Assembly: GCA_027603945.1 (NCBI GenBank) | Contig: JADIIU010000004.1 | Location: forward strand, 62,001 to 126,000 | Direction: 5' to 3' | Source: Terramyces sp. JEL0728 | Lineage: Eukaryota; Chytridiomycota; Chytridiomycetes; Rhizophydiales; Terramycetaceae | DNA length: 64,000 bases | Part shown: positions 1 to 64,000 of the stretch, in pieces | Layout of the letters: every line of letters begins with the position of its first letter | Position numbering within the stretch: position 1 is the first letter of the stretch | The notes under the pieces: model-generated | Database searches by the model: none | Told to the model about the DNA's origin: nothing | Seen by the model: the letters and a program-made list of their open reading frames with translations, nothing else | Position numbers and translations under genes: made by a program

Positions 1-123
1 TTTTAACCAGAACTCCAAAATTGTTTTTCGGCAGTCTGTTTTTGAAAAATGCAAATGCGACACCGAGAATGCCTAATCCTGTTGATAGGAATTCTACTAT
101 ATGATCATCTGTCCATTCAAACA
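1..123 (-). CDS. Partial gene, small hydrophobic protein (N-terminus only)
   Basis: Reading leftward from an ATG at 121-123, the frame stays open to the window edge (about 41 residues). It begins MFEWTDDHIVEFLSTG and continues with a hydrophobic stretch GLGILGVAFAFF followed by a basic KNRLPK. The pattern (short polar start, membrane helix, basic loop) suggests a small membrane protein. The last bases near position 6 (GTTCTGGTTAA on the minus strand) could begin an intron, so the last few residues are uncertain. The family is not recognised. A weak likeness to the first helix of Got1-type proteins is not enough for a call. Confidence 0.45.
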
Positions 124-718
124 TGCTGCTACTCTATTTTATGGAAAGTTGAAACTCGACGAAAAAGGAAAGAACCGTTATAGAAATGCTCACAAGTGAA
201 AAAGGTCACTATTGAGTTTCTTATTGAGGATAGTCCGCTCCTCATTAGGATTTCAAAGTATTTTGGATGGATCAATATGTTTTGAAGACAAGCTGCTTCA
301 CAGCGGCCATTTAATCCAAGCATTAGAGCTCAAGTATGTTGATACCACCTGCAACGCTGCACTCTGGTTTGGAACAGTGGAATTTCTGTCTGCTATATAG
401 AAAGCCAGAGACACCGCCGTACAATATCAAGCCTACTAATTACGAATGGGCACTGGTTTCATTTACCTTCCCATTGACCATCGTGGTCGTTAATCATAAT
501 GGCCAATCACGTGAGGAGTTGGAGTTGAGAAATTCAACAGATATCTGCTTTTTTGCGTTCTTTTGTCGAAATTTATAGCTGGCTTGCATGGGAGACATTA
601 CAGACGGTTTCATCATGTGTAGGTTGAAGCCTTTGAAGCATTAATTACTACATCATAGCGCCACAATTATGCCGCCCATATAAAAGCTTGCAACGAAAAT
701 TTTCAAAATCTGAAAACG
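124..718. other. Intergenic region between the left-edge gene and HEM1
   Basis: About 595 bp without a supported gene. Several short open frames occur on both strands, but none has family likeness or an intron-consistent continuation. The right end holds a TATA box that probably serves the HEM1 gene. Nothing else specific was recognised. Confidence 0.5.
679..686 (+). promoter_or_regulatory. TATA box of HEM1
   Basis: TATAAAAG lies 33-40 bp before the chosen ATG at 719. Most housekeeping genes in this window have no such motif. Its position would give a leader of only a few bases to about 15 bases. Confidence 0.55.
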
Positions 719-2409
719 ATGCTCGACCTCAAATTCGTAAAGTCTGCCATCGCAGTATGCCCTTACCTCGCAAGAACACCTGTAAACAAACTCAGAAAAA
801 TGTCAACTATGCCTGCTATCCGCAGCGTTGGCATGCCAAATGCTTTGTATGCCAAAGCTTCAAAATGTCCCATGATGAAGAACGCTTTAAAGGGACAAGC
901 AGCTGGCATTTCCACCTCTTCAAAGTGCCCTTATGCTTCTACCGTCGATTCCATTGTCGAGGTTGGCAAACCAGGGACTCTTTCTTCGTTCTTGGCCTCC
1001 AAAAATGAAAATGGTAAATTCAGTTTAATTCTAGAATTAAACAGTGCTCTTTTTACTCAACACCAAAAGAATGGAGTATTTGATTATGAAACTTTTTACC
1101 AGCAAGAGTTGGAAAAGAAAAAGAACGATCGTAGTTATCGCTACTTTAACAATATCAACAGACTTGCAAAGCTCTACCCAACCGCTCATACCGGAACCGG
1201 AGAGCTTGTTACAGTCTGGTGTTCTAACGATTACTTGGGAATGAGCAAACATCCTGAAGTAAACGAAGCCATGAAGTACTATTTGTTTAACCTAGACAAA
1301 CTTTAGACAAGTATGGTGCTGGAGCCGGTGGAACTCGTAACATTGCTGGTAATGCTCAGTTACACTTGACCTTGGAAAAAGAGTTGGCTGACCTCCACAA
1401 AAAGGAAGCGGCTCTTGTGTTCTCTTCGTGTTTTGTTGCAAACGATGCCACCATCTCTACCCTGGCCAGTAAATTACCAGGCTGCGTCATCTTTTCTGAT
1501 TCTTCAAACCATGCTTCAATGATTCAAGGTGTTCGCAACTCTCGTGCCAAGAAACACATTTTCCGTCACAACGATGTCGCTCACTTGGAGTCTTTGTTGC
1601 AGCAGTATGATATTAACACTCCGAAACTCATTGCCTATGAATCTGTTTACTCTATGTGTGGATCCTTGGGGCCAATCAAGGAAATCAATGCTTTGGCTAA
1701 AAAGTACAATGCAATTACTTTCTGTGACGAAGTGCATGCCGTTGGTATGTATGGCAAGACTGGTGCTGGTGTTGCTGAATATGTTGAAGCAATGGCTGGC
1801 ATTGATATTATTACTGGTACCCTTGGAAAGGCATTTGGCGTTGTTGGTGGCTATATTGCTGGATCGGCCGCTTTTGTAGATATGATTCGTTCTTATGCTC
1901 CTGGATTCATCTTTACCACCTCATTGCCTCCTGTCGTTGTTTCTGGTGCTCTTACTTCTATCCGCCACCTGAAAAAATCTCAGGTTGAACGCTCTGGCCA
2001 GCAGTTGAACACTCGTGCTTTGAAAGCAACCTTGCAAGCCAAAGGTATCCCAGTTGTTCCAAACCCATCCCACATTGTTCCGGTTATGGTTGGCGATGCA
2101 GAAACTGCCAAATCTATTTCTGATGAACTCTTGTACAAGTACAAGATCTATGTCCAATCAATCAACTACCCAACCGTCAATGTTGGTGAAGAGCGTTTGC
2201 GTATCACGCCAACTCCTGGCCACCACGAAGCTCATATGCAACACTTGGTAAGCGCTCTTGAAACAATCTGGGAAGAACGTGGATTAAAGTATGTTGAAGA
2301 CTGGGCAAAGGCAGGTTCTCCTCTTGGAATTGGAAGCACTCAGGTCGATCAATTGGTTCGCTCTGCCGACTTGGCTACTCCAAGCCAAGCCGTTGCAGCA
2401 AGTGCTTAA
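719..2409 (+). CDS. HEM1: 5-aminolevulinate synthase, mitochondrial
   Basis: Pyridoxal-phosphate enzyme that condenses glycine with succinyl-CoA, the first step of heme synthesis in the mitochondrial matrix. Exons are 719-1275 and 1296-2409 (556 aa). The N-terminus is basic and presequence-like and carries three Cys-Pro heme-regulatory motifs (VCPY, KCPM, KCPY). The core shows [39 protein letters not shown] and the lysine loop [15 protein letters not shown], closely matching fungal Hem1. The 20-nt intron 1276-1295 (GTACTATTTGTTTAACCTAG) was placed by homology. Removing it gives [12 protein letters not shown], the exact family length. A competing 22-nt GT-AG choice (1285-1306) would break the frame. 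Feedback by heme on import is inferred from the Cys-Pro motifs. Confidence 0.96.
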
Positions 2410-2468
2410 TTGTTGAATGAATTCTGTTTTGCTTGATTTTTTGTTTGTTTTTCGCGTTATAAGATATA

Positions 2469-3703
2469 ATGAATACCACATCGTTTTGGAGCGTAAACTC
2501 ATCGCAGCAGTCAGTAAAGGAGGAGCAAAGAATGAGGTTTCTGCAATTAATGTCAGTATCTCTTCTCGCACAGATAACATTGAACTGGAAATTACCTCAA
2601 AAGCCCAAGTACAGATCCACAGAATAGTCGATAGCCAATATTTCAACTTTGGGATATTCCTAGTAATCATGATCAATATCGTAGTAATTGGGTTCCAAAT
2701 AACCGAATCCGTCAACAATGATTATGGATACTACCTATCTATATCAGATTCAGTTATTATAGGAATATTCTTTTTTGAAGTGTCTCTTCGATTATTCGTC
2801 TGGAGATGGAAGTTTTTCCAAAGTAACTGGCTTAATTTTGGTACGAGGCATCTAACAAGATTTGTCAATGGTAGTATTATCATTGTGTGTGACAATTATT
2901 CCTGGTGTAGTAATAACAGCCCAACAAACCTCAGTGCTAGATCTGCTTAGAATTATCAGAACTTTTAGGCTGATCCGGTCTGTCAGAACATTGCGACACG
3001 TCAATGCAGTCAAATCCATACAAATTATTCTTGAAACTCTGAACCAGTCGCTGCTTGCAATGTCCAACATTTTTCTATTGACGCTACTAATAGGATGTAA
3101 CTTTAGAATTAATTAGACATGTACACGCTGATTGCAGTTTTCCTCTACGGTTCAATCGACCCTTACAATTTCGGTTCAGTTGGCAGAGCGGCAATGGTGT
3201 TTGTACAAGTAGCGTCGTTAGATGTGTGGTCGTACATTTACATGAAGAGCAAATCTCAAGCACCAGACATGTTTTTCGTCCTGGCAACTTTTATTGTAAT
3301 TCAATCATTCGTCCTGTTCAAGTAATATAGATTAACTTAGCCTGCTAACTGCCGTAATCGTCGATAACCTGACCCTGTTGCGAAAGCGACTGACAATAGT
3401 CGCCAACGCCAAGAAACAGGATGACAGCACTCAGTCGGATTTTTCAAAGAAAATGGTAATCAACGGTAACCCTAGAGGAGGAACAAGTCTAAAATCACCA
3501 CAAATTCCGAGAATCAGATGGGAATAGACAACTATTACTCTGGCGATCTGCCTTGGAAGTAGATTTGCTTTAATATTAGAAACAAGGAGATCATGGCCTC
3601 ATATTACATGAATTTGGCTAGCTTGGAGCATAACATGAACTTGTATGATAGACATAATCGTCTGGTTGAGGATTTGATTGCAATTCTAAAGAAAAACAAA
3701 TAG
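2469..3703 (+). CDS. CatSper-like voltage-gated cation channel, single six-helix domain
   Basis: 371 aa after removing six introns: 2537-2556, 2841-2859, 3097-3116, 3322-3340, 3456-3475 and 3559-3579 (19-21 nt). After a polar N-terminus (MNTTSFWSVNSSQQ) come S1 (YFNFGIFLVIMINIVVIGF) and S2/S3. S4 has five arginines at every third position (RIIRTFRLIRSVR). S5 is followed by a pore loop with VASLDVWS and S6 (FIVIQSFVLFNLLTAVIVDNL). The S/TxDxW filter matches CatSper subunits rather than four-domain Cav or Nav channels. The C-terminal tail is helical (MNLASLEHNMNLYDRHN), as in CatSper proteins that form tetramers. The start was chosen because exon 1 joins in frame through a consensus intron; an upstream ATG at 2417 would need no intron but gives a poor N-terminus. 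Calcium selectivity is inferred from the filter aspartate. Confidence 0.85.
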
Positions 3704-3867
3704 GCTTGGCGACAAAATCGGCGATTTGATCAAATAAAACTCGTAATCATCCCTCGAAAGCAGGCTAAAACTTTCTGAAACTCAGATCAACTGTTACAAG
3801 GTCACACCTGTGACAAGTGGCGCAAAGTTTTCCCCTTCATTCTGCCAGTGTTTCTTCTCCAATATTC

Positions 3868-5237
3868 ATGTCGCTTGAACAGAATAATGCGGGAGATACC
3901 CAAACGATTACACTCGATATTCAACTCTTTCCACATTCGGAAACCCCACTACACCGCCAAGACCAAAACCGGCCTTTTTTGTTCACTCCAGTGGAGAAAA
4001 AGGTTGTATATGGGAATATTGTTCAAATTGGCAGAAAAATTGATAGATCAAAAGATACTCACAGAGGTACTACAAGGGAAGACAGAGCTGCGCAAAACGT
4101 TTCAACTGATTACAACCACATGTCATCCGATAAGGACGGAAAGACTAACTATGACTGTGTCGCTTTTAGAAGCAAGGTAGTTAGCAGACACCATGCCGAG
4201 ATTTGGGTTGGAAAGGATGAACAAGTACAGAATCATTAACCATAGCTGTACTTTAGAGATGTTGGAAGTTCTTCGGGAAGTTTCCTCAACCGGCTGCGCT
4301 TATCTCCAAGCGGAAAAGAAAGTAGACCGTATCCGCTAAAATCTGGCGATATTATTCAATTGGGCGTTGATTATCAAGGCCGTCAAGAAGGTGCGAATTT
4401 TCTAATTTAGAAATATACAAAGCTGTGATGATAAAAGTGTTTATAAATTCCAAAAAGGGTCCTGCAAAAGCTGCCAACAAGCAAAAGTATTTTGGATCTA
4501 ATGATAGGCTGAACAAAGCAATGAGAATGCTGTTGTCCGCAATGAATCCGAATGCTCAAGCTGGAGATGATAATGGACCAATTGATTGTTGTATTTGTAT
4601 CAATACTATGGCTCCATTCCAAGCGCTTTTCCTTGCCCCGTGCTCTCACTGCTTCCACTACAAGTGTGTGACTTCTTTGTTGGGGGCTGGGTTTATGTTT
4701 CAGTGTCCATTGTGTAGGCAGGTTGCAAATTTAGAAGCAAGTGTACAAGATGATCTGGATGAAGAGATGCTGGTTGAAGAAGATGATGATTGTAATTCTG
4801 TTTCAGCCGGAAATTCCAGCGGTGAAGAAATAGTAGCCCCAGCTGCAGAACTACAATCTTCTCCAATGAATATACCTGGATCTGAAAGACCTGCAACCAC
4901 TGTATTAGAGCGTATAATTTCACCTTCAACACCTGAAAACCACAGCAACATGCCAATTAACCTTGATAGACATGCTACAGTGCAATTGGTATCAGAACCT
5001 GAACCCGAAGTGCCTGCCGATAACGCAAACGAACTATACGAATCCCTAATTAAGCTCTCATCAATGATGACGGACGGAGATGTAACTATGAACGATCATG
5101 ATCAAATGCAACAAAGTATCACAAAGGTCAAAGCCATCTTGGGGCCGATATTTGGAAATACTGCAGAAATGAGTGTTGCACAGAAAGAAATGCTTGCCAA
5201 TTTACTCTTTCAAAACTCTAATGAACAAGGAAATTAG
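3868..5237 (+). CDS. FHA-RING E3 ubiquitin ligase (Dma1/CHFR-like)
   Basis: 442 aa from exons 3868-4224, 4246-4390 and 4411-5237. The N-terminal FHA domain binds phosphothreonine and shows IVQIGRK, FRSKVVSRHHAEIWV and LYFRDVGSSSGSFLNRLRL, ending near SGDIIQLGVDYQGR. The RING finger (around residues 225-265) has CCICINTMAPFQALFLAPC, then HCFHYKC and CPLCRQ, a complete C3H2C3-type set. The tail of about 175 aa is acidic and probably disordered. This FHA-then-RING order is that of yeast Dma1/Dma2 and Schizosaccharomyces Dma1, which act in the spindle checkpoint and septin/cytokinesis control. The start at 3868 is the first ATG in frame; the frame is open upstream but without ATG. Confidence 0.9.
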
Positions 5238-5301
5238 CGATGAATCTTTCAAATATAAATAAGTTTTCATTCTTTTATCTATTTATAAGAATCTGCCACG
5301 G

Positions 5302-6479
5302 TCAATCCAACACTAAATAAAAACAGCCAACTAGGGGAGACTGAAACATTCCAATTAGGACTTTGCCTTTCTGATAAATTTTGAATTGGTGGTCGGGTAT
5401 AAAGGAGCATCCAGCGCATTGCAGAGTAACGCTTTCTAGCACCACCTCTGTGTCTTCTGCGTGCAGATACTGGTATCCTTCAAATTGGACAGAGTAAACC
5501 CCGTTGTATTTCTCTGGCTCGCGGCAGGTAGTAGTGCACATGGTTTTGTCAATATAAAACGTCCCGCCAAGTTTAAGGAAATTTCCGTTCTCTATTGTTT
5601 GATTAATAACTAATCGGCACTGTCTTCCTTCTGTAGAATCCACTGCGATATAATACAGCCCAGTGTATCTATCACTTGTGTGGAATCGAATATTTGGAGC
5701 CGGAATACTTATGGATTCTTCCATTACTATACAGAATACTCCGCATAACGATTCATCTCCAGGGTTATACATTCCTACTGCAATATAACCGTCCAGCAAT
5801 CCATAATACTTGTTCGGCACCGCGATATCTGCTCCTCTTATGATTTCATATTCCTTGAACACAATATGCCTGGTTAAAGGTCTGTTTGTCACTGAATTTA
5901 CAATAAATCGGGTTGGGAATGGACTATATATGTCCAGCAAGTTTCCAACCACCTGCATTAATAAAAGTATACAGAAGTTAACGAATCGTTCAAGGTTTTC
6001 CACCTGCAAAATCCTTTAATGTCGCCCACAGTCAGTCTTCCGAGATTCCCTACAGAAGTACATTCTAGTCCCACCGCTTCAGCCATCAACCCATACAGTT
6101 GAACTTTCTGACAGCTCTGTAAAACTAATTCCATCGGATATGGGTCAAAGTTATTAGTCATTGGGTCTAAGCAATACCCTCTCCAACCTGTGCGGGCTTC
6201 ATCCAACCGCTGGTATAACGTCTTCCAAGTTTCAAAAGTTTCATGTTTTAGCCGAATATCATGGTATGGTAAATCGACGCCAAATCGAACCCGCGCATGA
6301 TGGCGGTAAAGTGAAAGCTGCTGTGAAATAAGGTACATTCGTTTGCATGTGCAAGATAATCTAGATCCGGATTGGATATCCAGCAATTTTAGCAAGTATA
6401 TGCATTCCTCATTTGAAAGGATATCAAATGTTGTTGGCATTGTTTTAAACGCGGTATTCATAAGTGTAAATTTTTCCAA
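5302..6479 (-). CDS. F-box-like protein
   Basis: 385 aa from exons 6479-5973 and 5952-5302, joined across intron 5953-5972 (20 nt). Near the N-terminus, FDILSNEECIYLLKLLD followed by RLSCTCKRMYLISQQLSLYRHHAR has the spacing of an F-box, so a role as substrate receptor in an SCF ubiquitin ligase is inferred. The rest (about residues 170-385) is rich in beta-forming segments with YYGLLDGYIAVGMYN, RYTGLYYIAVD and KYNGVYSVQFEGYQYL repeats. These look like three copies of a Y-x-G-Y/L-Y/V module. Start: 6479, 6461 and 6440 are all possible. 6479 lies only 17 bp after the stop of the gene upstream, so a downstream ATG is quite possible. Confidence 0.7.
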
Positions 6480-6496
6480 ACAAATAAATATTTATA

Positions 6497-8301
6497 TTAT
6501 AATACCGCCAACTCTTGTTCTAACAAGCCATCTACATACTGGGCCGAGAACTGCTCTATCTCGCCAGATATTTTTGCAACCATATCCTTGATTATATCCT
6601 CTGATAAACTATTTTAACATTGCTTTACCTTTCTATCGCATCCCATGGTGGTTGTGATTCAGAATAGTCAAAGTACACGGACAGCCATTTGCTCCTCTTT
6701 TCCCTATCATTTACAACCCTTTCAAATGTAAATGTGGGCAAAATGATTGTTCTTTGTGTTTTTTCCTTGTCTAGTTCAGTACTAGTCGCTTCTGTCCTAG
6801 TAGTTTTCCTAGGTTGGAATTCAGCATGACTTTCAATCACAATCTCTCTGGGTTCAGTAAAGTCAAACGCGCTTTTCGGTTTCTCTTCGTGCAGCTGGAC
6901 TTTTTCACGATCTGAAGTTGGGTAGGTTTCTTCTAGCGATTCAATAATGATCTGATCTCGATTCTTGTTAGTTTTAGTTTGTGGTGACGGAATACAAAGA
7001 AGATCAAATTCAGTAAGTTCTAGTGGATCTGTTTTTGGATCGTTGTATAAACCAAAGATGTTTTTAGATGCCACCGATATTGATTTCAATTCCGGTTTAG
7101 GCTTAGTAGTTTCAGGATGTGGATCATCAAATGGCTTTTGGATGGAAAGCAATCCATCTTCTTTTGCCTGCTGTATATGATTGGCTAACCTTTGATCAAT
7201 CATATTAGAGGTTTTAATATAATGTTCCTGCACTGACTGTAACATTGGATCTATTTTTGAATTAATCTGAGATAATATCAGATTAATCAATTCGCCGTTA
7301 TCTACTTTTGGTTTCGGAGAAACAGTGTCCAGAGATTTACTGTCCCTACCTCGTCGCAATTTTGGAGTGGCCGGTGCAGAAATATTATCTCTTGAAGATG
7401 AGATTTTTGAAGTGCTGGCACTTTTAATGGATAGATTTTTGGGTCCAAGTCGTTGGGCAGATGGGCTTTTGGTGAGCAGTTTCAAATCCTTTCCTTCTAG
7501 TTTCTGAGGCAAAGGTTTAGGGGATTTAACAGATTTGGGAGGGCTTGATATTTTGCGATTCCTTTCATTCAAGGAATAAATCTCTTTCTTTGCGCGGACA
7601 GAGATAGGCATATGGGCAGTTCGAATAGCAGATTTCCTTTCCAGTTCGCTCCTTAACCGCTTCACGTCATTCAATTCCTTCAGTCGCTGATATTAGGATC
7701 ATTTTACTTGCTTTCGAATGGCATTCATCAATCTAGAGTCACTCTTGTCTCTCATTATTTCAAATTCTGTCTTGTAGTTCTTTTCCTTTGATACCAATCC
7801 AGATCTGCTGACATTTCCACGCACTGGGACCGGAACTTCAAATTCCTTCTTTTCCTTCTTTTTAATCACTGGTGAAGCTTTTCCAAAGAGCAGTGGTGTC
7901 TCTATTTCATCAATTTTTTCAGTTGTTCTTTCTTTTTTCAACCGCTGGTTTTGTATAAATTGCTTAATATCTGATAATGATGGCTGTTTTTCCTCCTTGG
8001 ATTTGAATTTTGGCTCTATTGGCGCTTTCCTCTCTTTCCCTTTTGTAGTTGATTTTGGTTTATCCTCGACCTTTACTTGTTTTTCTGGGGACTTTACTGC
8101 ACTTCTGGGAGTTTGTTCGACTCCTTTAACTGCTGGTTGAGCAGGAGTTGACCGTCCTTGTAAATCAGGAGGCACAATTTGATCTGCCCTGCTACTGTAC
8201 TGTTGAATCTTGCTTAATATCAATGAATGAAGTTTAGAACTGCGACTATTGAGGATCGCAACTTCCTTTTTGGCTAGCTCTTGGGCTCTTGATAAATCCA
8301 T
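6497..8301 (-). CDS. Unrecognised, mostly disordered Lys/Pro/Ser-rich protein
   Basis: 587 aa from exons 8301-7708, 7686-6629 and 6608-6497, with introns 7687-7707 (21 nt) and 6609-6628 (20 nt). Both junctions keep the frame, which supports a real gene. The N-terminus (MDLSRAQELAKKEVAILNSR) is a predicted helix. The middle is basic and low in complexity, with a short helix around RLKELNDVKRLRSELERK. The C-terminus ends in a helical segment, SLSEDIIKDMVAKISGEIEQ then FSAQYVDGLLEQELAVL. The layout resembles scaffold or cytoskeletal proteins, but I do not recognise a family. Confidence 0.75.
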
Positions 8302-8355
8302 CTGTTATAAATTTGTGTGAAATTTTAATTTTCGCGACTTTCTCAATCTCAAAGG

Positions 8356-11008
8356 ATGAGTGAAGAAAAAGCTAGCATGTTTAGGTCAGAGCCTATGGCC
8401 CTCACTCAAGTAAATACTATTAATCGTAGCTGTATATTCCACTGGAAATCGCTCCCCAAACTATTGCGGAATTGGGAGAACTCGGGTTAATGCAATTTAA
8501 CGACGTAAGGATATCTAATACCAGTTAAACCCAAAAGTCAATGAGTTTCAAAGAAGTTTTGTCAATGAAATCAAGAGACTGAACGATTTGGAAAGAAAAT
8601 TACGTTTCTTGATTGCACAGGCAGACAAAGCAGCAGTTACCCTTCATGTGGTGGATCCACTAACTCCATACGCCAGAACACGTTCACAATTGGAAATTGA
8701 TCAATTGGATGCGCAGTTGGGAGAGTTGGAAGCCAGAATTGAGCAAATGAATACTTCTCATGTTAGTTTGAACAAGAGATTTTTGGAGCTCACTGAATTG
8801 CGACATGTGCTACGGGAAACCGCAGTATTTTTCCAAATTGTACATTTACTTTTACAATAGGCTGAATCAAGAGCAGATGAAATTGCAATTGGAGCAAATA
8901 CCAGGGAGGATGCAGGGTTGTTGGCAAATCAGCAACGTGAATCTTTGGATCCTGGTGCTTCCGGCGGCCATACTATTAGCATCGGGTAGTCGTTCGTTAA
9001 TTTAGATTTGTTGCTGGTGTTATTCCAAGAACCAAGATGGGAATCTTTGAAAAGATTTTATTCAGAGCGCTCAGAGGAAACTTATTTATGAACCATGCTG
9101 AAATTCAAGAGCAGATTATTGATCCAGTAACCGATGAATCCGTTTTGAAGAGTGTATTTATCGTTTTTGCCCATGGAAAAGAGTTGCTCAACAAAATTAA
9201 AAAGATCAGTGAAAGTATGGGTGCCACTCTGTATCCTGTCGACGAACATCCAGACAAGCGCCGTGAAAGTGCTCTTGAAGTCATGGCTAGAATCGAAGAT
9301 CTTCGACATGTTCTTGATAACACTAAGGCTGCTAGAAGGGCTGAGCTCAGCAGAGTTGCTGAACATTTGAATCACTGGTCAGTAATTATCGAAAAGGAAA
9401 AGGCTATCCACCACCAAATGAACAAGATGAACTACGATGTCAACCGCAAAGCATTGATTTCGGAAGGGTGGTGTCCAAAAGCCTCCATTGGAGCAATTCA
9501 ATATTCATTGCGTGCTGTCACAGTAAGTTGGTTTTGATTCTAGGAACGAACCGGAACTACTATCCCCCCATTATTGAACGAGCTGCAAACGACCAAAACC
9601 CCTCCAACCTCGCAAAAAACCAACAAGATTACTAATGGTTTCCAAGTAATTGTCGATGCTTATGGTGTTGCCAAGTATGGAGAGGTAAACCCTGGATTGT
9701 TTACAATTATTACATTCCCATTTTTGTTTGCTGTGATGTTTGGCGATTTTGGACATGGGATTTTGGTAACAATGTTTGCTAGTTGGGTTGTGTCAAACGA
9801 AAAGACCTTGGCAAAGAAGAATTACGGAGAGGTAAATAGGTTTTGACATAGATGTGGACCATTGTGTTCGGAGGGAGATACATTATCTTGTTAATGGGAA
9901 TCTTTTCTATCTTCACTGGGTTGGTTTACAATGATATGTTTTCACAATCGATGACCCTGATGCATTCAAGTTATACCTTCAACTATCACAACGACTCTGG
10001 AAAATGGATTGGCTCAAAGCATGAAACTTATGGATTTGGAGTTGATCCTGCATGGCAGACCAGTGACAACTTCTTGATCTTTGCCAACTCTTACAAGATG
10101 AAAATGTCGATTATCCTTGGTGTTGTTCACATGTCGTTCGGTATGTTCCTTCAAGTGTTTAACCACTTGCATTTCCGTAAACCAATGTATATTATCCTGG
10201 AATTCGTTCCGCAAATCTTGTTCTTCTTGTCTCTCTTTGGTTACCTGGTGTTCCTTATTTTCTTCAAATGGCTTACTTTTTATGAAAACCCATCTGAAGC
10301 TCCCGGATTGCTAAACACATTAATTTATATGGTGTTGTCGCCTGGTTCTATTGCCATGCCTCTTTATCCGGGACAGGTATTATTCTACTGATTTTAGGGT
10401 CCAGTACAAGTATTTTTAGTTTTCATTGCATTCATTTCTATTCCATGGATGTTGCTTGGAAAGCCATTATACGAACTGCAAGAACACAAGAGAACTGTTG
10501 GAGCAGGCTATGCACCAACTTCACACGGTACTGAACAAGCTGCAGTATTGGCCGAACAAGGAGAGCAGACTCATGATGATGGACAGGAAGATGATCATGG
10601 TGGCCATGGCGGAGTAAAGAACACTAATTATAGGCGTTTGACTTTTCTGATTTGATGATGCACCAAATGATTCATACGATCGAATTCACTCTCAGTGGCA
10701 TATCCAACACTGCCTCCTACTTGCGTTTGTGGGCATTATCGCTTGCGCACGCACAACTGTCTGATGTATTATGGGAGATGGTATTGTTGCCTGCCCTTAA
10801 TTCTGCTAACGCCTTTGCAATAATGATTGGTTTCTATATGTGGTTCCAGATGACAGTCGGTATCTTGATCTGCATGGAAGGTATGTCTGCATTCTTGCAC
10901 GCTCTTCGTTTGCACTGGGTCGAATTCCAAAGCAAGTTCTATGGAGGTACAGGGATGCAATTCCTTCCATTCTCCTTCCAGGCACTATTCGAAGATCAAG
11001 AAGAATAA
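8356..11008 (+). CDS. VPH1: V-type ATPase subunit a (vacuolar proton pump)
   Basis: 829 aa from nine exons. Introns are 8410-8429, 8505-8524, 8840-8860, 8986-9005, 9523-9543, 9832-9851, 10377-10397 and 10614-10633, all 20 or 21 nt. Subunit a carries protons through the membrane V0 sector. The cytosolic half begins [22 protein letters not shown] and contains [20 protein letters not shown]. The membrane half starts near [20 protein letters not shown]. It includes the helix [20 protein letters not shown], which holds the essential proton-path arginine. The length matches Vph1/Stv1 (about 840 aa). An acidic-His insert ([14 protein letters not shown]) lies just before the last intron. Vacuole versus Golgi location cannot be decided. 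Confidence 0.97.
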
Positions 11009-11041
11009 ACGCTAATTGTTTTAAACTACAATTTATTAATA

Positions 11042-12187
11042 TTACGTGAAAATTAAAAGTGCAAACAATGCACCGAATGAGTAACTGATGCTTGATGAAA
11101 CTACTTTTGGAGAGTAGGTTGGGCCACTTGGTGTGCTATCAGCTGTGGTAGCGGTTGCACTAGCAGCAGTGAAAAAGTAGTAGTCTGCTGTGTAGTCTAC
11201 GAAAGCATAGTCACCAGCTTTGCATGAAGACGGGGCTACACCTTGGAAGGTATTTACCCGAGTAAGGAAAGAAACATCATTCAAAAGACCGTTAGGAGTA
11301 TTTGTGGTGTTTGATTTCAATAGCACCCATGGAATATTGTTTGGGTCAGCAGCAGGCACTTTTGTGATTGGTGTCGCAGAAACAGTGCTTTTGTCAGCGA
11401 TTGAGATCCAAGTTGGAACCCCACCAACAAATATGTACTGGATAGATGGTGTAAGTTGGAAATCAGCTCCTTGTTTAAACAGCACGGCAGTCACGTTGCT
11501 TAGACTGAATGTTCCAGTAGTTTGGTCACAGGCATAGTTTTGGGTACCAATACCTTGGTAGTGTGACTTTAATGAGTTTCCATCAGGCAATGGCAAGGTA
11601 GTTGGAATTGAATATTGAGTAGCCACAGGGCTAGATGGAGCTGTCAAAGTGGGGACTGCATATGGAGTAGGGGCTGACACTTTTGGAGCTTGGAATCCAG
11701 CTGGCACGTAAAACCAGTAGTCGGCAGAGTAGTCAACTTGGGCAGTCTGTCCACCAGTGCAAGTATTTGGCGGCTGTCCACCGTTGGTATTTATACGGAC
11801 AAAGTAAGACACGCCAGAGAATAGCCCAGGGACATTGTTGTTGGCGACAGCTTTCAGTAAAACATAAGGCACGCTAAAAGTAGCATTCAACGCCGGAACC
11901 TTAGCTTGTGGTGCACCGGTGATTGTAGAGTTATCAGCGGCAGAGATCCAAGTAGGTTTGCCATCAACAAAGATGTAGAACGCAGTTGGATTCAAGGAGT
12001 AGTCGGTTCCTTCTTTGAATAAGGTTGCTGTAACAGAATCGAGCGTAAATGCACCAGAAGTGGAATTACAAATATAGTTTTGGGTTCCCATACCTTGCAG
12101 TTTTACAGACAAATCATTTCCTGGCGGAACTACAATACCAGCAGGCAAAGTAGCTTGGACAATAGAAGCAAGTAAACTATAGATCAT
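11042..12187 (-). CDS. Cell-surface protein with two DUF3455 repeats and GPI-type tail
   Basis: 381 aa, single exon. A short signal peptide (MIYSLLASIVQATLPAG) precedes two homologous blocks of about 160 aa. Block 1 has LQGMGTQNYICNSTSGAF, ADNSTITG and CTGGQTAQVDYSADYWFY. Block 2 has YQGIGTQNYACDQTTGTF, ADKSTVSA and CKAGDYAFVDYTADYYFF. These are hallmarks of DUF3455, secreted proteins of unknown function in fungi. A Pro/Thr linker joins them. The end is a Ser-rich segment followed by SISYSFGALFALLIFT, consistent with a GPI-anchor signal. No enzyme activity can be assigned. Confidence 0.88.
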   Translation of the reverse strand: MIYSLLASIVQATLPAGIVVPPGNDLSVKLQGMGTQNYICNSTSGAFTLDSVTATLFKEGTDYSLNPTAFYIFVDGKPTWISAADNSTITGAPQAKVPALNATFSVPYVLLKAVANNNVPGLFSGVSYFVRINTNGGQPPNTCTGGQTAQVDYSADYWFYVPAGFQAPKVSAPTPYAVPTLTAPSSPVATQYSIPTTLPLPDGNSLKSHYQGIGTQNYACDQTTGTFSLSNVTAVLFKQGADFQLTPSIQYIFVGGVPTWISIADKSTVSATPITKVPAADPNNIPWVLLKSNTTNTPNGLLNDVSFLTRVNTFQGVAPSSCKAGDYAFVDYTADYYFFTAASATATTADSTPSGPTYSPKVVSSSISYSFGALFALLIFT

Positions 12188-12585
12188 TGGATGAGAATCA
12201 GGATTCTCCTCAATTTATATCCCTGAAACATGACGTCTGATCTCAAGGCTGAACAAAGGGATTGCATTACGACCCTGGGTTTCACCACAGTTTTACCAAC
12301 TATTTGTGGAAGGCGCACCTATCCCAGAATGACATCATACATGGGAGGAAATAACCAATTCTGTCATTAAAGGCGCATGGATTTATTTGTGCTCCACTGC
12401 CTTAGCCTGCACTCTGGATTGGGATAATTAACTTGCGAGAGCTCCCTAAACATGTATAGGACAGCAGTTAAAATAAATGCCCAGCAAGGTAAGTCGCTGT
12501 GTTTCTCAATGGCTACATGCAACATTGCATTGGTACCAACTCTTCAAAATTGACATAAATTTTTTCCCACAAAGCGATTTGCGAT
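12188..12585. other. Divergent intergenic region
   Basis: About 400 bp between the DUF3455 gene (minus) and EFM7 (plus). A TATAAA on the minus strand (12214-12219) lies 27 bp before the DUF3455 ATG and probably is its TATA box. No other feature was recognised. Confidence 0.5.
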
Positions 12586-13370
12586 ATGGTGAGCACAGAA
12601 GACGACTTGGATGTTTTTCAAAGCGGGATATCTACACTCTTTAGCGAGCCAGAAGTCAACTACGGAGACATTGGCGATACTGTAACGGTGGAATTGCCCA
12701 ATGAAGCCAAAATTTCATTAATGTTGCCAGGTAGATTAAACTAACACTAGATGTAGAGCCATCAAATGTAAAGTTATTTGCACACCATCTATGGAAAGGT
12801 TCGATCTTGCTGTCGAAAATCTTGCAGCCGAGAAATATCCAAGGAAGGGTGCTGGAGTTAGGTGCAGGATGTGGATTACCCTCGATTGTACTTGCTAGAA
12901 AAGGAGCAACCGTTGTGAGTTCTGATTACCCGGACCCAGATATTATCGCCAAGCTAAAGCAAAACATGGAGAAAAACAAAGTGGAGGTTAAAGTCATTGG
13001 ACATATCTGGGGAGTGAGGGATGATGAATTACAGGGAAAATTCGATTATATTATCATGTCCGATACTCTGTGGATGACACACCAACACGACAGCCTCCTG
13101 CAAGATTTGAATGAATACCTGAGTCCCAACGGAACAATTATCGGAGTCGCTGGTTATCATTCTGGTATCTACGCAGTCGAAAAGTTTTTCAAATTAGCGA
13201 AAGAGCGGTTTGAACAGACGTATTTCCAAAATCACACTATTCCAATTGGCCATGGCTTGTGTGAAAATATGGAGTGGGGGCTAGCACCGGAAGGGACAGT
13301 CGTTCCCAACGATATCAAAGAGAGAGCCGGATATATATTTCACTTTGAGCTTAAAAGAAGACCTGAATAA
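12586..13370 (+). CDS. EFM7: Protein N-terminal/lysine methyltransferase EFM7-like
   Basis: 254 aa from exons 12586-12730 and 12751-13370 (intron 12731-12750, 20 nt). It is a seven-beta-strand S-adenosylmethionine methyltransferase. Motif I is VLELGAGCGLPSIVLARKGA, motif II is SSDYPDPDIIAKLKQN, and then come VIGHIWG and IIMSDTLWMTHQHDSLLQ. The DYPDPD and IGHIWG signatures are those of Efm7/Nnt1, which methylates the N-terminus and a nearby lysine of translation elongation factor eEF1A. The substrate is inferred from family membership. The AATAAA hexamer overlaps the stop codon. Confidence 0.85.
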
Positions 13371-13486
13371 AGCGCATCTGCCTAGCGGTACTTTTATTTC
13401 GCTCAGCCAATCCAGCACATTAGCTGCTGAATATTCATTCATGGTAAAGCTTGTATTTGGTGGCACTTTATTTTTTTGTTTTTTTT

Positions 13487-14656
13487 ATGGGAGAAAAGAG
13501 AGCAAGAGGATTAAAGAAATCCAAGGAATCACAGAAAAAAGCAAAAACCGAAAAAGTAGAGGAAACGGTTGTATTAGAGATTCATGGACAAAATGACTTG
13601 GAGGAACTTGAACAGCTGTTTACCTCTGCCTTGGCACAATTAGGTTTGTTGGACTAACATAGATGAAGATAACGCCGAACAAGCAGTGCTTTTATTCAGA
13701 GGAGTTGTCCACGAATGCGACAAGATGCTTAGAGTACGTAAAGAAGGAGTCCCAGAAGCAACTGAAGAGGAGAAAACAGTGATCGAGGAATCTATCAAGA
13801 ACTGCCCGGTTCTCCCATCCTCTTTCTACGTTACTTATGCTAATGGATTATACTACTTGTCTCTAATTGAAGAGATTTCCGTTGACGATAAGGCAAGTGC
13901 AAATAGCTGTCAATTTGTGAACAGACTAACCATAGATTGGATTAATTGAGCACGGGTTAGAATTATTAGAGCAGGCTCAAGAATTGGAAATGCATGAGTC
14001 TATCCCACACGCAGCTTGCCGCTTAATTCTGCAAAAATCAAGTTTGAAGAACGAGCCAGTTCCAAAACTTTTCCGCAAACAAGTGGAATCTTTGCTTTCG
14101 TCAAAGAATATTCCAAACTTGTTGGAGATATTCCAGTTATCTAATGGATTCACTGACATGCTAGAATCACCTGAAAAGAAGATTGAATGGACCGATTTGA
14201 ACGCAAAGAACTGGCAAAAAGTTGTTAAAATGGACAAGGACAATGAAAAATGCTTCATCGGATTAGGAAACTGCTTCTTGGGCCTAGCAGATGACTTGAT
14301 CCAGTTGCAAGAAGAGGATGCAGACATAAAGAACGAACAAGTTGTTCCATACCTGCAAAAAGGTAATCATCGTTAATCTAGCTATCAATGCATTCAAAGA
14401 CGCAGTCAAAATCCAATCTAACAAATCCGACCTTGAAAAGAGTACTCAGATCAACTTATTACTATTTTTAGGAGAAAGTTTGGTCAACCTGGGCAACTTG
14501 ACTGATGTTGACGATGACGAGGCTGATAACTCTGAATCACAAAAACATTATGCTGAAGCTGTTGAAACTTTTGAAAAAGTGTTGGAATTGGATGGGTCTG
14601 CTTTACCTGAACACTTTGAAGAATTTTTGACACAATGGAAACAAGATTTTGAATAA
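13487..14656 (+). CDS. ETT1: Enhancer of translation termination, Ett1/Nro1-like
   Basis: 370 aa from exons 13487-13643, 13663-13916, 13936-14362 and 14382-14656; the three introns are all 19 nt. The N-terminus MGEKRARGLKKSKESQKKAK is the basic start typical of Ett1/Nro1. The rest is helical and TPR-like (LLFRGVVHECDKMLR, FYVTYANGLYYLSLIEE, CFIGLGNCFLGLADDLIQ, YAEAVETFEKVLELDG). In yeast, Ett1 aids translation termination and stop-codon read-through control with Tpa1. In fission yeast, Nro1 inhibits the Ofd1 prolyl hydroxylase. Assignment rests on overall layout and N-terminal motif, so it is probable rather than certain. Confidence 0.75.
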
Positions 14657-14667
14657 ATTACTAATTT

Positions 14668-16167
14668 TTATTGATGATAGTTTAATAGTCTCGTGCGCAC
14701 TTGGTCTTTACCCAGAATAAGCATGGCGGTTGTTAAATCTATACCCACACTTGTTCCGCAAAGTATATATCTAGTATATTTCATTAGCTCCATAAACGTC
14801 AGTGATTTTTCTCCTGTAAATTCATTTAGTGCTTGCTTTAGTCCGTCTTTGGTCCATTCAATGTCAAGCTTTTCGTATAGACTCGACGAAATTTCATTTA
14901 GTTTAACCGCATCCAACTTTGAGATTGCTAGTTTAGCTTGTGGAGTAGAATAATCTGGTGCGCATAGTAGGGGATAAATCAAACTGTTGATTTGAGTGAG
15001 GTTGTTTGTTCTATTTTTGATGGATCTTAATATGGCATGGAAGGACTGTAGCTCTAATTTTTCGTGGTCGATAATTCTAGAATTACTTTTTTAATTACCT
15101 GTCTTTAAATTCTGCAAGGAATTCGTTTCTTGCCAAAGCGACAAAGTCTAAATCATTGTCAATCTTGTGTCCAATGTGAAGTTTGTTTAGATAATCTAAT
15201 TTGTCATAGGAAATAAAACAGTTGGCTTTGTTGATATTCTCCAAATCAAACTGAAATTAATCATAATTACGTGTTGCACTAATTCCGGAAGACTAAAGAA
15301 TTCTTTTGTAGTTCCTGGTGACCATCCTAGCAGTGCTACGAAATTCAACAGCGCTTCTGGAAGGTATCCGTTTTCTTTAAAATATGATACATGAACATCA
15401 TTTTGTCTTTTGCTCAGTTTGCTCCCGTCTTTACGCATCAGCAAGGGCAAGTGAGCGAATTTCGGTGGAGTCCATCCAAAAGCTTCATATAAACAGACAT
15501 GCTTTGGCGTAGATGGAATCCATTCATCGCCTCGCAATACATGAGTGATTCCCATCAAGTGATCGTCCACTACGTTTGCCAAGTGGTAAGTAGGAAGCCC
15601 ATCCGATTTCAGCAGAATCATATCGTCCAAGGTTTTTGTTGCCACTTTGAGTTTTCCATGCACCAAGTCGTCAACAATTGTAAATCTCCTTTCTTGTGGA
15701 ACTTTAAATCTAATTGTATATGGCTGGCTCTGCAATTTCTTTTTTTCTTGGTCTGATAAATTCAGACAAAGTCGGTCATACCCAGAGCCTTTTGCTTTCT
15801 TTTGAATGCTCCGCACATGCTCCAATCTTTCCGGAGTGCAATAGCATTTATAAGCAGCACCTTTTTCTATTAATATATTTGCGTATTTCTGGTAAATTTC
15901 CCTCCTTTCCGATTGAACAAGCACTGTGGGCTCGTATTTCAAGTTGCTCCATTTCAATAATTCCAGTATTTCTTCCTTGCTTCCAGGAACAGTCCTTGTT
16001 GCATCAGTATCCTCGATTCGCAGATAAAATTTCCCTTTTGATTTATGTGCAAACAAATAATTGAATAAAGCAGTTCGTAATCCGCCTAAGTGTAGGGAAC
16101 CGGTTGGACTTGGTGCAAATCGAGTTGCATGAGTTCTAATTTGGACTGTGAATATTTTTACTCTCAT
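14668..16167 (-). CDS. MSE1: Mitochondrial glutamyl-tRNA synthetase
   Basis: 485 aa from exons 16167-15271, 15250-15099 and 15076-14668, with introns 15251-15270 (20 nt) and 15077-15098 (22 nt). It charges tRNA-Glu (often also tRNA-Gln) in mitochondria. A short basic leader, MRVKIFTVQIRTHATRF, is followed by the class I signature APSPTGSLHLGGLRTALFNY. Then come FYLRIEDTDATR, the CYCTPE zinc-like region, DGLPTYHLANVVDDHLMGIT and the KMSKS-type loop KDGSKLSKRQNDV. The C-terminal anticodon-binding region is helical. The length matches bacterial-type GluRS. Its ATG is only 52 bp from the ATG of the divergent proteasome gene. Confidence 0.95.
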
Positions 16168-16219
16168 TTTTTCAAGGTGAAAACCAACCCTGGCAAATTT
16201 TTCACTAATCCAAAACGAA

Positions 16220-16914
16220 ATGGTAAATGAATATTGACAATAGAGCATCACAGAATATAACGGCGGCAGTGTAATGGCGATGGTTGGAAAGAATTGCGTT
16301 GCAATTGCCAGTGACAAAAGATTTGGTGTCCAAGCACTTACCCTTGGAATGGATTTTGACAAAATATTTCCAGTCAACGACAAGTTAATGATTGGACTAG
16401 CTGGATTAGCATCTGATGTAGAAACACTGTAATTATTACTTACTCAGAAACGAAAAGTTTAGATTTAAAGTCAACATGTACAAATTAAACGAAGATCGTG
16501 AAATTACACCAAAGACGTTTGCACATTTAGTTTCTTCAACCCTATACGAAAAAAGGTTTTTTGTTTCTAAGATAGATTCGGGCCGTATTTCGTTGATCCG
16601 GTTGTTGCTGGATTGAATCCAGACGGAACTCCATTTATTTGCTCCACAGATTTAATCGGATGTATTAACTTTGCAAAGGATTTCGTAGTTGCCGGGACTG
16701 CATCTTCAATGATGTACGGAATGTGTGAAAGCTTATGGGAACCGGATCTTGTAAATATCGCTAATATTAGGAGCCAGAGAGTTTGTTTGAGACTATTTCA
16801 CAAGCAATGTTGAATGCTGTTGATAGGGATGCTTCGTCGGGTTGGGGTATTTCAGTTCATGTCATCACACCAGAGAAAATCATCTCTAGAACTCTAAGAG
16901 CAAGAATGGATTAA
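16220..16914 (+). CDS. PUP3: 20S proteasome subunit beta-3
   Basis: 204 aa (yeast Pup3 is 205). Exon 1 is only the ATG (16220-16222). The others are 16244-16428, 16448-16555, 16576-16750 and 16771-16914, with introns of 21, 19, 20 and 20 nt. The spliced start [19 protein letters not shown] matches the family exactly, which supports the one-codon exon. Further signatures are [48 protein letters not shown] and [15 protein letters not shown]. As in other beta-3 subunits there is no catalytic N-terminal threonine, so the role is structural. AATAAA (16913-16918) overlaps the stop codon. Confidence 0.96.
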
Positions 16915-17050
16915 TAAAATTGGTTAGTTTTAAAGCTTCCGGGTCTGCCAAAAGCTGCTGTTCACGAAGGAGCGAGCAATGTACCGACTGTCAAGTACAA
17001 TGAATGGCAGATACACCCAGATTAAGACAGATGTTACAGATAAATATTTT

Positions 17051-17449
17051 TTATTTGTTCTTGGAGAGTGTAACTCGCAAATCACCTTTTGAAGTGCCAA
17101 GTGGGAAGGTAGCTGTGAAAGGAGAGTCGCCGCATTTGCTTCTTGCTGCAAATACACCAGCTTCCCATCTTCCCTTACTTACATTAATAGTCGCACCTGC
17201 GTTGACAGGTTTAATATCAAATCGAGCATCACCAGACACACCAGACGAGGAAGTTGGGTTTCCTTGGCATCTCTCGATTTTACCAGCAATCCCTCCACAA
17301 ATTTGTAGCAGGGCAACATTGATTTGATGGTCGTTTAATTTAGTAGCTTTGTCTGTACATACAACGTTTTTAGCAGCATTTGGGTCCAATACTCTTTTTC
17401 CTGGGACTGGGGTGGCAGATACAATAGATAACAGATAGATGAATTTCAT
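17051..17449 (-). CDS. Small secreted protein of unknown function
   Basis: 132 aa, single exon. The N-terminus MKFIYLLSIVSATPVPGKR is a short signal peptide, possibly followed by processing after the basic KR. The mature part has four cysteines (VVCTDK, LQICGG, IERCQG, SKCGD), enough for two disulfides, and a beta-rich C-terminus (RFDIKPVNAGATINVSK, DLRVTLSKNK). A TATA box lies 29 bp upstream of the ATG. It sits beside other surface-protein genes. Family not recognised. Confidence 0.75.
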   Translation of the reverse strand: MKFIYLLSIVSATPVPGKRVLDPNAAKNVVCTDKATKLNDHQINVALLQICGGIAGKIERCQGNPTSSSGVSGDARFDIKPVNAGATINVSKGRWEAGVFAARSKCGDSPFTATFPLGTSKGDLRVTLSKNK

Positions 17450-17477
17450 TTTGTATTATCTCATCAATCTTTTCTTT

Positions 17478-17483
17478 TTTATA
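17478..17483 (-). promoter_or_regulatory. TATA box of the small secreted protein gene
   Basis: TATAAA on the minus strand, 29 bp before the ATG at 17449, in the same position as in the neighbouring cell-surface genes. Confidence 0.5.
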
Positions 17484-17533
17484 TTGAGGTGGGCTTTAGT
17501 GCCAGTGGCCTGGCTACACATGAAACGGTCCTT

Positions 17534-17639
17534 GATCAGCGAGCCTTACCATCGATTGGAATCAAGGAATGCAGATCAGTGAGCCATGCAATCGACTGGG
17601 ATCAAGGAATATAGATCAGTGGCCTGCACCGATCGATTG
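17534..17639. repeat. 40-bp tandem repeat, about 2.6 copies
   Basis: Units start at 17534, 17574 and 17614, each beginning GATCAGYG and containing ATCGAYTGG then ATCAAGGAAT. Copies 1 and 2 differ at several positions, so the repeat is old. The third is truncated after CGATCGATTG. It lies downstream of the first DPBB-CBM18 gene and about 85 bp upstream of the small secreted protein gene, so it could be a promoter element array. Confidence 0.8.
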
Positions 17640-17809
17640 CTTTGGCTCGCCATTTAGATTCCTTGCATTCCGTATTTTCAATAGAAATACATACAATTTC
17701 ATTTATTCCACATAGACACAATAGCTCTGGCTTGCCAGATATTTGAGAGTGAACAAGTGCAGGGTAAATACACGATAAAAATAAATAGAACTTCAAATAG
17801 ATGGACAAA

Positions 17810-18657
17810 TTAGAGACATGAGATGTAATCTCCGTTTGGATGGCAAGTAGTTCCAACTGCACACAATAGCTTTACAGATGAATGCAGTGACGTGCAAATG
17901 TAGAATGAATTACCGCTGCAAATCATCCTCTTGCCGTGTGAACAGTCAACAGCCGTCGCAGGTTGGCTTGCAGTAGTAGCAGAAGGTTTAGCTGTGGTGG
18001 TTTTTGCAGTGCCAGCCAGCGGTATAGTATTGATATGTGGAACAGTAGTATGACGAGGCGGCAGTGTATGAACAGGTTTGGCGGTTGTAGCTGGCTTTGC
18101 ACGCACGCAAGATCCAGAAATACAGTTCCCAGTTCCACAAAATTCTTGTCCAGTACCGCAATAACCATATTTGGAGCAACAAAGGCCAGCACTGCATCCT
18201 CCGTTAGCAGCACACTGAAGTGAAGCTTGAGGTCGAGTAGAGCCTACTACTCCTTTACCACTAGGGCAAGCTACAAAATCCCAAGTAGCTTGAATTTTTC
18301 CAACTGTTAGGGCGTTTGTGATACTTCCAGTCAGCTCAACAAACATTTGGAATGACAGATCTACGCCAGGTCGAGTTGGTAGTTTATCAACAAATGGACC
18401 GATAGAAGTCTTTCCATTGTAGCTGACTTGCACACACATCCCACATTTAGATTGGTCGTAGGCGTCAGTGCCAACAGCTACAAAGTCTATATTAATTATA
18501 TGGTACAATTATGGTTGATGGGATCTAGACCGCAACTTCCAATTCCAAATGGGCCAGCAGAAGAAGGTTGTCCAGGTATAGGATTAGGACCATAATAAGT
18601 GGCTTTGCCAGAGTAAGATGAATAAGATTGAATCAATACCAAGAAAGTCAATTGCAT
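17810..18657 (-). CDS. Secreted DPBB (expansin/RlpA-like) protein with CBM18 and CBM19-like chitin-binding modules
   Basis: 275 aa from exons 18657-18507 and 18486-17810 (intron 18487-18506, 20 nt). The signal peptide [17 protein letters not shown] is followed by a double-psi beta-barrel domain: [51 protein letters not shown]. Then comes a hevein-like CBM18 with eight cysteines ([20 protein letters not shown]...), a Thr/Ala/Pro linker, and a C-terminal six-cysteine module ([25 protein letters not shown]) that resembles CBM19. Barrel-plus-chitin-binding architecture suggests a wall-loosening or wall-binding protein. The barrel's enzymatic role is unproven. It is a paralogue of the gene at 19734-20633. 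Confidence 0.88.
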
Positions 18658-18964
18658 CTGGCCATTTATAGGGATTTAATTGCTTTAAATACATATTCCA
18701 TAGCGGATTAATTTATCGGAGTTTAAGCATTCGTGATTTTTATTTTAATTAACCATAATCAAAGAATAAAATCCATCCAGAGGCGGAACTTATTTCATTT
18801 AGCGGAGTTGTTTATTTAAGGCTGAAGGTTCCTGGCTCTTGCCGACCACCAAATAAGCGAGACTGCTTGTAACCATCTAGAATCCAGCAAAGCAATTTCA
18901 ACCTAGTTCGGACTCTTTTCACTGAATTTTCAGACAAGATTTTTATCCAAATTTGTTTGAAATC
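18658..18964. other. Divergent intergenic region
   Basis: About 300 bp between the DPBB-CBM18 gene (minus) and SWI5 (plus). A minus-strand TATAAA (18665-18670) lies only 8 bp before the DPBB gene's ATG, too close for a normal TATA box if that ATG is used. The rest is AT-rich without recognised features. Confidence 0.45.
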
Positions 18965-19217
18965 ATGTCAGACGCTGAACTAAACAAGCTAAAGCAAGAA
19001 CTGCTACAACTTACAGACGAATTTAATGAGAAATCAGAAAAGGATCTCGATACATATTTGAAGCAGCGAATAGATTTACTCCACGATTACAACGAAATCA
19101 AAGACATTGGGTAACCACTGCTAACCTAGCCAACAACTATTAGGAATCAATGCCGAAAAGTATGGAACAACCGTAAAAGAAATGTACAAGAAATACGACT
19201 TGGATTTAAACGACTAA
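18965..19217 (+). CDS. SWI5: Swi5 recombination mediator
   Basis: 77 aa from exons 18965-19110 and 19130-19217 (intron 19111-19129, 19 nt). The N-terminal half is a coiled coil (LNKLKQELLQLTDEFNEK). The C-terminal signature HDYNEIKDIGQQLLGINAE then GTTVKEMYKKYDLDLND is the conserved Swi5 domain. Swi5, with Sfr1, stabilises Rad51/Dmc1 filaments during homologous recombination. The length fits fungal Swi5/Sae3 (about 85-90 aa). AATAAA overlaps the stop codon. Confidence 0.9.
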
Positions 19218-19262
19218 TAAATTAATTTGCATTGATTGTGACTTTTTTATGCAATATTATAA

Positions 19263-19640
19263 ATGCACAAGAAACAGCAAGCTATTCGTAGGATATCACT
19301 CAATTTCAAAATTTATTCCGATAGTGCAGTATCAGGGAATCGTAATGCTCAATACCGAATCGGATTATGTTTTCTTAATGGACTGAATGTTGAAAAGGAT
19401 TACAGGAAGGCGCTTTCGTGGTTTATTAAAGCTTCTGAGCAAGGGAACACTGATGCGATGTTTGTCATTGGCTGGTTCTACGAGAAAGGGATAGGATTGA
19501 AGCGAGATTATAGTGCGGCTTATTACTGGTACATGAATTCACAGAAACTGGGGATGTTACATACACTGGAAGAGAGATCTGAATGTTTTGCTAGTATTAC
19601 ATGTATGAATGCGAGAATGGAATTTCAAGTGCGAGAATAA
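19263..19640 (+). CDS. Small Sel1-like repeat protein
   Basis: 125 aa, single exon, starting 45 bp after the SWI5 stop. Two Sel1/TPR-like repeats are clear: NAQYRIGLCFLNGLNVEKDY then RKALSWFIKASEQG, and DAMFVIGWFYEKGIGLKRDY then SAAYYWYMNSQ. Such repeats mediate protein contacts, often in chitin synthase activation (Skt5/Chs4) or ER-associated degradation (Hrd3). This protein is too short for either, and no specific role can be given. Confidence 0.8.
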   Translation: MHKKQQAIRRISLNFKIYSDSAVSGNRNAQYRIGLCFLNGLNVEKDYRKALSWFIKASEQGNTDAMFVIGWFYEKGIGLKRDYSAAYYWYMNSQKLGMLHTLEERSECFASITCMNARMEFQVRE

Positions 19641-19733
19641 ACCGCTCTTTATATTATGCGGTTTATGTGTTTCAACATCTCAAAAGTAATAAAACTATCG
19701 ATCATTACTAGAGTTTATGGTAATTATATATTT

Positions 19734-20633
19734 TTATTGACAAAACATGAGCACTATGAACAGTATACTCGAGAAATGTGTGTGGGCTCCACTCACAATC
19801 CCTGTAGTTACGTATCCTGGTTGCGAGTACACTTGTCCACTAGTATTATATGCTGGAGATTGATATATTGGAGTAACAGCAACTGGTGCGGCTGTAGTGA
19901 CTGCGGCATCGGTGTATGCAGTGGCAGTTGGTACATATTGTGCGGTGGATTGTGTAGTGGTCACATAAACTGCTTGAGCAGGAGGATTCAAGTTTGGTAG
20001 ATTTTGTTGAACTGGTGGATTCACTTTTGGGGCTTGTCCAAAGCAAGCACCAGATTTGCATCCAGCACCACAATGAGCAGCACTATTTCCACAGTACCCA
20101 TAAGCTGAACAGCACATGCCTGCACCGCAGCCTCCATTCGCACCACAAGTACCAGTAGCAGGCACCAATTGTGCTTGTGGAGCAGATTGTTGAACAGGAG
20201 CTTGCGGTTGAGCAATAGGAGCGGCAATAGGAGCAGCGCTAGACCCAACAGCACCTCTACCAGGCGGACATGCAACGAATTCCCAAGTAACTGGGATCCG
20301 TCCCTTATTAAGCGCGTTTTGAGGCCCGCCAGTCAATTCAGAAAACATCTGGAAAGATAAATCTACACCAGGACGGCTTGGTAATTTGTCTGCAAATAAA
20401 CCGACAGATGTTTGCCCATTATAATGTACTTGCACACATTGGCCACACTTGGAGCCGTCGTATTCGTCTGTGCCAACAGCTACGAAATAATTGTGGTCGA
20501 TTGGGTCGTTTCCGCACGAACCTATTCCAAAAGGTCCTGGAGACGACAAGGCACTGTAACCTGCCACTGGTCCATAAAAAGTCGCATCGCCTGAAAATCC
20601 AGCTATATAACCAATCAGCAATAATGTAATCAT
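19734..20633 (-). CDS. GPI-type DPBB-CBM18 cell-surface protein
   Basis: 299 aa, single exon. The start at 20633 (MITLLLIGYIAGFSG) gives a good signal peptide and lies 32 bp after a TATA box; an in-frame ATG at 20681 would lie upstream of the TATA box. The barrel domain ([42 protein letters not shown]) is about half identical to the paralogue at 17810-18657. A CBM18 follows (CGANGGCGAGMCCSAYGYCG...CKSGACF). The C-terminal half then differs: a long Gln/Pro/Thr/Tyr linker ends in a hydrophobic tail, THFSSILFIVLMFCQ, suggesting GPI attachment to membrane or wall. The paralogue instead ends in a second chitin-binding module and lacks the intron-free structure. Confidence 0.87.
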   Translation of the reverse strand: MITLLLIGYIAGFSGDATFYGPVAGYSALSSPGPFGIGSCGNDPIDHNYFVAVGTDEYDGSKCGQCVQVHYNGQTSVGLFADKLPSRPGVDLSFQMFSELTGGPQNALNKGRIPVTWEFVACPPGRGAVGSSAAPIAAPIAQPQAPVQQSAPQAQLVPATGTCGANGGCGAGMCCSAYGYCGNSAAHCGAGCKSGACFGQAPKVNPPVQQNLPNLNPPAQAVYVTTTQSTAQYVPTATAYTDAAVTTAAPVAVTPIYQSPAYNTSGQVYSQPGYVTTGIVSGAHTHFSSILFIVLMFCQ

Positions 20634-20664
20634 GTAGACTCTATAAAGAATATTTTCTTGGTTT

Positions 20665-20673
20665 CCTTTTATA
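20665..20673 (-). promoter_or_regulatory. TATA box of the GPI-type DPBB-CBM18 gene
   Basis: TATAAAAGG on the minus strand, 32 bp before the ATG at 20633. Confidence 0.6.
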
Positions 20674-20935
20674 CATTGCAAAGGGGCAAGACCGCCATCA
20701 AACAGGGGTAACTTGTAAAACGAGCCTGGCGCACTCTATAAGCTAAATCAATCATGGTAGTACAATACACCAGTATGGATATTAAATGATTGGGGTCTAA
20801 ATTTAGTCATTCCGTGTTGATATTCAATTTAATCACAATTTGCAAGCGCAAGGAGCAAAGTTGGTAAATATCTCATTTTTGAAGATGGCTGGTACAAAGC
20901 CATTTGTCAGTTTCAAAGTAAAATTAGCTATAGTT

Positions 20936-21421
20936 TTATTCCAATTGATGGTATAATACCACTTGTCCGGCAGCTTTAAAATCTTCAGGTCTATTTCCAG
21001 TATATTCTACAGACTTGAATCCTACTTTGTGATACCATTTTACGAGCCATTCTTTTCTTCCATCACATTCGGTCCTGATTAAAGTAATTCCAGATGCCAG
21101 CGCTTCCTTGTCTAGTAATTCAAGTAATCTAGTAGCAACTCCTAGTGTTTGATATTCCTCAAGGACATGAATGTTCATAATGTAGATCTGCTTTAATTCA
21201 CAAGGATTGAAATACGGCGGGTATCCATTTCCAGCCATTACATAGCCGACAATCTTGCCTTTAGTTTCCGCGACAAATATTCTCTTGCTTTTTGGTTGTT
21301 TAAAATCAAGAGCCATCATTCCTGCAAGAGTTTCCCCAGACATTCCTCCACCGTTAAAGAAATCTAGGAGAGCGGGAATATCAGAATCTACAGCTGGCCG
21401 ATAATTGAGAGTGGATACCAT
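20936..21421 (-). CDS. GNAT family N-acetyltransferase
   Basis: 161 aa, single exon. The fold is shown by RIFVAETKGKIVGYVMAG (strands 2-4), IYIMNIHVLEEYQTLGVATRLLELL (motif A; Q-x-x-G-V-A-T acetyl-CoA loop), and WYHKVGFKSVEYTG (motif B). It transfers an acetyl group from acetyl-CoA to an amine, but the acceptor cannot be predicted. AATAAA overlaps the stop codon. Confidence 0.88.
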   Translation of the reverse strand: MVSTLNYRPAVDSDIPALLDFFNGGGMSGETLAGMMALDFKQPKSKRIFVAETKGKIVGYVMAGNGYPPYFNPCELKQIYIMNIHVLEEYQTLGVATRLLELLDKEALASGITLIRTECDGRKEWLVKWYHKVGFKSVEYTGNRPEDFKAAGQVVLYHQLE

Positions 21422-21925
21422 TGATTTTCAAAAGAATTGGACCTTTTTATGCTAAATCTTTGTGTTCTTGAACATTCCCGAATAATCCAGATCACAATAA
21501 TCAGCATGACTTTAAGAGTTTGATTCTATTATCAAACACGATATGCAGATAGTAATGCAGATAGTAATGCAGATAGTAATGCAGAACTTTAAGATTTCGA
21601 AATCATTAACCAGGATACGTGAAGGACTTGTTAAAGCAAGATGAACTGGAGATCGCGATAGAGATTGGAATCCAGAATCGATATTTCTAGGATGTTTCCA
21701 AACCTTAGAGCACACCAAGTAGTGAAGAACTTGGTATTTCTATTAAACTGCGATGCCAGCACTTGAAATGTATTGGAAAGTCACCATATTTAATTCGGCC
21801 GCAGTGAGTCATGTCATTTGTCTACGAAAAAGTCGTTCCGCATTGAGTAATCCTACTAGGCAAGTCCGCATTGTGTGGCGACTATAAAATGGAAAAAAGT
21901 TAAAAAAAAGCTACCCCACCAGTCA
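21422..21925. other. Divergent intergenic region with a short tandem repeat
   Basis: About 500 bp between the GNAT gene (minus) and the ABC transporter (plus), among the longest gaps in the window. It contains a 12-bp tandem repeat. A frame open from 21875 begins at GTG rather than ATG, so the transporter start is placed at 21926. Confidence 0.5.
21545..21584. repeat. 12-bp tandem repeat, 3.3 copies
   Basis: GCAGATAGTAAT is repeated three times without change from 21545 to 21580, followed by GCAG. Being identical, the copies are probably recent. Confidence 0.85.
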
Positions 21926-25878
<3,953 letters not shown>

Positions 25879-25909
25879 TATATTTAAAATGCAAATAAAA
25901 AGCAATTTA

Positions 25910-28900
25910 TTATTCATACTTGGTCAAATCCAAAGTCATAGTTTTGCTAGTAGCTTCTCCAATGTCCTTGTAAATGCCAACAAGTGAATCAGAATCCTGG
26001 TAGAACCCGCTCTTCAAACTAATCACAATAAACTGGAATGAGGAGCCTTTTTGTCTCTTGATATAATTCAGCACTTTCTGAACGTTGGTGTTATCGAGTG
26101 CTGCATCTACCTCATCCAGAATAAAGAATGGTGAGGGCTGGTAAGAGTGGATTGCAAAGAGCAGCGCCAAAGAAACAATGGTTTTTTCACCGCCGGATAG
26201 CAACTCCATTTCTCTAAATCGTTTCATTGGCGGCATGGCATGATACTTGATTCCATCGAGATACGGCTCGTCCGAATCTTCCAGAGACAAGTAAGCAGTT
26301 CCACCAACAGGCACATTAGGAGATTTGGTCAATTCCTTGTAAATATCGTCAATAGTATCGGCAATATGAGTGTAGCAACGATGGAAAAGCGAATATCAAA
26401 GTTAGTAGCCAATTACCTTTGCTTTTTGATTTCTTCAAACCTTTCCTTTGCTTCTTTAGCTTCATTACGCGCTTCTTCAAATTCCTGGTTTGTTTCTTTG
26501 AGTTTCAAATTAATTTCATCCATTCTACATTAATTTTTCGTACCTTTCAGTTGTACGTACACTTGGAGCCAGTCTTTCAATCTCGTCTTGAATTTCTTTC
26601 AGTGACTGCTCAACTTGTTCAAGAAACTCTTCTGAACCATCCTTCAATTAAGTATGATTACTTTTTTGTATTCACTGGATAAATCAGAGTAATCAACAAC
26701 GAGTTCCTGCATATCTACATCAGAATCAAACGCAGTATTGAATTCTGCAAGCGGTAACGCATCCAAGCTGGAATCTTCAAGAGGCACCTTAATCTCTTGA
26801 AGTTTACAATTCCGCAATATTGCAGTTTTTTCAGCTTTCAAGAGCTCCAGTTGTGCCTCACGTTTACCAATACTCTTGTTAATTCCCACGATTTCCTGTT
26901 CGATATCACTGTTCTTTTGCTTAAAAGCATCCATTTCGTCAGTGATCAGCTTCAACTCTTCCTTTGCATTCTGTAAATCTTGGGTAAATCCGTCAATCTT
27001 TTCCGTAATACCGCCAATCTTTTGTTCGAATTTAGAAATATCTCCTTCTACTCTGGTTAAGCGCGATTCAAGTGACGAAACAGTTTCTTGTGTATGTTTG
27101 ATACGAGTATCTAGATCTAGAATGCGCTTTTCGTCAAAGAGAATCATATTCTCAAGCTTAATTTTAGCAGTCTGGTATTCAAGTCTGGTTTCAACGGTTT
27201 TTTGTAGTGAGTCGTTGTACATTTGGTGGTAAGCTCTAATATCCTCGATACCACACTCTTGACAAAATTCTTTGAATACAAGCGTTTCTTGCGATTTAAT
27301 GAATTCATCAATTTCATTCATTTCTTGCTGTAAATCAAGAATTGTTTGCTGTTTAATTTGCTGGTCCTTTTCATAGTCGGCTTGACGTTTTTCTAATTGT
27401 TCCAGTTCTTTTGTCTTGTCTGCAAGCTTTGAAGTCAAGATCAATGCTTCTTCCTGGAAAGATTCAATCTTGCGCAACAGCCCATCAGTGTCAAAAGTTA
27501 CTTCATCCTGCAGTTTGCGTTTTCTGACCTGAATATCGTGCAATTCATCAATGTACTTTTGTTTCTTGCCAAGTAATTCTGCATTAAGTAAAAATACCTT
27601 CAACTTCCTTTTCTTGCCATCGTTTAGAAGAATTTTGATCACCGCTACCTCCAGTAATCATACCGGTTTTGTGGAACACAGTTCCGTCCAACAACACTAC
27701 TTTGACGGATTTATCAAAAGCTAAGTGTTTTGCAATTCCCAGTTCTTCACTGACCATTGTGTTTCCAACAACATACTTGATTGCCCTTTCGTATACAGGC
27801 AGAAACTGTAATACATCCAGTGCCAACTTGGCACCGTTATAGTTTCTGTATTTTTCATTTACTGGCTTGGCAGAAATGGTATCTAGCGGGATAAAGGTTA
27901 ATTTTTCTAGTCGTTGTTCTTTTAGGTAATTGATGCATTCAATAGCAGTCTTTTCAGTGTCTACCACAATAGAATCCATTTGTTTTCCCATAGTCACCGA
28001 TACTGCCTGATCATACTTTCTTTGATTGGGCTTGCATAAATCAATAATCTTTCCTTTAAATCCAGGAAATAGAGTCTTTAAGGAATCAATAGTTTCTTTG
28101 AGTTTCTTTTTGTGCCTGCTTTGTTTCTCATCTTGTCTTGCTTGTAGCAGTTTATTTTGCACAACTTCAAGTTTTTCATTGATTTGTATTTCCATCTGAA
28201 CCAATCGTTTTCTTTCAGTATCCATTCCACTCTGTTCTTGCTGCTTCTGTTCCAATATTTCTTGATTTTCATTCAACACTTTAGCGACCTTTGCTAAGCT
28301 CTTTTCCAATAGCATTGTTTCATCATTCAATACATTAAAATCGACCGGCTTTTCATGTTCTTTTAACACCTTTAATCTTGCCTTGATATTCTTTACTTTG
28401 AGATATTCCAATGCCAAGTTAGACTCAATTTCTTGCTTTTTTTGTTGATATTCTAACAGTTGATCAGGATTCAATTGAATTTCGTTAGAGTTTAACTCAT
28501 CCATCTTTTTAACAATGTTTTTCAAATCTCTTTTCAATTGGTTCAAATCCTGCTGCTTTGATTTATGATTGGAGAGTAAATCATCCAAAGACTGCCTTGA
28601 TTTTGTCAATAAAGAATTCAAATGCTTTTGTTCTTGTAAAAGATTAACCATTGATAACTGTTTTAATTCACGGTTTGCAGTACCAATCTTTTTCTCAACA
28701 AGCATTACTTGTTTCTGCTGTTTTGCTTGTTGTTGAATCAGCTCTTTCCTCTTTGTATTTGTAAATTTGGATTGTAATTTATCCTTGTTTTCAATTTCCT
28801 TATCTAGAGCAGCAGAATTTTGCTTTAGCCGTTGTTCCAAATGATACAATTTCCATAAATGCAACAAGACAATCTTGGTAAATACAGTATTACCTGATCT

Positions 28901-29595
28901 TGTTTTTTGGATATCAAATTTTGATATTTTTTCAATTCTCTTTCTTGCTCCCTGTATTGCTTTAGTTGGAGGTTAATGTTCTTTTTCTTGTTGTAATTCA
29001 GGTTTGTGTTTTCCATTAATTTCTGCATTTCTTGCTTCAGTTGTTCGTATTCCTGCTTGTATTCCAAAGACCCACTGATTTGTTCGATTAACCGAGTCAA
29101 GTCTTTTGGTGACTGCGAAGAAATCTGTTATTAATAACGAATACTTGTTCAATATCACCTTGGAACACTAAAAAGTTCCTTGCCTTGACAAGGATTTCTT
29201 GATCAGCCAATACCTTTAGATAATTCCCAAAAGTAGTGGTTTTGTCATTGATTTTATACACACTAGAGTTTCCTGTTGTAAAGAAGCAAAAACCTTGCAC
29301 AATTCTTTTGAATACCAATTCGCCATCGTCTGTATCTAATACACAAGAAACATGGCATTCATCTTGAACACCATCATTATAAATTAACTCTTGCAGCTGG
29401 GCAGATCGCAATTGGTTGGTCTTGATTCCCAAAACAAATGAAATTGCATCCATCAAATTTGATTTTCCAGATCCGTTTGGTCCAATGATACAAGTAAAGT
29501 CATTGATAAAGTCAATCGTGTGGAGTCTATATTAACCAGGAGTACCCTTTGTAGGATTTGAAATTGAATAAACTAATTTGTTTTAGTTTTCCCAT
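25910..29595 (-). CDS. SMC1: Cohesin subunit Smc1
   Basis: 1182 aa from eight exons. Introns are 29527-29545, 29125-29144, 28874-28893, 27579-27597, 26642-26661, 26525-26543 and 26397-26416. The N-terminal head has ISLFNFKSYKG and Walker A IIGPNGSGKSNLMDAISFVLG. Two long coiled coils flank the hinge (about residues 490-640; GFKGKIIDLCKPNQRKYDQA, GAKLALDVLQFLP, GMITGGSGDQN). The C-terminal head has FHRCYTHIADTIDDIYKELT, signature MELLSGGEKTIVSLALLFAI and Walker B PFFILDEVDAALDN. Together with Smc3 it forms the ring that holds sister chromatids. The last intron ends in TG rather than AG; no AG is available nearby and only a 20-nt removal restores the conserved protein. Confidence 0.97.
26397..26416 (-). 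other. Candidate GT-TG intron in SMC1
   Basis: Minus-strand sequence GTAATTGGCTACTAACTTTG. It contains an in-frame TAA, so it must be removed. Removal joins KKQR to YSLFHRCYTHIADTIDDIY in frame. No AG occurs between the donor and about 60 bases into the next exon. Donor, branch (CTAAC) and length all match the other introns of the window. Confidence 0.75.
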
Positions 29596-29898
29596 TCCAG
29601 ATCAGATTGTCCGAAAAATAAAGTTTAAAGTGGCTTTGGTTGGACATACATCAACACTCTTAATACTACACATGTGCAAGAAGAAGGATATTTGTGCTCA
29701 ATCTAATTTCTAAAATTGGCCACAGATATCCATCTTACTTGAACAAGCACAGTCTGGTATCGCTTGCCGATAGCTTCCTTTTATACCAATTCGTGCATAA
29801 TCAATGCATATTTGAAATCGTGCCAGCGCTGCAGAATCCTACTTGTGCATGATTACAGCATTTTTGCATAGTTTTGAAATTTCCAAAAGATCTCAAAT
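29596..29898. other. Divergent intergenic region SMC1/APC5
   Basis: About 300 bp, AT-rich. TGCAT-containing words recur (GTGCATAATCAATGCAT, GTGCATGATTACAGC), but no known motif could be assigned. Confidence 0.4.
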
Positions 29899-31488
29899 AT
29901 GAGCGTCAACTCTATACCAAAGTAAGAAGATCTAACCTAGATTATTTCTAATCAACGTTTACTTTGAAAACAACTGGACTGAAGTGGAGCAGGAAAGAAT
30001 TCTGGATTACCTTTCTTCGACCACTCTAATCAAACACGTTGATGAGTTTTTAGTAGGGTTAGAATTGGATCAAGGAATTAAAGATTTTATAAAGAACGAG
30101 CTTGTGAAACTAGCAACAGAAAAGGAATTATTGGACTGGTTTGTCAACGACCTGAAATTGTTGTTGGATAAAGTAATTTCAAACTAACAAGATTGAAAAA
30201 AATACTTTATTTTATTTGTATATACAAGAGTTTCTTGTTGACTGGGAATCAATGTCATTTGAAGAATCAATCACGTTTTTCAATCATTTCAGTCTGCTTT
30301 GCACGGCAGGATATGAAGGATTAGACACGATTTCAACCTTAAGTTGGATAGATTCGTTAAAAGATTACAAGAATATCCAACCAGAATTACAGCGAATCAA
30401 GAAACACTTTTCAGACAGCAGTAAGAATTACTTTGAATTTTTGCATCATATGTCCAACAATAATTTACATTCCAGTATAAAATCACTTCAGGTGTTTGCA
30501 GACTACAATATTTCAACAAAGATACAGTCAATATTAGTAGACCTGCTTGTGTTATATTACAAGTTAAAGTACACTGAAAAAGCAAAGGAAATATTGAGTA
30601 TCGGGTTAATGTATGCTAGGGATCTTAATGATACCGCCGCACTTGCGACTCTATTGAACTGGACAAAAATATTGGACCATACTAACGAATTTGAATTTAC
30701 AGGCGATCCATTCGAGCAGGAATATCTCAACCAAAAGGCTTTATTATTTAAAAAGCAAGGCAAAACGGCCAAGCAGCTATCTTGTCTCCAATTAGCTGAT
30801 AATGACTACAGCAACAACCAAGTGGCATTAGGCTCCATGTTAGAAACGAGTATATCGCTCTTGATGAAGAAGAAGGGGAATTACAAGGAATGTTTGCGGA
30901 TAGTTTTGTTTGATTATTATTATAATACAAAACAATACAAACTTGCTCAGGAATTGATATTTACAGATGAAGATGAATGGAAAGTAAGGCAAGGACTACT
31001 TTATTATCAATATGGCGACTACGACAAACTAGACATACTTGCTAGTAGCACTTGGGGATTAGTCTATTTATCAATGATTTATATCGAAAATAATCAATTA
31101 ATTAAGGCACAATCAACCATCCTTAAAGCAATTGTAGACTCAAAGAATTTACTAAACAGCATAGCTAGACTGGTATTTTCTCTAGTTTTATTGTATTTGA
31201 ATCAAACGGAAAAGGCAAAGAACATAATAGAAGCGGTTGAATTGGATATCCACACTAATGCAGATAACAAATGGAAAGGATATTGTTTTTATATTAAAGG
31301 GCTGATTATGGAGAGTGATTTATTGATTAAAGAAGCATTGAAAAGTACTTTATGTTAATTTAGGTTTTAAAAGCATTACTTATGTTGATGGGATGAGCAA
31401 TTGTTTTCTTTTCCTTGGTGATTTGAAAAGTGCGAGGGATATCAATGAACGAGTGTTTGATGCTTTTGATTATCACTCTTTTGAATAA
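29899..31488 (+). CDS. APC5: Anaphase-promoting complex subunit 5-like protein
   Basis: 510 aa from exons 29899-29921, 29941-30172, 30192-31344 and 31364-31488 (three 19-nt introns). The region NNLHSSIKSLQVFADYNIS followed by LYYKLKYTEKAKEILSIGL and NDTAALATLLNWTKIL matches the APC5 TPR core in order and spacing, where a 'SLHRYFDY' block precedes 'HYEEALLALQEAI' and 'NNDHVCLAYALSWL'. The remaining C-terminus is TPR-like helices. APC5 is a scaffold of the ubiquitin ligase that triggers anaphase. It is shorter than animal APC5 (about 750 aa). A stop at 30187 that appears to end a short first gene is inside a consensus intron. AATAAA overlaps the stop codon. Confidence 0.75.
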
Positions 31489-31555
31489 ACTGTTCTGAAT
31501 CGATCAAGTTAATTTTATCACTCTTTTGAATAAACTGTTCTGAATCGATCAAGTT
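31470..31555. repeat. 41-bp direct repeat covering the end of APC5
   Basis: The 41 bp from 31470 to 31510 (last codons, stop, AATAAA and 3' flank of APC5) are repeated without change at 31515-31555, spaced by only AATT. The duplication therefore supplies a second copy of the stop and poly(A) signal region. Confidence 0.9.
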
Positions 31556-31597
31556 GTACCTAATCGCAGATATTTAAAAAAGTTTTTCCAAAAAAAA

Positions 31598-31936
31598 ATG
31601 ACAGCAACTACAGTGAGAGGAAATAATGTATCAGGGAGACCATGGAAACCACTCCAAAAACCAAAACGAACACTAGTAAAGAACAATGCTAGCAGGGTAG
31701 GTTTCGATGCTCGTCAACAAGTATTAAAAAAACAGAAAATAGTGCAGCAATTAGTAAGGGAAAAAGAGCAAGAAAAGCTGTTGGAAAAAGAGAGATTAAA
31801 GAAAGAAAATGAAGAAAGGAAACAGAGGAAATTGGAGAATGAAAGAAAAGCAGAAGTTGTGCAGAAAATATCCGCTGCAAAGTTAAAGAGAATGAAAAAG
31901 AAACAGTTGAGGCAATTACAAAAGAAATCTGCTTAA
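31598..31936 (+). CDS. CGR1: rRNA-processing protein Cgr1
   Basis: 112 aa, single exon. The short conserved motif VSGRPWKPLQKPKRTLVKN is the Cgr1 hallmark (VSGKxWK). It is followed by a long highly charged Lys/Glu helix ending KLKRMKKKQLRQLQKK. Cgr1 is a nucleolar factor needed for 60S ribosome biogenesis. Length fits the family (about 110-130 aa). Confidence 0.88.
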   Translation: MTATTVRGNNVSGRPWKPLQKPKRTLVKNNASRVGFDARQQVLKKQKIVQQLVREKEQEKLLEKERLKKENEERKQRKLENERKAEVVQKISAAKLKRMKKKQLRQLQKKSA

Positions 31937-32124
31937 TATACTATGCTTTTATTTTCTTTTGCATTGTTGATATTGAAAAAAAATAAGGTTGATAGAGTAA
32001 TTTCACGTGACCATATTATAGGACTTGTTCTTTAATAGAAATCCAAACCTTATCTCTAACAGTAAACCTTATACTTTATGTTCACGTGGCTGGTACAAAT
32101 CAGCAATTCAACGCGTAAATTTTC

Positions 32125-33886
32125 ATGTATTCTTATACAGACACTGACGATGATTCTTACAAGTTCAGCTCTTCTGATATTCACACTCACTCCTTAAAAA
32201 GCATCCTAAAATCAAATGAAAACCAAAAAATGATGGACATCATGAAAACTTCAGACCTAAAGTCTCACCAGCTAAACCTAAAGATCAATAGCCTTGAACA
32301 GTATATTCTTGAATTACAGAAAAAGAACATTGTAAACCACTTGTTAAATTAGGCGCTGGAGAATATAAAGAATCTGGATAGGAATGAAAATGAAACTAAA
32401 GAATCATTGAGAGGACTGTCTAATTTGAATACAGATTTACTTCAACAGAACTCACTCTTACGAAGGGAAAACCTGCTTTTAAAAGATAAACTAAAAACAC
32501 TTGGATATCAAACACTGGTGGATCAAATCAAAGACACAGAGACATTAGATTTGGGTTCAATACAGCCATCAGTCATGTTTGGCAAAATTCAATATGAAGC
32601 CCAACACACTCAAACTGAAGATTTCACTGAAATTGAAAGAACTTGTAAAGCAGAACTACAATTAAATGAATACACAAACAAGTATCAAGTGGAAAAAGAT
32701 ATAAATCAAACGCTGTACAATGAAGTTGAACACCTAAAGAATGAAATAAAGAGTTTAGAGACAAATTACACAAAGTTGTCCAGTGATGCCGAAATAGTAT
32801 TTTCTTCAAATGAACTAATTACTAAAAAGTATCAATCATTACAAAGCAAAAATGAGGAACATGCAATTAGAAATGCGGAATTAGTTTCAGTAGCAAAGAA
32901 ACTACAAACATCTCTCTATCTTTTACAAAAGGAAAAAGAAACTCTGGAAAAAGCCAACCATCAAATTGAACTGCTAAACATCAAGTCGCAATCTACGCTA
33001 GAAACCATTCCTATGCTAGAAAAATTAATTGATCAAGACAAGGATAAATATACAACTGAAATAAATTTGCTACAGCAAGCTGTTGATCTATTAAAGAAAG
33101 AAAATCAAGAAATGAAAAGTGAAAAGATAAATTCAAGTGAATACTACTTGTTGATGGCAAACAATTCAGCCAATATGGATTTAATCGACAAGCTAGAAAA
33201 GGAACTTCAGTGTCAAATTGAATCAATGATTGAAAATAAACAGCTAATCAATAAGCAGCAAACAGCAATAAAAACGAAAACAATTGAAAACAAAAAACTA
33301 GTTAAAATAAATGAGGATTTACGGTCCAACCTCAAACACAAAGAATCGATCATAAATGGCCAGAAAATACGACTGGAAAACACCCAAGAAAAGTACGACG
33401 AGCTGGCAAATAAATACAAATCAAACCAATCCCTAATAAACACAAAAACAGAAATAATCAAACAGCTGAAAACTTTGCACACCAAAGAACCAGTAACAAT
33501 CGTAAAACAAGTAAAAGAAAAAGCAGATACGAAAACGAAAAAACAATTATTTGATTGTCAGCACGAACTAAAAACACTAAAAACACAGCTAGAAACAAAC
33601 ATACTGACAATTACAAACTTGAAATCAATGTACAAATCTAAATTACAGCAAATAGAAAACAAACAAAAGATGTACTTTTACAGAGAACGACAGTACAGAC
33701 ACGTCCTAAACAACCTTGTTGCAAACAAAGAATACCAAAATATATCAACCAAGGTAAATCATACTAAGATAGATTTTAGATTTAGATTATAACGAGCTAG
33801 TGCAGAGTGATATCGATGGAATATTGGATAAACTAGATTTTGAGACAGAGCTGATTGCGTTTTTTAGAGACAGAAATATATGTTGA
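32125..33886 (+). CDS. Long coiled-coil protein, unrecognised
   Basis: 573 aa from exons 32125-32331, 32353-33753 and 33773-33886 (introns 21 and 19 nt). After an acidic N-terminus (MYSYTDTDDDSYKFSSSD), nearly the whole length has heptad-like Leu/Ile/Glu/Lys patterns, for example LLQQNSLLRRENLLLKDKLK. The C-terminus is short and acidic (ILDLDYNELVQSDIDGIL). No motor or enzymatic domain is seen. It resembles spindle-pole, basal-body or golgin scaffolds in style, but style alone cannot decide which. Confidence 0.85.
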
Positions 33887-34054
33887 TTGTGTTTCGTGTT
33901 GAATATTGACCAGCTTGCTTGGTTTCTGAGGCTCCATCTTTGTCAAATTGCTTTCCAAATTACAGCAGTATTCATGTGAATAAAATAGACATGTACAAGG
34001 AATTTCACCACTACAAGATGCCCAGAAAGTATTCCAATATCCCAACACACTCAT
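33887..34054 (-). CDS. Possible small Cys-rich protein, low confidence
   Basis: A minus-strand frame starts MSVLGYWNTFWASCSGEIPC, continues with CLFYSHEYCCNLES, and runs on past the end of the plus-strand coiled-coil gene to about 33833. Paired Cys around Tyr/Trp-rich segments recall small mitochondrial or cytosolic Cys-motif proteins. No intron junction or family match confirms it. It could be random; the 250-bp gap otherwise holds nothing recognisable. Confidence 0.25.
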
Positions 34055-34141
34055 TTAAACTAGTATTTGCAAACTAAATATCGAGTGGTCCTCAATATTT
34101 TAATTTTCAAATTCTCGATCTACCACATTTCGAGAAAGCAA

Positions 34142-35603
34142 ATGAGATACCAAGTCCCATTGTTATTTTCAATAGGCTCAATATTCATTGGCCTGATAAT
34201 ATACGCAGCTAAACCGCAACACCCTACACTCAAACAAATATCGACGCTAAACTTTACACCAAATGCACCACTCCTTTTCAATTTAATGCAGATAAAAACA
34301 ACTAATGAATACAATAAAACTATAATAGAAATGTACAAAAACAATTCAGAGTTGGCGGGACAGTATGAATTTAACGGGAAATTGCTGTTTACGATCCATA
34401 ATGAACACCAGGTTGCATTCGTTTATCACCAGATAGTCGAAGAGAATATTCACTATGCAATTGATTATATACAAGGGCATCAGAGACTTCCCGGAAGTTT
34501 GAAAATATCAAGGATTTGTAAATAATATCTAAAATAGTAATGGCATACAATAATCATCTCCTGTACAGCAGAAAAGATGATTCGCGGCTATTTAGAATAC
34601 TACTAAGTGAGGAGAATCAGTCAAGCGGGTTACCACTACTGGACAATAATTCACAGAGAGATAGGGAGCAAGTCAGGTGGAAGAAGGAGATTCCCGGACC
34701 ATTACAAAAGAACCATCCAGGGAGAATTCTATGCTATTCATACTTGAAATCGAAACCAGACTCGCACTCAATACTGGTGGTTCAATATCTACCCTATGAA
34801 AAGTCGATATTCTTTACAATAATGGTATCAATCTTTACTTTTTCTGATGGCGCCTGGTACAAGGATGTCCTATGGCAAACTGAATTGACAGGGGTAGGAG
34901 AAGAGTAATTTTGTGCTGACATAGTTTAATTGACTCTGATAGTGTTGATTATCTCTATTTCCTAACAAATCCAATCCTTGGCACGCTATCAAGCGGTGAA
35001 ATGGTGGTGTTTGTATTCATTGAGCAAATGTTTACTCTGTCTTTCCAAAATAAGAATAATCAGCACGGATATGTTCTCAAAACGCAACCAGTAATGGGAA
35101 TGTACGGATCAGACTTTGATATTGATTTGATTAGCATCATTCAAACAGACTCAATTTACATTTCTCTTGTTTCGGAAAACCAAAAGATTTTGATATTCAC
35201 AGACAAATCAATCAACCAAAACATATTCTCAAACATATCCAAATATATCTGGTATTATATTGAATCGCCAGGCATATTCATTGAGATGGTAGGAATATTC
35301 CTGCTGTCTATTCTAGACAAATACCTCCAGGAAGAAACAATCGATATATCGCAGATTGACTTTCCCATCGAGAAAACAATATTTAATTTAGTTGGAATGT
35401 GGCAAGGGGACCAGCATATAACATTCCTGACGAGGCTAAACGATTCAGTAGCAGTCCTGTTACAGGATGGAACTGCGGTAGTGTTAGACCCAACCATTAT
35501 TGATACCACTCCAAGCGGAATCTTGTTTATCACAAAACGATGGGCTTTACTACTGTCCCTGTGTTCTATTGTACTCTTATTCACACTAAACGAAATCAAG
35601 TAA
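34142..35603 (+). CDS. Membrane-anchored protein of unknown function (two terminal helices)
   Basis: 473 aa from exons 34142-34517, 34538-34904 and 34925-35603 (two 20-nt introns). An N-terminal signal anchor (VPLLFSIGSIFIGLIIYAA) and a C-terminal helix (WALLLSLCSIVLLFTL) flank a region of about 430 aa. That region contains mixed alpha/beta segments such as MVVFVFIEQMFTLSFQNK and TAVVLDPTIIDTTPSGI. The middle probably lies in the ER lumen or outside the cell. No family recognised. Confidence 0.78.
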
Positions 35604-35873
35604 TGCTATACTAATTGAAGCCCTAATCATAACGCGCATTCTACTTTATTATTTTATACAATTGTTTATTTTATACTGTTGGCCTTGGCTTTTGGTATCC
35701 TGATTGTTGATTAATATATATACAATTGTCAATCTCAGATCCCAATTTATTCAAGTCGAGAAAGATTTGGCATGTGCCGGTGTCGTAGCAATTCCATGCT
35801 AACCGTTCTGTCTGCTGTAAGTTTCCCGCAAGTGCTCGTACAACCAAAAATTTGGTGTGGAATTTTTTTTCAA

Positions 35874-38713
35874 ATGCTATTTTCAAAGTCGTTTATTAAA
35901 AAGACAAAGAAAGGGTCAGTCATAAAAATCGTCAAAGAACATTATTTAAGAGATGATATTGACTGCGGAATACCAACCTGTCAACATTGCAAAACCGAAT
36001 CGCAACTGGGAGAAGGAATGTACATCATCCCGGATACAAATATGCTTTACCACCAAATTGACCTGATGGAGCATGAAGGAATGCAGAATATCATTATTCT
36101 TCAAACGGTTTTGCAAGAGCTAAAGCACAAGAGCTTGCCTATTTATCAAAGAATCAGAAACTTGATTCCAAAGAAGCAGATTCATGTCTTTTGTAACGAG
36201 CATCACCGAGAAACTTTTGTAAAGACAGAGATTGGAGAATCGCCAAATGATAGGAATGATCGAGCAATTAGAAGAGCGGTAGAGTGGTATATTGCTCATA
36301 TCAACAAAAAGTCATTTATTCTTGTTACAGACGATAGAGACAATAGACAAAAAGCTCTAAAGCAAGGACTTGTTGCAAAGTCTGTCAGGGAATATGTGGA
36401 GACGTTACCGTTCAAGGAAATTCTTGACCTAGTTGCTGATCACGGCAAAGACGTGGATCCACAAAACTCCTTTGCATATCCTGAACACTTGTCTCAAATT
36501 CAGATATCGGCTGGATTGAAATCAGGTGCATTTTACCAAGGCGTTTTGGGAATTAGCACCCACAACTTTTTAGAAGCAACAACAATCATTAAAGTCAACA
36601 ACGAAGAAAAAACCATTCATATTGTCGGACGGGAACATTTGAACCGCGGCGTTCAGGGCGATGTTGTTGCTATTCAAATCCTTCCAGAGTCAGAATGGAA
36701 ATCGAGTATTTCGGCTATTGTGGAGGAAGAAGTAACCGAAGACTTGAAGCTGGACGAAAAAGAAAAAATAGATCTTGTCCCTACTGGGAAGGTAGTTGGA
36801 ATCATCAAAAGAAATTGGAGACCTTATTGCGGCACAATTGATGCATCTTCTGTGCAGCAAACGTCAACTTTATCCGCAGTGCAGTCTGTATTCTTTTGGT
36901 CCATGGACAAGAGAATACCGAAAATCAGAATTAAAACAAGACAAGCGCAGACTTTAATAGGAAAGCGCATTATTGTTGCGATTGATTCTTGGGAAAAGAA
37001 TTCTAGATATCCGTCTGGCCATTTTGTCCGCGTATTGGGTGAGGTTGGGGATAAGCAAACCGAAACTGAGGTCTTGCTATTGGAACATGATGTGCCGTTT
37101 GCTCCATTTTCTCCCCTTGTCTTGTCATTCTTGCCAGAAGAAGGTGAAAATTGGATTGTCCAAGACAAGCATTTGGACAAAAGAAGAGATTTTAGAGGTT
37201 GGGATATTTGTAGCATCGATCCTCCAGGATGTACCGATATTGACGATGCTTTGCATGCCAAACTACTGCCGAATGGAAACTACCAAGTCGGTGTTCGTAA
37301 TTATTGTCTAACGTAGATATTGCAGATGTATCCCACTTTGTAAAGCCTGAAAATGCCATGGATTTAGAAGCTCAAAGACGAGGAACTACTGTTTATTTAG
37401 TAGACAAGAGAATTGACATGTTACCGGGGCTGTTAGGCACTAACTTGTGCTCTCTCCGTTCCAATGTTGACCGCTTAGCATTTTCATGCATTTGGGAAAT
37501 CACCCCAAAAGCCAAAATCATCTCTTGTGAATACATTAAATCTGTTATAAGATCAAAGAATTCTTTTACCTACGACGAAGCACAGGCTAGATTGGACGAT
37601 CCGAACATGAATGATCCTGTTTCACTTGGAATTAAAGCACTAAATATGCTAGCTAAGCAATTACGGCAGAAGCGACTGGAAGCCGGTGCACTTACACTTG
37701 CCTCCCCAGAAGTGCGCTTTAGGATGGAGAATGATTCTCAAGATCCTGTCGATGTTGAAATGAAAGAACTTAAAGATACGAATGCTCTTGTCGAAGAATT
37801 CATGTTATTAGCCAATATCTATGTTGCCAAGAAAATTTTCGAAACTTTTCCTGACAGTTCATTGCTGCGCAGACATCCGAAACCTCCTGCAAACAACTTT
37901 GAACCGTTGATTAAAGCAGTTGCTCCTCTAGGAATTGATATCGACCCAAGTTCGTCCAAGACTCTGTCAGATTCACTTGATCGGGCAGTATTACCATCTG
38001 ATTCATATTTCAACAAGCTCATTAGGATAATGACAACTAGATGCATGATGCAAGCTGTCTATTTCTGTTCTGGAACATTGTCTGAGCCTGATTTCTGGCA
38101 TTATGGGCTGGCTTCCCCAATTTACACACACTTTACATCTCCCATTAGAAGATACTCTGACTTGCAAGTCCATAGATTGTTGGCTGCGTGCATTGGATAC
38201 GAAAAAGATTACTCTTCAGATCTAGTGGACAAGACTAAAGTCAAAGAAATGTGCGATGGTAAGAGCTGCTAATGTAGTGTTGAATTATAGACATCGAATG
38301 GCCCAACAAGCCTCAAGAGCATCAGTCGAACTTTACACACACCTTTTCTTTAAAGGAAAGACGCTTCAAGAGGAGGCATATGTTATCAGAGTGTTGAAGA
38401 ATGGATTTGTAGTCCTGATACCAAAGTAAGTCTGTTTAACAGTAGGTATGGTGTTGAAGGTATAATCTACTCTGCTCCAAACCCCGATGAACCTCCGGTA
38501 TTAACATTCAATGCAGAAGAAAACCACCTTGCACATGGTGATATCAAAATCAGTCTGTTCAACAAAGTAAAAGTGCAGATCACTGTGAACGATGCTGGTG
38601 AAGCAGGACAGCGCAGCAAGCTGTGTCTGGAGCTGATTGAACCTGCAATCAAAGGAATGGTTAAACAATCGGGCTCCAACCCAAAAGCCAAGAAACAGAA
38701 AACAAAGAAATAA
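35874..38713 (+). CDS. DIS3: Exosome 3'-5' exoribonuclease/endonuclease Dis3 (Rrp44)
   Basis: 926 aa from exons 35874-37296, 37317-38258, 38278-38425 and 38446-38713 (introns 20, 19, 20 nt). The N-terminus KIVKEHYLRDDIDCG leads into the PIN endonuclease domain (MYIIPDTNMLYHQIDLME, NDRNDRAIRRAVEWY, FILVTDDRDNRQ). Cold-shock domains follow, then the RNB exonuclease domain with CSIDPPGCTDIDDALHAKLL (metal-binding aspartates), VGVHIADVSHFV and HFTSPIRRYSDLQVHRLL, and a C-terminal S1-type region. It is the catalytic subunit of the RNA exosome. The junction at 37296/37317 was fixed by the invariant VGVHIADV motif. AATAAA overlaps the stop codon. Confidence 0.97.
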
Positions 38714-39026
38714 ACTTTGAGATAAATCTTTGTGTTTAAAACGTCTTTGTGATAAACATCCTTGTGTTTTAAGTTCAGGGGTGTGGCTACCAACTCAGAA
38801 TTCGGTCACAAATCGGAAGCTTAATTAATGGCATTGTGGTGTAGTATTGAAGGCAGGAAAGAGATAAATTCACACAAGTAGGAATGCAATGTTTACTATT
38901 GGAACCGAGAAGCAACAACCGCGCATTTAACACAACTGCTTGTTACACCAAATGCTTGTGAACCCTATTATGTGTGTAACCATGCGTTCAGGAACCAATA
39001 AGAGCAATTAGATTCCACTTTCCCAA
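38714..39026. other. Intergenic region, no recognised feature
   Basis: About 310 bp between DIS3 and the 7-TM gene on the same strand. No open frame with support, no tRNA-like fold and no clear repeat was found. Confidence 0.5.
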
Positions 39027-40004
39027 ATGATCATATCCTTACTCAGCGTACTATTATTATCCATCCAATTCGGGGTTCTATTCACACCGACATGGAGAAC
39101 AAAATCGTACTGGCTATCGCTCTTCATATTAATCGCATTCGATATAATGGCCAATTTTTTAACACTAATGACCTTTGATGTTGACAAGGAGCAGACGGCT
39201 TTGCCAGTTCATTTGATAGATCTTGACAATAAAATACTTTCGCTGATGGAGATATCGATATGCATTTCGACGATTGACACTGTATGTAATGGAAAATCAA
39301 TTAAATACTTTTGGTTAACATCAACATTTTGTTGTGTAGTAATGGGGTGCAGCGTGTGGTTGGCAACTCTGGTATTTCCCATTGACTTTATTATTTACTG
39401 TATTCTGTTGCCGTTCGAAGTGATGATGCTTTTGCTCACCTACAGGAAGGTGAAGAATGCTGTGAGGAGGATAGAGCTGGAAACTGCATTGCACATACAC
39501 GAAAAGAAAAAAGTAATGGAAATCATTGGCAGATTTATTACTTTCTTCACGCTGTCGCTCGCTACGGTCTGGTCAACCATTTTCATCCTCATGCTTGTGA
39601 ATAACTATGTTCAATTTAGCACGGATACACAATTCATGATCTACGGATACGTGGCAAGAGCATTCATACACTTGATATCAATAGTTTGGGGGTTGCGGCC
39701 TCTTCCTAAACTGATATCATACGGAAAAGCTAGCACAATAGTTCAAGAGGAGGATGAATCGTTGAAACTTGCAATTGAAGACCATTCACTGCCAATATCA
39801 ATTGTCGATTGTCCAATCATAGATATGGGGATACAGATTCCTTCTAACGTGTTGCAGGTAGACAGTATAGATACCATAGACATAGCCCGTGAAAGATTAT
39901 TTGGCACAAACAACAGTCAGATACTCGAGCGGATGTTTCAAGATATATCTGCAATGGAGCATTTCCAATTTTCAATCAACAGCCAAACTAATTCGTACAT
40001 ATAA
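39027..40004 (+). CDS. Seven-helix membrane protein, receptor-like
   Basis: 325 aa, single exon. Seven hydrophobic segments can be counted: LLSVLLLSIQFGVLF, YWLSLFILIAFDIMANF, LMEISICISTIDTVC, LTSTFCCVVMGCSVWLATL, IIYCILLPFEVMMLLL, FFTLSLATVWSTIFILML and AFIHLISIVWGL. A basic loop lies between helices 5 and 6 (YRKVKNAVRRIELE), and the C-terminal tail is acidic, about 100 aa. The topology suggests a G-protein-coupled receptor or a related seven-helix family. No signature identifies the class. The stop lies 5 bp from the stop of the convergent NIPA-like gene. Confidence 0.75.
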   Translation: MIISLLSVLLLSIQFGVLFTPTWRTKSYWLSLFILIAFDIMANFLTLMTFDVDKEQTALPVHLIDLDNKILSLMEISICISTIDTVCNGKSIKYFWLTSTFCCVVMGCSVWLATLVFPIDFIIYCILLPFEVMMLLLTYRKVKNAVRRIELETALHIHEKKKVMEIIGRFITFFTLSLATVWSTIFILMLVNNYVQFSTDTQFMIYGYVARAFIHLISIVWGLRPLPKLISYGKASTIVQEEDESLKLAIEDHSLPISIVDCPIIDMGIQIPSNVLQVDSIDTIDIARERLFGTNNSQILERMFQDISAMEHFQFSINSQTNSYI

Positions 40005-40009
40005 TATAT

Positions 40010-40958
40010 TTATAATTCAATCGATTTTTTGATATTAAATTGGTTTGTGGACTCGTTTAGGTTTTCGTTTAGTAGCTCTGATATTCCAATGCCGATAATT
40101 GACATGCTAAGGCTAAAGATTACAATGAAATAGTATCCGTCTTGGAGGGTCGTTGAATTCGAGAATATCAATGCGCTCAACAGCACAACACTACATTAAA
40201 TCACACTTACCATCCATTGAATCCAGCGTACAGCAATGGAATGATTTTTGACACTGGGTATGCAGCAAGAGTCTTTTGCTTGAACAGCTCTTGGAAAATG
40301 GTTGAACATACTATACACGTCAACAGTATCAACTGAATAGAAGGAAATCCATTAGCATCTGTCGCTTGGTAAAACATGGAAATCATTTTAGCAAAGGATA
40401 CAGACAAGGTGCCAAATATCGAGCAGATCATAATATACAAATACAAGCGGAGCGGCCGAGGCTTTCGAGAGCATATGATTAGAATCGCAAGAACCCCAAC
40501 CATCACTCCAAAAACGACAATATTAAAAGGTTTCGCCAGATCGTCCAAAACTTCCTTTGTTGTTTGCGGTACCTGCTCATGCTTGGGTGCGATATATAGT
40601 ATTCCAAGAACTCCAAATAGTATAGTAACGTATCCTTTGATTTGATTTGTCGTAAGTGAATCGTTTAATATTAAACTAGCTCCAACCAAGTTGATCAACA
40701 CTGAAACAATTCCAAACGGAGTTATTACAGCTGGAGATGCTTGCGATAACGCCAACCAGTTTCCGAATTCCCCTGAATAGTTTATTATCATTCCGGCAAT
40801 CCAGTATATGTTTGATATTCGACTTTTCTTGGATTTTGCTTCAGATACGTTGATCCCATATTTTTGTAATACTTGGCCAGATCCTATGAGACAGCTGATA
40901 GTTAGACTGGTATTTACTTTGCAGCGACTGCCATTACAATTCCTGTTGCAATTGTCAT
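40010..40958 (-). CDS. NIPA-like (DUF803) magnesium transporter family protein
   Basis: 301 aa from exons 40958-40918, 40894-40211 and 40190-40010, with introns 40895-40917 (23 nt) and 40191-40210 (20 nt). About nine membrane segments. The block GEFGNWLALSQASPAVITPF then GIVSVLINLVGASLILNDSL and GYVTILFGVLGILYIAP corresponds to the 'GE-AN-AY-FAPA-LVTPLGALSVLV' core of NIPA proteins, drug/metabolite-transporter relatives that move Mg2+ at plasma membrane or endosomes. Substrate is inferred. Two ATGs in exon 1 (40958 and 24 bp later) are possible. Confidence 0.78.
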
Positions 40959-41076
40959 TGAAAATATTTTTTCGAGCTCAAATTTACACCACTTTGATTT
41001 GAATGACCACAATGATAGTCAGCGATTTCGCAAAGAAATTATATCGAGCACAGTCATAGCGTTTTAAAAGTACACT

Positions 41077-41862
41077 TTATTGCGGATGGAACAAGCTTTC
41101 CAACGGCTTCATGTCAAATTGCCTCCAGACATCCTTGGAATCTAGCGCTCTGTCCATCGTATCAGCTGGCCGTGGAACAGCTTTACACCCGCTTTCCAAT
41201 ATCAATTCTTTTACCCATTCCAACTTTTCTCCAGTTTCATAGCCCAGTACTAATTCCCACCAATCATAAACTCGTAGATCAGTAACAATCCATCTTTGTC
41301 CGGCTGTAAAGTTGTTGGATACTTTTACAATTAATCTGGCAACGTCCAATCCGTGAATTAAATGCAAAGAGGTTTTTAATTTTAATGCTTCCTTTGTTGG
41401 TGCAACTCTGGGAATCCATCCTTTAGGCTGTCTGGTTCCGCCATAAAGCCCAGCTAAATTAAGCACACATCCTCCTAATTTAATGAATGCTTCTTCAGCA
41501 TTGTAGCGGGCATCTGGTTTGATTGGGCCATGTCTGTCTGCCCAAGGATTACCAACAAAAGCTCTAGTTGAACCCAATAGAATCCATTTTGATTTGTCCC
41601 CATGAGCTGCTTTGTATAAACCCATTAATATAGCTGACGATTCAATTGTAGGAAGCGGAAATGTAATCAAAACCGTATCTGCACTTGGAAGTTTTGTGAA
41701 CTGTTGAGGATCGGTATTCAAAGGGTCGAATTTAAATGGTACTGTTCCTTCTCGTCCAGTGGTAGTTGTTGCGACAGTGTTTATCCCAGCGTCCCTGCAA
41801 ATCTGTTCTACGTATTTGCCTTGCCATCCATATCCCAAAATCAAAATTTCTGTTGATTTCAT
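41077..41862 (-). CDS. NAD(P)-binding epimerase/dehydrogenase-like protein (YeeZ type)
   Basis: 261 aa, single exon. An N-terminal Rossmann loop, ILILGYGWQGKYVEQICRD, is followed by TVLITFPLP, WILLGSTRAF, the active-site-like region DARYNAEEAFI, and LNLAGLYGGTRQPKGWIPRV. This is the atypical short-chain dehydrogenase layout of bacterial YeeZ and its fungal relatives. The reaction is unknown. AATAAA overlaps the stop codon. Confidence 0.82.
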   Translation of the reverse strand: MKSTEILILGYGWQGKYVEQICRDAGINTVATTTTGREGTVPFKFDPLNTDPQQFTKLPSADTVLITFPLPTIESSAILMGLYKAAHGDKSKWILLGSTRAFVGNPWADRHGPIKPDARYNAEEAFIKLGGCVLNLAGLYGGTRQPKGWIPRVAPTKEALKLKTSLHLIHGLDVARLIVKVSNNFTAGQRWIVTDLRVYDWWELVLGYETGEKLEWVKELILESGCKAVPRPADTMDRALDSKDVWRQFDMKPLESLFHPQ

Positions 41863-42058
41863 TTTTTCAAAAAGTTTAACAGGAGATATTAAATAATTTC
41901 ACCATGTTGCAAAGTGCCATGCATCCGCAATATTAATTGAAATTAGCAGTCGCTTGGTGCTATCTATAGAGTTGTCGTTTGGTGATCCATATAGATTATT
42001 ACAAGCAACGCTATTATTACATGCAGCTCTTAAAGAAATATGGAAATATTAATATATT

Positions 42059-42375
42059 CTACTTGTGTTTAACTTTTTTAATCCAATTCTTGAATTTCTT
42101 GCCCAGTTGTGTAAACATGCTCTCTTGTGCAGCCTTTGCCTCATATCGCAGATTTGACTGTGGTAAATCCTTTGTATTTTGGTAATATTTTCGATATGAT
42201 TGATAAATTAGTTTGGGGTCGCGTTTCTCTGGTAGGAAATCGTCATATCTCGACCAATCAGTCACAATCGCAGCCTAGTTTAATTCCAAGTTACTTTGAT
42301 TTGCTGAGATTCAAGTTTTTTCAAGAGAGTTTTCCTAGATCGTGCGAGTGTTTTATGTGGTTTGTTTGATGTCAT
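42059..42375 (-). CDS. Small basic protein, unrecognised
   Basis: 98 aa from exons 42375-42295 and 42274-42059 (intron 42275-42294, 20 nt). It starts MTSNKPHKTLARSRKTLLKK and contains WSRYDDFLPEKRDPKLIYQS then YRKYYQNTKDLPQSNLRYEA. It ends in a strongly basic segment, KKFKNWIKKVKHK. The in-frame intron with the usual consensus supports a real gene. The basic helix could bind RNA or insert in mitochondria. No family recognised. Confidence 0.65.
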
Positions 42376-42595
42376 CCTTTGGTTCAACAGTTGTTTACGC
42401 GATGTCCTTACCCAGTATCGCCAACCGATAAATTAATTAGGACCATTCACACTGACACAAGATATGACTTTTGTGCGATAAATATATGGCTAGATACCAG
42501 TGAAATTAACCCAAGTCAGAATTTCGATGAGTAATTCGCACGTGAATGCAATTCAGTGATTAAAATGCAAACCCAAAATATTTATTGTAAACGGA

Positions 42596-43107
42596 TTAGA
42601 CTCTGCTTAATGCGGCAGCAGCTACAGACTCGCTGCTGATTGCATTACTGCGTGCTCCTTCTTCCCCTTTGAAAACGGCAATACCTAGAATAAAGTGAAA
42701 AATACCATAAAATATAGCCGCAAATGTCTGTGAAATAGCTGCGATAATAATAGTCTCAGCGCTTTGTATTAGCGAAACCCAAATTAGTGTGGCAAAGACA
42801 GTGTAAATCCCACATTTGATTCTGTTGTCATTGGAAATGGCGATAATGCGATCAGTATTACGGAGACATTTGGCAATGAATGGCACTTCCAATAGGATAA
42901 TGAAAACACCTTCGCAGCTACATTAGCAATAGTTACAATGCAATAATCGAGAAGATTGGGACATGAAGGATACTGCCGATTCCAAATATAATCAAGACTA
43001 CTATAAATAGCATAATTACATATTCCACTGAGCCATCCCGTCCATTGTCCATAAATTGCACATCTTCCAGACTTTACTTCTGCCACAAAATTGCTCCAAA
43101 TCGACAT
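42596..43107 (-). CDS. TVP18: Golgi membrane protein Tvp18-like (copy 1)
   Basis: 157 aa from exons 43107-43020, 43000-42937 and 42917-42596 (two 19-nt introns). Signature CAIYGQWTGWLSGI then FGIGSILHVPIFSIIAF, FIILLEVPFIAKCL and IKCGIYTVFATLIW follow the Tvp18 pattern of four helices with the conserved YGQWTG and VEVPFL motifs. Tvp18 is a small protein of late Golgi vesicles of unclear function. A paralogue lies 700 bp upstream. Confidence 0.85.
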
Positions 43108-43223
43108 TTTTGAAAAAGATTTTGCTGGACCAAAAAGCTGTGCCTCTTTGTATCTCCACCCTTGAACTTAAACAGACATTTCATAGCCCCAAATACACAA
43201 TGAATAAAAAGAATCATATTTAT

Positions 43224-43811
43224 TCACGCAGTAATGATATAATCAGGTTTGATATCGTAATCGGCGGTTGGCACTGAATCTACAATTTGTGCAGACTGGC
43301 AAACCGCAATTGTCTTTGGTTTGGCTGTTCCATTTAGCTGGCTCAATTCAAAGCTTCTTGACAAGAATTTATCGTAATATCCTTTTCCATATCCCATTCT
43401 GTGTCCTTGCTTATCAAATGCTAACCCGGGCATGATGACAAGGTCCAGTCCATCTTTATACTGTTCCACATTCAGTCGGTTTTCTTCCGGCAATGGTTCA
43501 GGAATCCCCCAGCTATTTTTCTTTAGTGAATGGAAATCATCGATGGATTTCAATTGAACCATGTCCATCTTCTCGGAGCACATCGGAATAAAGCAAGCTT
43601 TGCCATTAGCGAATATATCCTGCAAGATCTGGAATGTTTCGACTTCCCCAGGCATATTCAAAAATATCGAAACCGATTTTGAAGCAATATATACCGGGTG
43701 AGCCAATAGTTTCTGGGAAATAACCTGGCTTTCGTGTTCGACTACTTGTTGCGGTACTTTTTTCAATATGGCCTTCATTTCCTTGCGAAGTGCTTTCTTT
43801 GCTGCCAGCAT
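43224..43811 (-). CDS. FAU1: 5-formyltetrahydrofolate cyclo-ligase
   Basis: 195 aa, single exon. It converts 5-formyl-THF to 5,10-methenyl-THF using ATP. The N-terminus AAKKALRKEMKAILKKVPQQ is the conserved basic helix. Further motifs are SVSIFLNMPGEVET (substrate region), ACFIPMC, WGIPEP, and the ATP-binding loop LVIMPGLAFDKQGHRMGYGK followed by GYYDKFL. The start at 43811 is preferred over an in-frame ATG at 43871, which would overlap the neighbouring gene. AATAAA starts on the last base of the TGA stop. It lies between two TVP18-like genes. Confidence 0.94.
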   Translation of the reverse strand: MLAAKKALRKEMKAILKKVPQQVVEHESQVISQKLLAHPVYIASKSVSIFLNMPGEVETFQILQDIFANGKACFIPMCSEKMDMVQLKSIDDFHSLKKNSWGIPEPLPEENRLNVEQYKDGLDLVIMPGLAFDKQGHRMGYGKGYYDKFLSRSFELSQLNGTAKPKTIAVCQSAQIVDSVPTADYDIKPDYIITA

Positions 43812-43839
43812 TTCAAGATTGCAAATATCAACTTTTTTA

Positions 43840-44360
43840 TTAGACTCTGCTTGAAATAACTGAACGAGCAATTCCTTCTTGAGTTACTACGTTGCTCTTT
43901 GCATGTTCTTCTCCTCTGATTACTGCACCGCCTACATTAATCAATATTACCATAGGCTAATCCGGATAATGATAATGTAATAGCTGGTACAATTATGCCA
44001 GATCCGCTTTGAATTATTGAACACCATAAAGCTGCTGCGAATCTACTTAAACGATACTTACATTACGTAGCCAATGGCCTTGAATTTCATATTTTCAGAC
44101 AGCGCAATAAGTCTATCAGTTCCTCTAATACACTTTGCCAAAAAAGTAAACTCGACTAATGTGACTACAATACCTTCAGCACTAGATTAAATAGATCTTA
44201 CAGGCAAATAACGGCCCAGACAATCATACTTGAAAATAACGAGGAAATTCCAAAAATAATACATACTAGGTTAGTAATGGGTACGTAGTGCAGATAGCCA
44301 TCCCATCCATTGGCCATAGATACTGAGTTTTCCGGCTTTTAGTTCAGTCAAGAATGACAT
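43840..44360 (-). CDS. Golgi membrane protein Tvp18-like (copy 2)
   Basis: 147 aa from five small exons: 44360-44285, 44265-44202, 44181-44062, 44042-43951 and 43931-43840. Introns are 19, 20, 19 and 19 nt. It contains LSIYGQWMGWLSALLC, VTLVEFTFLAKCIRGTDRLI, AIGYVIFAAALWCSIIQSGS and a tail ending GIARSVISSRV, closely parallel to copy 1 (both end in an S-rich then R-V tail). It has four introns against two in copy 1, so exons were lost or gained after duplication. The stop lies 28 bp before the FAU1 start. Confidence 0.85.
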
Positions 44361-44490
44361 TTTTTAATAAACTTGAAAACGCGTAAGAGACAAACAAGTG
44401 GCTGGTGATTGATATGATGGAGCAAAGACTCTCTAACTCGTCAGCAAGCTATACATGAATAATTGTAATGTAGATTTATATTAAATAACG

Positions 44491-45222
44491 CTATTCCTTG
44501 CCTTGCTCCTTTTCTATTTTATGCTTCACGGCAGCTTTAAAGAATCCATGAATAGATTGGCACGCCAAACTCCCCAACTCGTACGACCCATCAAACTACT
44601 TTAGCAACATTGATTACCTCTTCCTTTGTGAATACTCCTGTAGAATTTGTCGTTATACAGTTTCCACTTATAGCGTCAAAAACAAAATTATGGACTGACT
44701 GCGCTTCTGCCAATTCAATAAGCGTTGGATCTAACAGTAATCGTCCGTCATTATGGAGCATTGTGGTTACTCCAGCAAATGTGCTGTTCAGAGGGACTCC
44801 AGCGTCTAGTAATGCAAGCATCATTGCATTGATACCGGTGGTTAATATCGATCCATCGTCCGCAAGCACCTGAAAGTTGATTTTAATCATAGTTCGAGGA
44901 TGTAAGGCGTCAATAATTACTGAGGTTGCGATTTTCTCGAGAATCCTCTCATATAGTCTGTCCAGCGTTGCTAATATTACTTTTCAATTACTCCCTTTGC
45001 CTGCGAGTGGAGTAAACGATACTGATATAAATGCTTTATCCATTAATTCGTCTCTCTGTTTGACGGGCATTGGTCCATTAACTGCGCACAATACAGATGA
45101 TTTACCTGATTTAATTCTTGATTACCAAATTGAAACTTTGCTGAACCGTCAGACCTGGAAAGATAACCAAGCCCGCTGCCCATTGTTCTAACCGAAGTAT
45201 TTGTTCTTTGGTCTGGTCGCAT
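44491..45222 (-). CDS. RRP46: Exosome core subunit Rrp46 (RNase PH-like)
   Basis: 222 aa from exons 45222-45126, 45105-44992, 44970-44618 and 44595-44491; introns 20, 21 and 22 nt. The start MRPDQRTNTSVRTMGSGLGY and LSRSDGSAKFQFGKSSVLC, VNGPMPVKQRDE, then ALHPRTMIKINFQVLADDGS and INAMMLALLDAGVPLN match the Rrp46/EXOSC5 RNase PH fold, one of six in the exosome ring, catalytically inactive in fungi and animals. Together with DIS3 in this window it covers ring and nuclease of the same complex. Its ATG is only 18 bp from the MDM31 ATG on the other strand. Confidence 0.88.
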
Positions 45223-45240
45223 TTTTGCAAAAAAATTCAA

Positions 45241-47075
45241 ATGTTTAAAATTTTTCAGAGGCAAATACAAACATTTCGACCCATTAGATTTCAGAGCAGG
45301 AATTTTGTATCTCCATTGACACCCGAACAGGGGCAGAAAGCACTACGATCAGCTCGTCAAGCATTAATTAATAATGTGGAAGGATTCTTTCCTCGGCAAC
45401 GACTGAGATTGCGATTGTTCTTGATGGGGCAAATACGACCAATGAAGATGGATGATGCACTCGCAATAATGTCTTGGTTCTTTTTAGGACACTCTATATT
45501 TATTCTGGTAGGGACAACGACTTTTGTTTCCATCATGATTGTAGTTACCAATTCATTCAATGTACAAGGTCAGTGGTCGATAATACTAGATTATTTTGCG
45601 GACTATATCAGCGAATTGCTAACCTTTTGGACGGGGTATAATATTACGTTTGAATCCGCGTCAGTTCCATGGCGACTAGGAACTATCCGCCTGGAAAACG
45701 TCAAAATTGTTTGTAACGAGGAAACATGGAAGACTCTTCAAAAGAAAATTGCTTATAGAGATGGAGTGGAGTACAACCCTGGAGAAGTGAATACGAATTT
45801 TGCTTATTGGGATGCAACTGTCGAAAGCATTGATGTCACCCTCTCGCTATGGAGATGGCTAGATGGTTCACAGCTCATTAACTCTAGGACGCGGAGTAGT
45901 GAAAGATGCAAAGATTAGAGGGATTAGAGGTGTTTGCGACAGAACTCATATCACTTGGGATAACTGGGTTCCATCAAGACGGACTCCACACTTTGGCGAC
46001 TTTGAATTAGATTCATTGATAATTGAAGACGCCCTTGTAACTATTTGCAATCCAAGACAGCGACCGATTGCTTTGGCGCTGTTTAATGCCAAACTACCAA
46101 CCTTTAGAAGACAATGGCTGCTATATGAGTAATTATAATTAATTTTAGCTGGCTCTGCGCAGATTCTATCGTGGGAACCCTTGAAGACTGTCTATTTAGT
46201 GTACATAAACCGCAAACAAAAGATTTGAGAGTTCAAAATGAGCTACGGTCGAACTGGTCCAAATTAGTAATTCAAGTTAACTATAGTCAAACATGAAAAT
46301 GTATGGATTGCCAATTTCGCATTTGAATAACAGTGCCAAAGGTCCTCTTTCGTGGATCACCAAAGGTACTATCGACCTGGATTTGCATATTTTGGTTCCT
46401 CATACACAGCAAGATGAAGATCTATTTGACAAGATTTTGGACGAAGTCGATGGACTGCGCTACGAAGCAATCCACAAGTTTGAAGCATTCATGTCACCTA
46501 GCGACAAGTTACCGGAAGAGACACAGAAAAAGATTTCGCTCAGAGAAATGCGCCAGTATGGTCTAAAATACTCTAGAAATGAACCTGATACCGAAATAGA
46601 AGAAACAAACGACCCCTTATTATCTGTTAAGCCCTCATCGAATATGATTATGCTTGGAAAAGTTAAAGTAAAGGACATTAAGGCTAATGTTCCTATCGTC
46701 AACGAATCACTAAGCTACATGTCGTCTGCCTTAATCAGACCAGTAGTAGGATACCTCAATGCAAATAAGATTATGGTACCCTTTTCGTTTAGTGCGCAAA
46801 TGGATGTTGTACTTGTTCAATAATCATAGGAAAACTTTAATGGAGCGTGGGATATATATTCGGCAGGATTGGTAGATGTTTTATCCGAAGAAATGGGTAG
46901 AGCTGTTGCCGGTTTGGTGAATGATGAGCAAGAGCAAGCAAAAAGACTCAAAGAATTTGGCTTATGGTCTCTTGCGGAAGTTAGTCAAAAGATCTTGAAT
47001 GTAGTTGAGCACGCAAGGGGAGACAGAGGCAAATCAGAGTACGCGGGCATCGATACCTTCTCGGCCGTATGGTAG
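45241..47075 (+). CDS. MDM31: Mitochondrial inner-membrane protein Mdm31/Mdm32
   Basis: 576 aa from exons 45241-45568, 45590-45865, 45888-46128, 46149-46266, 46287-46808 and 46830-47075 (introns 21, 22, 20, 20, 21 nt). A mitochondrial leader (MFKIFQRQIQTFRPIRFQSR) precedes a membrane segment (FLGHSIFILVGTTTFVSIMI). The conserved block has NITFESASVPWRLGTIRLEN then FAYWDATVESIDVTLSLWRWL and ENFNGAWDIYSAGLVD. Mdm31/32 keep mitochondrial shape and mtDNA inheritance and help cardiolipin metabolism. The first intron (45569-45589) is 21 nt with no in-frame stop, so retention would add seven residues; removal fits the family better. Confidence 0.9.
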
Positions 47076-47180
47076 TTACACTGTTTTCATTTATATATTT
47101 AATCAACATTACTTTTGATTGACTTTGTTTCGTGTTTCACCTGGTCGCACAAGACCTTGCCAAACTTTTACCCATTAGCC

Positions 47181-48849
47181 ATGACCCAAGAAGACTTTCT
47201 TCACAGATTGGTATACAAAAACGACCCAGCTGAATTACAAAAAGCGCTTGGAGAAGCCAAGGATGTCAATATATTGCACAGAGGACAAACACCACTTACA
47301 TTGGCAATTACTCTTGGCTACAAGGACTGTGTAAAGACACTCTTGGATTTTGGTTGCTCTACTCTTGTTCCCAATGAATTCGGATGGATGCCATTCCAAG
47401 AAGCAACCTCTTACGGCAATCGGGATATCATGAGGATGGTATATCTGGCCAAAAGAGAAGAGTATTCCAAATGGGTAGATGAAAAGGGAAAGAAGGTCCT
47501 GAATGAACTCTCGTTGGTAATTATTTCTTATTATAGGATTTACAAGATTTTAGTGCTGAAATGAACTGGAGTTTCACTTCGTTCATTCCATTTGTCAGCT
47601 CGTTATGCCCTTCAGACACTTATACAGTAATTTTGAATAACAATAGATTACCAAGAAAGGGAACTGTGTCCGAATTGATACTACATTGGTTGGGTTTGAG
47701 CGTTTGAACTGGATTAGAGGAAATATTTCAATTATTTTCAATGGAGATGGGCCAGGTGCTTTGATCTAATGTAGATCCTAAACTTGTTATTGTCGATCAC
47801 GACACCAAGACTGTCCAACAAGTATGGCCGCGGGATTTCTCTTTGACTGACGAAGCCGTTGAAGAAGATATTTCAGTGGCATTAAATACCCCGATTGTAA
47901 GGATTCAACTGACGTAGAACAAATCTCCAGATTTCCATTGGCAATCATTCAATATTTCACGAGCTAAAAGCGGGTTTTTATTCAAGGTAGCACAATGCTA
48001 ACAAAGTACAACCGCAATGAAAACATTGAGGGATATCCTACTAGCGTTTGGAATATTGATTCTTTCACTGTATCGTTCCCAACTAGAACTGAACACTTGA
48101 GTGCCAACCCGTTACCCCAATTCAAAATTATTGAAAACAAGTTGGCTGCCAAAAAAGCTGCAAAGGAGCAAAAAGCAAAAGAAGCAGCAAACAAACCAAA
48201 ATCAAGATTTGTTATTGCCAACCCGGACAACTCTGACTCTGAATCTGATGACAATACTTACTTAAAGAAAGAAGCAGAAGAAGAAGAACAGATTAGAAAT
48301 TACAAAGCTGGGTATCGCAATATTCAAGATGGTGTTGACGAAGACGACGAAGAACTTAAAGCGGCAAAAAGAGCGTTTGCTGAGCTTGCTGCTTTCAGAG
48401 GTTCTCTGGATCCGCCAAATCCGTGCCAAATAGCCTTGGAAGATTACCTTGCTAGAAGCGATTCTATCCATCTTGGTCGTGCCTACGATTTGGACCTTAA
48501 GGAGAGAACCTTTTCAGGAAAATTGTGGATTTACAAACCGCTTGGAGATCCAAACACTGATTTGGAAACTGTCCCAATCAATTTCTCTATTCTTTCGCCG
48601 ATCCTTGAATTGGTTGGATTAGGAAACGAGCATTTGCGCTCCTTCACTAATTTCATTGATCAAAGCATGCCTGAAGGTTTCCCAATTCAAATTGAATTAC
48701 CAATAGGTATGCTTCCACTATCCGCAAATATCAGATTCCAAAATATTAAAAAGGCTTGCGAACAAGAAAAGGGATGGTTTGATATTCCCAAAGTTGGTGG
48801 TGCTTATCGTGCTGGTGAAGTTGTAAGAGCTGTTGAAGATGCATTGTAA
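47181..48849 (+). CDS. ANKRD13-like protein (ankyrin repeats plus GPCR-chaperone domain)
   Basis: 522 aa from exons 47181-47516, 47537-47626, 47647-47755, 47775-47896, 47918-47986 and 48007-48849 (introns 20, 20, 19, 21, 20 nt). N-terminal ankyrin repeats ([35 protein letters not shown]) are followed by the GPCR_chapero_1 domain. That domain has [48 protein letters not shown] and [13 protein letters not shown] charged helix and a conserved C-terminal block ([40 protein letters not shown]) finish the protein. Animal ANKRD13 proteins bind ubiquitin chains on endocytosed receptors; the fungal role is not established. Confidence 0.87.
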
Positions 48850-48912
48850 TAACATTTTTCAATTAATAGTTTTATTGTTACCAACAAAAATCATAGTAAA
48901 TGCAGGGACAAT

Positions 48913-49792
48913 TTATTCTTTCAAGTTCAACAAAACATTAGATCCCCCACTTGGCAAATAAGTGATATTCTTGCTTGCACTCAGAGTAGCTGCAATATCT
49001 TTGGAAGTTTCAATTCTTCTCAATTCCAAATGCGCTTGGCCGCTCTTCTTGTACGCATCTGATAATAGCTGGGCAGCTTGGGATTCGCCTTCTGCCCTGA
49101 TGATGCCAGCTAGTTTTTCTTGTTCGGCTCTTTCCACGACAAATCTTGCACGTTCAGCTTCTTGTTGCGCAATTACTTTTTGCTCAACAGCAGCAGTAAA
49201 TTCATTTCCAAATGTTAAATGTGTCTATGTTAACAACAAGGATACGATAGAGACATCTTCCAATTCAATGTTGAATTCGCCAGCTCGCTTCACCAATTCC
49301 GATCTAATCCTGTTTGAAACTTGTTCACGCTGAGTAATAAGTTCGCTGGCATCGAATTGAGCAACGACAGATTTCAATACTTCATTTCCAATGGAGGGAA
49401 GCACACGTTCTTTATCAAATTTCAAGTACCTTCATAGTCCAATCCCAACTTGGAATAAATAACATTGAGTTTAGCCAATTCCGGCTTATGCAAGACTCTA
49501 AGTGTCAGGGAAACTGTCTGCATATCCTTGGATCCGGTGGTGGTTGAAATGTTTCTTGGTTTGATACGAACATCATATATAATCGGTCTTTGCAGCCATG
49601 GAACTAAAAAGTGAGTTCCTTCTTCGATTGTCTTTGGAAGAACACCTGTAATTAAAAGCGATTACCGTTGATTCTGTCAAAAATAACAGCCCTGTGTCCC
49701 GCTTGTACGTTGTACATTGAGTATGATGCTGCACTGAATGCGATTGTAATTGGTAATGCCCATCGAGCAACTCCTTCCAAAAGTTGTGCCAT
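48913..49792 (-). CDS. PHB1: Prohibitin 1
   Basis: 272 aa from exons 49792-49666, 49645-49430, 49409-49246 and 49224-48913 (introns 20, 20, 21 nt). A short N-terminal membrane anchor ([19 protein letters not shown]) precedes the SPFH domain, with [38 protein letters not shown] and [19 protein letters not shown]. The C-terminal coiled coil reads [20 protein letters not shown]. Prohibitin 1 and 2 form ring complexes in the mitochondrial inner membrane that act as chaperones and m-AAA protease regulators. PHB1 rather than PHB2 is chosen from length and the N-terminal anchor. AATAAA overlaps the stop codon. Confidence 0.94.
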
Positions 49793-49888
49793 TTTTAAGA
49801 TTAGAAAATTTTTTGAATTAGTCACTGGCCGTTCATTGGTCACCAAGGCAACAAACTCAATTTGGTTGGTCAATTTTCCTCACTAAAA

Positions 49889-52800
49889 ATGTCCATTCAA
49901 TTGGATCATAAAATATTCAACAAGCGAGCATCATTGCTACTCAAGCAATTCAATAGGAGCAGTGAATTCGAAGATGCCCAGTCATTGTTGTTTATCGTTG
50001 GAAGTTCAGATGGTGAGCTGTCATACCAGAAATCCATTGCACTTCAAAATTGGTGGATCGGATATGAATTCCCAGAAACAATCACCCTGGTATTAAAGGA
50101 CAAAATAGTATTTCTCACTTCTGTCAAGAAAGGTTCCTTCTACTGATGATAGGTGCAATTTTGGAATCTCTGCAGAAGGGGGAAAACCTGGTTGATTTTG
50201 AAATCCTTACGAAATCCAAGGATGAAGCACAAAATGCCGCTACATTCAAAAAATTCATCGATTTAATCCCAGATGTAAGATTGATCTAAACAAAGGGGAA
50301 ACAAGGGATCATCCCAAAGGAAAACCCGACTGGGAAACTAGTAACTGAATTCAAGAATGCAGTTACCGCTTCTGGAAGAACATTTGAAACGATTGATGTT
50401 ACTGGTGCCATGGCAACTCTCTTTGCCACCAAAGATGAAGATGAAATTGTAAATGGTGTTTGATTATAGACCGCAACTAAAGCAGCAGCTCAAATTACTT
50501 CATTGACTATGAAGAACTACTTTATCGATTACATGATTAATTTGATTGATCAGGGAAAGAAAGTAAAGCATGAATTGCTTGCAGATTCGTTAGAAAGAAC
50601 CCATACAGATGAACGTAAAAGAGCCAAGCTCAAAGTTCCCGACGATATTAATTGGAAGTTGGTTGAATGGTGTTACCCGCCAATCATTCAATCTGGCGGA
50701 AAATATGATTTGAAGCCAAGTGCACAATCAAATGACCAAAACCTGCACGCTGGAACTATCTTGTGCTCATTTGGTGCCAGATACAAATCATACTGCTCAA
50801 ACATTGGAAGAACTTTTTTGATCAACCCAGAAAAGCAAAAAGAGGAGAATTACGAATTTCTGCTAGAATTGCAAAAGCATTTATTCAATATTATTAGAGA
50901 CGGTGCCCTTTGTTCTGATGTATATAACACAGCTGTTGAATATATCGAAAAGAAGAAGCCAGAGTTGAAGGACTTTTTTGTAAAGAATTGCGGATTTGGG
51001 ACTGGTATTGAATTTAGAGAATCAAACTATTTGCTGGGACCAAAAAATAGCAAACCACTCAAATCAGGAATGGTTTTGAATCTGGTGATTGGGTTCCAAA
51101 ACCTCGAAAACAAAAGCTCTGATCCAAAGAACAAAGTTTATTCGCTATTGTTGGGAGATACCGTTCAAGTTACTGACGACGAACCAACCATCCTTACTGA
51201 AGTCGACAAGGATCTATCAGTTATTTCATACACATTTGGAGAAGAAGATGACGAGGAAACAAAAATCGTTGAAGTTACTTCAAAACGTGGTGCAATTTTG
51301 GATTCTCAATTACGAAAGAATGAAAGTCGTGAAGACTCTCTGAACAAGAGGGCAGCCCATCAAAAAGCTTTGGCAGAAAAGAGACACCAAGAAGGTTTAG
51401 CTAGATACTCTGGTGGGAAAGATGGTGCCAGTGAAAAGCAAGAAGTAACTTTTAAAAAGTTTGAAAGTTATAGAAAAGAAACTCTGATTCCTAAAACAAA
51501 TTCAGATCTGCGAATTGTTGTTGACAGGAAAGCAGAAACTATTGTTCTTCCGATTTATGGACAAGCAGTTCCGTTCCACGTTTCCACATTGAAGAACGTA
51601 TCAAAGAGTGATGAAGGCGACCATGTTTTGTTAAGATTCAATTTCATTACCCCTGGACAAGCTACTGGTAAAAAGGAAGTGCACGTAACTGTATTATAAT
51701 TGTAGGCGTTTGAAGATGCCAATTCCACATTTATCAGATCACTCAGCTACAGAAGTAACGATCTTGCCAGATTCTCTGAAATTTCCAGGGAAATTACAGA
51801 ACTCAAGAAAGATATTCACAAACGCGAGCTTGAAAGAATTGAAAAGGCAGGTTTGGTAGAGCAAGGGGATTTGATGGAAATCAAAGGGCGGCGTCCTATT
51901 AGACTACCTGATGTATACGTTCGCCCTGGCTTGGAAGGAAAGAGATTTGCTGGTGATCTAGAAATCCATTTGAACGGTCTTCGATACCAGTCCTCTGTAA
52001 AGAGCGACCAGAAAATTGATATTCTTTTCTCAAACATCAAGCACTTGTTTTTCCAGCCTTGTGACGGGGAATTAATTATCTTGATCCACATCCACTTGGT
52101 TGATCCAATTATGATTGGTAAAAGGAAGACCAAGGATGTGCAATTCTTTAGAGATGTCCAAGACGCTTCATTTGACGAAACTGGAAACCGTAGAAGAAGA
52201 GCCAACTATGGAGACGAAGATGAGCTTGCACAAGAACAGGAAGAACGTCGCCATCGCCAAATTCTCAACAGGGAATTCCAACAATTCAGCGAAAAGATCT
52301 CTGATGCAGTAAGTTTAATTGGTAATCTTTAGAGCAAGAAATTGGTGGAAGTTGATGTTCCTTTGAGAGAACTTGCATTCCAAGGTGTGCCAAGCCGTCA
52401 ACTTGTGTCTCTTCAACCTACAACTGAATGCTTGGTTCACTTGTCAGACACTCCTTTCTTAGTTATCACATTGAATGATGTAGAAATTGCACACTTGGAG
52501 CGTGTTCAAGTACTTATAGCTAATCTAGTTTGGATTGAAAAACTTTGATTTGGTATTTGTCTTCAAGGATCTCTCTCGCCCAGTTGTGCATATCAATACT
52601 ATCCCGATGACCCAATTGGAAAATGTAAAGGAATGGCTGGATTCTGTTGATATACCATTTACGGAAGGGCCAGTCTCACTTTCTTGGGCTCAGATTATGA
52701 AAACTATCAACGATGACCCTAAATCATTCTTTGAAGAAGCAGGAGGATGGTCGTTCCTTAGACCAGATGGATCTGATCTATCTGAAGTCGAAGATTCAGC

Positions 52801-53052
52801 ATCTGAGTTTGAAGTGGAAAGCGATGCATCTGAAGAAGAATCTGAAAGTGAGGAATCAGCCGCCGAAGACGAATCTGATTACTCTGGAAGTGGCAGTGAA
52901 GAAGAAGAAGACGAGAGTGGTGAAGATTGGGATGAACTGGAGCGCAAAGCAGAACAAGTACATTATTTTTAACCCAGCATGATAACCGTAAACGTAGTCG
53001 TGAAGAAGAACGCGAAGATCGTTCAAAATCCAAGCAGCACCGCAGAAAATAA
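49889..53052 (+). CDS. SPT16: FACT complex histone chaperone Spt16
   Basis: 1005 aa from eight exons. Introns are 50133-50152, 50275-50295, 50449-50469, 51685-51705, 52309-52332 (24 nt), 52510-52528 and 52958-52977. The N-terminal peptidase-like domain lacks a protease active site ([40 protein letters not shown]). Dimerisation and middle domains include [60 protein letters not shown] and [23 protein letters not shown] blocks. The C-terminus is very acidic, then basic ([17 protein letters not shown]). Spt16 with Pob3 reorganises nucleosomes during transcription and replication. AATAAA overlaps the stop codon. Confidence 0.97.
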
Positions 53053-53156
53053 ACAATATTTGCTCTTATGAATCAATAATTATCCCTTGAGGAATCAGTG
53101 AATCTTGGGTCGATAAACATCCACGATCACGAATGGAAAATTTTAACTAAATCTTT

Positions 53157-53707
53157 ATGGCTGCTTTACCAAAGAGAATTATAAAGGTCTTAAATTCACC
53201 AACAATAGGAAACAGAAAGATTACTAGCTGAACCAGCACCAGGGATCCAGGCAATTCCTCACGAGGATAACCTCCGCTATTTCGATGTAGTTATTTCTGG
53301 CCCAGCATCAACTCCATTTGCAGGTACAATTCACTAACGTTTGACGGAAACTTTAAGCTGGAACTGTTCCTTCCAGATTCCTATCCAATGGAACCTCCAA
53401 AAGTACGATTCTTGACAAAGATTTACCATCCAAACATTGATAAACTCGGACGAATCTGTCTTGATATCCTAAAAGGTAAATTATTTTTCATTCAGATAAA
53501 TGGTCGCCAGCTCTTCAAATCCGCACCGTGTTGTTGTCGATACAAGCGTTGCTCTCTGCACCAAACCCAGGTAGCTGTTGTTGATGTAGATGATCCATTG
53601 GCGAATGATGTTGCCCAACACTGGAAAGATAATGAACCAGAGGCTATTGCAATGGGTAAATTTTAACTGATTTAGCCAAACAATGGACTGCTCAGTATGC
53701 GAAATAA
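53157..53707 (+). CDS. UBC13: Ubiquitin-conjugating enzyme E2, Ubc13 (UBE2N)
   Basis: 149 aa from six exons: 53157-53186, 53209-53323, 53344-53475, 53496-53570, 53590-53655 and 53676-53707 (introns 22, 20, 20, 19, 20 nt). It begins [20 protein letters not shown]. The UBC fold shows [20 protein letters not shown] (catalytic Cys in RICLD), [19 protein letters not shown] and a short C-terminus, as in Ubc13. With Mms2 it builds Lys63-linked ubiquitin chains in DNA damage tolerance. The second intron (53324-53343, GTACAATTCACTAACGTTTG) ends in TG; removal gives [16 protein letters not shown] with exact family length. AATAAA overlaps the stop codon. Confidence 0.96.
53324..53343 (+). other. Candidate GT-TG intron in UBC13
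   Basis: The 20-nt segment GTACAATTCACTAACGTTTG includes an in-frame TAA and must be removed. No AG occurs before CTTTAAG, and use of that AG would delete the conserved GNFK. Donor, CTAAC branch and length match neighbouring introns; only the acceptor dinucleotide differs. Confidence 0.8.
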
Positions 53708-53924
53708 ATAATTTTGATTCTAGATCTATTCTTGTTAAAACAAATTGTATTATTCCGATAAATGGTTTGTTATATCTCAATGGAAGCCGTTGATCCAAAC
53801 GAAAAGATGCGATTGCGGGTTTAAAGGTACACATAGGATACGAATGCGGTGCTATTTTACTCTCAAACAAACACAGACGATACAGCTTTGAGCTTTTTTG
53901 GTAAAGAAGAAAATGGTGGGTAAT

Positions 53925-53940
53925 GCTAGGGCTAGGGCTG
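53925..53940. promoter_or_regulatory. Telobox/HomolE-like element upstream of RPS30
   Basis: GCTAGGGCTAGGGCTG (reverse complement CAGCCCTAGCCCTAGC), followed by a run of thymines, lies about 50 bp before the presumed RPS30 ATG. Fungal ribosomal-protein promoters often carry related AGGGTTAGGG or ACCCTACCCTA elements (HomolE, telobox), so this is a likely activator site. Confidence 0.5.
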
Positions 53941-53988
53941 TTTTTTTTTCTTCCTGTTTTTTTCGTCCTTGTTCTTCACTTTTAAAAA

Positions 53989-54257
53989 ATGGTAGGTGGC
54001 AAATACAATCCATTCAACAATAATTATAATCAGGATGGACAAAAGACAGTATCTAATGATAGGGTAAAGTTCACGGTTCCCTCGCTCGTGCTGGTAAAGT
54101 AAAGTCACACACTCCTAAAGTTGAACCACAAGAAAAGAAAAAGAAGGTAACTGGTCGTGCCAAGAAGAGATTGTTGTACACTCGTCGTTTCGTTAACGCT
54201 GTTGCAACATTCGGAAAACGTCGCATGAACCAAAACCCACCTGGAAAATCTGGTTAA
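53989..54257 (+). CDS. RPS30: 40S ribosomal protein S30
   Basis: 65 aa if the ATG at 53989-53991 is exon 1 and is joined across a 71-nt intron (53992-54062) to GGTAAAGTTCAC at 54063. The second exon reads [20 protein letters not shown], then [17 protein letters not shown] and [14 protein letters not shown], the whole S30 protein. There is no ubiquitin-like FUBI fusion, as in yeast and unlike animals. The intron end CTAATGATAG fits the consensus, but the length is an outlier. Another ATG at 53913 (ATGGTGGGTAATGC...) might be used instead. The coding exon is certain; the first exon is not. Confidence 0.85.
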
Positions 54258-54322
54258 ATATTCCCAGTAGTCAATAACAAGGAAAAAATATATGATTTAC
54301 GAATGTTTATATTGGAATTATT

Positions 54323-54445
54323 ATGGATATTTTTGGAGTGATTACTACTGCTGTGTCCTTTTTCAGTATTGCAATCAATCATGAGATTGGATTTAGTATG
54401 AGGAGTTGGTTCAAGGACTGGTATAATGCCCGTCCTAGTTGCTGA
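54323..54445 (+). CDS. Possible 40-aa hydrophobic small protein
   Basis: An ATG-to-TGA frame encodes MDIFGVITTAVSFFSIAINH followed by EIGFSMRSWFKDWYNARPSC. A hydrophobic N-terminal half and a Trp/basic C-terminal half look protein-like, but there is no intron, homologue or TATA box to confirm it. It lies between RPS30 and the convergent GOT1. Confidence 0.25.
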   Translation: MDIFGVITTAVSFFSIAINHEIGFSMRSWFKDWYNARPSC

Positions 54446-54486
54446 ACTTGGGCCATATGGTGCTTAATTATAATGTTTATTAAGAT

Positions 54487-54959
54487 TTAAACTGGTAACT
54501 TTGCTCCTGTCAGCTTGTCTACTACAAGTGAAATTCCAGGTAGACTCAGAAGATTTCCAATAATTGGAACTCGTCTTAAAAACCCAATGACCACTGGCAA
54601 GAAATCCCTTGGATCAAATACAAACTACCCAAATAGATTAATGAATCCAAAAGCTTCCACGAGCACTCCAAAAAATGGCCATTTAAGAAATACCAGCAAT
54701 ACTCCAAAAAAGAAACACACTGTTCCCCTGATCTTTTCCTTTCTGGCGAAAAATACAATAGTTTTCTGAAATCCTATAATCAAGGTGATTCCTCCAAGAA
54801 ATAAAATCTGCGTTAAGGAAATATACGTTTCCTATGGCCAGAAATCCTCCATCAAAAAACATTATTATTCCCAGTAGCATGAAAAACACTCCGAATCCTG
54901 TTAGACCTACTCCAATTTCTTGTTAGTTTTAGTTTACTCTGTGTATCTGATAACCACAT
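54487..54959 (-). CDS. GOT1: Golgi transport protein Got1
   Basis: 137 aa (yeast 138) from exons 54959-54938, 54918-54827, 54807-54629 and 54607-54487 (introns 19, 19, 21 nt). It starts MWLSDTQKIGVGLTGFGVFF, has FFDGGFLAIGNILFLGGITL as paired helices, KTIVFFARKEKIRGTVCFF, then NLFGDFLPVVIGFLRRVPII and a short Pro/Leu tail. This is the Got1/Sft2 four-helix fold. Got1 is a COPII-vesicle protein of the ER-to-Golgi pathway. Confidence 0.93.
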
Positions 54960-55010
54960 TCCGTGCTTTTCGAAAAAAAGGTCAAAAAATTGTATACGTG
55001 TTAATATGGT

Positions 55011-55502
55011 TTATTGGAAACCAAGGCCGACTTTGCGTTTCTTTAGTTGATGGTGAGTAGAATGAGCGCTTTCAAATTCCTTTTCTAGCTGCTTGTTCAC
55101 TTGTTTTTCTTGGGTAATTGCGGATTGGTTATTAGTACTGGTTAGTGATTGGTTTTCTGGTTTCTTTCCTCCTAATAGCCTCAGGAATTTCTATTTTTAA
55201 TAGGGAATACGTTTTTACGGTCTGCATCTCCATCAAAATTAGATTTTGTCCAATCATTCCATGCTTTAGGCTTATCTGCCGCCTTTTCCAGTTTATCTTG
55301 TTTTTCTGTAGGTTCTGGCGATACAGATTTGGTTTCCTTTTTATCTTTCTTGTCCTTTTTATCTTTCTTTTCAGATTTCTCCTTCTTTTCCTTCCTTTCC
55401 TTTCTTTCCTTCTTTTCAGATTTCTCCTTCTTTTCCTTCTTTTTCTTTGTCTTGTTAGAATGCATGAACCTCCTCGTCTTCAGCTTTTCTCTTTTCACCC
55501 AT
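55011..55502 (-). CDS. SMAP-domain nuclear protein (small acidic protein-like)
   Basis: 150 aa from exons 55502-55470, 55450-55211 and 55190-55011 (introns 19 and 20 nt). A long Lys/Glu repeat (KKKKEKKEKSEKKERKERKE...) is followed by the conserved block WNDWTKSNFDGDADRKNKFL then RLLGGKKPE, the SMAP domain. The C-terminus ends KKRKVGLGFQ. The domain occurs in small nuclear proteins of unclear role, some linked to splicing or ribosome assembly. AATAAA overlaps the stop codon. Confidence 0.82.
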
Positions 55503-55534
55503 TTCTGTCAAAAAAATTAGCGCGATGAAATTAT

Positions 55535-56720
55535 TTATTTAAAGATGCGTTTCCAAATGGATTTCTTTTCTGGTTTGATGGTAGTGTTGCTAGATACTAA
55601 TGGGGCACGCTTTGGCGGTCTATCAGCTGTCTGTGCCTTTGATGGTGGATAATTAACTTGCATATCTCTCTTTTCTTGAATTGTATTTAAACTTTGTTCT
55701 TTTTTCTTGAATAACTTTTGCCACACACCTCCGCTTTTGCGTTTGGTAGATGTTGAATTTGACCTAGAGGGTTGAATACTTACTGTCTGCAGTTGAGATT
55801 CACTCGCTTTCTTATGCAGTGGAGGATGAGGGTCGCCAACCATGGTGGTCATTGAAACTTTGCTGTTTAACGAATGTCCAATCATGGTTGTGGTGGATGT
55901 CTTGTTTTGCAGTGGAAAGCTGGATTCTTTTGGAGAACTTGGTTCGTACATGCCCAGTTCAGACATTGGTCTACGCTTTTGGACATCAGCTTTAGGCAAA
56001 TGAAATCTCTCCTTGTTGAATTCTTTCTGGACTTTTTTGTAATATTGTTCCTTCAAGACATTTTCTTTCTCATGAGGTATCTTTGGCGGTGATTGGGCTG
56101 GCGTTAGTAGTGAATTGGAAGGAGACTGTATTGGAAGTGAAGGTTGCACCGATCCTGCAGTTTCAATTTCTTCAATTTCCTCTTCATCCGAATCAGATCT
56201 ATGTGACATGACATCTGATTTCACAGTTTGTTGACATGACGCAATGATTCCGTCTATCGTCAGTTCAACTTTTGGTTTGTCTGAACTGCAGCATTCAAAA
56301 TAAGCTTGCGCACCGATTTTATCCTGTAATTTTTGTATCTGGATTAGTAGGGGCTACCTCTTGTGGGTCTATCAAGCGATCCAAGTCCTTTTTCAGCCCT
56401 AGCAACATTATGGGCTTGGACTTTGCATAGTAAATTACTTCGGGGTACCATTTCTCTTCTATTTGATGGAACGACTCTGGATCATTCAGCGAAAAGCAAA
56501 TTACAACCTGAGTGATTCCCTCATAAGAGTAGGGCCGTAGCCTGTCGAAAGCGTTGGATCCTGCAGTATCAATGAATTTTAAATCTGAAAATTGCTTTAA
56601 TGAATAGGTATCCTCAATTGTAGGCAGATGGTCTTTTGGAAATGGTAATCCTTGCATCACTGTCAATATCGAGGTTTTGCCTACTGCTTCATTCCCCACA
56701 AAAATAATCCGTCTTCTCAT
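55535..56720 (-). CDS. Atypical Rho-family GTPase with long disordered tail
   Basis: 388 aa from exons 56720-56358 and 56338-55535 (intron 19 nt). The GTPase part (about 1-150) has P-loop GNEAVGKTS, switch I LPTIEDTYS, switch II DTAGSNAFDRLRPYSYEG and LGLKKDL. Relative to Ras, position 12 is Glu instead of Gly, and the residue after DTAG (Q61) is Ser. Both changes reduce hydrolysis, as in the Rnd/RhoH proteins, so it is predicted to stay GTP-bound. The remaining 230 aa are Ser/Pro/Lys-rich with a basic end (KKSIWKRIFK). No CAAX box is present, so membrane binding may use the basic tail. AATAAA overlaps the stop codon. Confidence 0.8.
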
Positions 56721-56881
56721 TGTTTTGTTTGAAAATGTAAAACCCAGTCTGTTTCACTCTCGCTGGAAGCCACCTGCTATATTTGTCCTTGGCAGAGTTT
56801 TGGCATATCAATAGAGTCGATATTAAATTTATATAATGGATTTATAGGCTTTATAGGGTCGAGAGCAGTGGTTCAACTCAC

Positions 56882-56931
<50 letters not shown>

Positions 56932-57088
56932 TCACTCGCGAGAGAAGCAACACTGAATCTGAATCGTTTATTGAAGCTCAGCGATGTGCTCATTACGGTA
57001 TTCGCCTGTCTGTTTGATGTGAGTTGGTGGGGCTTCGCTATGACTCCCAAATCGCATATAAAAAAATCTTGGAAAAACCAAATTAATA
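56721..57088. other. Divergent intergenic region with 8-bp repeat array
   Basis: About 370 bp between the Rho-like gene (minus) and PDAP1 (plus). It holds a GA/AC-rich octamer array near its middle. Nothing else was recognised. Confidence 0.5.
56883..56930. repeat. 8-bp tandem repeat, six identical copies
   Basis: AGCACGAG is repeated six times without change, preceded by TCACG and followed by ATCACTCGCGAG. Identical copies suggest recent slippage. Confidence 0.9.
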
Positions 57089-57636
57089 ATGGTAGTAGGT
57101 GGAAAGAAAGGGGGGAAATTCAATAAGACCCAAAGAGGAGTAGAAAGACAATTCACTTCTGAGACTGAATTACAAGCACAAGCACAGCAATTTAAAAGAA
57201 GAGATATGCCCTCTGAATCAGAAGAAGAAAGCGACGATGAACCAGTTGAAAGGAAAGTCGCAAACCCAGCAGCAGCAGTAATCGAAATTTCAAACCCAAA
57301 CAAGCAAAGCTCAAAGCCAATGAAACTCAAAGATTTATCAATTAATGATGGCGAAGAAACGGAGCAACCACAATTGACTCGTAGTGAACGGTATTTTACG
57401 TTAATATTAGTGAAGCTTTGGAAAAGGAACAAAAGAAAGAACATTATTTCAAGCTGCAAATGGAGGGAAAGACTGACCAAGCAAGAGCGGATTTGGCGAG
57501 ATTAGCAATGATTAGAAAGCAAAGAGAAGAAGCCAAGTTGAAGAGAGAAGAAGTGGAAAAGGCTGCCAAGGTTAAAAAGGAAGAGTCACTTAATGCTGGG
57601 AAATCTATCTCTAGCAAAGCATTTGGAAAGAAATAA
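57089..57636 (+). CDS. PDAP1/PP28-like casein-kinase substrate
   Basis: 175 aa from exons 57089-57390 and 57411-57636 (intron 20 nt). The N-terminus ([20 protein letters not shown]) is Gly/Lys-rich, then an acidic ESEEESDDE segment. The conserved block [20 protein letters not shown] then [20 protein letters not shown] and [13 protein letters not shown] is the PP28 domain. Animal PDAP1 is phosphorylated by casein kinase II and associates with ribosomes or RNA. The role here is inferred from the family. Confidence 0.9.
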
Positions 57637-57671
57637 TTTTAATAAAGTGTTGGTTAGGATTTCAGTAATAG

Positions 57672-59274
57672 TCATAACTTTAAATTGCTTGGATCAAAAT
57701 CATCACCGCAGCCATTCACCAAAACTTTCAGAAGCGCCTTCTTCTTTTGTAAGGATGAATCTGTCAAATCAAACATGGAGCATAGATTAAAGAGCATTTC
57801 CGGGTGTGAGCCAGCCAGAGATGGATTTGACACAATGAAGCTTTCCAAGTAGCTAGATTAATATTGTTTACCTGGCCGCTTGGCTAACATTACCAACATA
57901 TAATTGGCAAATGGCGACATTATTTTTAGCTGGATCATACTCAGGACAAGTGGTAAGCAGCTGTGTAAACTGTTCTAGTGCTTCGCTGTAATTACCAACT
58001 GCAAAGTAATAGAACCCTCTTTGGGATAGTATGAGATCTGGCTGTGGGTATTCTGCCAATTTTGTGAATTCTTCACTCGTTGATAGTCCAAGCATATTCT
58101 CTACTTTTATGAAAATGCTTTTAGCCGATTCCAGATCGCCAGTTTGAAGGTACAATCTACCAAGCATTGACCATAAGAAAGGATCACTATGGCTTTCTTG
58201 TAGTAGCTCATTCAATACGCTAGACGCCAGAATTAGGTCCGGAATTTGTATCAATAAGCAGACTACAAAGAGTACAAGCTGGTAATTTTGGTTGTGGTCA
58301 GGTTTGAAATCCCAAGCTTTTTGCGGATAGATCAATTTGTACAGCCGATGAATACTCTCATGATGGTTGCCTTTTAGTGATGGTAAGTGAGCAATCAAGC
58401 ATAGAAGATCAAAACTAATCATCTGCCCTGTTTGATCTGGGAATACATCAGGATATAGTTCATACAGCATTTCTTGCAAGTCGTTTACTTTAAGTTTATC
58501 CATTTCCACTTGGATAAGGTCGTAAAGCTTCAATTTAATCATGGCTGACCATCTGACATACCAAAGTTGCATGATATCTTTTACATCAGCGGGATGGGTG
58601 GATATAATATCATTTCGGGCAAGCGCTGCAATTTGTCTCCAATTAAAAGATTTGGCAAGTGAATCATATGGGTCTTCAAACTCTAATGCCTGCTCCATTG
58701 TCATTTTAGCGCGGTTTGGTCGTTGTGTTGAGTGAACGTTTCCAAATAATTTTACAACAGTATCATTCAAAGGGTCCAAGTTTGGTATATCCGAAAAATT
58801 AAGAGGATCTATCCATCTTCTCGTCGGCAATTTATAATGGATTGGGTCTATTACTGCAGGCAAAGGTGTTAACCTGGATTTCGGGATTGATGATTTGATG
58901 CTAGATGCTGCAGATAGATTTTCGGTTTTAACTGGAGAAATGTTGATTGGCAATTGTATCGTCGGTAATCGTGTCAGTTGGTCCGGTTCGTTATCCATAT
59001 CCAAGGAATTTTCCGAAGCAATAGTTTCAAATTCAGGTTTGGTTTCTACAGGAGCTGTTTGCTCTTGAATCTGAAACGGATTCTCTTCTTCCTTTCCTTC
59101 CAAACTGATATCTGGTTCCCAAATTGCATCTTTTGAATCCTCTCTCTTTGGAGTTACAACTTTTGGTGAAGAGTTTTCTGAATCCATTAAATCGCCGACA
59201 TCTAGTGTTTTGCGTACTTTGCTTTCTCCCTCCATTCTGAGATTTGTGATTTTAGAGTCAAATGGAAAATTCAT
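57672..59274 (-). CDS. TRAPP complex subunit TRAPPC12-like TPR protein
   Basis: 527 aa from exons 59274-57872 and 57852-57672 (intron 19 nt). A disordered, acidic N-terminus is followed by a conserved block (RWIDPLNFSDIPNLDPLNDT). The C-terminal TPR half has DPFLWSMLGRLYLQTGDLES, RGFYYFAVGNYSEALEQFTQ, KNNVAICQLYVGNVSQAARS and a tail LLKVLVNGCGDDFDPSNLKL, which parallels the end of animal TRAPPC12. TRAPPIII containing this subunit tethers vesicles in ER-Golgi and autophagy traffic. Saccharomyces lacks a clear orthologue. Confidence 0.82.
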
Positions 59275-59318
59275 TAGTCGAGCTTTAAATGAAAAGTTGT
59301 GGATAAATGGTTAATTTA

Positions 59319-60824
59319 TTAAAGTAAAAGCATGGAAATTGCAATGAATGGGATTGCCAGCATTTGTGCGGTTGAAGCACCAGATACAATGTTTCCATAG
59401 CCAGTAGCAACAGCTAAATCGGCAGCTGCAGAAGTAGATTCGTCGCAACCTTGAGACTGAGCTTTTGGTAAATCACCATTTCCGTAGCCAGATTTTGGAA
59501 TATCACCAGTATAGCCAGTTACTTGAGGACCAACATAGGCTGGCTTTGGAAGGTCGCCTCCATACCCAGTTGCTTGTGGAAGTTGGTTGGTAGTTACTTG
59601 CGGTACGTCGTTGGGATTGTATCCAAGGTTTGCAGTTGAGCCATTTCCAGAAGTGGTTGGAAGAGAGTTGGCTGCACCATTGGTGGTAGTTGAAGGAGGG
59701 ACGCCATTGGTGGTTTGCTTGGAAGCATCAGTAGTTTGTTGAGGTTCTGTGCCTTTGGTAGTGGTTGCAGCCACGGTGGTAGTTGGAACTGCAGTAGTTG
59801 GGGCTGCGGTGGTGGTTGGGGAGACAGTAGAAGTCACCTCTACTTTTCCACCAGTTCCAGGTTGTGCAATGCCATCAGGACAGTTAAACTTGCTAAAGGC
59901 ATTGGTGAAATCCAAGTCATTTTGTACAATGCACGAAGATCCAGCCAAATTGCAGTTATCGTTTGCTTTAAACTTTATATCCCTTTGCAGACCCCAGAAA
60001 GACAGCATAGTGACATAGTCTACAGAGTTTGCAAAGTCAACAACTTCTTTGGCATTGTCAAGACTGAAAATGAGATTTTGTTGGTCATTCTTCCCAATCA
60101 TAGGAGTGATACCAATTGATGCCGGAAAGTTGAGATCTTTAAGTTGGTCGCGAGTCCCTTTGGCAGCAGAGATTGCGTATTCGCCCATCTTGGTGTCGCC
60201 ATTTGGAGTGGAGGAGCCATAGTCCATGGCCATAATATTAACAACATCGATAGGAGTATTTTGCTTGGCTGCAGCGCGGACAGCAGAGATACCGGTAGTT
60301 CCTTCTACCAGCCCAGAGGTGCCAACAGCAACTGTTAACGAAATATGCAAATCTGGATTGTTTTTCTTCAAGATTTTGATTGCTTCATTGCGGTGTTGCA
60401 TAACTGCATCGGTAATAGTTCCAGATTCAATGTCGAAATCAATTGAGGCAGGTGTATAAAGGTCAATAACGCTTTGGTAAGCCTTTGCGAGGTCCTTGAC
60501 ATCTGCGATTTGGCCAGCAATTTCATCTAGGGTATTGCCAGGCAAAGCACCACCAAAGGAAATAATAATGTCACCGCCGTTTTGGCGAATATCCTTTACC
60601 TCGGCCACTTTGGAATCGATTGCTGCGTGATTAAAGACAATCTTTCCATTGCTTATGGTAATATCGACAAAGGCTAATCGGTAGTATTTGACACCAGTAG
60701 TTTTGATTGTATTCACATAATCCAAAGAATTGTTTTCATCCAACACATAAGGAGCAAAAATCTTTCCGGTTGGGAATTTTGCGTTAACAGCAGTCAACAA
60801 AGCAAGGAATGTAGCGAATTTCAT
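59319..60824 (-). CDS. GH18 chitinase with Thr/Pro linker and GPI-type tail
   Basis: 501 aa, single exon. Signal peptide MKFATFLALLTAVNAK. The GH18 barrel has IFAPYVLDENNSLDYVNTI, GDIIISFGGALPGN, the catalytic SIDFDIESG (DxxDxE-type with the acid Glu present), ISLTVAVGTSG and VVNIMAMDYGSS, and VDYVTMLSFWGLQRD. The barrel style (short loops, SFGG, DFDIE) is that of bacterial-type GH18 enzymes found in some fungi. A Thr/Ala/Pro-rich region, an 'ATGYGGDLPKP/VTGYTGDIPKS' repeat and a hydrophobic end (MLAIPFIAISMLLL) suggest GPI attachment. It probably remodels wall chitin. AATAAA overlaps the stop codon. Confidence 0.93.
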   Translation of the reverse strand: MKFATFLALLTAVNAKFPTGKIFAPYVLDENNSLDYVNTIKTTGVKYYRLAFVDITISNGKIVFNHAAIDSKVAEVKDIRQNGGDIIISFGGALPGNTLDEIAGQIADVKDLAKAYQSVIDLYTPASIDFDIESGTITDAVMQHRNEAIKILKKNNPDLHISLTVAVGTSGLVEGTTGISAVRAAAKQNTPIDVVNIMAMDYGSSTPNGDTKMGEYAISAAKGTRDQLKDLNFPASIGITPMIGKNDQQNLIFSLDNAKEVVDFANSVDYVTMLSFWGLQRDIKFKANDNCNLAGSSCIVQNDLDFTNAFSKFNCPDGIAQPGTGGKVEVTSTVSPTTTAAPTTAVPTTTVAATTTKGTEPQQTTDASKQTTNGVPPSTTTNGAANSLPTTSGNGSTANLGYNPNDVPQVTTNQLPQATGYGGDLPKPAYVGPQVTGYTGDIPKSGYGNGDLPKAQSQGCDESTSAAADLAVATGYGNIVSGASTAQMLAIPFIAISMLLL

Positions 60825-61332
60825 TTTCTATATGTATATTGTGGAAGTGAGGATGCGATTGCTCATTTATAGCCTGCTAGTGGCTCAATCTCCGGGGTAA
60901 TGTGGGCGTATTAAAGAGTAGTCATCAATGTCGACAACACGTAAATTCCACTGAATTGGACAGTGACTGAGAGTTTTAATCACTTGGTGGTTGAAATAGC
61001 TGCTTGCGATTGCATGGAATATTGGACAAGCGCAGAATCACGCACTGTGGAACCAATAACCTGAAACACCCTTGCTGGCCCCAGTTTCATCACATAAATC
61101 CGGCAACTTAACAGGTTTGTGTAACTGGCTTTGTTAATGCAATGAAATCGAGCAAGCAGCGAATGAGTTTGAAACTTAATTGTGCAGCGAGGAGAAAATG
61201 ATGGTCAAGTACGTGTCCTGCGTTGCGCAAACACTTGGCATAAAGTATCGCCTTGGATATAAATACAAACTCAATTGGCAGCTAGTATCCAGTGAAAACT
61301 TTGCCAATCAATCTGGAAAGTTTCAAAAAAAA
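60825..61332. other. Divergent intergenic region chitinase/RRP36
   Basis: About 500 bp. A minus-strand TATAAA at 60866-60871 lies 42 bp before the chitinase ATG. The frame of RRP36 is open without an obvious family match from 61180 up to the chosen ATG. Nothing else recognised. Confidence 0.5.
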
Positions 61333-62019
61333 ATGCAAATATCAAAAAAAGATTTACAGGAATTGTCATTTGGGGATCTTATTGAAGTAAAGCAGACTGT
61401 CGGAACCAGGGCATTTAATTCAGTATACAATGAAAAGGAAGACAAGCAAGAGAAACAGAAAACGAAAACCAAAAGAGCAGATAAAAACATGCCCCAGGAA
61501 ATCACATCAAAAAAGCAAGTATCAAGAAAGAGGAGCTTTGAAATATCGGCTGCACCAAAATATAGAGACCCTAGATTTGAGCCTCTCTCTGGGAAATTGA
61601 ATGAAGGGCTCTTCCAAAGATCGTACGGGTTCATTAGAGAATACCAAGAAACCGAATTGGAAATGTTGAAGAATGATATCCAGAAAGAAAAAGATGTTGA
61701 AAGAAAAGAGGAGCTGAAGAAAACCTTATCGCGATTGACATCTAAAGTCAATGCACAAAAAATCAAAGACAAACAGCAGCAGACAAAGAAGGAGTACAAA
61801 AAGAAGGAACAAGCTCTCGTAAAGGAGGGAAAGAATCCTTACTTCCTCAGACAATGTAATTTCATACTAATCCTAGCCGAATTGAAAAAGAAGGAATTGG
61901 TTGACAAATACAAATCGATAGGCAAAGGAGCTAATTTGGAAAAGATTCTGGAGAAAAGGAGAAAGAAGAATGCCGCAAAGGAGCATACAAGGATCCCTAC
62001 AACCCGGCGTTCTGGTTAA
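61333..62019 (+). CDS. RRP36: rRNA biogenesis protein Rrp36
   Basis: 221 aa from exons 61333-61855 and 61877-62019 (intron 21 nt). It starts MQISKKDLQELSFGDLIEVK and shows the family blocks APKYRDPRFEPLSGKLNEGL, SYGFIREYQETELEML, NPYFLRQSELKKKELVDKYK and EKRRKKNAAKEH. Rrp36 is a nucleolar factor for early pre-18S rRNA cleavages. The frame is open upstream to 61180 with another ATG, but the segment between looks non-conserved, so 61333 is preferred. AATAAA overlaps the stop codon. Confidence 0.92.
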   Translation: MQISKKDLQELSFGDLIEVKQTVGTRAFNSVYNEKEDKQEKQKTKTKRADKNMPQEITSKKQVSRKRSFEISAAPKYRDPRFEPLSGKLNEGLFQRSYGFIREYQETELEMLKNDIQKEKDVERKEELKKTLSRLTSKVNAQKIKDKQQQTKKEYKKKEQALVKEGKNPYFLRQCNFILILAELKKKELVDKYKSIGKGANLEKILEKRRKKNAAKEHTRIPTTRRSG

Positions 62020-62144
62020 TAAATTACTTTACTCTGTGTAAACCTCTCGCTCTCAAGAGCTGGTATAATGCTTCCCGGTACCGATTTTATTGAACCAGAT
62101 GCATCTTTGCCATTCGCCTTTCGGAACATTTCTTTTAGGAGTAT

Positions 62145-62190
62145 GCTCGGTTTGTCGTCTTGTAGCTCGGTTTGTCGTCTTCTAGCTCGG
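62145..62190. repeat. 20-bp tandem repeat, 2.3 copies
   Basis: GCTCGGTTTGTCGTCTTSTA occurs at 62145-62164 and 62165-62184 with one difference, followed by GCTCGG. Confidence 0.85.
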
Positions 62191-62432
62191 TAATTTACAA
62201 ATCATAAAAGAAATGGCCAGGGAACCCGTGAAATAAAAACAAAAAATCCACCGCAATCGCTCCAAAGTGGTCAATAATACCAGACTGCAGTGAAGCACAG
62301 TATCGCTATACATACTGTCTTTGAGCCCCAACTTGCATACTCAATGTCTCCTTGTCGATCGATTTGTGCACTCGCAATTTTCTTTGCAAACTTTTTTCGG
62401 CGGAGCGACTTCCAAACGCGGAATGTATGAGG

Positions 62433-62438
62433 TATAAA
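62433..62438 (+). promoter_or_regulatory. TATA box of small wall protein gene
   Basis: TATAAA (in GGTATAAAAAAGCGC) 30-35 bp before the ATG at 62468. Confidence 0.6.
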
Positions 62439-62467
62439 AAAGCGCTAAAAAAACCTGCCCCATTGAA

Positions 62468-62893
62468 ATGCAATTCACTAAATTCGCTTTGTTCGTTGCC
62501 GCTGTTTTTGCAAGAGGACCTGGAGGACTTGCTGCCGACCCATCTGGTACTGACATTGGAATCAAGACTGCTACTTCTGCAGGTACCAGACCTACTGATG
62601 TTCCAGCTAGTGGAAAGACTGAACAAACCAGCACTCTTCCACCAGCACAGACTTCTAGCGTTGACATCCCAATCATCACTTCAGCTCCATCCGCAACCAC
62701 TACCCAGGGTGGAAAGGTTGAAACCAGTGCTCCAGTAACCAAATTCACCACTGAATTCGTTACCACCGACATTATTATTTCATCCACCCTCGTCCACACT
62801 GTTGTTCCTAAAGTCGTTCCAATTCTTTCTGGAGCTGCTTCCTACTCTGTTGTTGGTGCTGCCGCTGCTGCATTCGTTGCTTTGGCTTTGTAA
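62468..62893 (+). CDS. Small Ser/Thr-rich GPI-type cell-wall protein
   Basis: 141 aa, single exon. Signal peptide MQFTKFALFVAAVFA. The middle is rich in Thr, Ser, Pro and Ala (SAGTRPTDVPASGKTEQTST) and likely O-mannosylated. The end is a small-residue cleavage region (LSGAASYSVVGAAAAAFVALAL) fitting a GPI-anchor signal. It has no cysteine and no enzymatic domain. Structural wall mannoprotein by inference. Confidence 0.8.
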   Translation: MQFTKFALFVAAVFARGPGGLAADPSGTDIGIKTATSAGTRPTDVPASGKTEQTSTLPPAQTSSVDIPIITSAPSATTTQGGKVETSAPVTKFTTEFVTTDIIISSTLVHTVVPKVVPILSGAASYSVVGAAAAAFVALAL

Positions 62894-62973
62894 GTTGATA
62901 GATAAATAAATTCACGAATAACTTTATTGCATTCAACAATTGATTTGAATTTCATGTCATTGGTATTAACTTG

Positions 62974-64000
62974 CTAGTCGGTTCGTGTATATCCGCTTTG
63001 CTCTCGTATAAGATCTGCAATGACCTTATAACCATACTTTACGGCATCAGTGTAGGCTAATGTTACTGTCTATGTACCTGTTCCCTCCCACCGATCTTTG
63101 GCGTTCACATCCACCTCAGGATACTTTAACAGACACTTGACCATTTCTGTTTTCCCACTACATGCAGCCAGATGCAGCAAAGTTCTCCCGTCGTAATCAC
63201 TAGCGCCTGGCGAAACTCCACCTCGAATTAGCCGTAGCAGTTCCATCAAATCTCCTTCCGCTGCCGCATTAAATGCCGCCATCTTTCCTTCTCTCTCTGT
63301 AGCTATCTTGTTCAATCTTGGATTAACCCTAATTCTAGTTGCAGTGGGTTTTAGCGAATCGAAATTGTGGAAAATGAATTCATCCACCAGTCTAGTAAAG
63401 AATTCTACTCCCCGCACCGAATTTCCAATCGAATCTAGTGGTGGAGAGTATATACAGATGCAGCCAAAGTCGGGTATCACTGCATATATGCTGCCCGACA
63501 CGCCTGATTTTGCCGGTATCCCAACTCGAAATGCCCATTCACCACTATAATCATATAGACCGCAAGAATACATCAAGGAAAGACAATCCCTACAAGTTCT
63601 GGATTTAAGGACCTTTGTTCCCGTCGTAGGACATTCGCCCATATTTGCCAATGTAGCACCAGCAATTGCAAGCTTGTTACAATCCGTTTCTAACGAACAG
63701 CATTGAAAGTAAAAATCCAGAGTTTCATTCAAATCAGTGCCTTCTGGAAATGCTTTTTTCCCTTGCATCATGTATCCCAAACAAAAGTTACTATCCGCAT
63801 GCATCTTTTCCGATAGATATACTATATTAGAAAAGCCCCATTTCAATCCTCCACTCATTTTGCATAGCTGCTCATTGACATATTGGAATTTCTCGTATAT
63901 CGGCTCATTTGATTTGATTAGAGAGCATGCCATGATCGCGCCTAAGTTAATATCGAGTACCAGAGTTAATCATTGGATTGTGTGGTCTGTTTTTAGAATT
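62974..64000 (-). CDS. Glutaminase with ankyrin repeats, cut by the right edge
   Basis: C-terminal part of a GLS-type glutaminase (glutamine to glutamate and ammonia). Introns are 63942-63960 (19 nt) and 63057-63077 (21 nt). Visible motifs: RPHNPMINSGAIMACSLI, NFCLGYMMQGKKAFPEGTDL, YFQCCSLETDCNKLAIAGAT, MYSCGLYDYSGEWAFRVGIP and AKSGVSGSIYAVIPDFGCIC, all conserved in the serine-beta-lactamase-like fold. Ankyrin repeats follow (GRTLLHLAACSGKTEMVKCL), then KDRWEGTAYTDAVKYGYKVI. That is the layout of animal GLS1/GLS2. The start lies beyond the window. Confidence 0.92.

Follow-up and report, generated by a model that had tools for sequence, protein, structure and literature searches.

The window, a 64-kb stretch of a Terramyces sp. 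JEL0728 contig, contains genes whose reading frames are interrupted by segments of about 20 nt, which raises the question of what these segments are and whether they characterize the locus or the genome. A sequence-only reading of the window had described a genome-wide class of ultra-short introns in a fungus. The assignment of the host holds, as the encoded proteins match those of Terramyces sp. JEL0728, a member of the Rhizophydiales (Chytridiomycota). The segments themselves are almost certainly spliceosomal introns of the U2 type with GT-AG ends, reduced to a near-minimal geometry throughout the sampled parts of the genome. The sample comprised 264 kb, namely the 64-kb window and 20 stretches from 20 other contigs of a 15.0-Mb draft assembly in 231 contigs.

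Of the 29 genes scored in the final models of the window, 25 contain introns, 84 in total (Table 1), and 81 of these introns are 19-24 nt long. Two of the three other calls were not accepted: the 106-nt call (2402-2507, plus strand), which fuses HEM1 with an ion-channel-like gene in one model, and the 115-nt call (31455-31569, plus strand) were read as adjacent genes joined together. The third, the 46-nt call (43878-43923, minus strand), is doubtful, sitting in a model that fuses a Cg6151-P family gene with 5-formyltetrahydrofolate cyclo-ligase and joining two unrelated Pfam domains. The earlier count of about 100 introns in some 35 genes is plausible, since the final list misses some introns, e.g., that of GOT1. 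The 19-24 nt range given for all introns but one agrees with our models; the one exception, a 71-nt intron, was not located, and neither of two 71-nt calls made in a rough first pass is present in the final models.

Table 1. Ultra-short introns of the window by gene (window positions; intron lengths in nt where given)
Feature	Span	Strand	Introns	Remarks
HEM1 (5-aminolevulinate synthase)	719..2409	+	1014-1034 (21), 1276-1295 (20)	name by eye from translation
Ion-channel-like gene downstream of HEM1	to 3703	+	2841-2859, 3097-3116, 3322-3340, 3456-3475, 3559-3579	by eye
FHA + RING protein	3868..5237	+	4225-4245, 4391-4410, 4487-4507	domains by eye
Coding gene	6497..8301	-	7687-7707, 6609-6628	
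VPH1, V-ATPase V0 subunit a	8356..11008	+	8410-8429, 8505-8524, 8840-8860, 8986-9005, 9523-9543, 9832-9851, 10377-10397, 10614-10633	20 or 21 nt
Coding gene	12586..13370	+	12731-12750	
Coding gene	13487..14656	+	13644-13662, 13917-13935, 14363-14381	all 19 nt
Coding gene	14668..16167	-	15251-15270, 15077-15098	
Proteasome beta subunit	16220..16914	+	16223-16243, 16429-16447, 16556-16575, 16751-16770	first intron immediately 3' of ATG
ABC transporter, MRP/YCF1 type	21926..25878	+	22301-22320, 22777-22797, 24369-24389, 25475-25495	name by eye
SMC1	25910..29595	-	29527-29545, 29125-29144, 28874-28893, 27579-27597, 26642-26661, 26525-26543	
SMC1, probable further intron	26397..26416	-	26397-26416 (20)	usual branch and spacing; ends TTG, not TAG
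Coding gene	29899..31936	+	29922-29940, 30173-30191, 31345-31363	
Coding gene	32125..33886	+	32332-32352, 33754-33772	
Coding gene	34142..35714	+	34518-34537, 34905-34924, 35600-35620	
DIS3/Rrp44	35874..38713	+	37297-37316, 38259-38277, 38426-38445	first junction QVGV/HIADVSHF
Cg6151-P family + 5-formyltetrahydrofolate cyclo-ligase	43224..44360	-	44266-44284, 44182-44201, 44043-44061, 43932-43950	two genes fused in one model
Coding gene	45442..47075	+	45866-45887, 46129-46148, 46267-46286, 46809-46829	
ANKRD13-family protein	47181..48849	+	47517-47536, 47627-47646, 47756-47774, 47897-47917, 47987-48006	
Band_7 protein	48913..49792	-	49646-49665, 49410-49429, 49225-49245	prohibitin by eye
SPT16 (FACT subunit)	49889..53052	+	50133-50152, 50275-50295, 50449-50469, 51685-51705, 52309-52332 (24), 52510-52528, 52958-52977	name by eye
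GOT1		-	54919-54937 (19)	donor at 54937; junction MWLSDT..QKIGVGL; name from the sequence-only reading
Coding gene	55011..55465	-	55191-55210	
Small-GTPase-like gene	55535..56720	-	56339-56357	name by eye
Coding gene	57089..57636	+	57391-57410	
Coding gene	57672..59274	-	57853-57871	
Coding gene	61198..62019	+	61856-61876	
Coding gene	62974..63973	-	63942-63960, 63057-63077	

Two comparisons establish that the ultra-short class is real: (i) the excess of intron-like strings over chance and (ii) the length peak of a gene finder set against sham splice sites. In the window, strings of the form GT[AG]..[CT]TAA[CT]..AG were counted by length, with the expectation derived from Markov-1 simulations. 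There are 24, 30, and 14 such strings at 19, 20, and 21 nt, versus 6.5, 6.6, and 5.9 in the simulations; lengths of 18 and 22 nt yield one string each, below chance, 23 nt yields 8 (5.8 expected), and the other scattered lengths reach at most 1.8 times chance. For the 264-kb sample, we used a gene finder that requires GT..AG, has a length prior flat over 10-120 nt, and contains no motif term. It placed 110 of its 230 introns at 19-22 nt, whereas sham dinucleotide pairs gave 10 of 224 (TG..GA), 8 of 209 (CT..AC), 9 of 227 (GA..TG), 13 of 204 (AG..GT), and 8 of 195 (GC..AG) at these lengths. Thus, the intron length distribution, proposed earlier as a check, peaks at 19-22 nt without any length or motif prior. 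Another 101 of the 230 calls lie at 23-120 nt with no peak, and the sham controls scatter likewise; genuine longer introns may be present among these calls.

Addition of the motif term with lengths kept flat resulted in 206 of 253 introns at 19-22 nt and 210 at 18-24 nt. The final models, whose scoring also includes a learned length bonus, have 278 of 290 introns at 18-24 nt and 12 above 24 nt, so that nearly all introns of the sample do not exceed about 25 nt. At 13 loci excluded from training, introns of 19-22 nt account for 44 of 46 calls with the length bonus and for 17 of the 36 that the flat finder makes. The claim of a genome-wide class is true for the sample: in the final models, introns of 19-22 nt occur in all 20 stretches from other contigs (1 to 19 per stretch), and the flat, motif-free finder detects them in 18 stretches, the exceptions being L003 and L012. 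Based on 1.05 introns per kb of sequence sampled, we estimate that the 15-Mb genome contains 10,000-15,000 such introns.

The segments share a set of signals at near-constant spacing. When any dinucleotide was allowed at a penalty, the introns of 19-22 nt had GT as the donor in 207 of 208 cases and AG as the acceptor in 214 of 215. The donor consensus is GTA and the branch consensus is YTRAY; a perfect YTRAY near AG is present in 86 of the 110 motif-free introns of 19-22 nt, compared with 18 of the 90 calls that are at least 30 nt long. In a model-free map of the branch A position and the number of nucleotides to the intron end, four combinations stand out, (14,5) with 64 counts, (14,6) with 47, (15,5) with 33, and (15,6) with 28, against an off-peak mean of 1.65. 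The two spacings vary independently, both in the called introns (46/45/34/35, Fisher p=1.0) and in the model-free counts (p=0.75). In the motif-scored set (n=193), the branch A is at nucleotide 14 or 15 in 172 introns and the tail is 5 or 6 nt in 176, values that are partly selected for because that pass scored motifs. Donor, branch, and acceptor, said earlier to nearly touch, are thus separated by 13-14 nt from the donor G to the branch A and by 5-6 nt from the branch A to the intron end. The gap between the branch pentamer and AG, previously given as 1-6 nt, indeed has this range: of 212 introns, 192 have a gap of 2 or 3 nt, 19 a gap of 1 or 4 nt, and one a gap of 6 nt. With a gap that is 2-3 nt as a rule, there is no room for a polypyrimidine tract between branch and AG; such a tract is usual, not universal, in U2-type introns.

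Where tested, joining the frames across the segments yields conserved protein sequence. All eight junctions of spliced VPH1 land on sequence conserved in the family, the spliced proteasome beta subunit matches the Pfam Proteasome domain over residues 7-189 of 204, and in spliced DIS3 the Pfam RNB domain is uninterrupted (residues 437-766). The junction motifs named in the sequence-only reading for DIS3 and GOT1 were both recovered (Table 1). Read through, U2AF65 falls into two fragments scoring 251.7 and 27.9 bits; with four introns spliced out it reaches 334 bits and exceeds the curated cut-off (310 bits). The deposited SMC1 protein implies the same five short introns as our first model (5/5), which are the first five of six. 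Its C-terminal part is mis-modelled and lacks a conserved C-terminal stretch, and the missing stretch coincides with a further 19-nt intron and with the TTG-ending one; the latter site is a single exception and could be a sequence error.

That TTG site, where TAG is expected, and the draft state of the assembly are the points in favour of assembly or sequencing errors, in which short spurious insertions would break the frames. Errors would carry neither GT, YTRAY, and AG at fixed spacings nor a peak at 19-22 nt across the sampled stretches. Nor would errors appear in both members of a near-identical pair of copies with a length change of 1 nt, as seen for L022 and L023: these are 98.9% identical, two of their introns show 1-nt indels, and the encoded proteins are identical. 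Here, 2 indels fall within 121 nt of intron and none within 2190 nt of exon (Fisher p=0.003), with 4 in the remaining 795 nt. We therefore consider errors an extremely improbable explanation.

Components of the major spliceosome were found in the same assembly. The U2 snRNA on contig C70 (140 bits) carries GTGTAGTATC with the GTAGTA motif intact, and the branch YURAY can pair with the GUAGUA of U2. The match of the U5 snRNA (86 bits) spans all 117 model positions. Of the proteins of 3' end recognition, U2AF65 and SF1 are present, the latter with its SF1-HH and KH domains and zinc knuckles. U2, SF1, and U2AF65 were thus recovered among the components suggested earlier for examination; U6 was not found in the assembly in repeated searches, nor were U1 and U4 in one search each, and such empty results prove nothing about absence. 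Possible reasons are a gap in the assembly, divergence, and splitting of the genes.

The ends and the branch motif bear on two further explanations. Segments might be cut from DNA, like the internal eliminated sequences of ciliates, which can be a few tens of nucleotides long. However, ciliate eliminated sequences are TA-bounded, whereas the segments end in GT..AG and their branch motif fits the U2 snRNA found; DNA elimination of this kind is not known from fungi, and we give this explanation as little credence as errors. Even less probable is translational bypassing, in which the mRNA would keep the segments and the ribosome would skip them, as happens at byp elements in the mitochondria of some yeasts: the lengths of a few tens of nucleotides fit, but bypassing is not known to involve a GT donor or a branch consensus lying 2-3 nt ahead of AG. 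The remaining alternative accepts splicing and proposes that it is mostly inefficient or regulated, many introns being retained in mRNA as a switch. In Encephalitozoon cuniculi, 30 of 37 introns (22-76 nt) are reported to be removed from fewer than half of the transcripts (PMC3629993), and 192 of 194 called Terramyces introns shift the frame or add an in-frame stop if kept, a proportion to be read with the under-calling of introns of 3n length without an in-frame stop, such as those of 21 nt. Against this, the coding sequence carries about 1.6 introns per kb, with 8 in VPH1, 7 in SPT16, and 6 in SMC1, and inefficient removal would presumably cripple such intron-rich genes. Widespread retention is therefore unlikely, though less remote than the three explanations above.

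Spliceosomal introns of the U2 type remain the preferred reading. The segments with their motifs and spacings, the conservation of joined frames where tested, and the presence of U2 and U5 snRNAs, U2AF65, and SF1 are consistent with the following mechanism. The major spliceosome would remove the segments at the RNA level, with conventional pairing between U2 and the branch site. A GTA donor, a YTRAY branch A at nucleotide 14 or 15, and a further 5 or 6 nt up to the intron end give introns of 19, 20, or 21 nt, which would be released as a lariat of 14-15 nt with a tail of 5-6 nt. AG would be recognized by its nearness to the branch rather than via a polypyrimidine tract. According to the estimate of one structural study, the human B complex, with its structure unchanged, requires the 5' splice site and the branch to lie about 52 nt apart (PMC6692369), whereas Terramyces appears to manage with 13-14 nt; early complexes would therefore have to form successively or in a more compact arrangement. 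We see about an even chance that the spliceosome uses two independent rulers (14/15 and 5/6 nt) without a polypyrimidine tract, that its A and B complexes differ from the human ones, and that the role of U2AF/SF1 has changed. In the human complex, the U6/5' splice site and U2/branch helices are spaced too widely to be bridged by 13-14 nt. U2AF/SF1, which keep their main domains, might then act, e.g., on a U-rich donor-branch stretch or solely as an AG sensor.

A literature search found no description of such introns of about 20 nt in a chytrid. The deposited SMC1 already implies introns of this kind in Terramyces. Gene annotation in the family of Terramyces needs care, as the mis-modelled SMC1 C-terminus illustrates. 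The lower size limit of spliceosome substrates, and whether they require a polypyrimidine tract, become directly testable in a fungus, and Terramyces is a promising organism for determining how small an intron the splicing machinery tolerates.

In every part sampled, Terramyces introns measure about 19-22 nt, far below the usual fungal length. In the literature consulted, introns of about 20 nt are otherwise reported from ciliates (PMC9505925, PMC5014332), with about 25 nt in Paramecium and Nyctotherus (PMC5014332), and from algal nucleomorphs (PMC6461891), the two groups named in the sequence-only reading; to that list should be added the few cases in parasites, namely microsporidia (PMC3629993) and Trichomonas with 23-nt introns (PMC12316389). 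Human short introns that depend on SPF45/RBM17 or Smu1-RED (PMC8363638, PMC6692369) are reported to strain U2AF binding and B-complex activation, and are tens of nucleotides longer than those of Terramyces. Cryptococcus neoformans is likewise a fungus rich in short introns; its "ultra-short" introns are defined as below 60 nt, with an average intron of 56 nt and some binned at 20-40 nt (PMC11913375), and their bulk is two to three times longer. E. cuniculi, a fungal relative, shares short introns and strict donor and branch motifs, but it is described as a parasite with 37 introns and a reduced spliceosome (PMC3629993), whereas Terramyces has about one intron per kb sampled. The Bigelowiella natans nucleomorph, with 865 introns of 18-21 nt (PMC6461891), resembles Terramyces in size range, GT donor, and many introns per genome. 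It is, however, a remnant endosymbiont nucleus of 373 kb rather than a fungal nucleus of 15 Mb; the cited account reports shrunken U1 and U5 snRNAs, whereas the Terramyces U5 matches the full model, and mentions no obvious 5' exon-border motif beyond GU, in contrast to the GTA donor and strong YTRAY branch of Terramyces. The closest parallel in geometry is Stentor coeruleus, whose introns of 15-16 nt have a near-fixed length, a branch A at nucleotide 10 or 11, and a 5-nt tail (PMC9505925), compared with 5-6 nt in Terramyces. They are about 4-5 nt shorter, nearly all of this between donor and branch, so the statement that the Terramyces spliceosome works at its physical limit is too strong; as reported, the branch consensus is weak in this ciliate and, by our counts, strong in Terramyces.

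The sequence-only reading had described a fungal intron class of 19-24 nt, and this class holds beyond one window: (i) it exceeds simulation, (ii) it exceeds the calls obtained with sham intron ends, and (iii) it recurs in the other contigs sampled. In the window, strings of the form GT[AG]..[CT]TAA[CT]..AG occurred at 3.7, 4.6, and 2.4 times the simulated number at lengths of 19, 20, and 21 nt, respectively; those of 18 and 22 nt fell under simulation, and those of 23 nt reached 1.4 times. For gene prediction, we used a Viterbi finder that was trained on long open frames and charged a single flat cost for every GT..AG intron between 10 and 120 nt, with no motif score. Its input consisted of the window and 20 stretches of 10 kb, each from a different other contig (264 kb in total). 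This flat finder placed 110 of its 230 introns at 19-22 nt, compared with 10/224, 8/209, 9/227, 13/204, and 8/195 when five sham dinucleotide pairs replaced the intron ends. The short class was present in 18 of the 20 other stretches with the flat finder and in all 20 with the final models, which add a motif term and a learned length bonus. At 13 loci outside the training, introns of 19-22 nt made up 44 of 46 calls by the finder with the length bonus and 17 of 36 by the flat finder. A coding score trained on the long frames of the window alone was weak.

A model-free count of GTA, [CT]TAA[CT], and AG at every spacing on both strands gave a peak of four adjoining cells, with 64, 47, 33, and 28 occurrences, against an off-peak mean of 1.65. 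With the branch A counted from the intron start and the tail defined as the nucleotides after this A to the intron end, the cell at A=15 and tail 4 forms a shoulder with 15 occurrences, and values of 3-6 surround the peak; among a few stray cells are A=14 with tail 10 (7 occurrences) and A=9 with tail 11 (8 occurrences).

In the final models, 83 of the 106 scored genes together carry 278 introns of 17-26 nt, which corresponds to 1.56 introns per kb of coding sequence and 1.05 per kb of sampled sequence. By extrapolation, the genome would hold roughly ten thousand short introns or more. Longer calls (23-150 nt, looser passes) were scattered and formed no peak, and the single 71-nt intron of the sequence-only reading was not recovered. 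Two long calls disappeared in the final pass: a 130-nt intron at 47517-47646 resolved into two 20-nt introns, and an 89-nt intron ending at 22320 was reduced to one of 20 nt.

The motif-free set is the fairest for intron anatomy, and in it 86 of the 110 introns measuring 19-22 nt have a perfect YTRAY branch pentamer near the AG, versus 18 of 90 calls of at least 30 nt. In the motif-scored set (194 short introns from genes scoring at least 15), 193 introns contain a branch-like pentamer, which is perfect in 153. Among these 193, the branch A lies at nt 14 in 95 and at nt 15 in 77; in the same set 86 introns have a tail of 5 nt and 90 introns one of 6 nt. The position of the A and the length of the tail are independent (46, 45, 34, and 35; Fisher p = 1.0), also on the model-free cells (p = 0.75). 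Thus, two spacings, each with two states, add up to the intron length. The donor reads GTA, with A at +3 in 91% of the motif-scored short introns, and is weak beyond it (A at +4 in 60%, T at +6 in 59%). At +5, T (44%) is more frequent than G (21%) in short introns of the 264-kb sample, unlike the common GTAAGT. The stretch between donor and branch is T-rich, and in 192 of 212 introns the pentamer and the AG are separated by 2 or 3 nt; therefore, a polypyrimidine tract is impossible there. When all 16 dinucleotides were permitted at either end at a penalty, introns of 19-22 nt kept AG acceptors in 214 of 215 cases and GT donors in 207 of 208, the gains being a single GG acceptor and a single GC donor.

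A deficit of stop-free introns of 3n length has been reported for ciliates. Here, an in-frame stop was present in 45 of 47 called 3n introns, versus 39/63 and 48/84 in the two remaining length classes. We dropped this signal as uninterpretable, because the finder takes stop-free 3n introns for coding sequence and calls them as exon. Predicted exons contain 8 strict 21-nt motifs, whereas the other 3n lengths between 15 and 45 have 0-3 each.

The assembly comprises 15,016,339 bases in 231 contigs, and the contig carrying the window, which occupies its bases 62001-126000, measures 313,492 bp; the source genome paper is presumably Amses et al. 2022, PNAS. After splicing, V-ATPase subunit a (VPH1) has 93% identity to a cluster labelled Boothiomyces sp. 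JEL0866, and spliced SMC1 has 100% identity to a deposited protein named Terramyces sp. JEL0728. Because of these protein matches, we take the window to be from Terramyces sp. JEL0728 (Terramycetaceae, Rhizophydiales, Chytridiomycota).

In VPH1, all eight junctions restore conserved family sequence, as judged from nine relatives, of which two (P0004 and P0007) are gapped at some junctions. The junctions in DIS3 and GOT1 that had been placed at family motifs from sequence alone were both found in the window. In a proteasome beta gene, the ATG start codon is followed immediately by an intron (window 16220-16243). For SMC1, our prediction has five short introns, the same ones that the deposited protein implies, and the two models go wrong in the same C-terminal stretch, where comparison with relatives points to two further introns.

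Additional short introns in the C-terminal stretch of SMC1 (window coordinates)
Feature	Position	Strand	Basis
Further 19-nt intron	26525-26543	-	Sequence of relatives
Probable 20-nt intron with usual donor, branch, and spacing; apparent TTG end instead of TAG	26397-26416	-	Homology only

The intron with the TTG end is either a rare GT..TG intron or the site of a base error. The deposited Terramyces sp. JEL0728 SMC1 is without the conserved C-terminal stretch of the Boothiomyces and Globomyces proteins (window 25910-26661, minus strand); short introns were probably swallowed there into longer ones, as in our own first model. The annotated Boothiomyces and Globomyces proteins P0122 and P0123 (SMC1) and P0004 (VPH1) miss 5-8 residues right beside positions at which Terramyces has introns. 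These gaps look like overlong intron calls, and the introns of Boothiomyces and Globomyces may be ultra-short too.

Two sampled loci, L022 on contig C199 and L023 on contig C111, have in common a 3.1-kb stretch of 98.9% identity with two genes and 6 introns. The pair represents either two haplotypes or a recent duplication and lends itself to comparing change in introns with change in exons. The exons differ by 15 substitutions and no indels, with both proteins unchanged; the introns have no substitutions, and two of them each differ by a single 1-nt indel (21 nt in one copy, 20 nt in the other); and the remaining sequence differs by 5 substitutions and 4 indels. Indels per base amount to 2/121 in introns versus 0/2190 in exons (p = 0.003), which is what removed sequence would show, as seen in one locus pair.

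Spliceosome components, to which the sequence-only reading had pointed, were recovered in part. U2 snRNA (140 bits) and U5 snRNA (86 bits) each matched over the whole model, and the branch-pairing motif of U2 is intact. U2AF65 retains its RRMs and, spliced at its own four introns of 19-20 nt, scored 334 bits against a cut-off of 310, versus two pieces of 251.7 and 27.9 bits when read through without splicing. SF1 has the helix-hairpin, KH, and zinc-knuckle domains in a model that holds one doubtful 63-nt intron, and an RBM39-type protein shows three matches to RRM, its gene being interrupted by six short introns. The route that recovered U2 and U5 found no canonical U1, U4, or U6 gene in the assembly, which does not imply their absence. 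ARAGORN and Rfam at gathering scores returned nothing within the window. The U6 candidates in L022 and L023 (27 bits) were rejected, as they lie inside a protein-coding exon adjoining a 20/21-nt intron and carry ACC versus AGC of U6; a pattern match in contig C59 was likewise rejected as lying within an open coding frame. Since U6 is the most conserved snRNA, an assembly gap or an intron-split gene seems the likeliest explanation.

The signals, their spacings, and the conserved joined frames where tested are observed. Removal by the major spliceosome would proceed via a lariat of 14-15 nt and a tail of 5-6 nt. In the human B complex, the minimum from the 5' splice site to the branch is estimated at about 52 nt if the structure is unaltered (PMC6692369). 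Here this distance is 13-14 nt, and therefore the early complexes cannot have the human B-complex geometry. Either U1 and U2 would bind in turn, or the helices would be shorter and closer. In human short introns with truncated tracts, SPF45 replaces U2AF (PMC8363638).

The deposited SMC1 of Terramyces sp. JEL0728 implies short introns, and thus the raw fact is already in a database. Among the matches listed, mostly titles and abstracts in a collection outside which most subscription journals fall, no paper was recognisably on intron length in Terramycetaceae; PMC13391722 and PMC11797018 contain nothing on intron length. The accessible portion of a survey of 644 fungal genomes (PMC8476143) mentions no class of about 20 nt, and the short-intron yeast in it, C. 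neoformans, has a mean of 63 bp. The tail of Stentor introns, 5 nt (PMC9505925), is close to the 5-6 nt of Terramyces, and the difference between the two sits between donor and branch.
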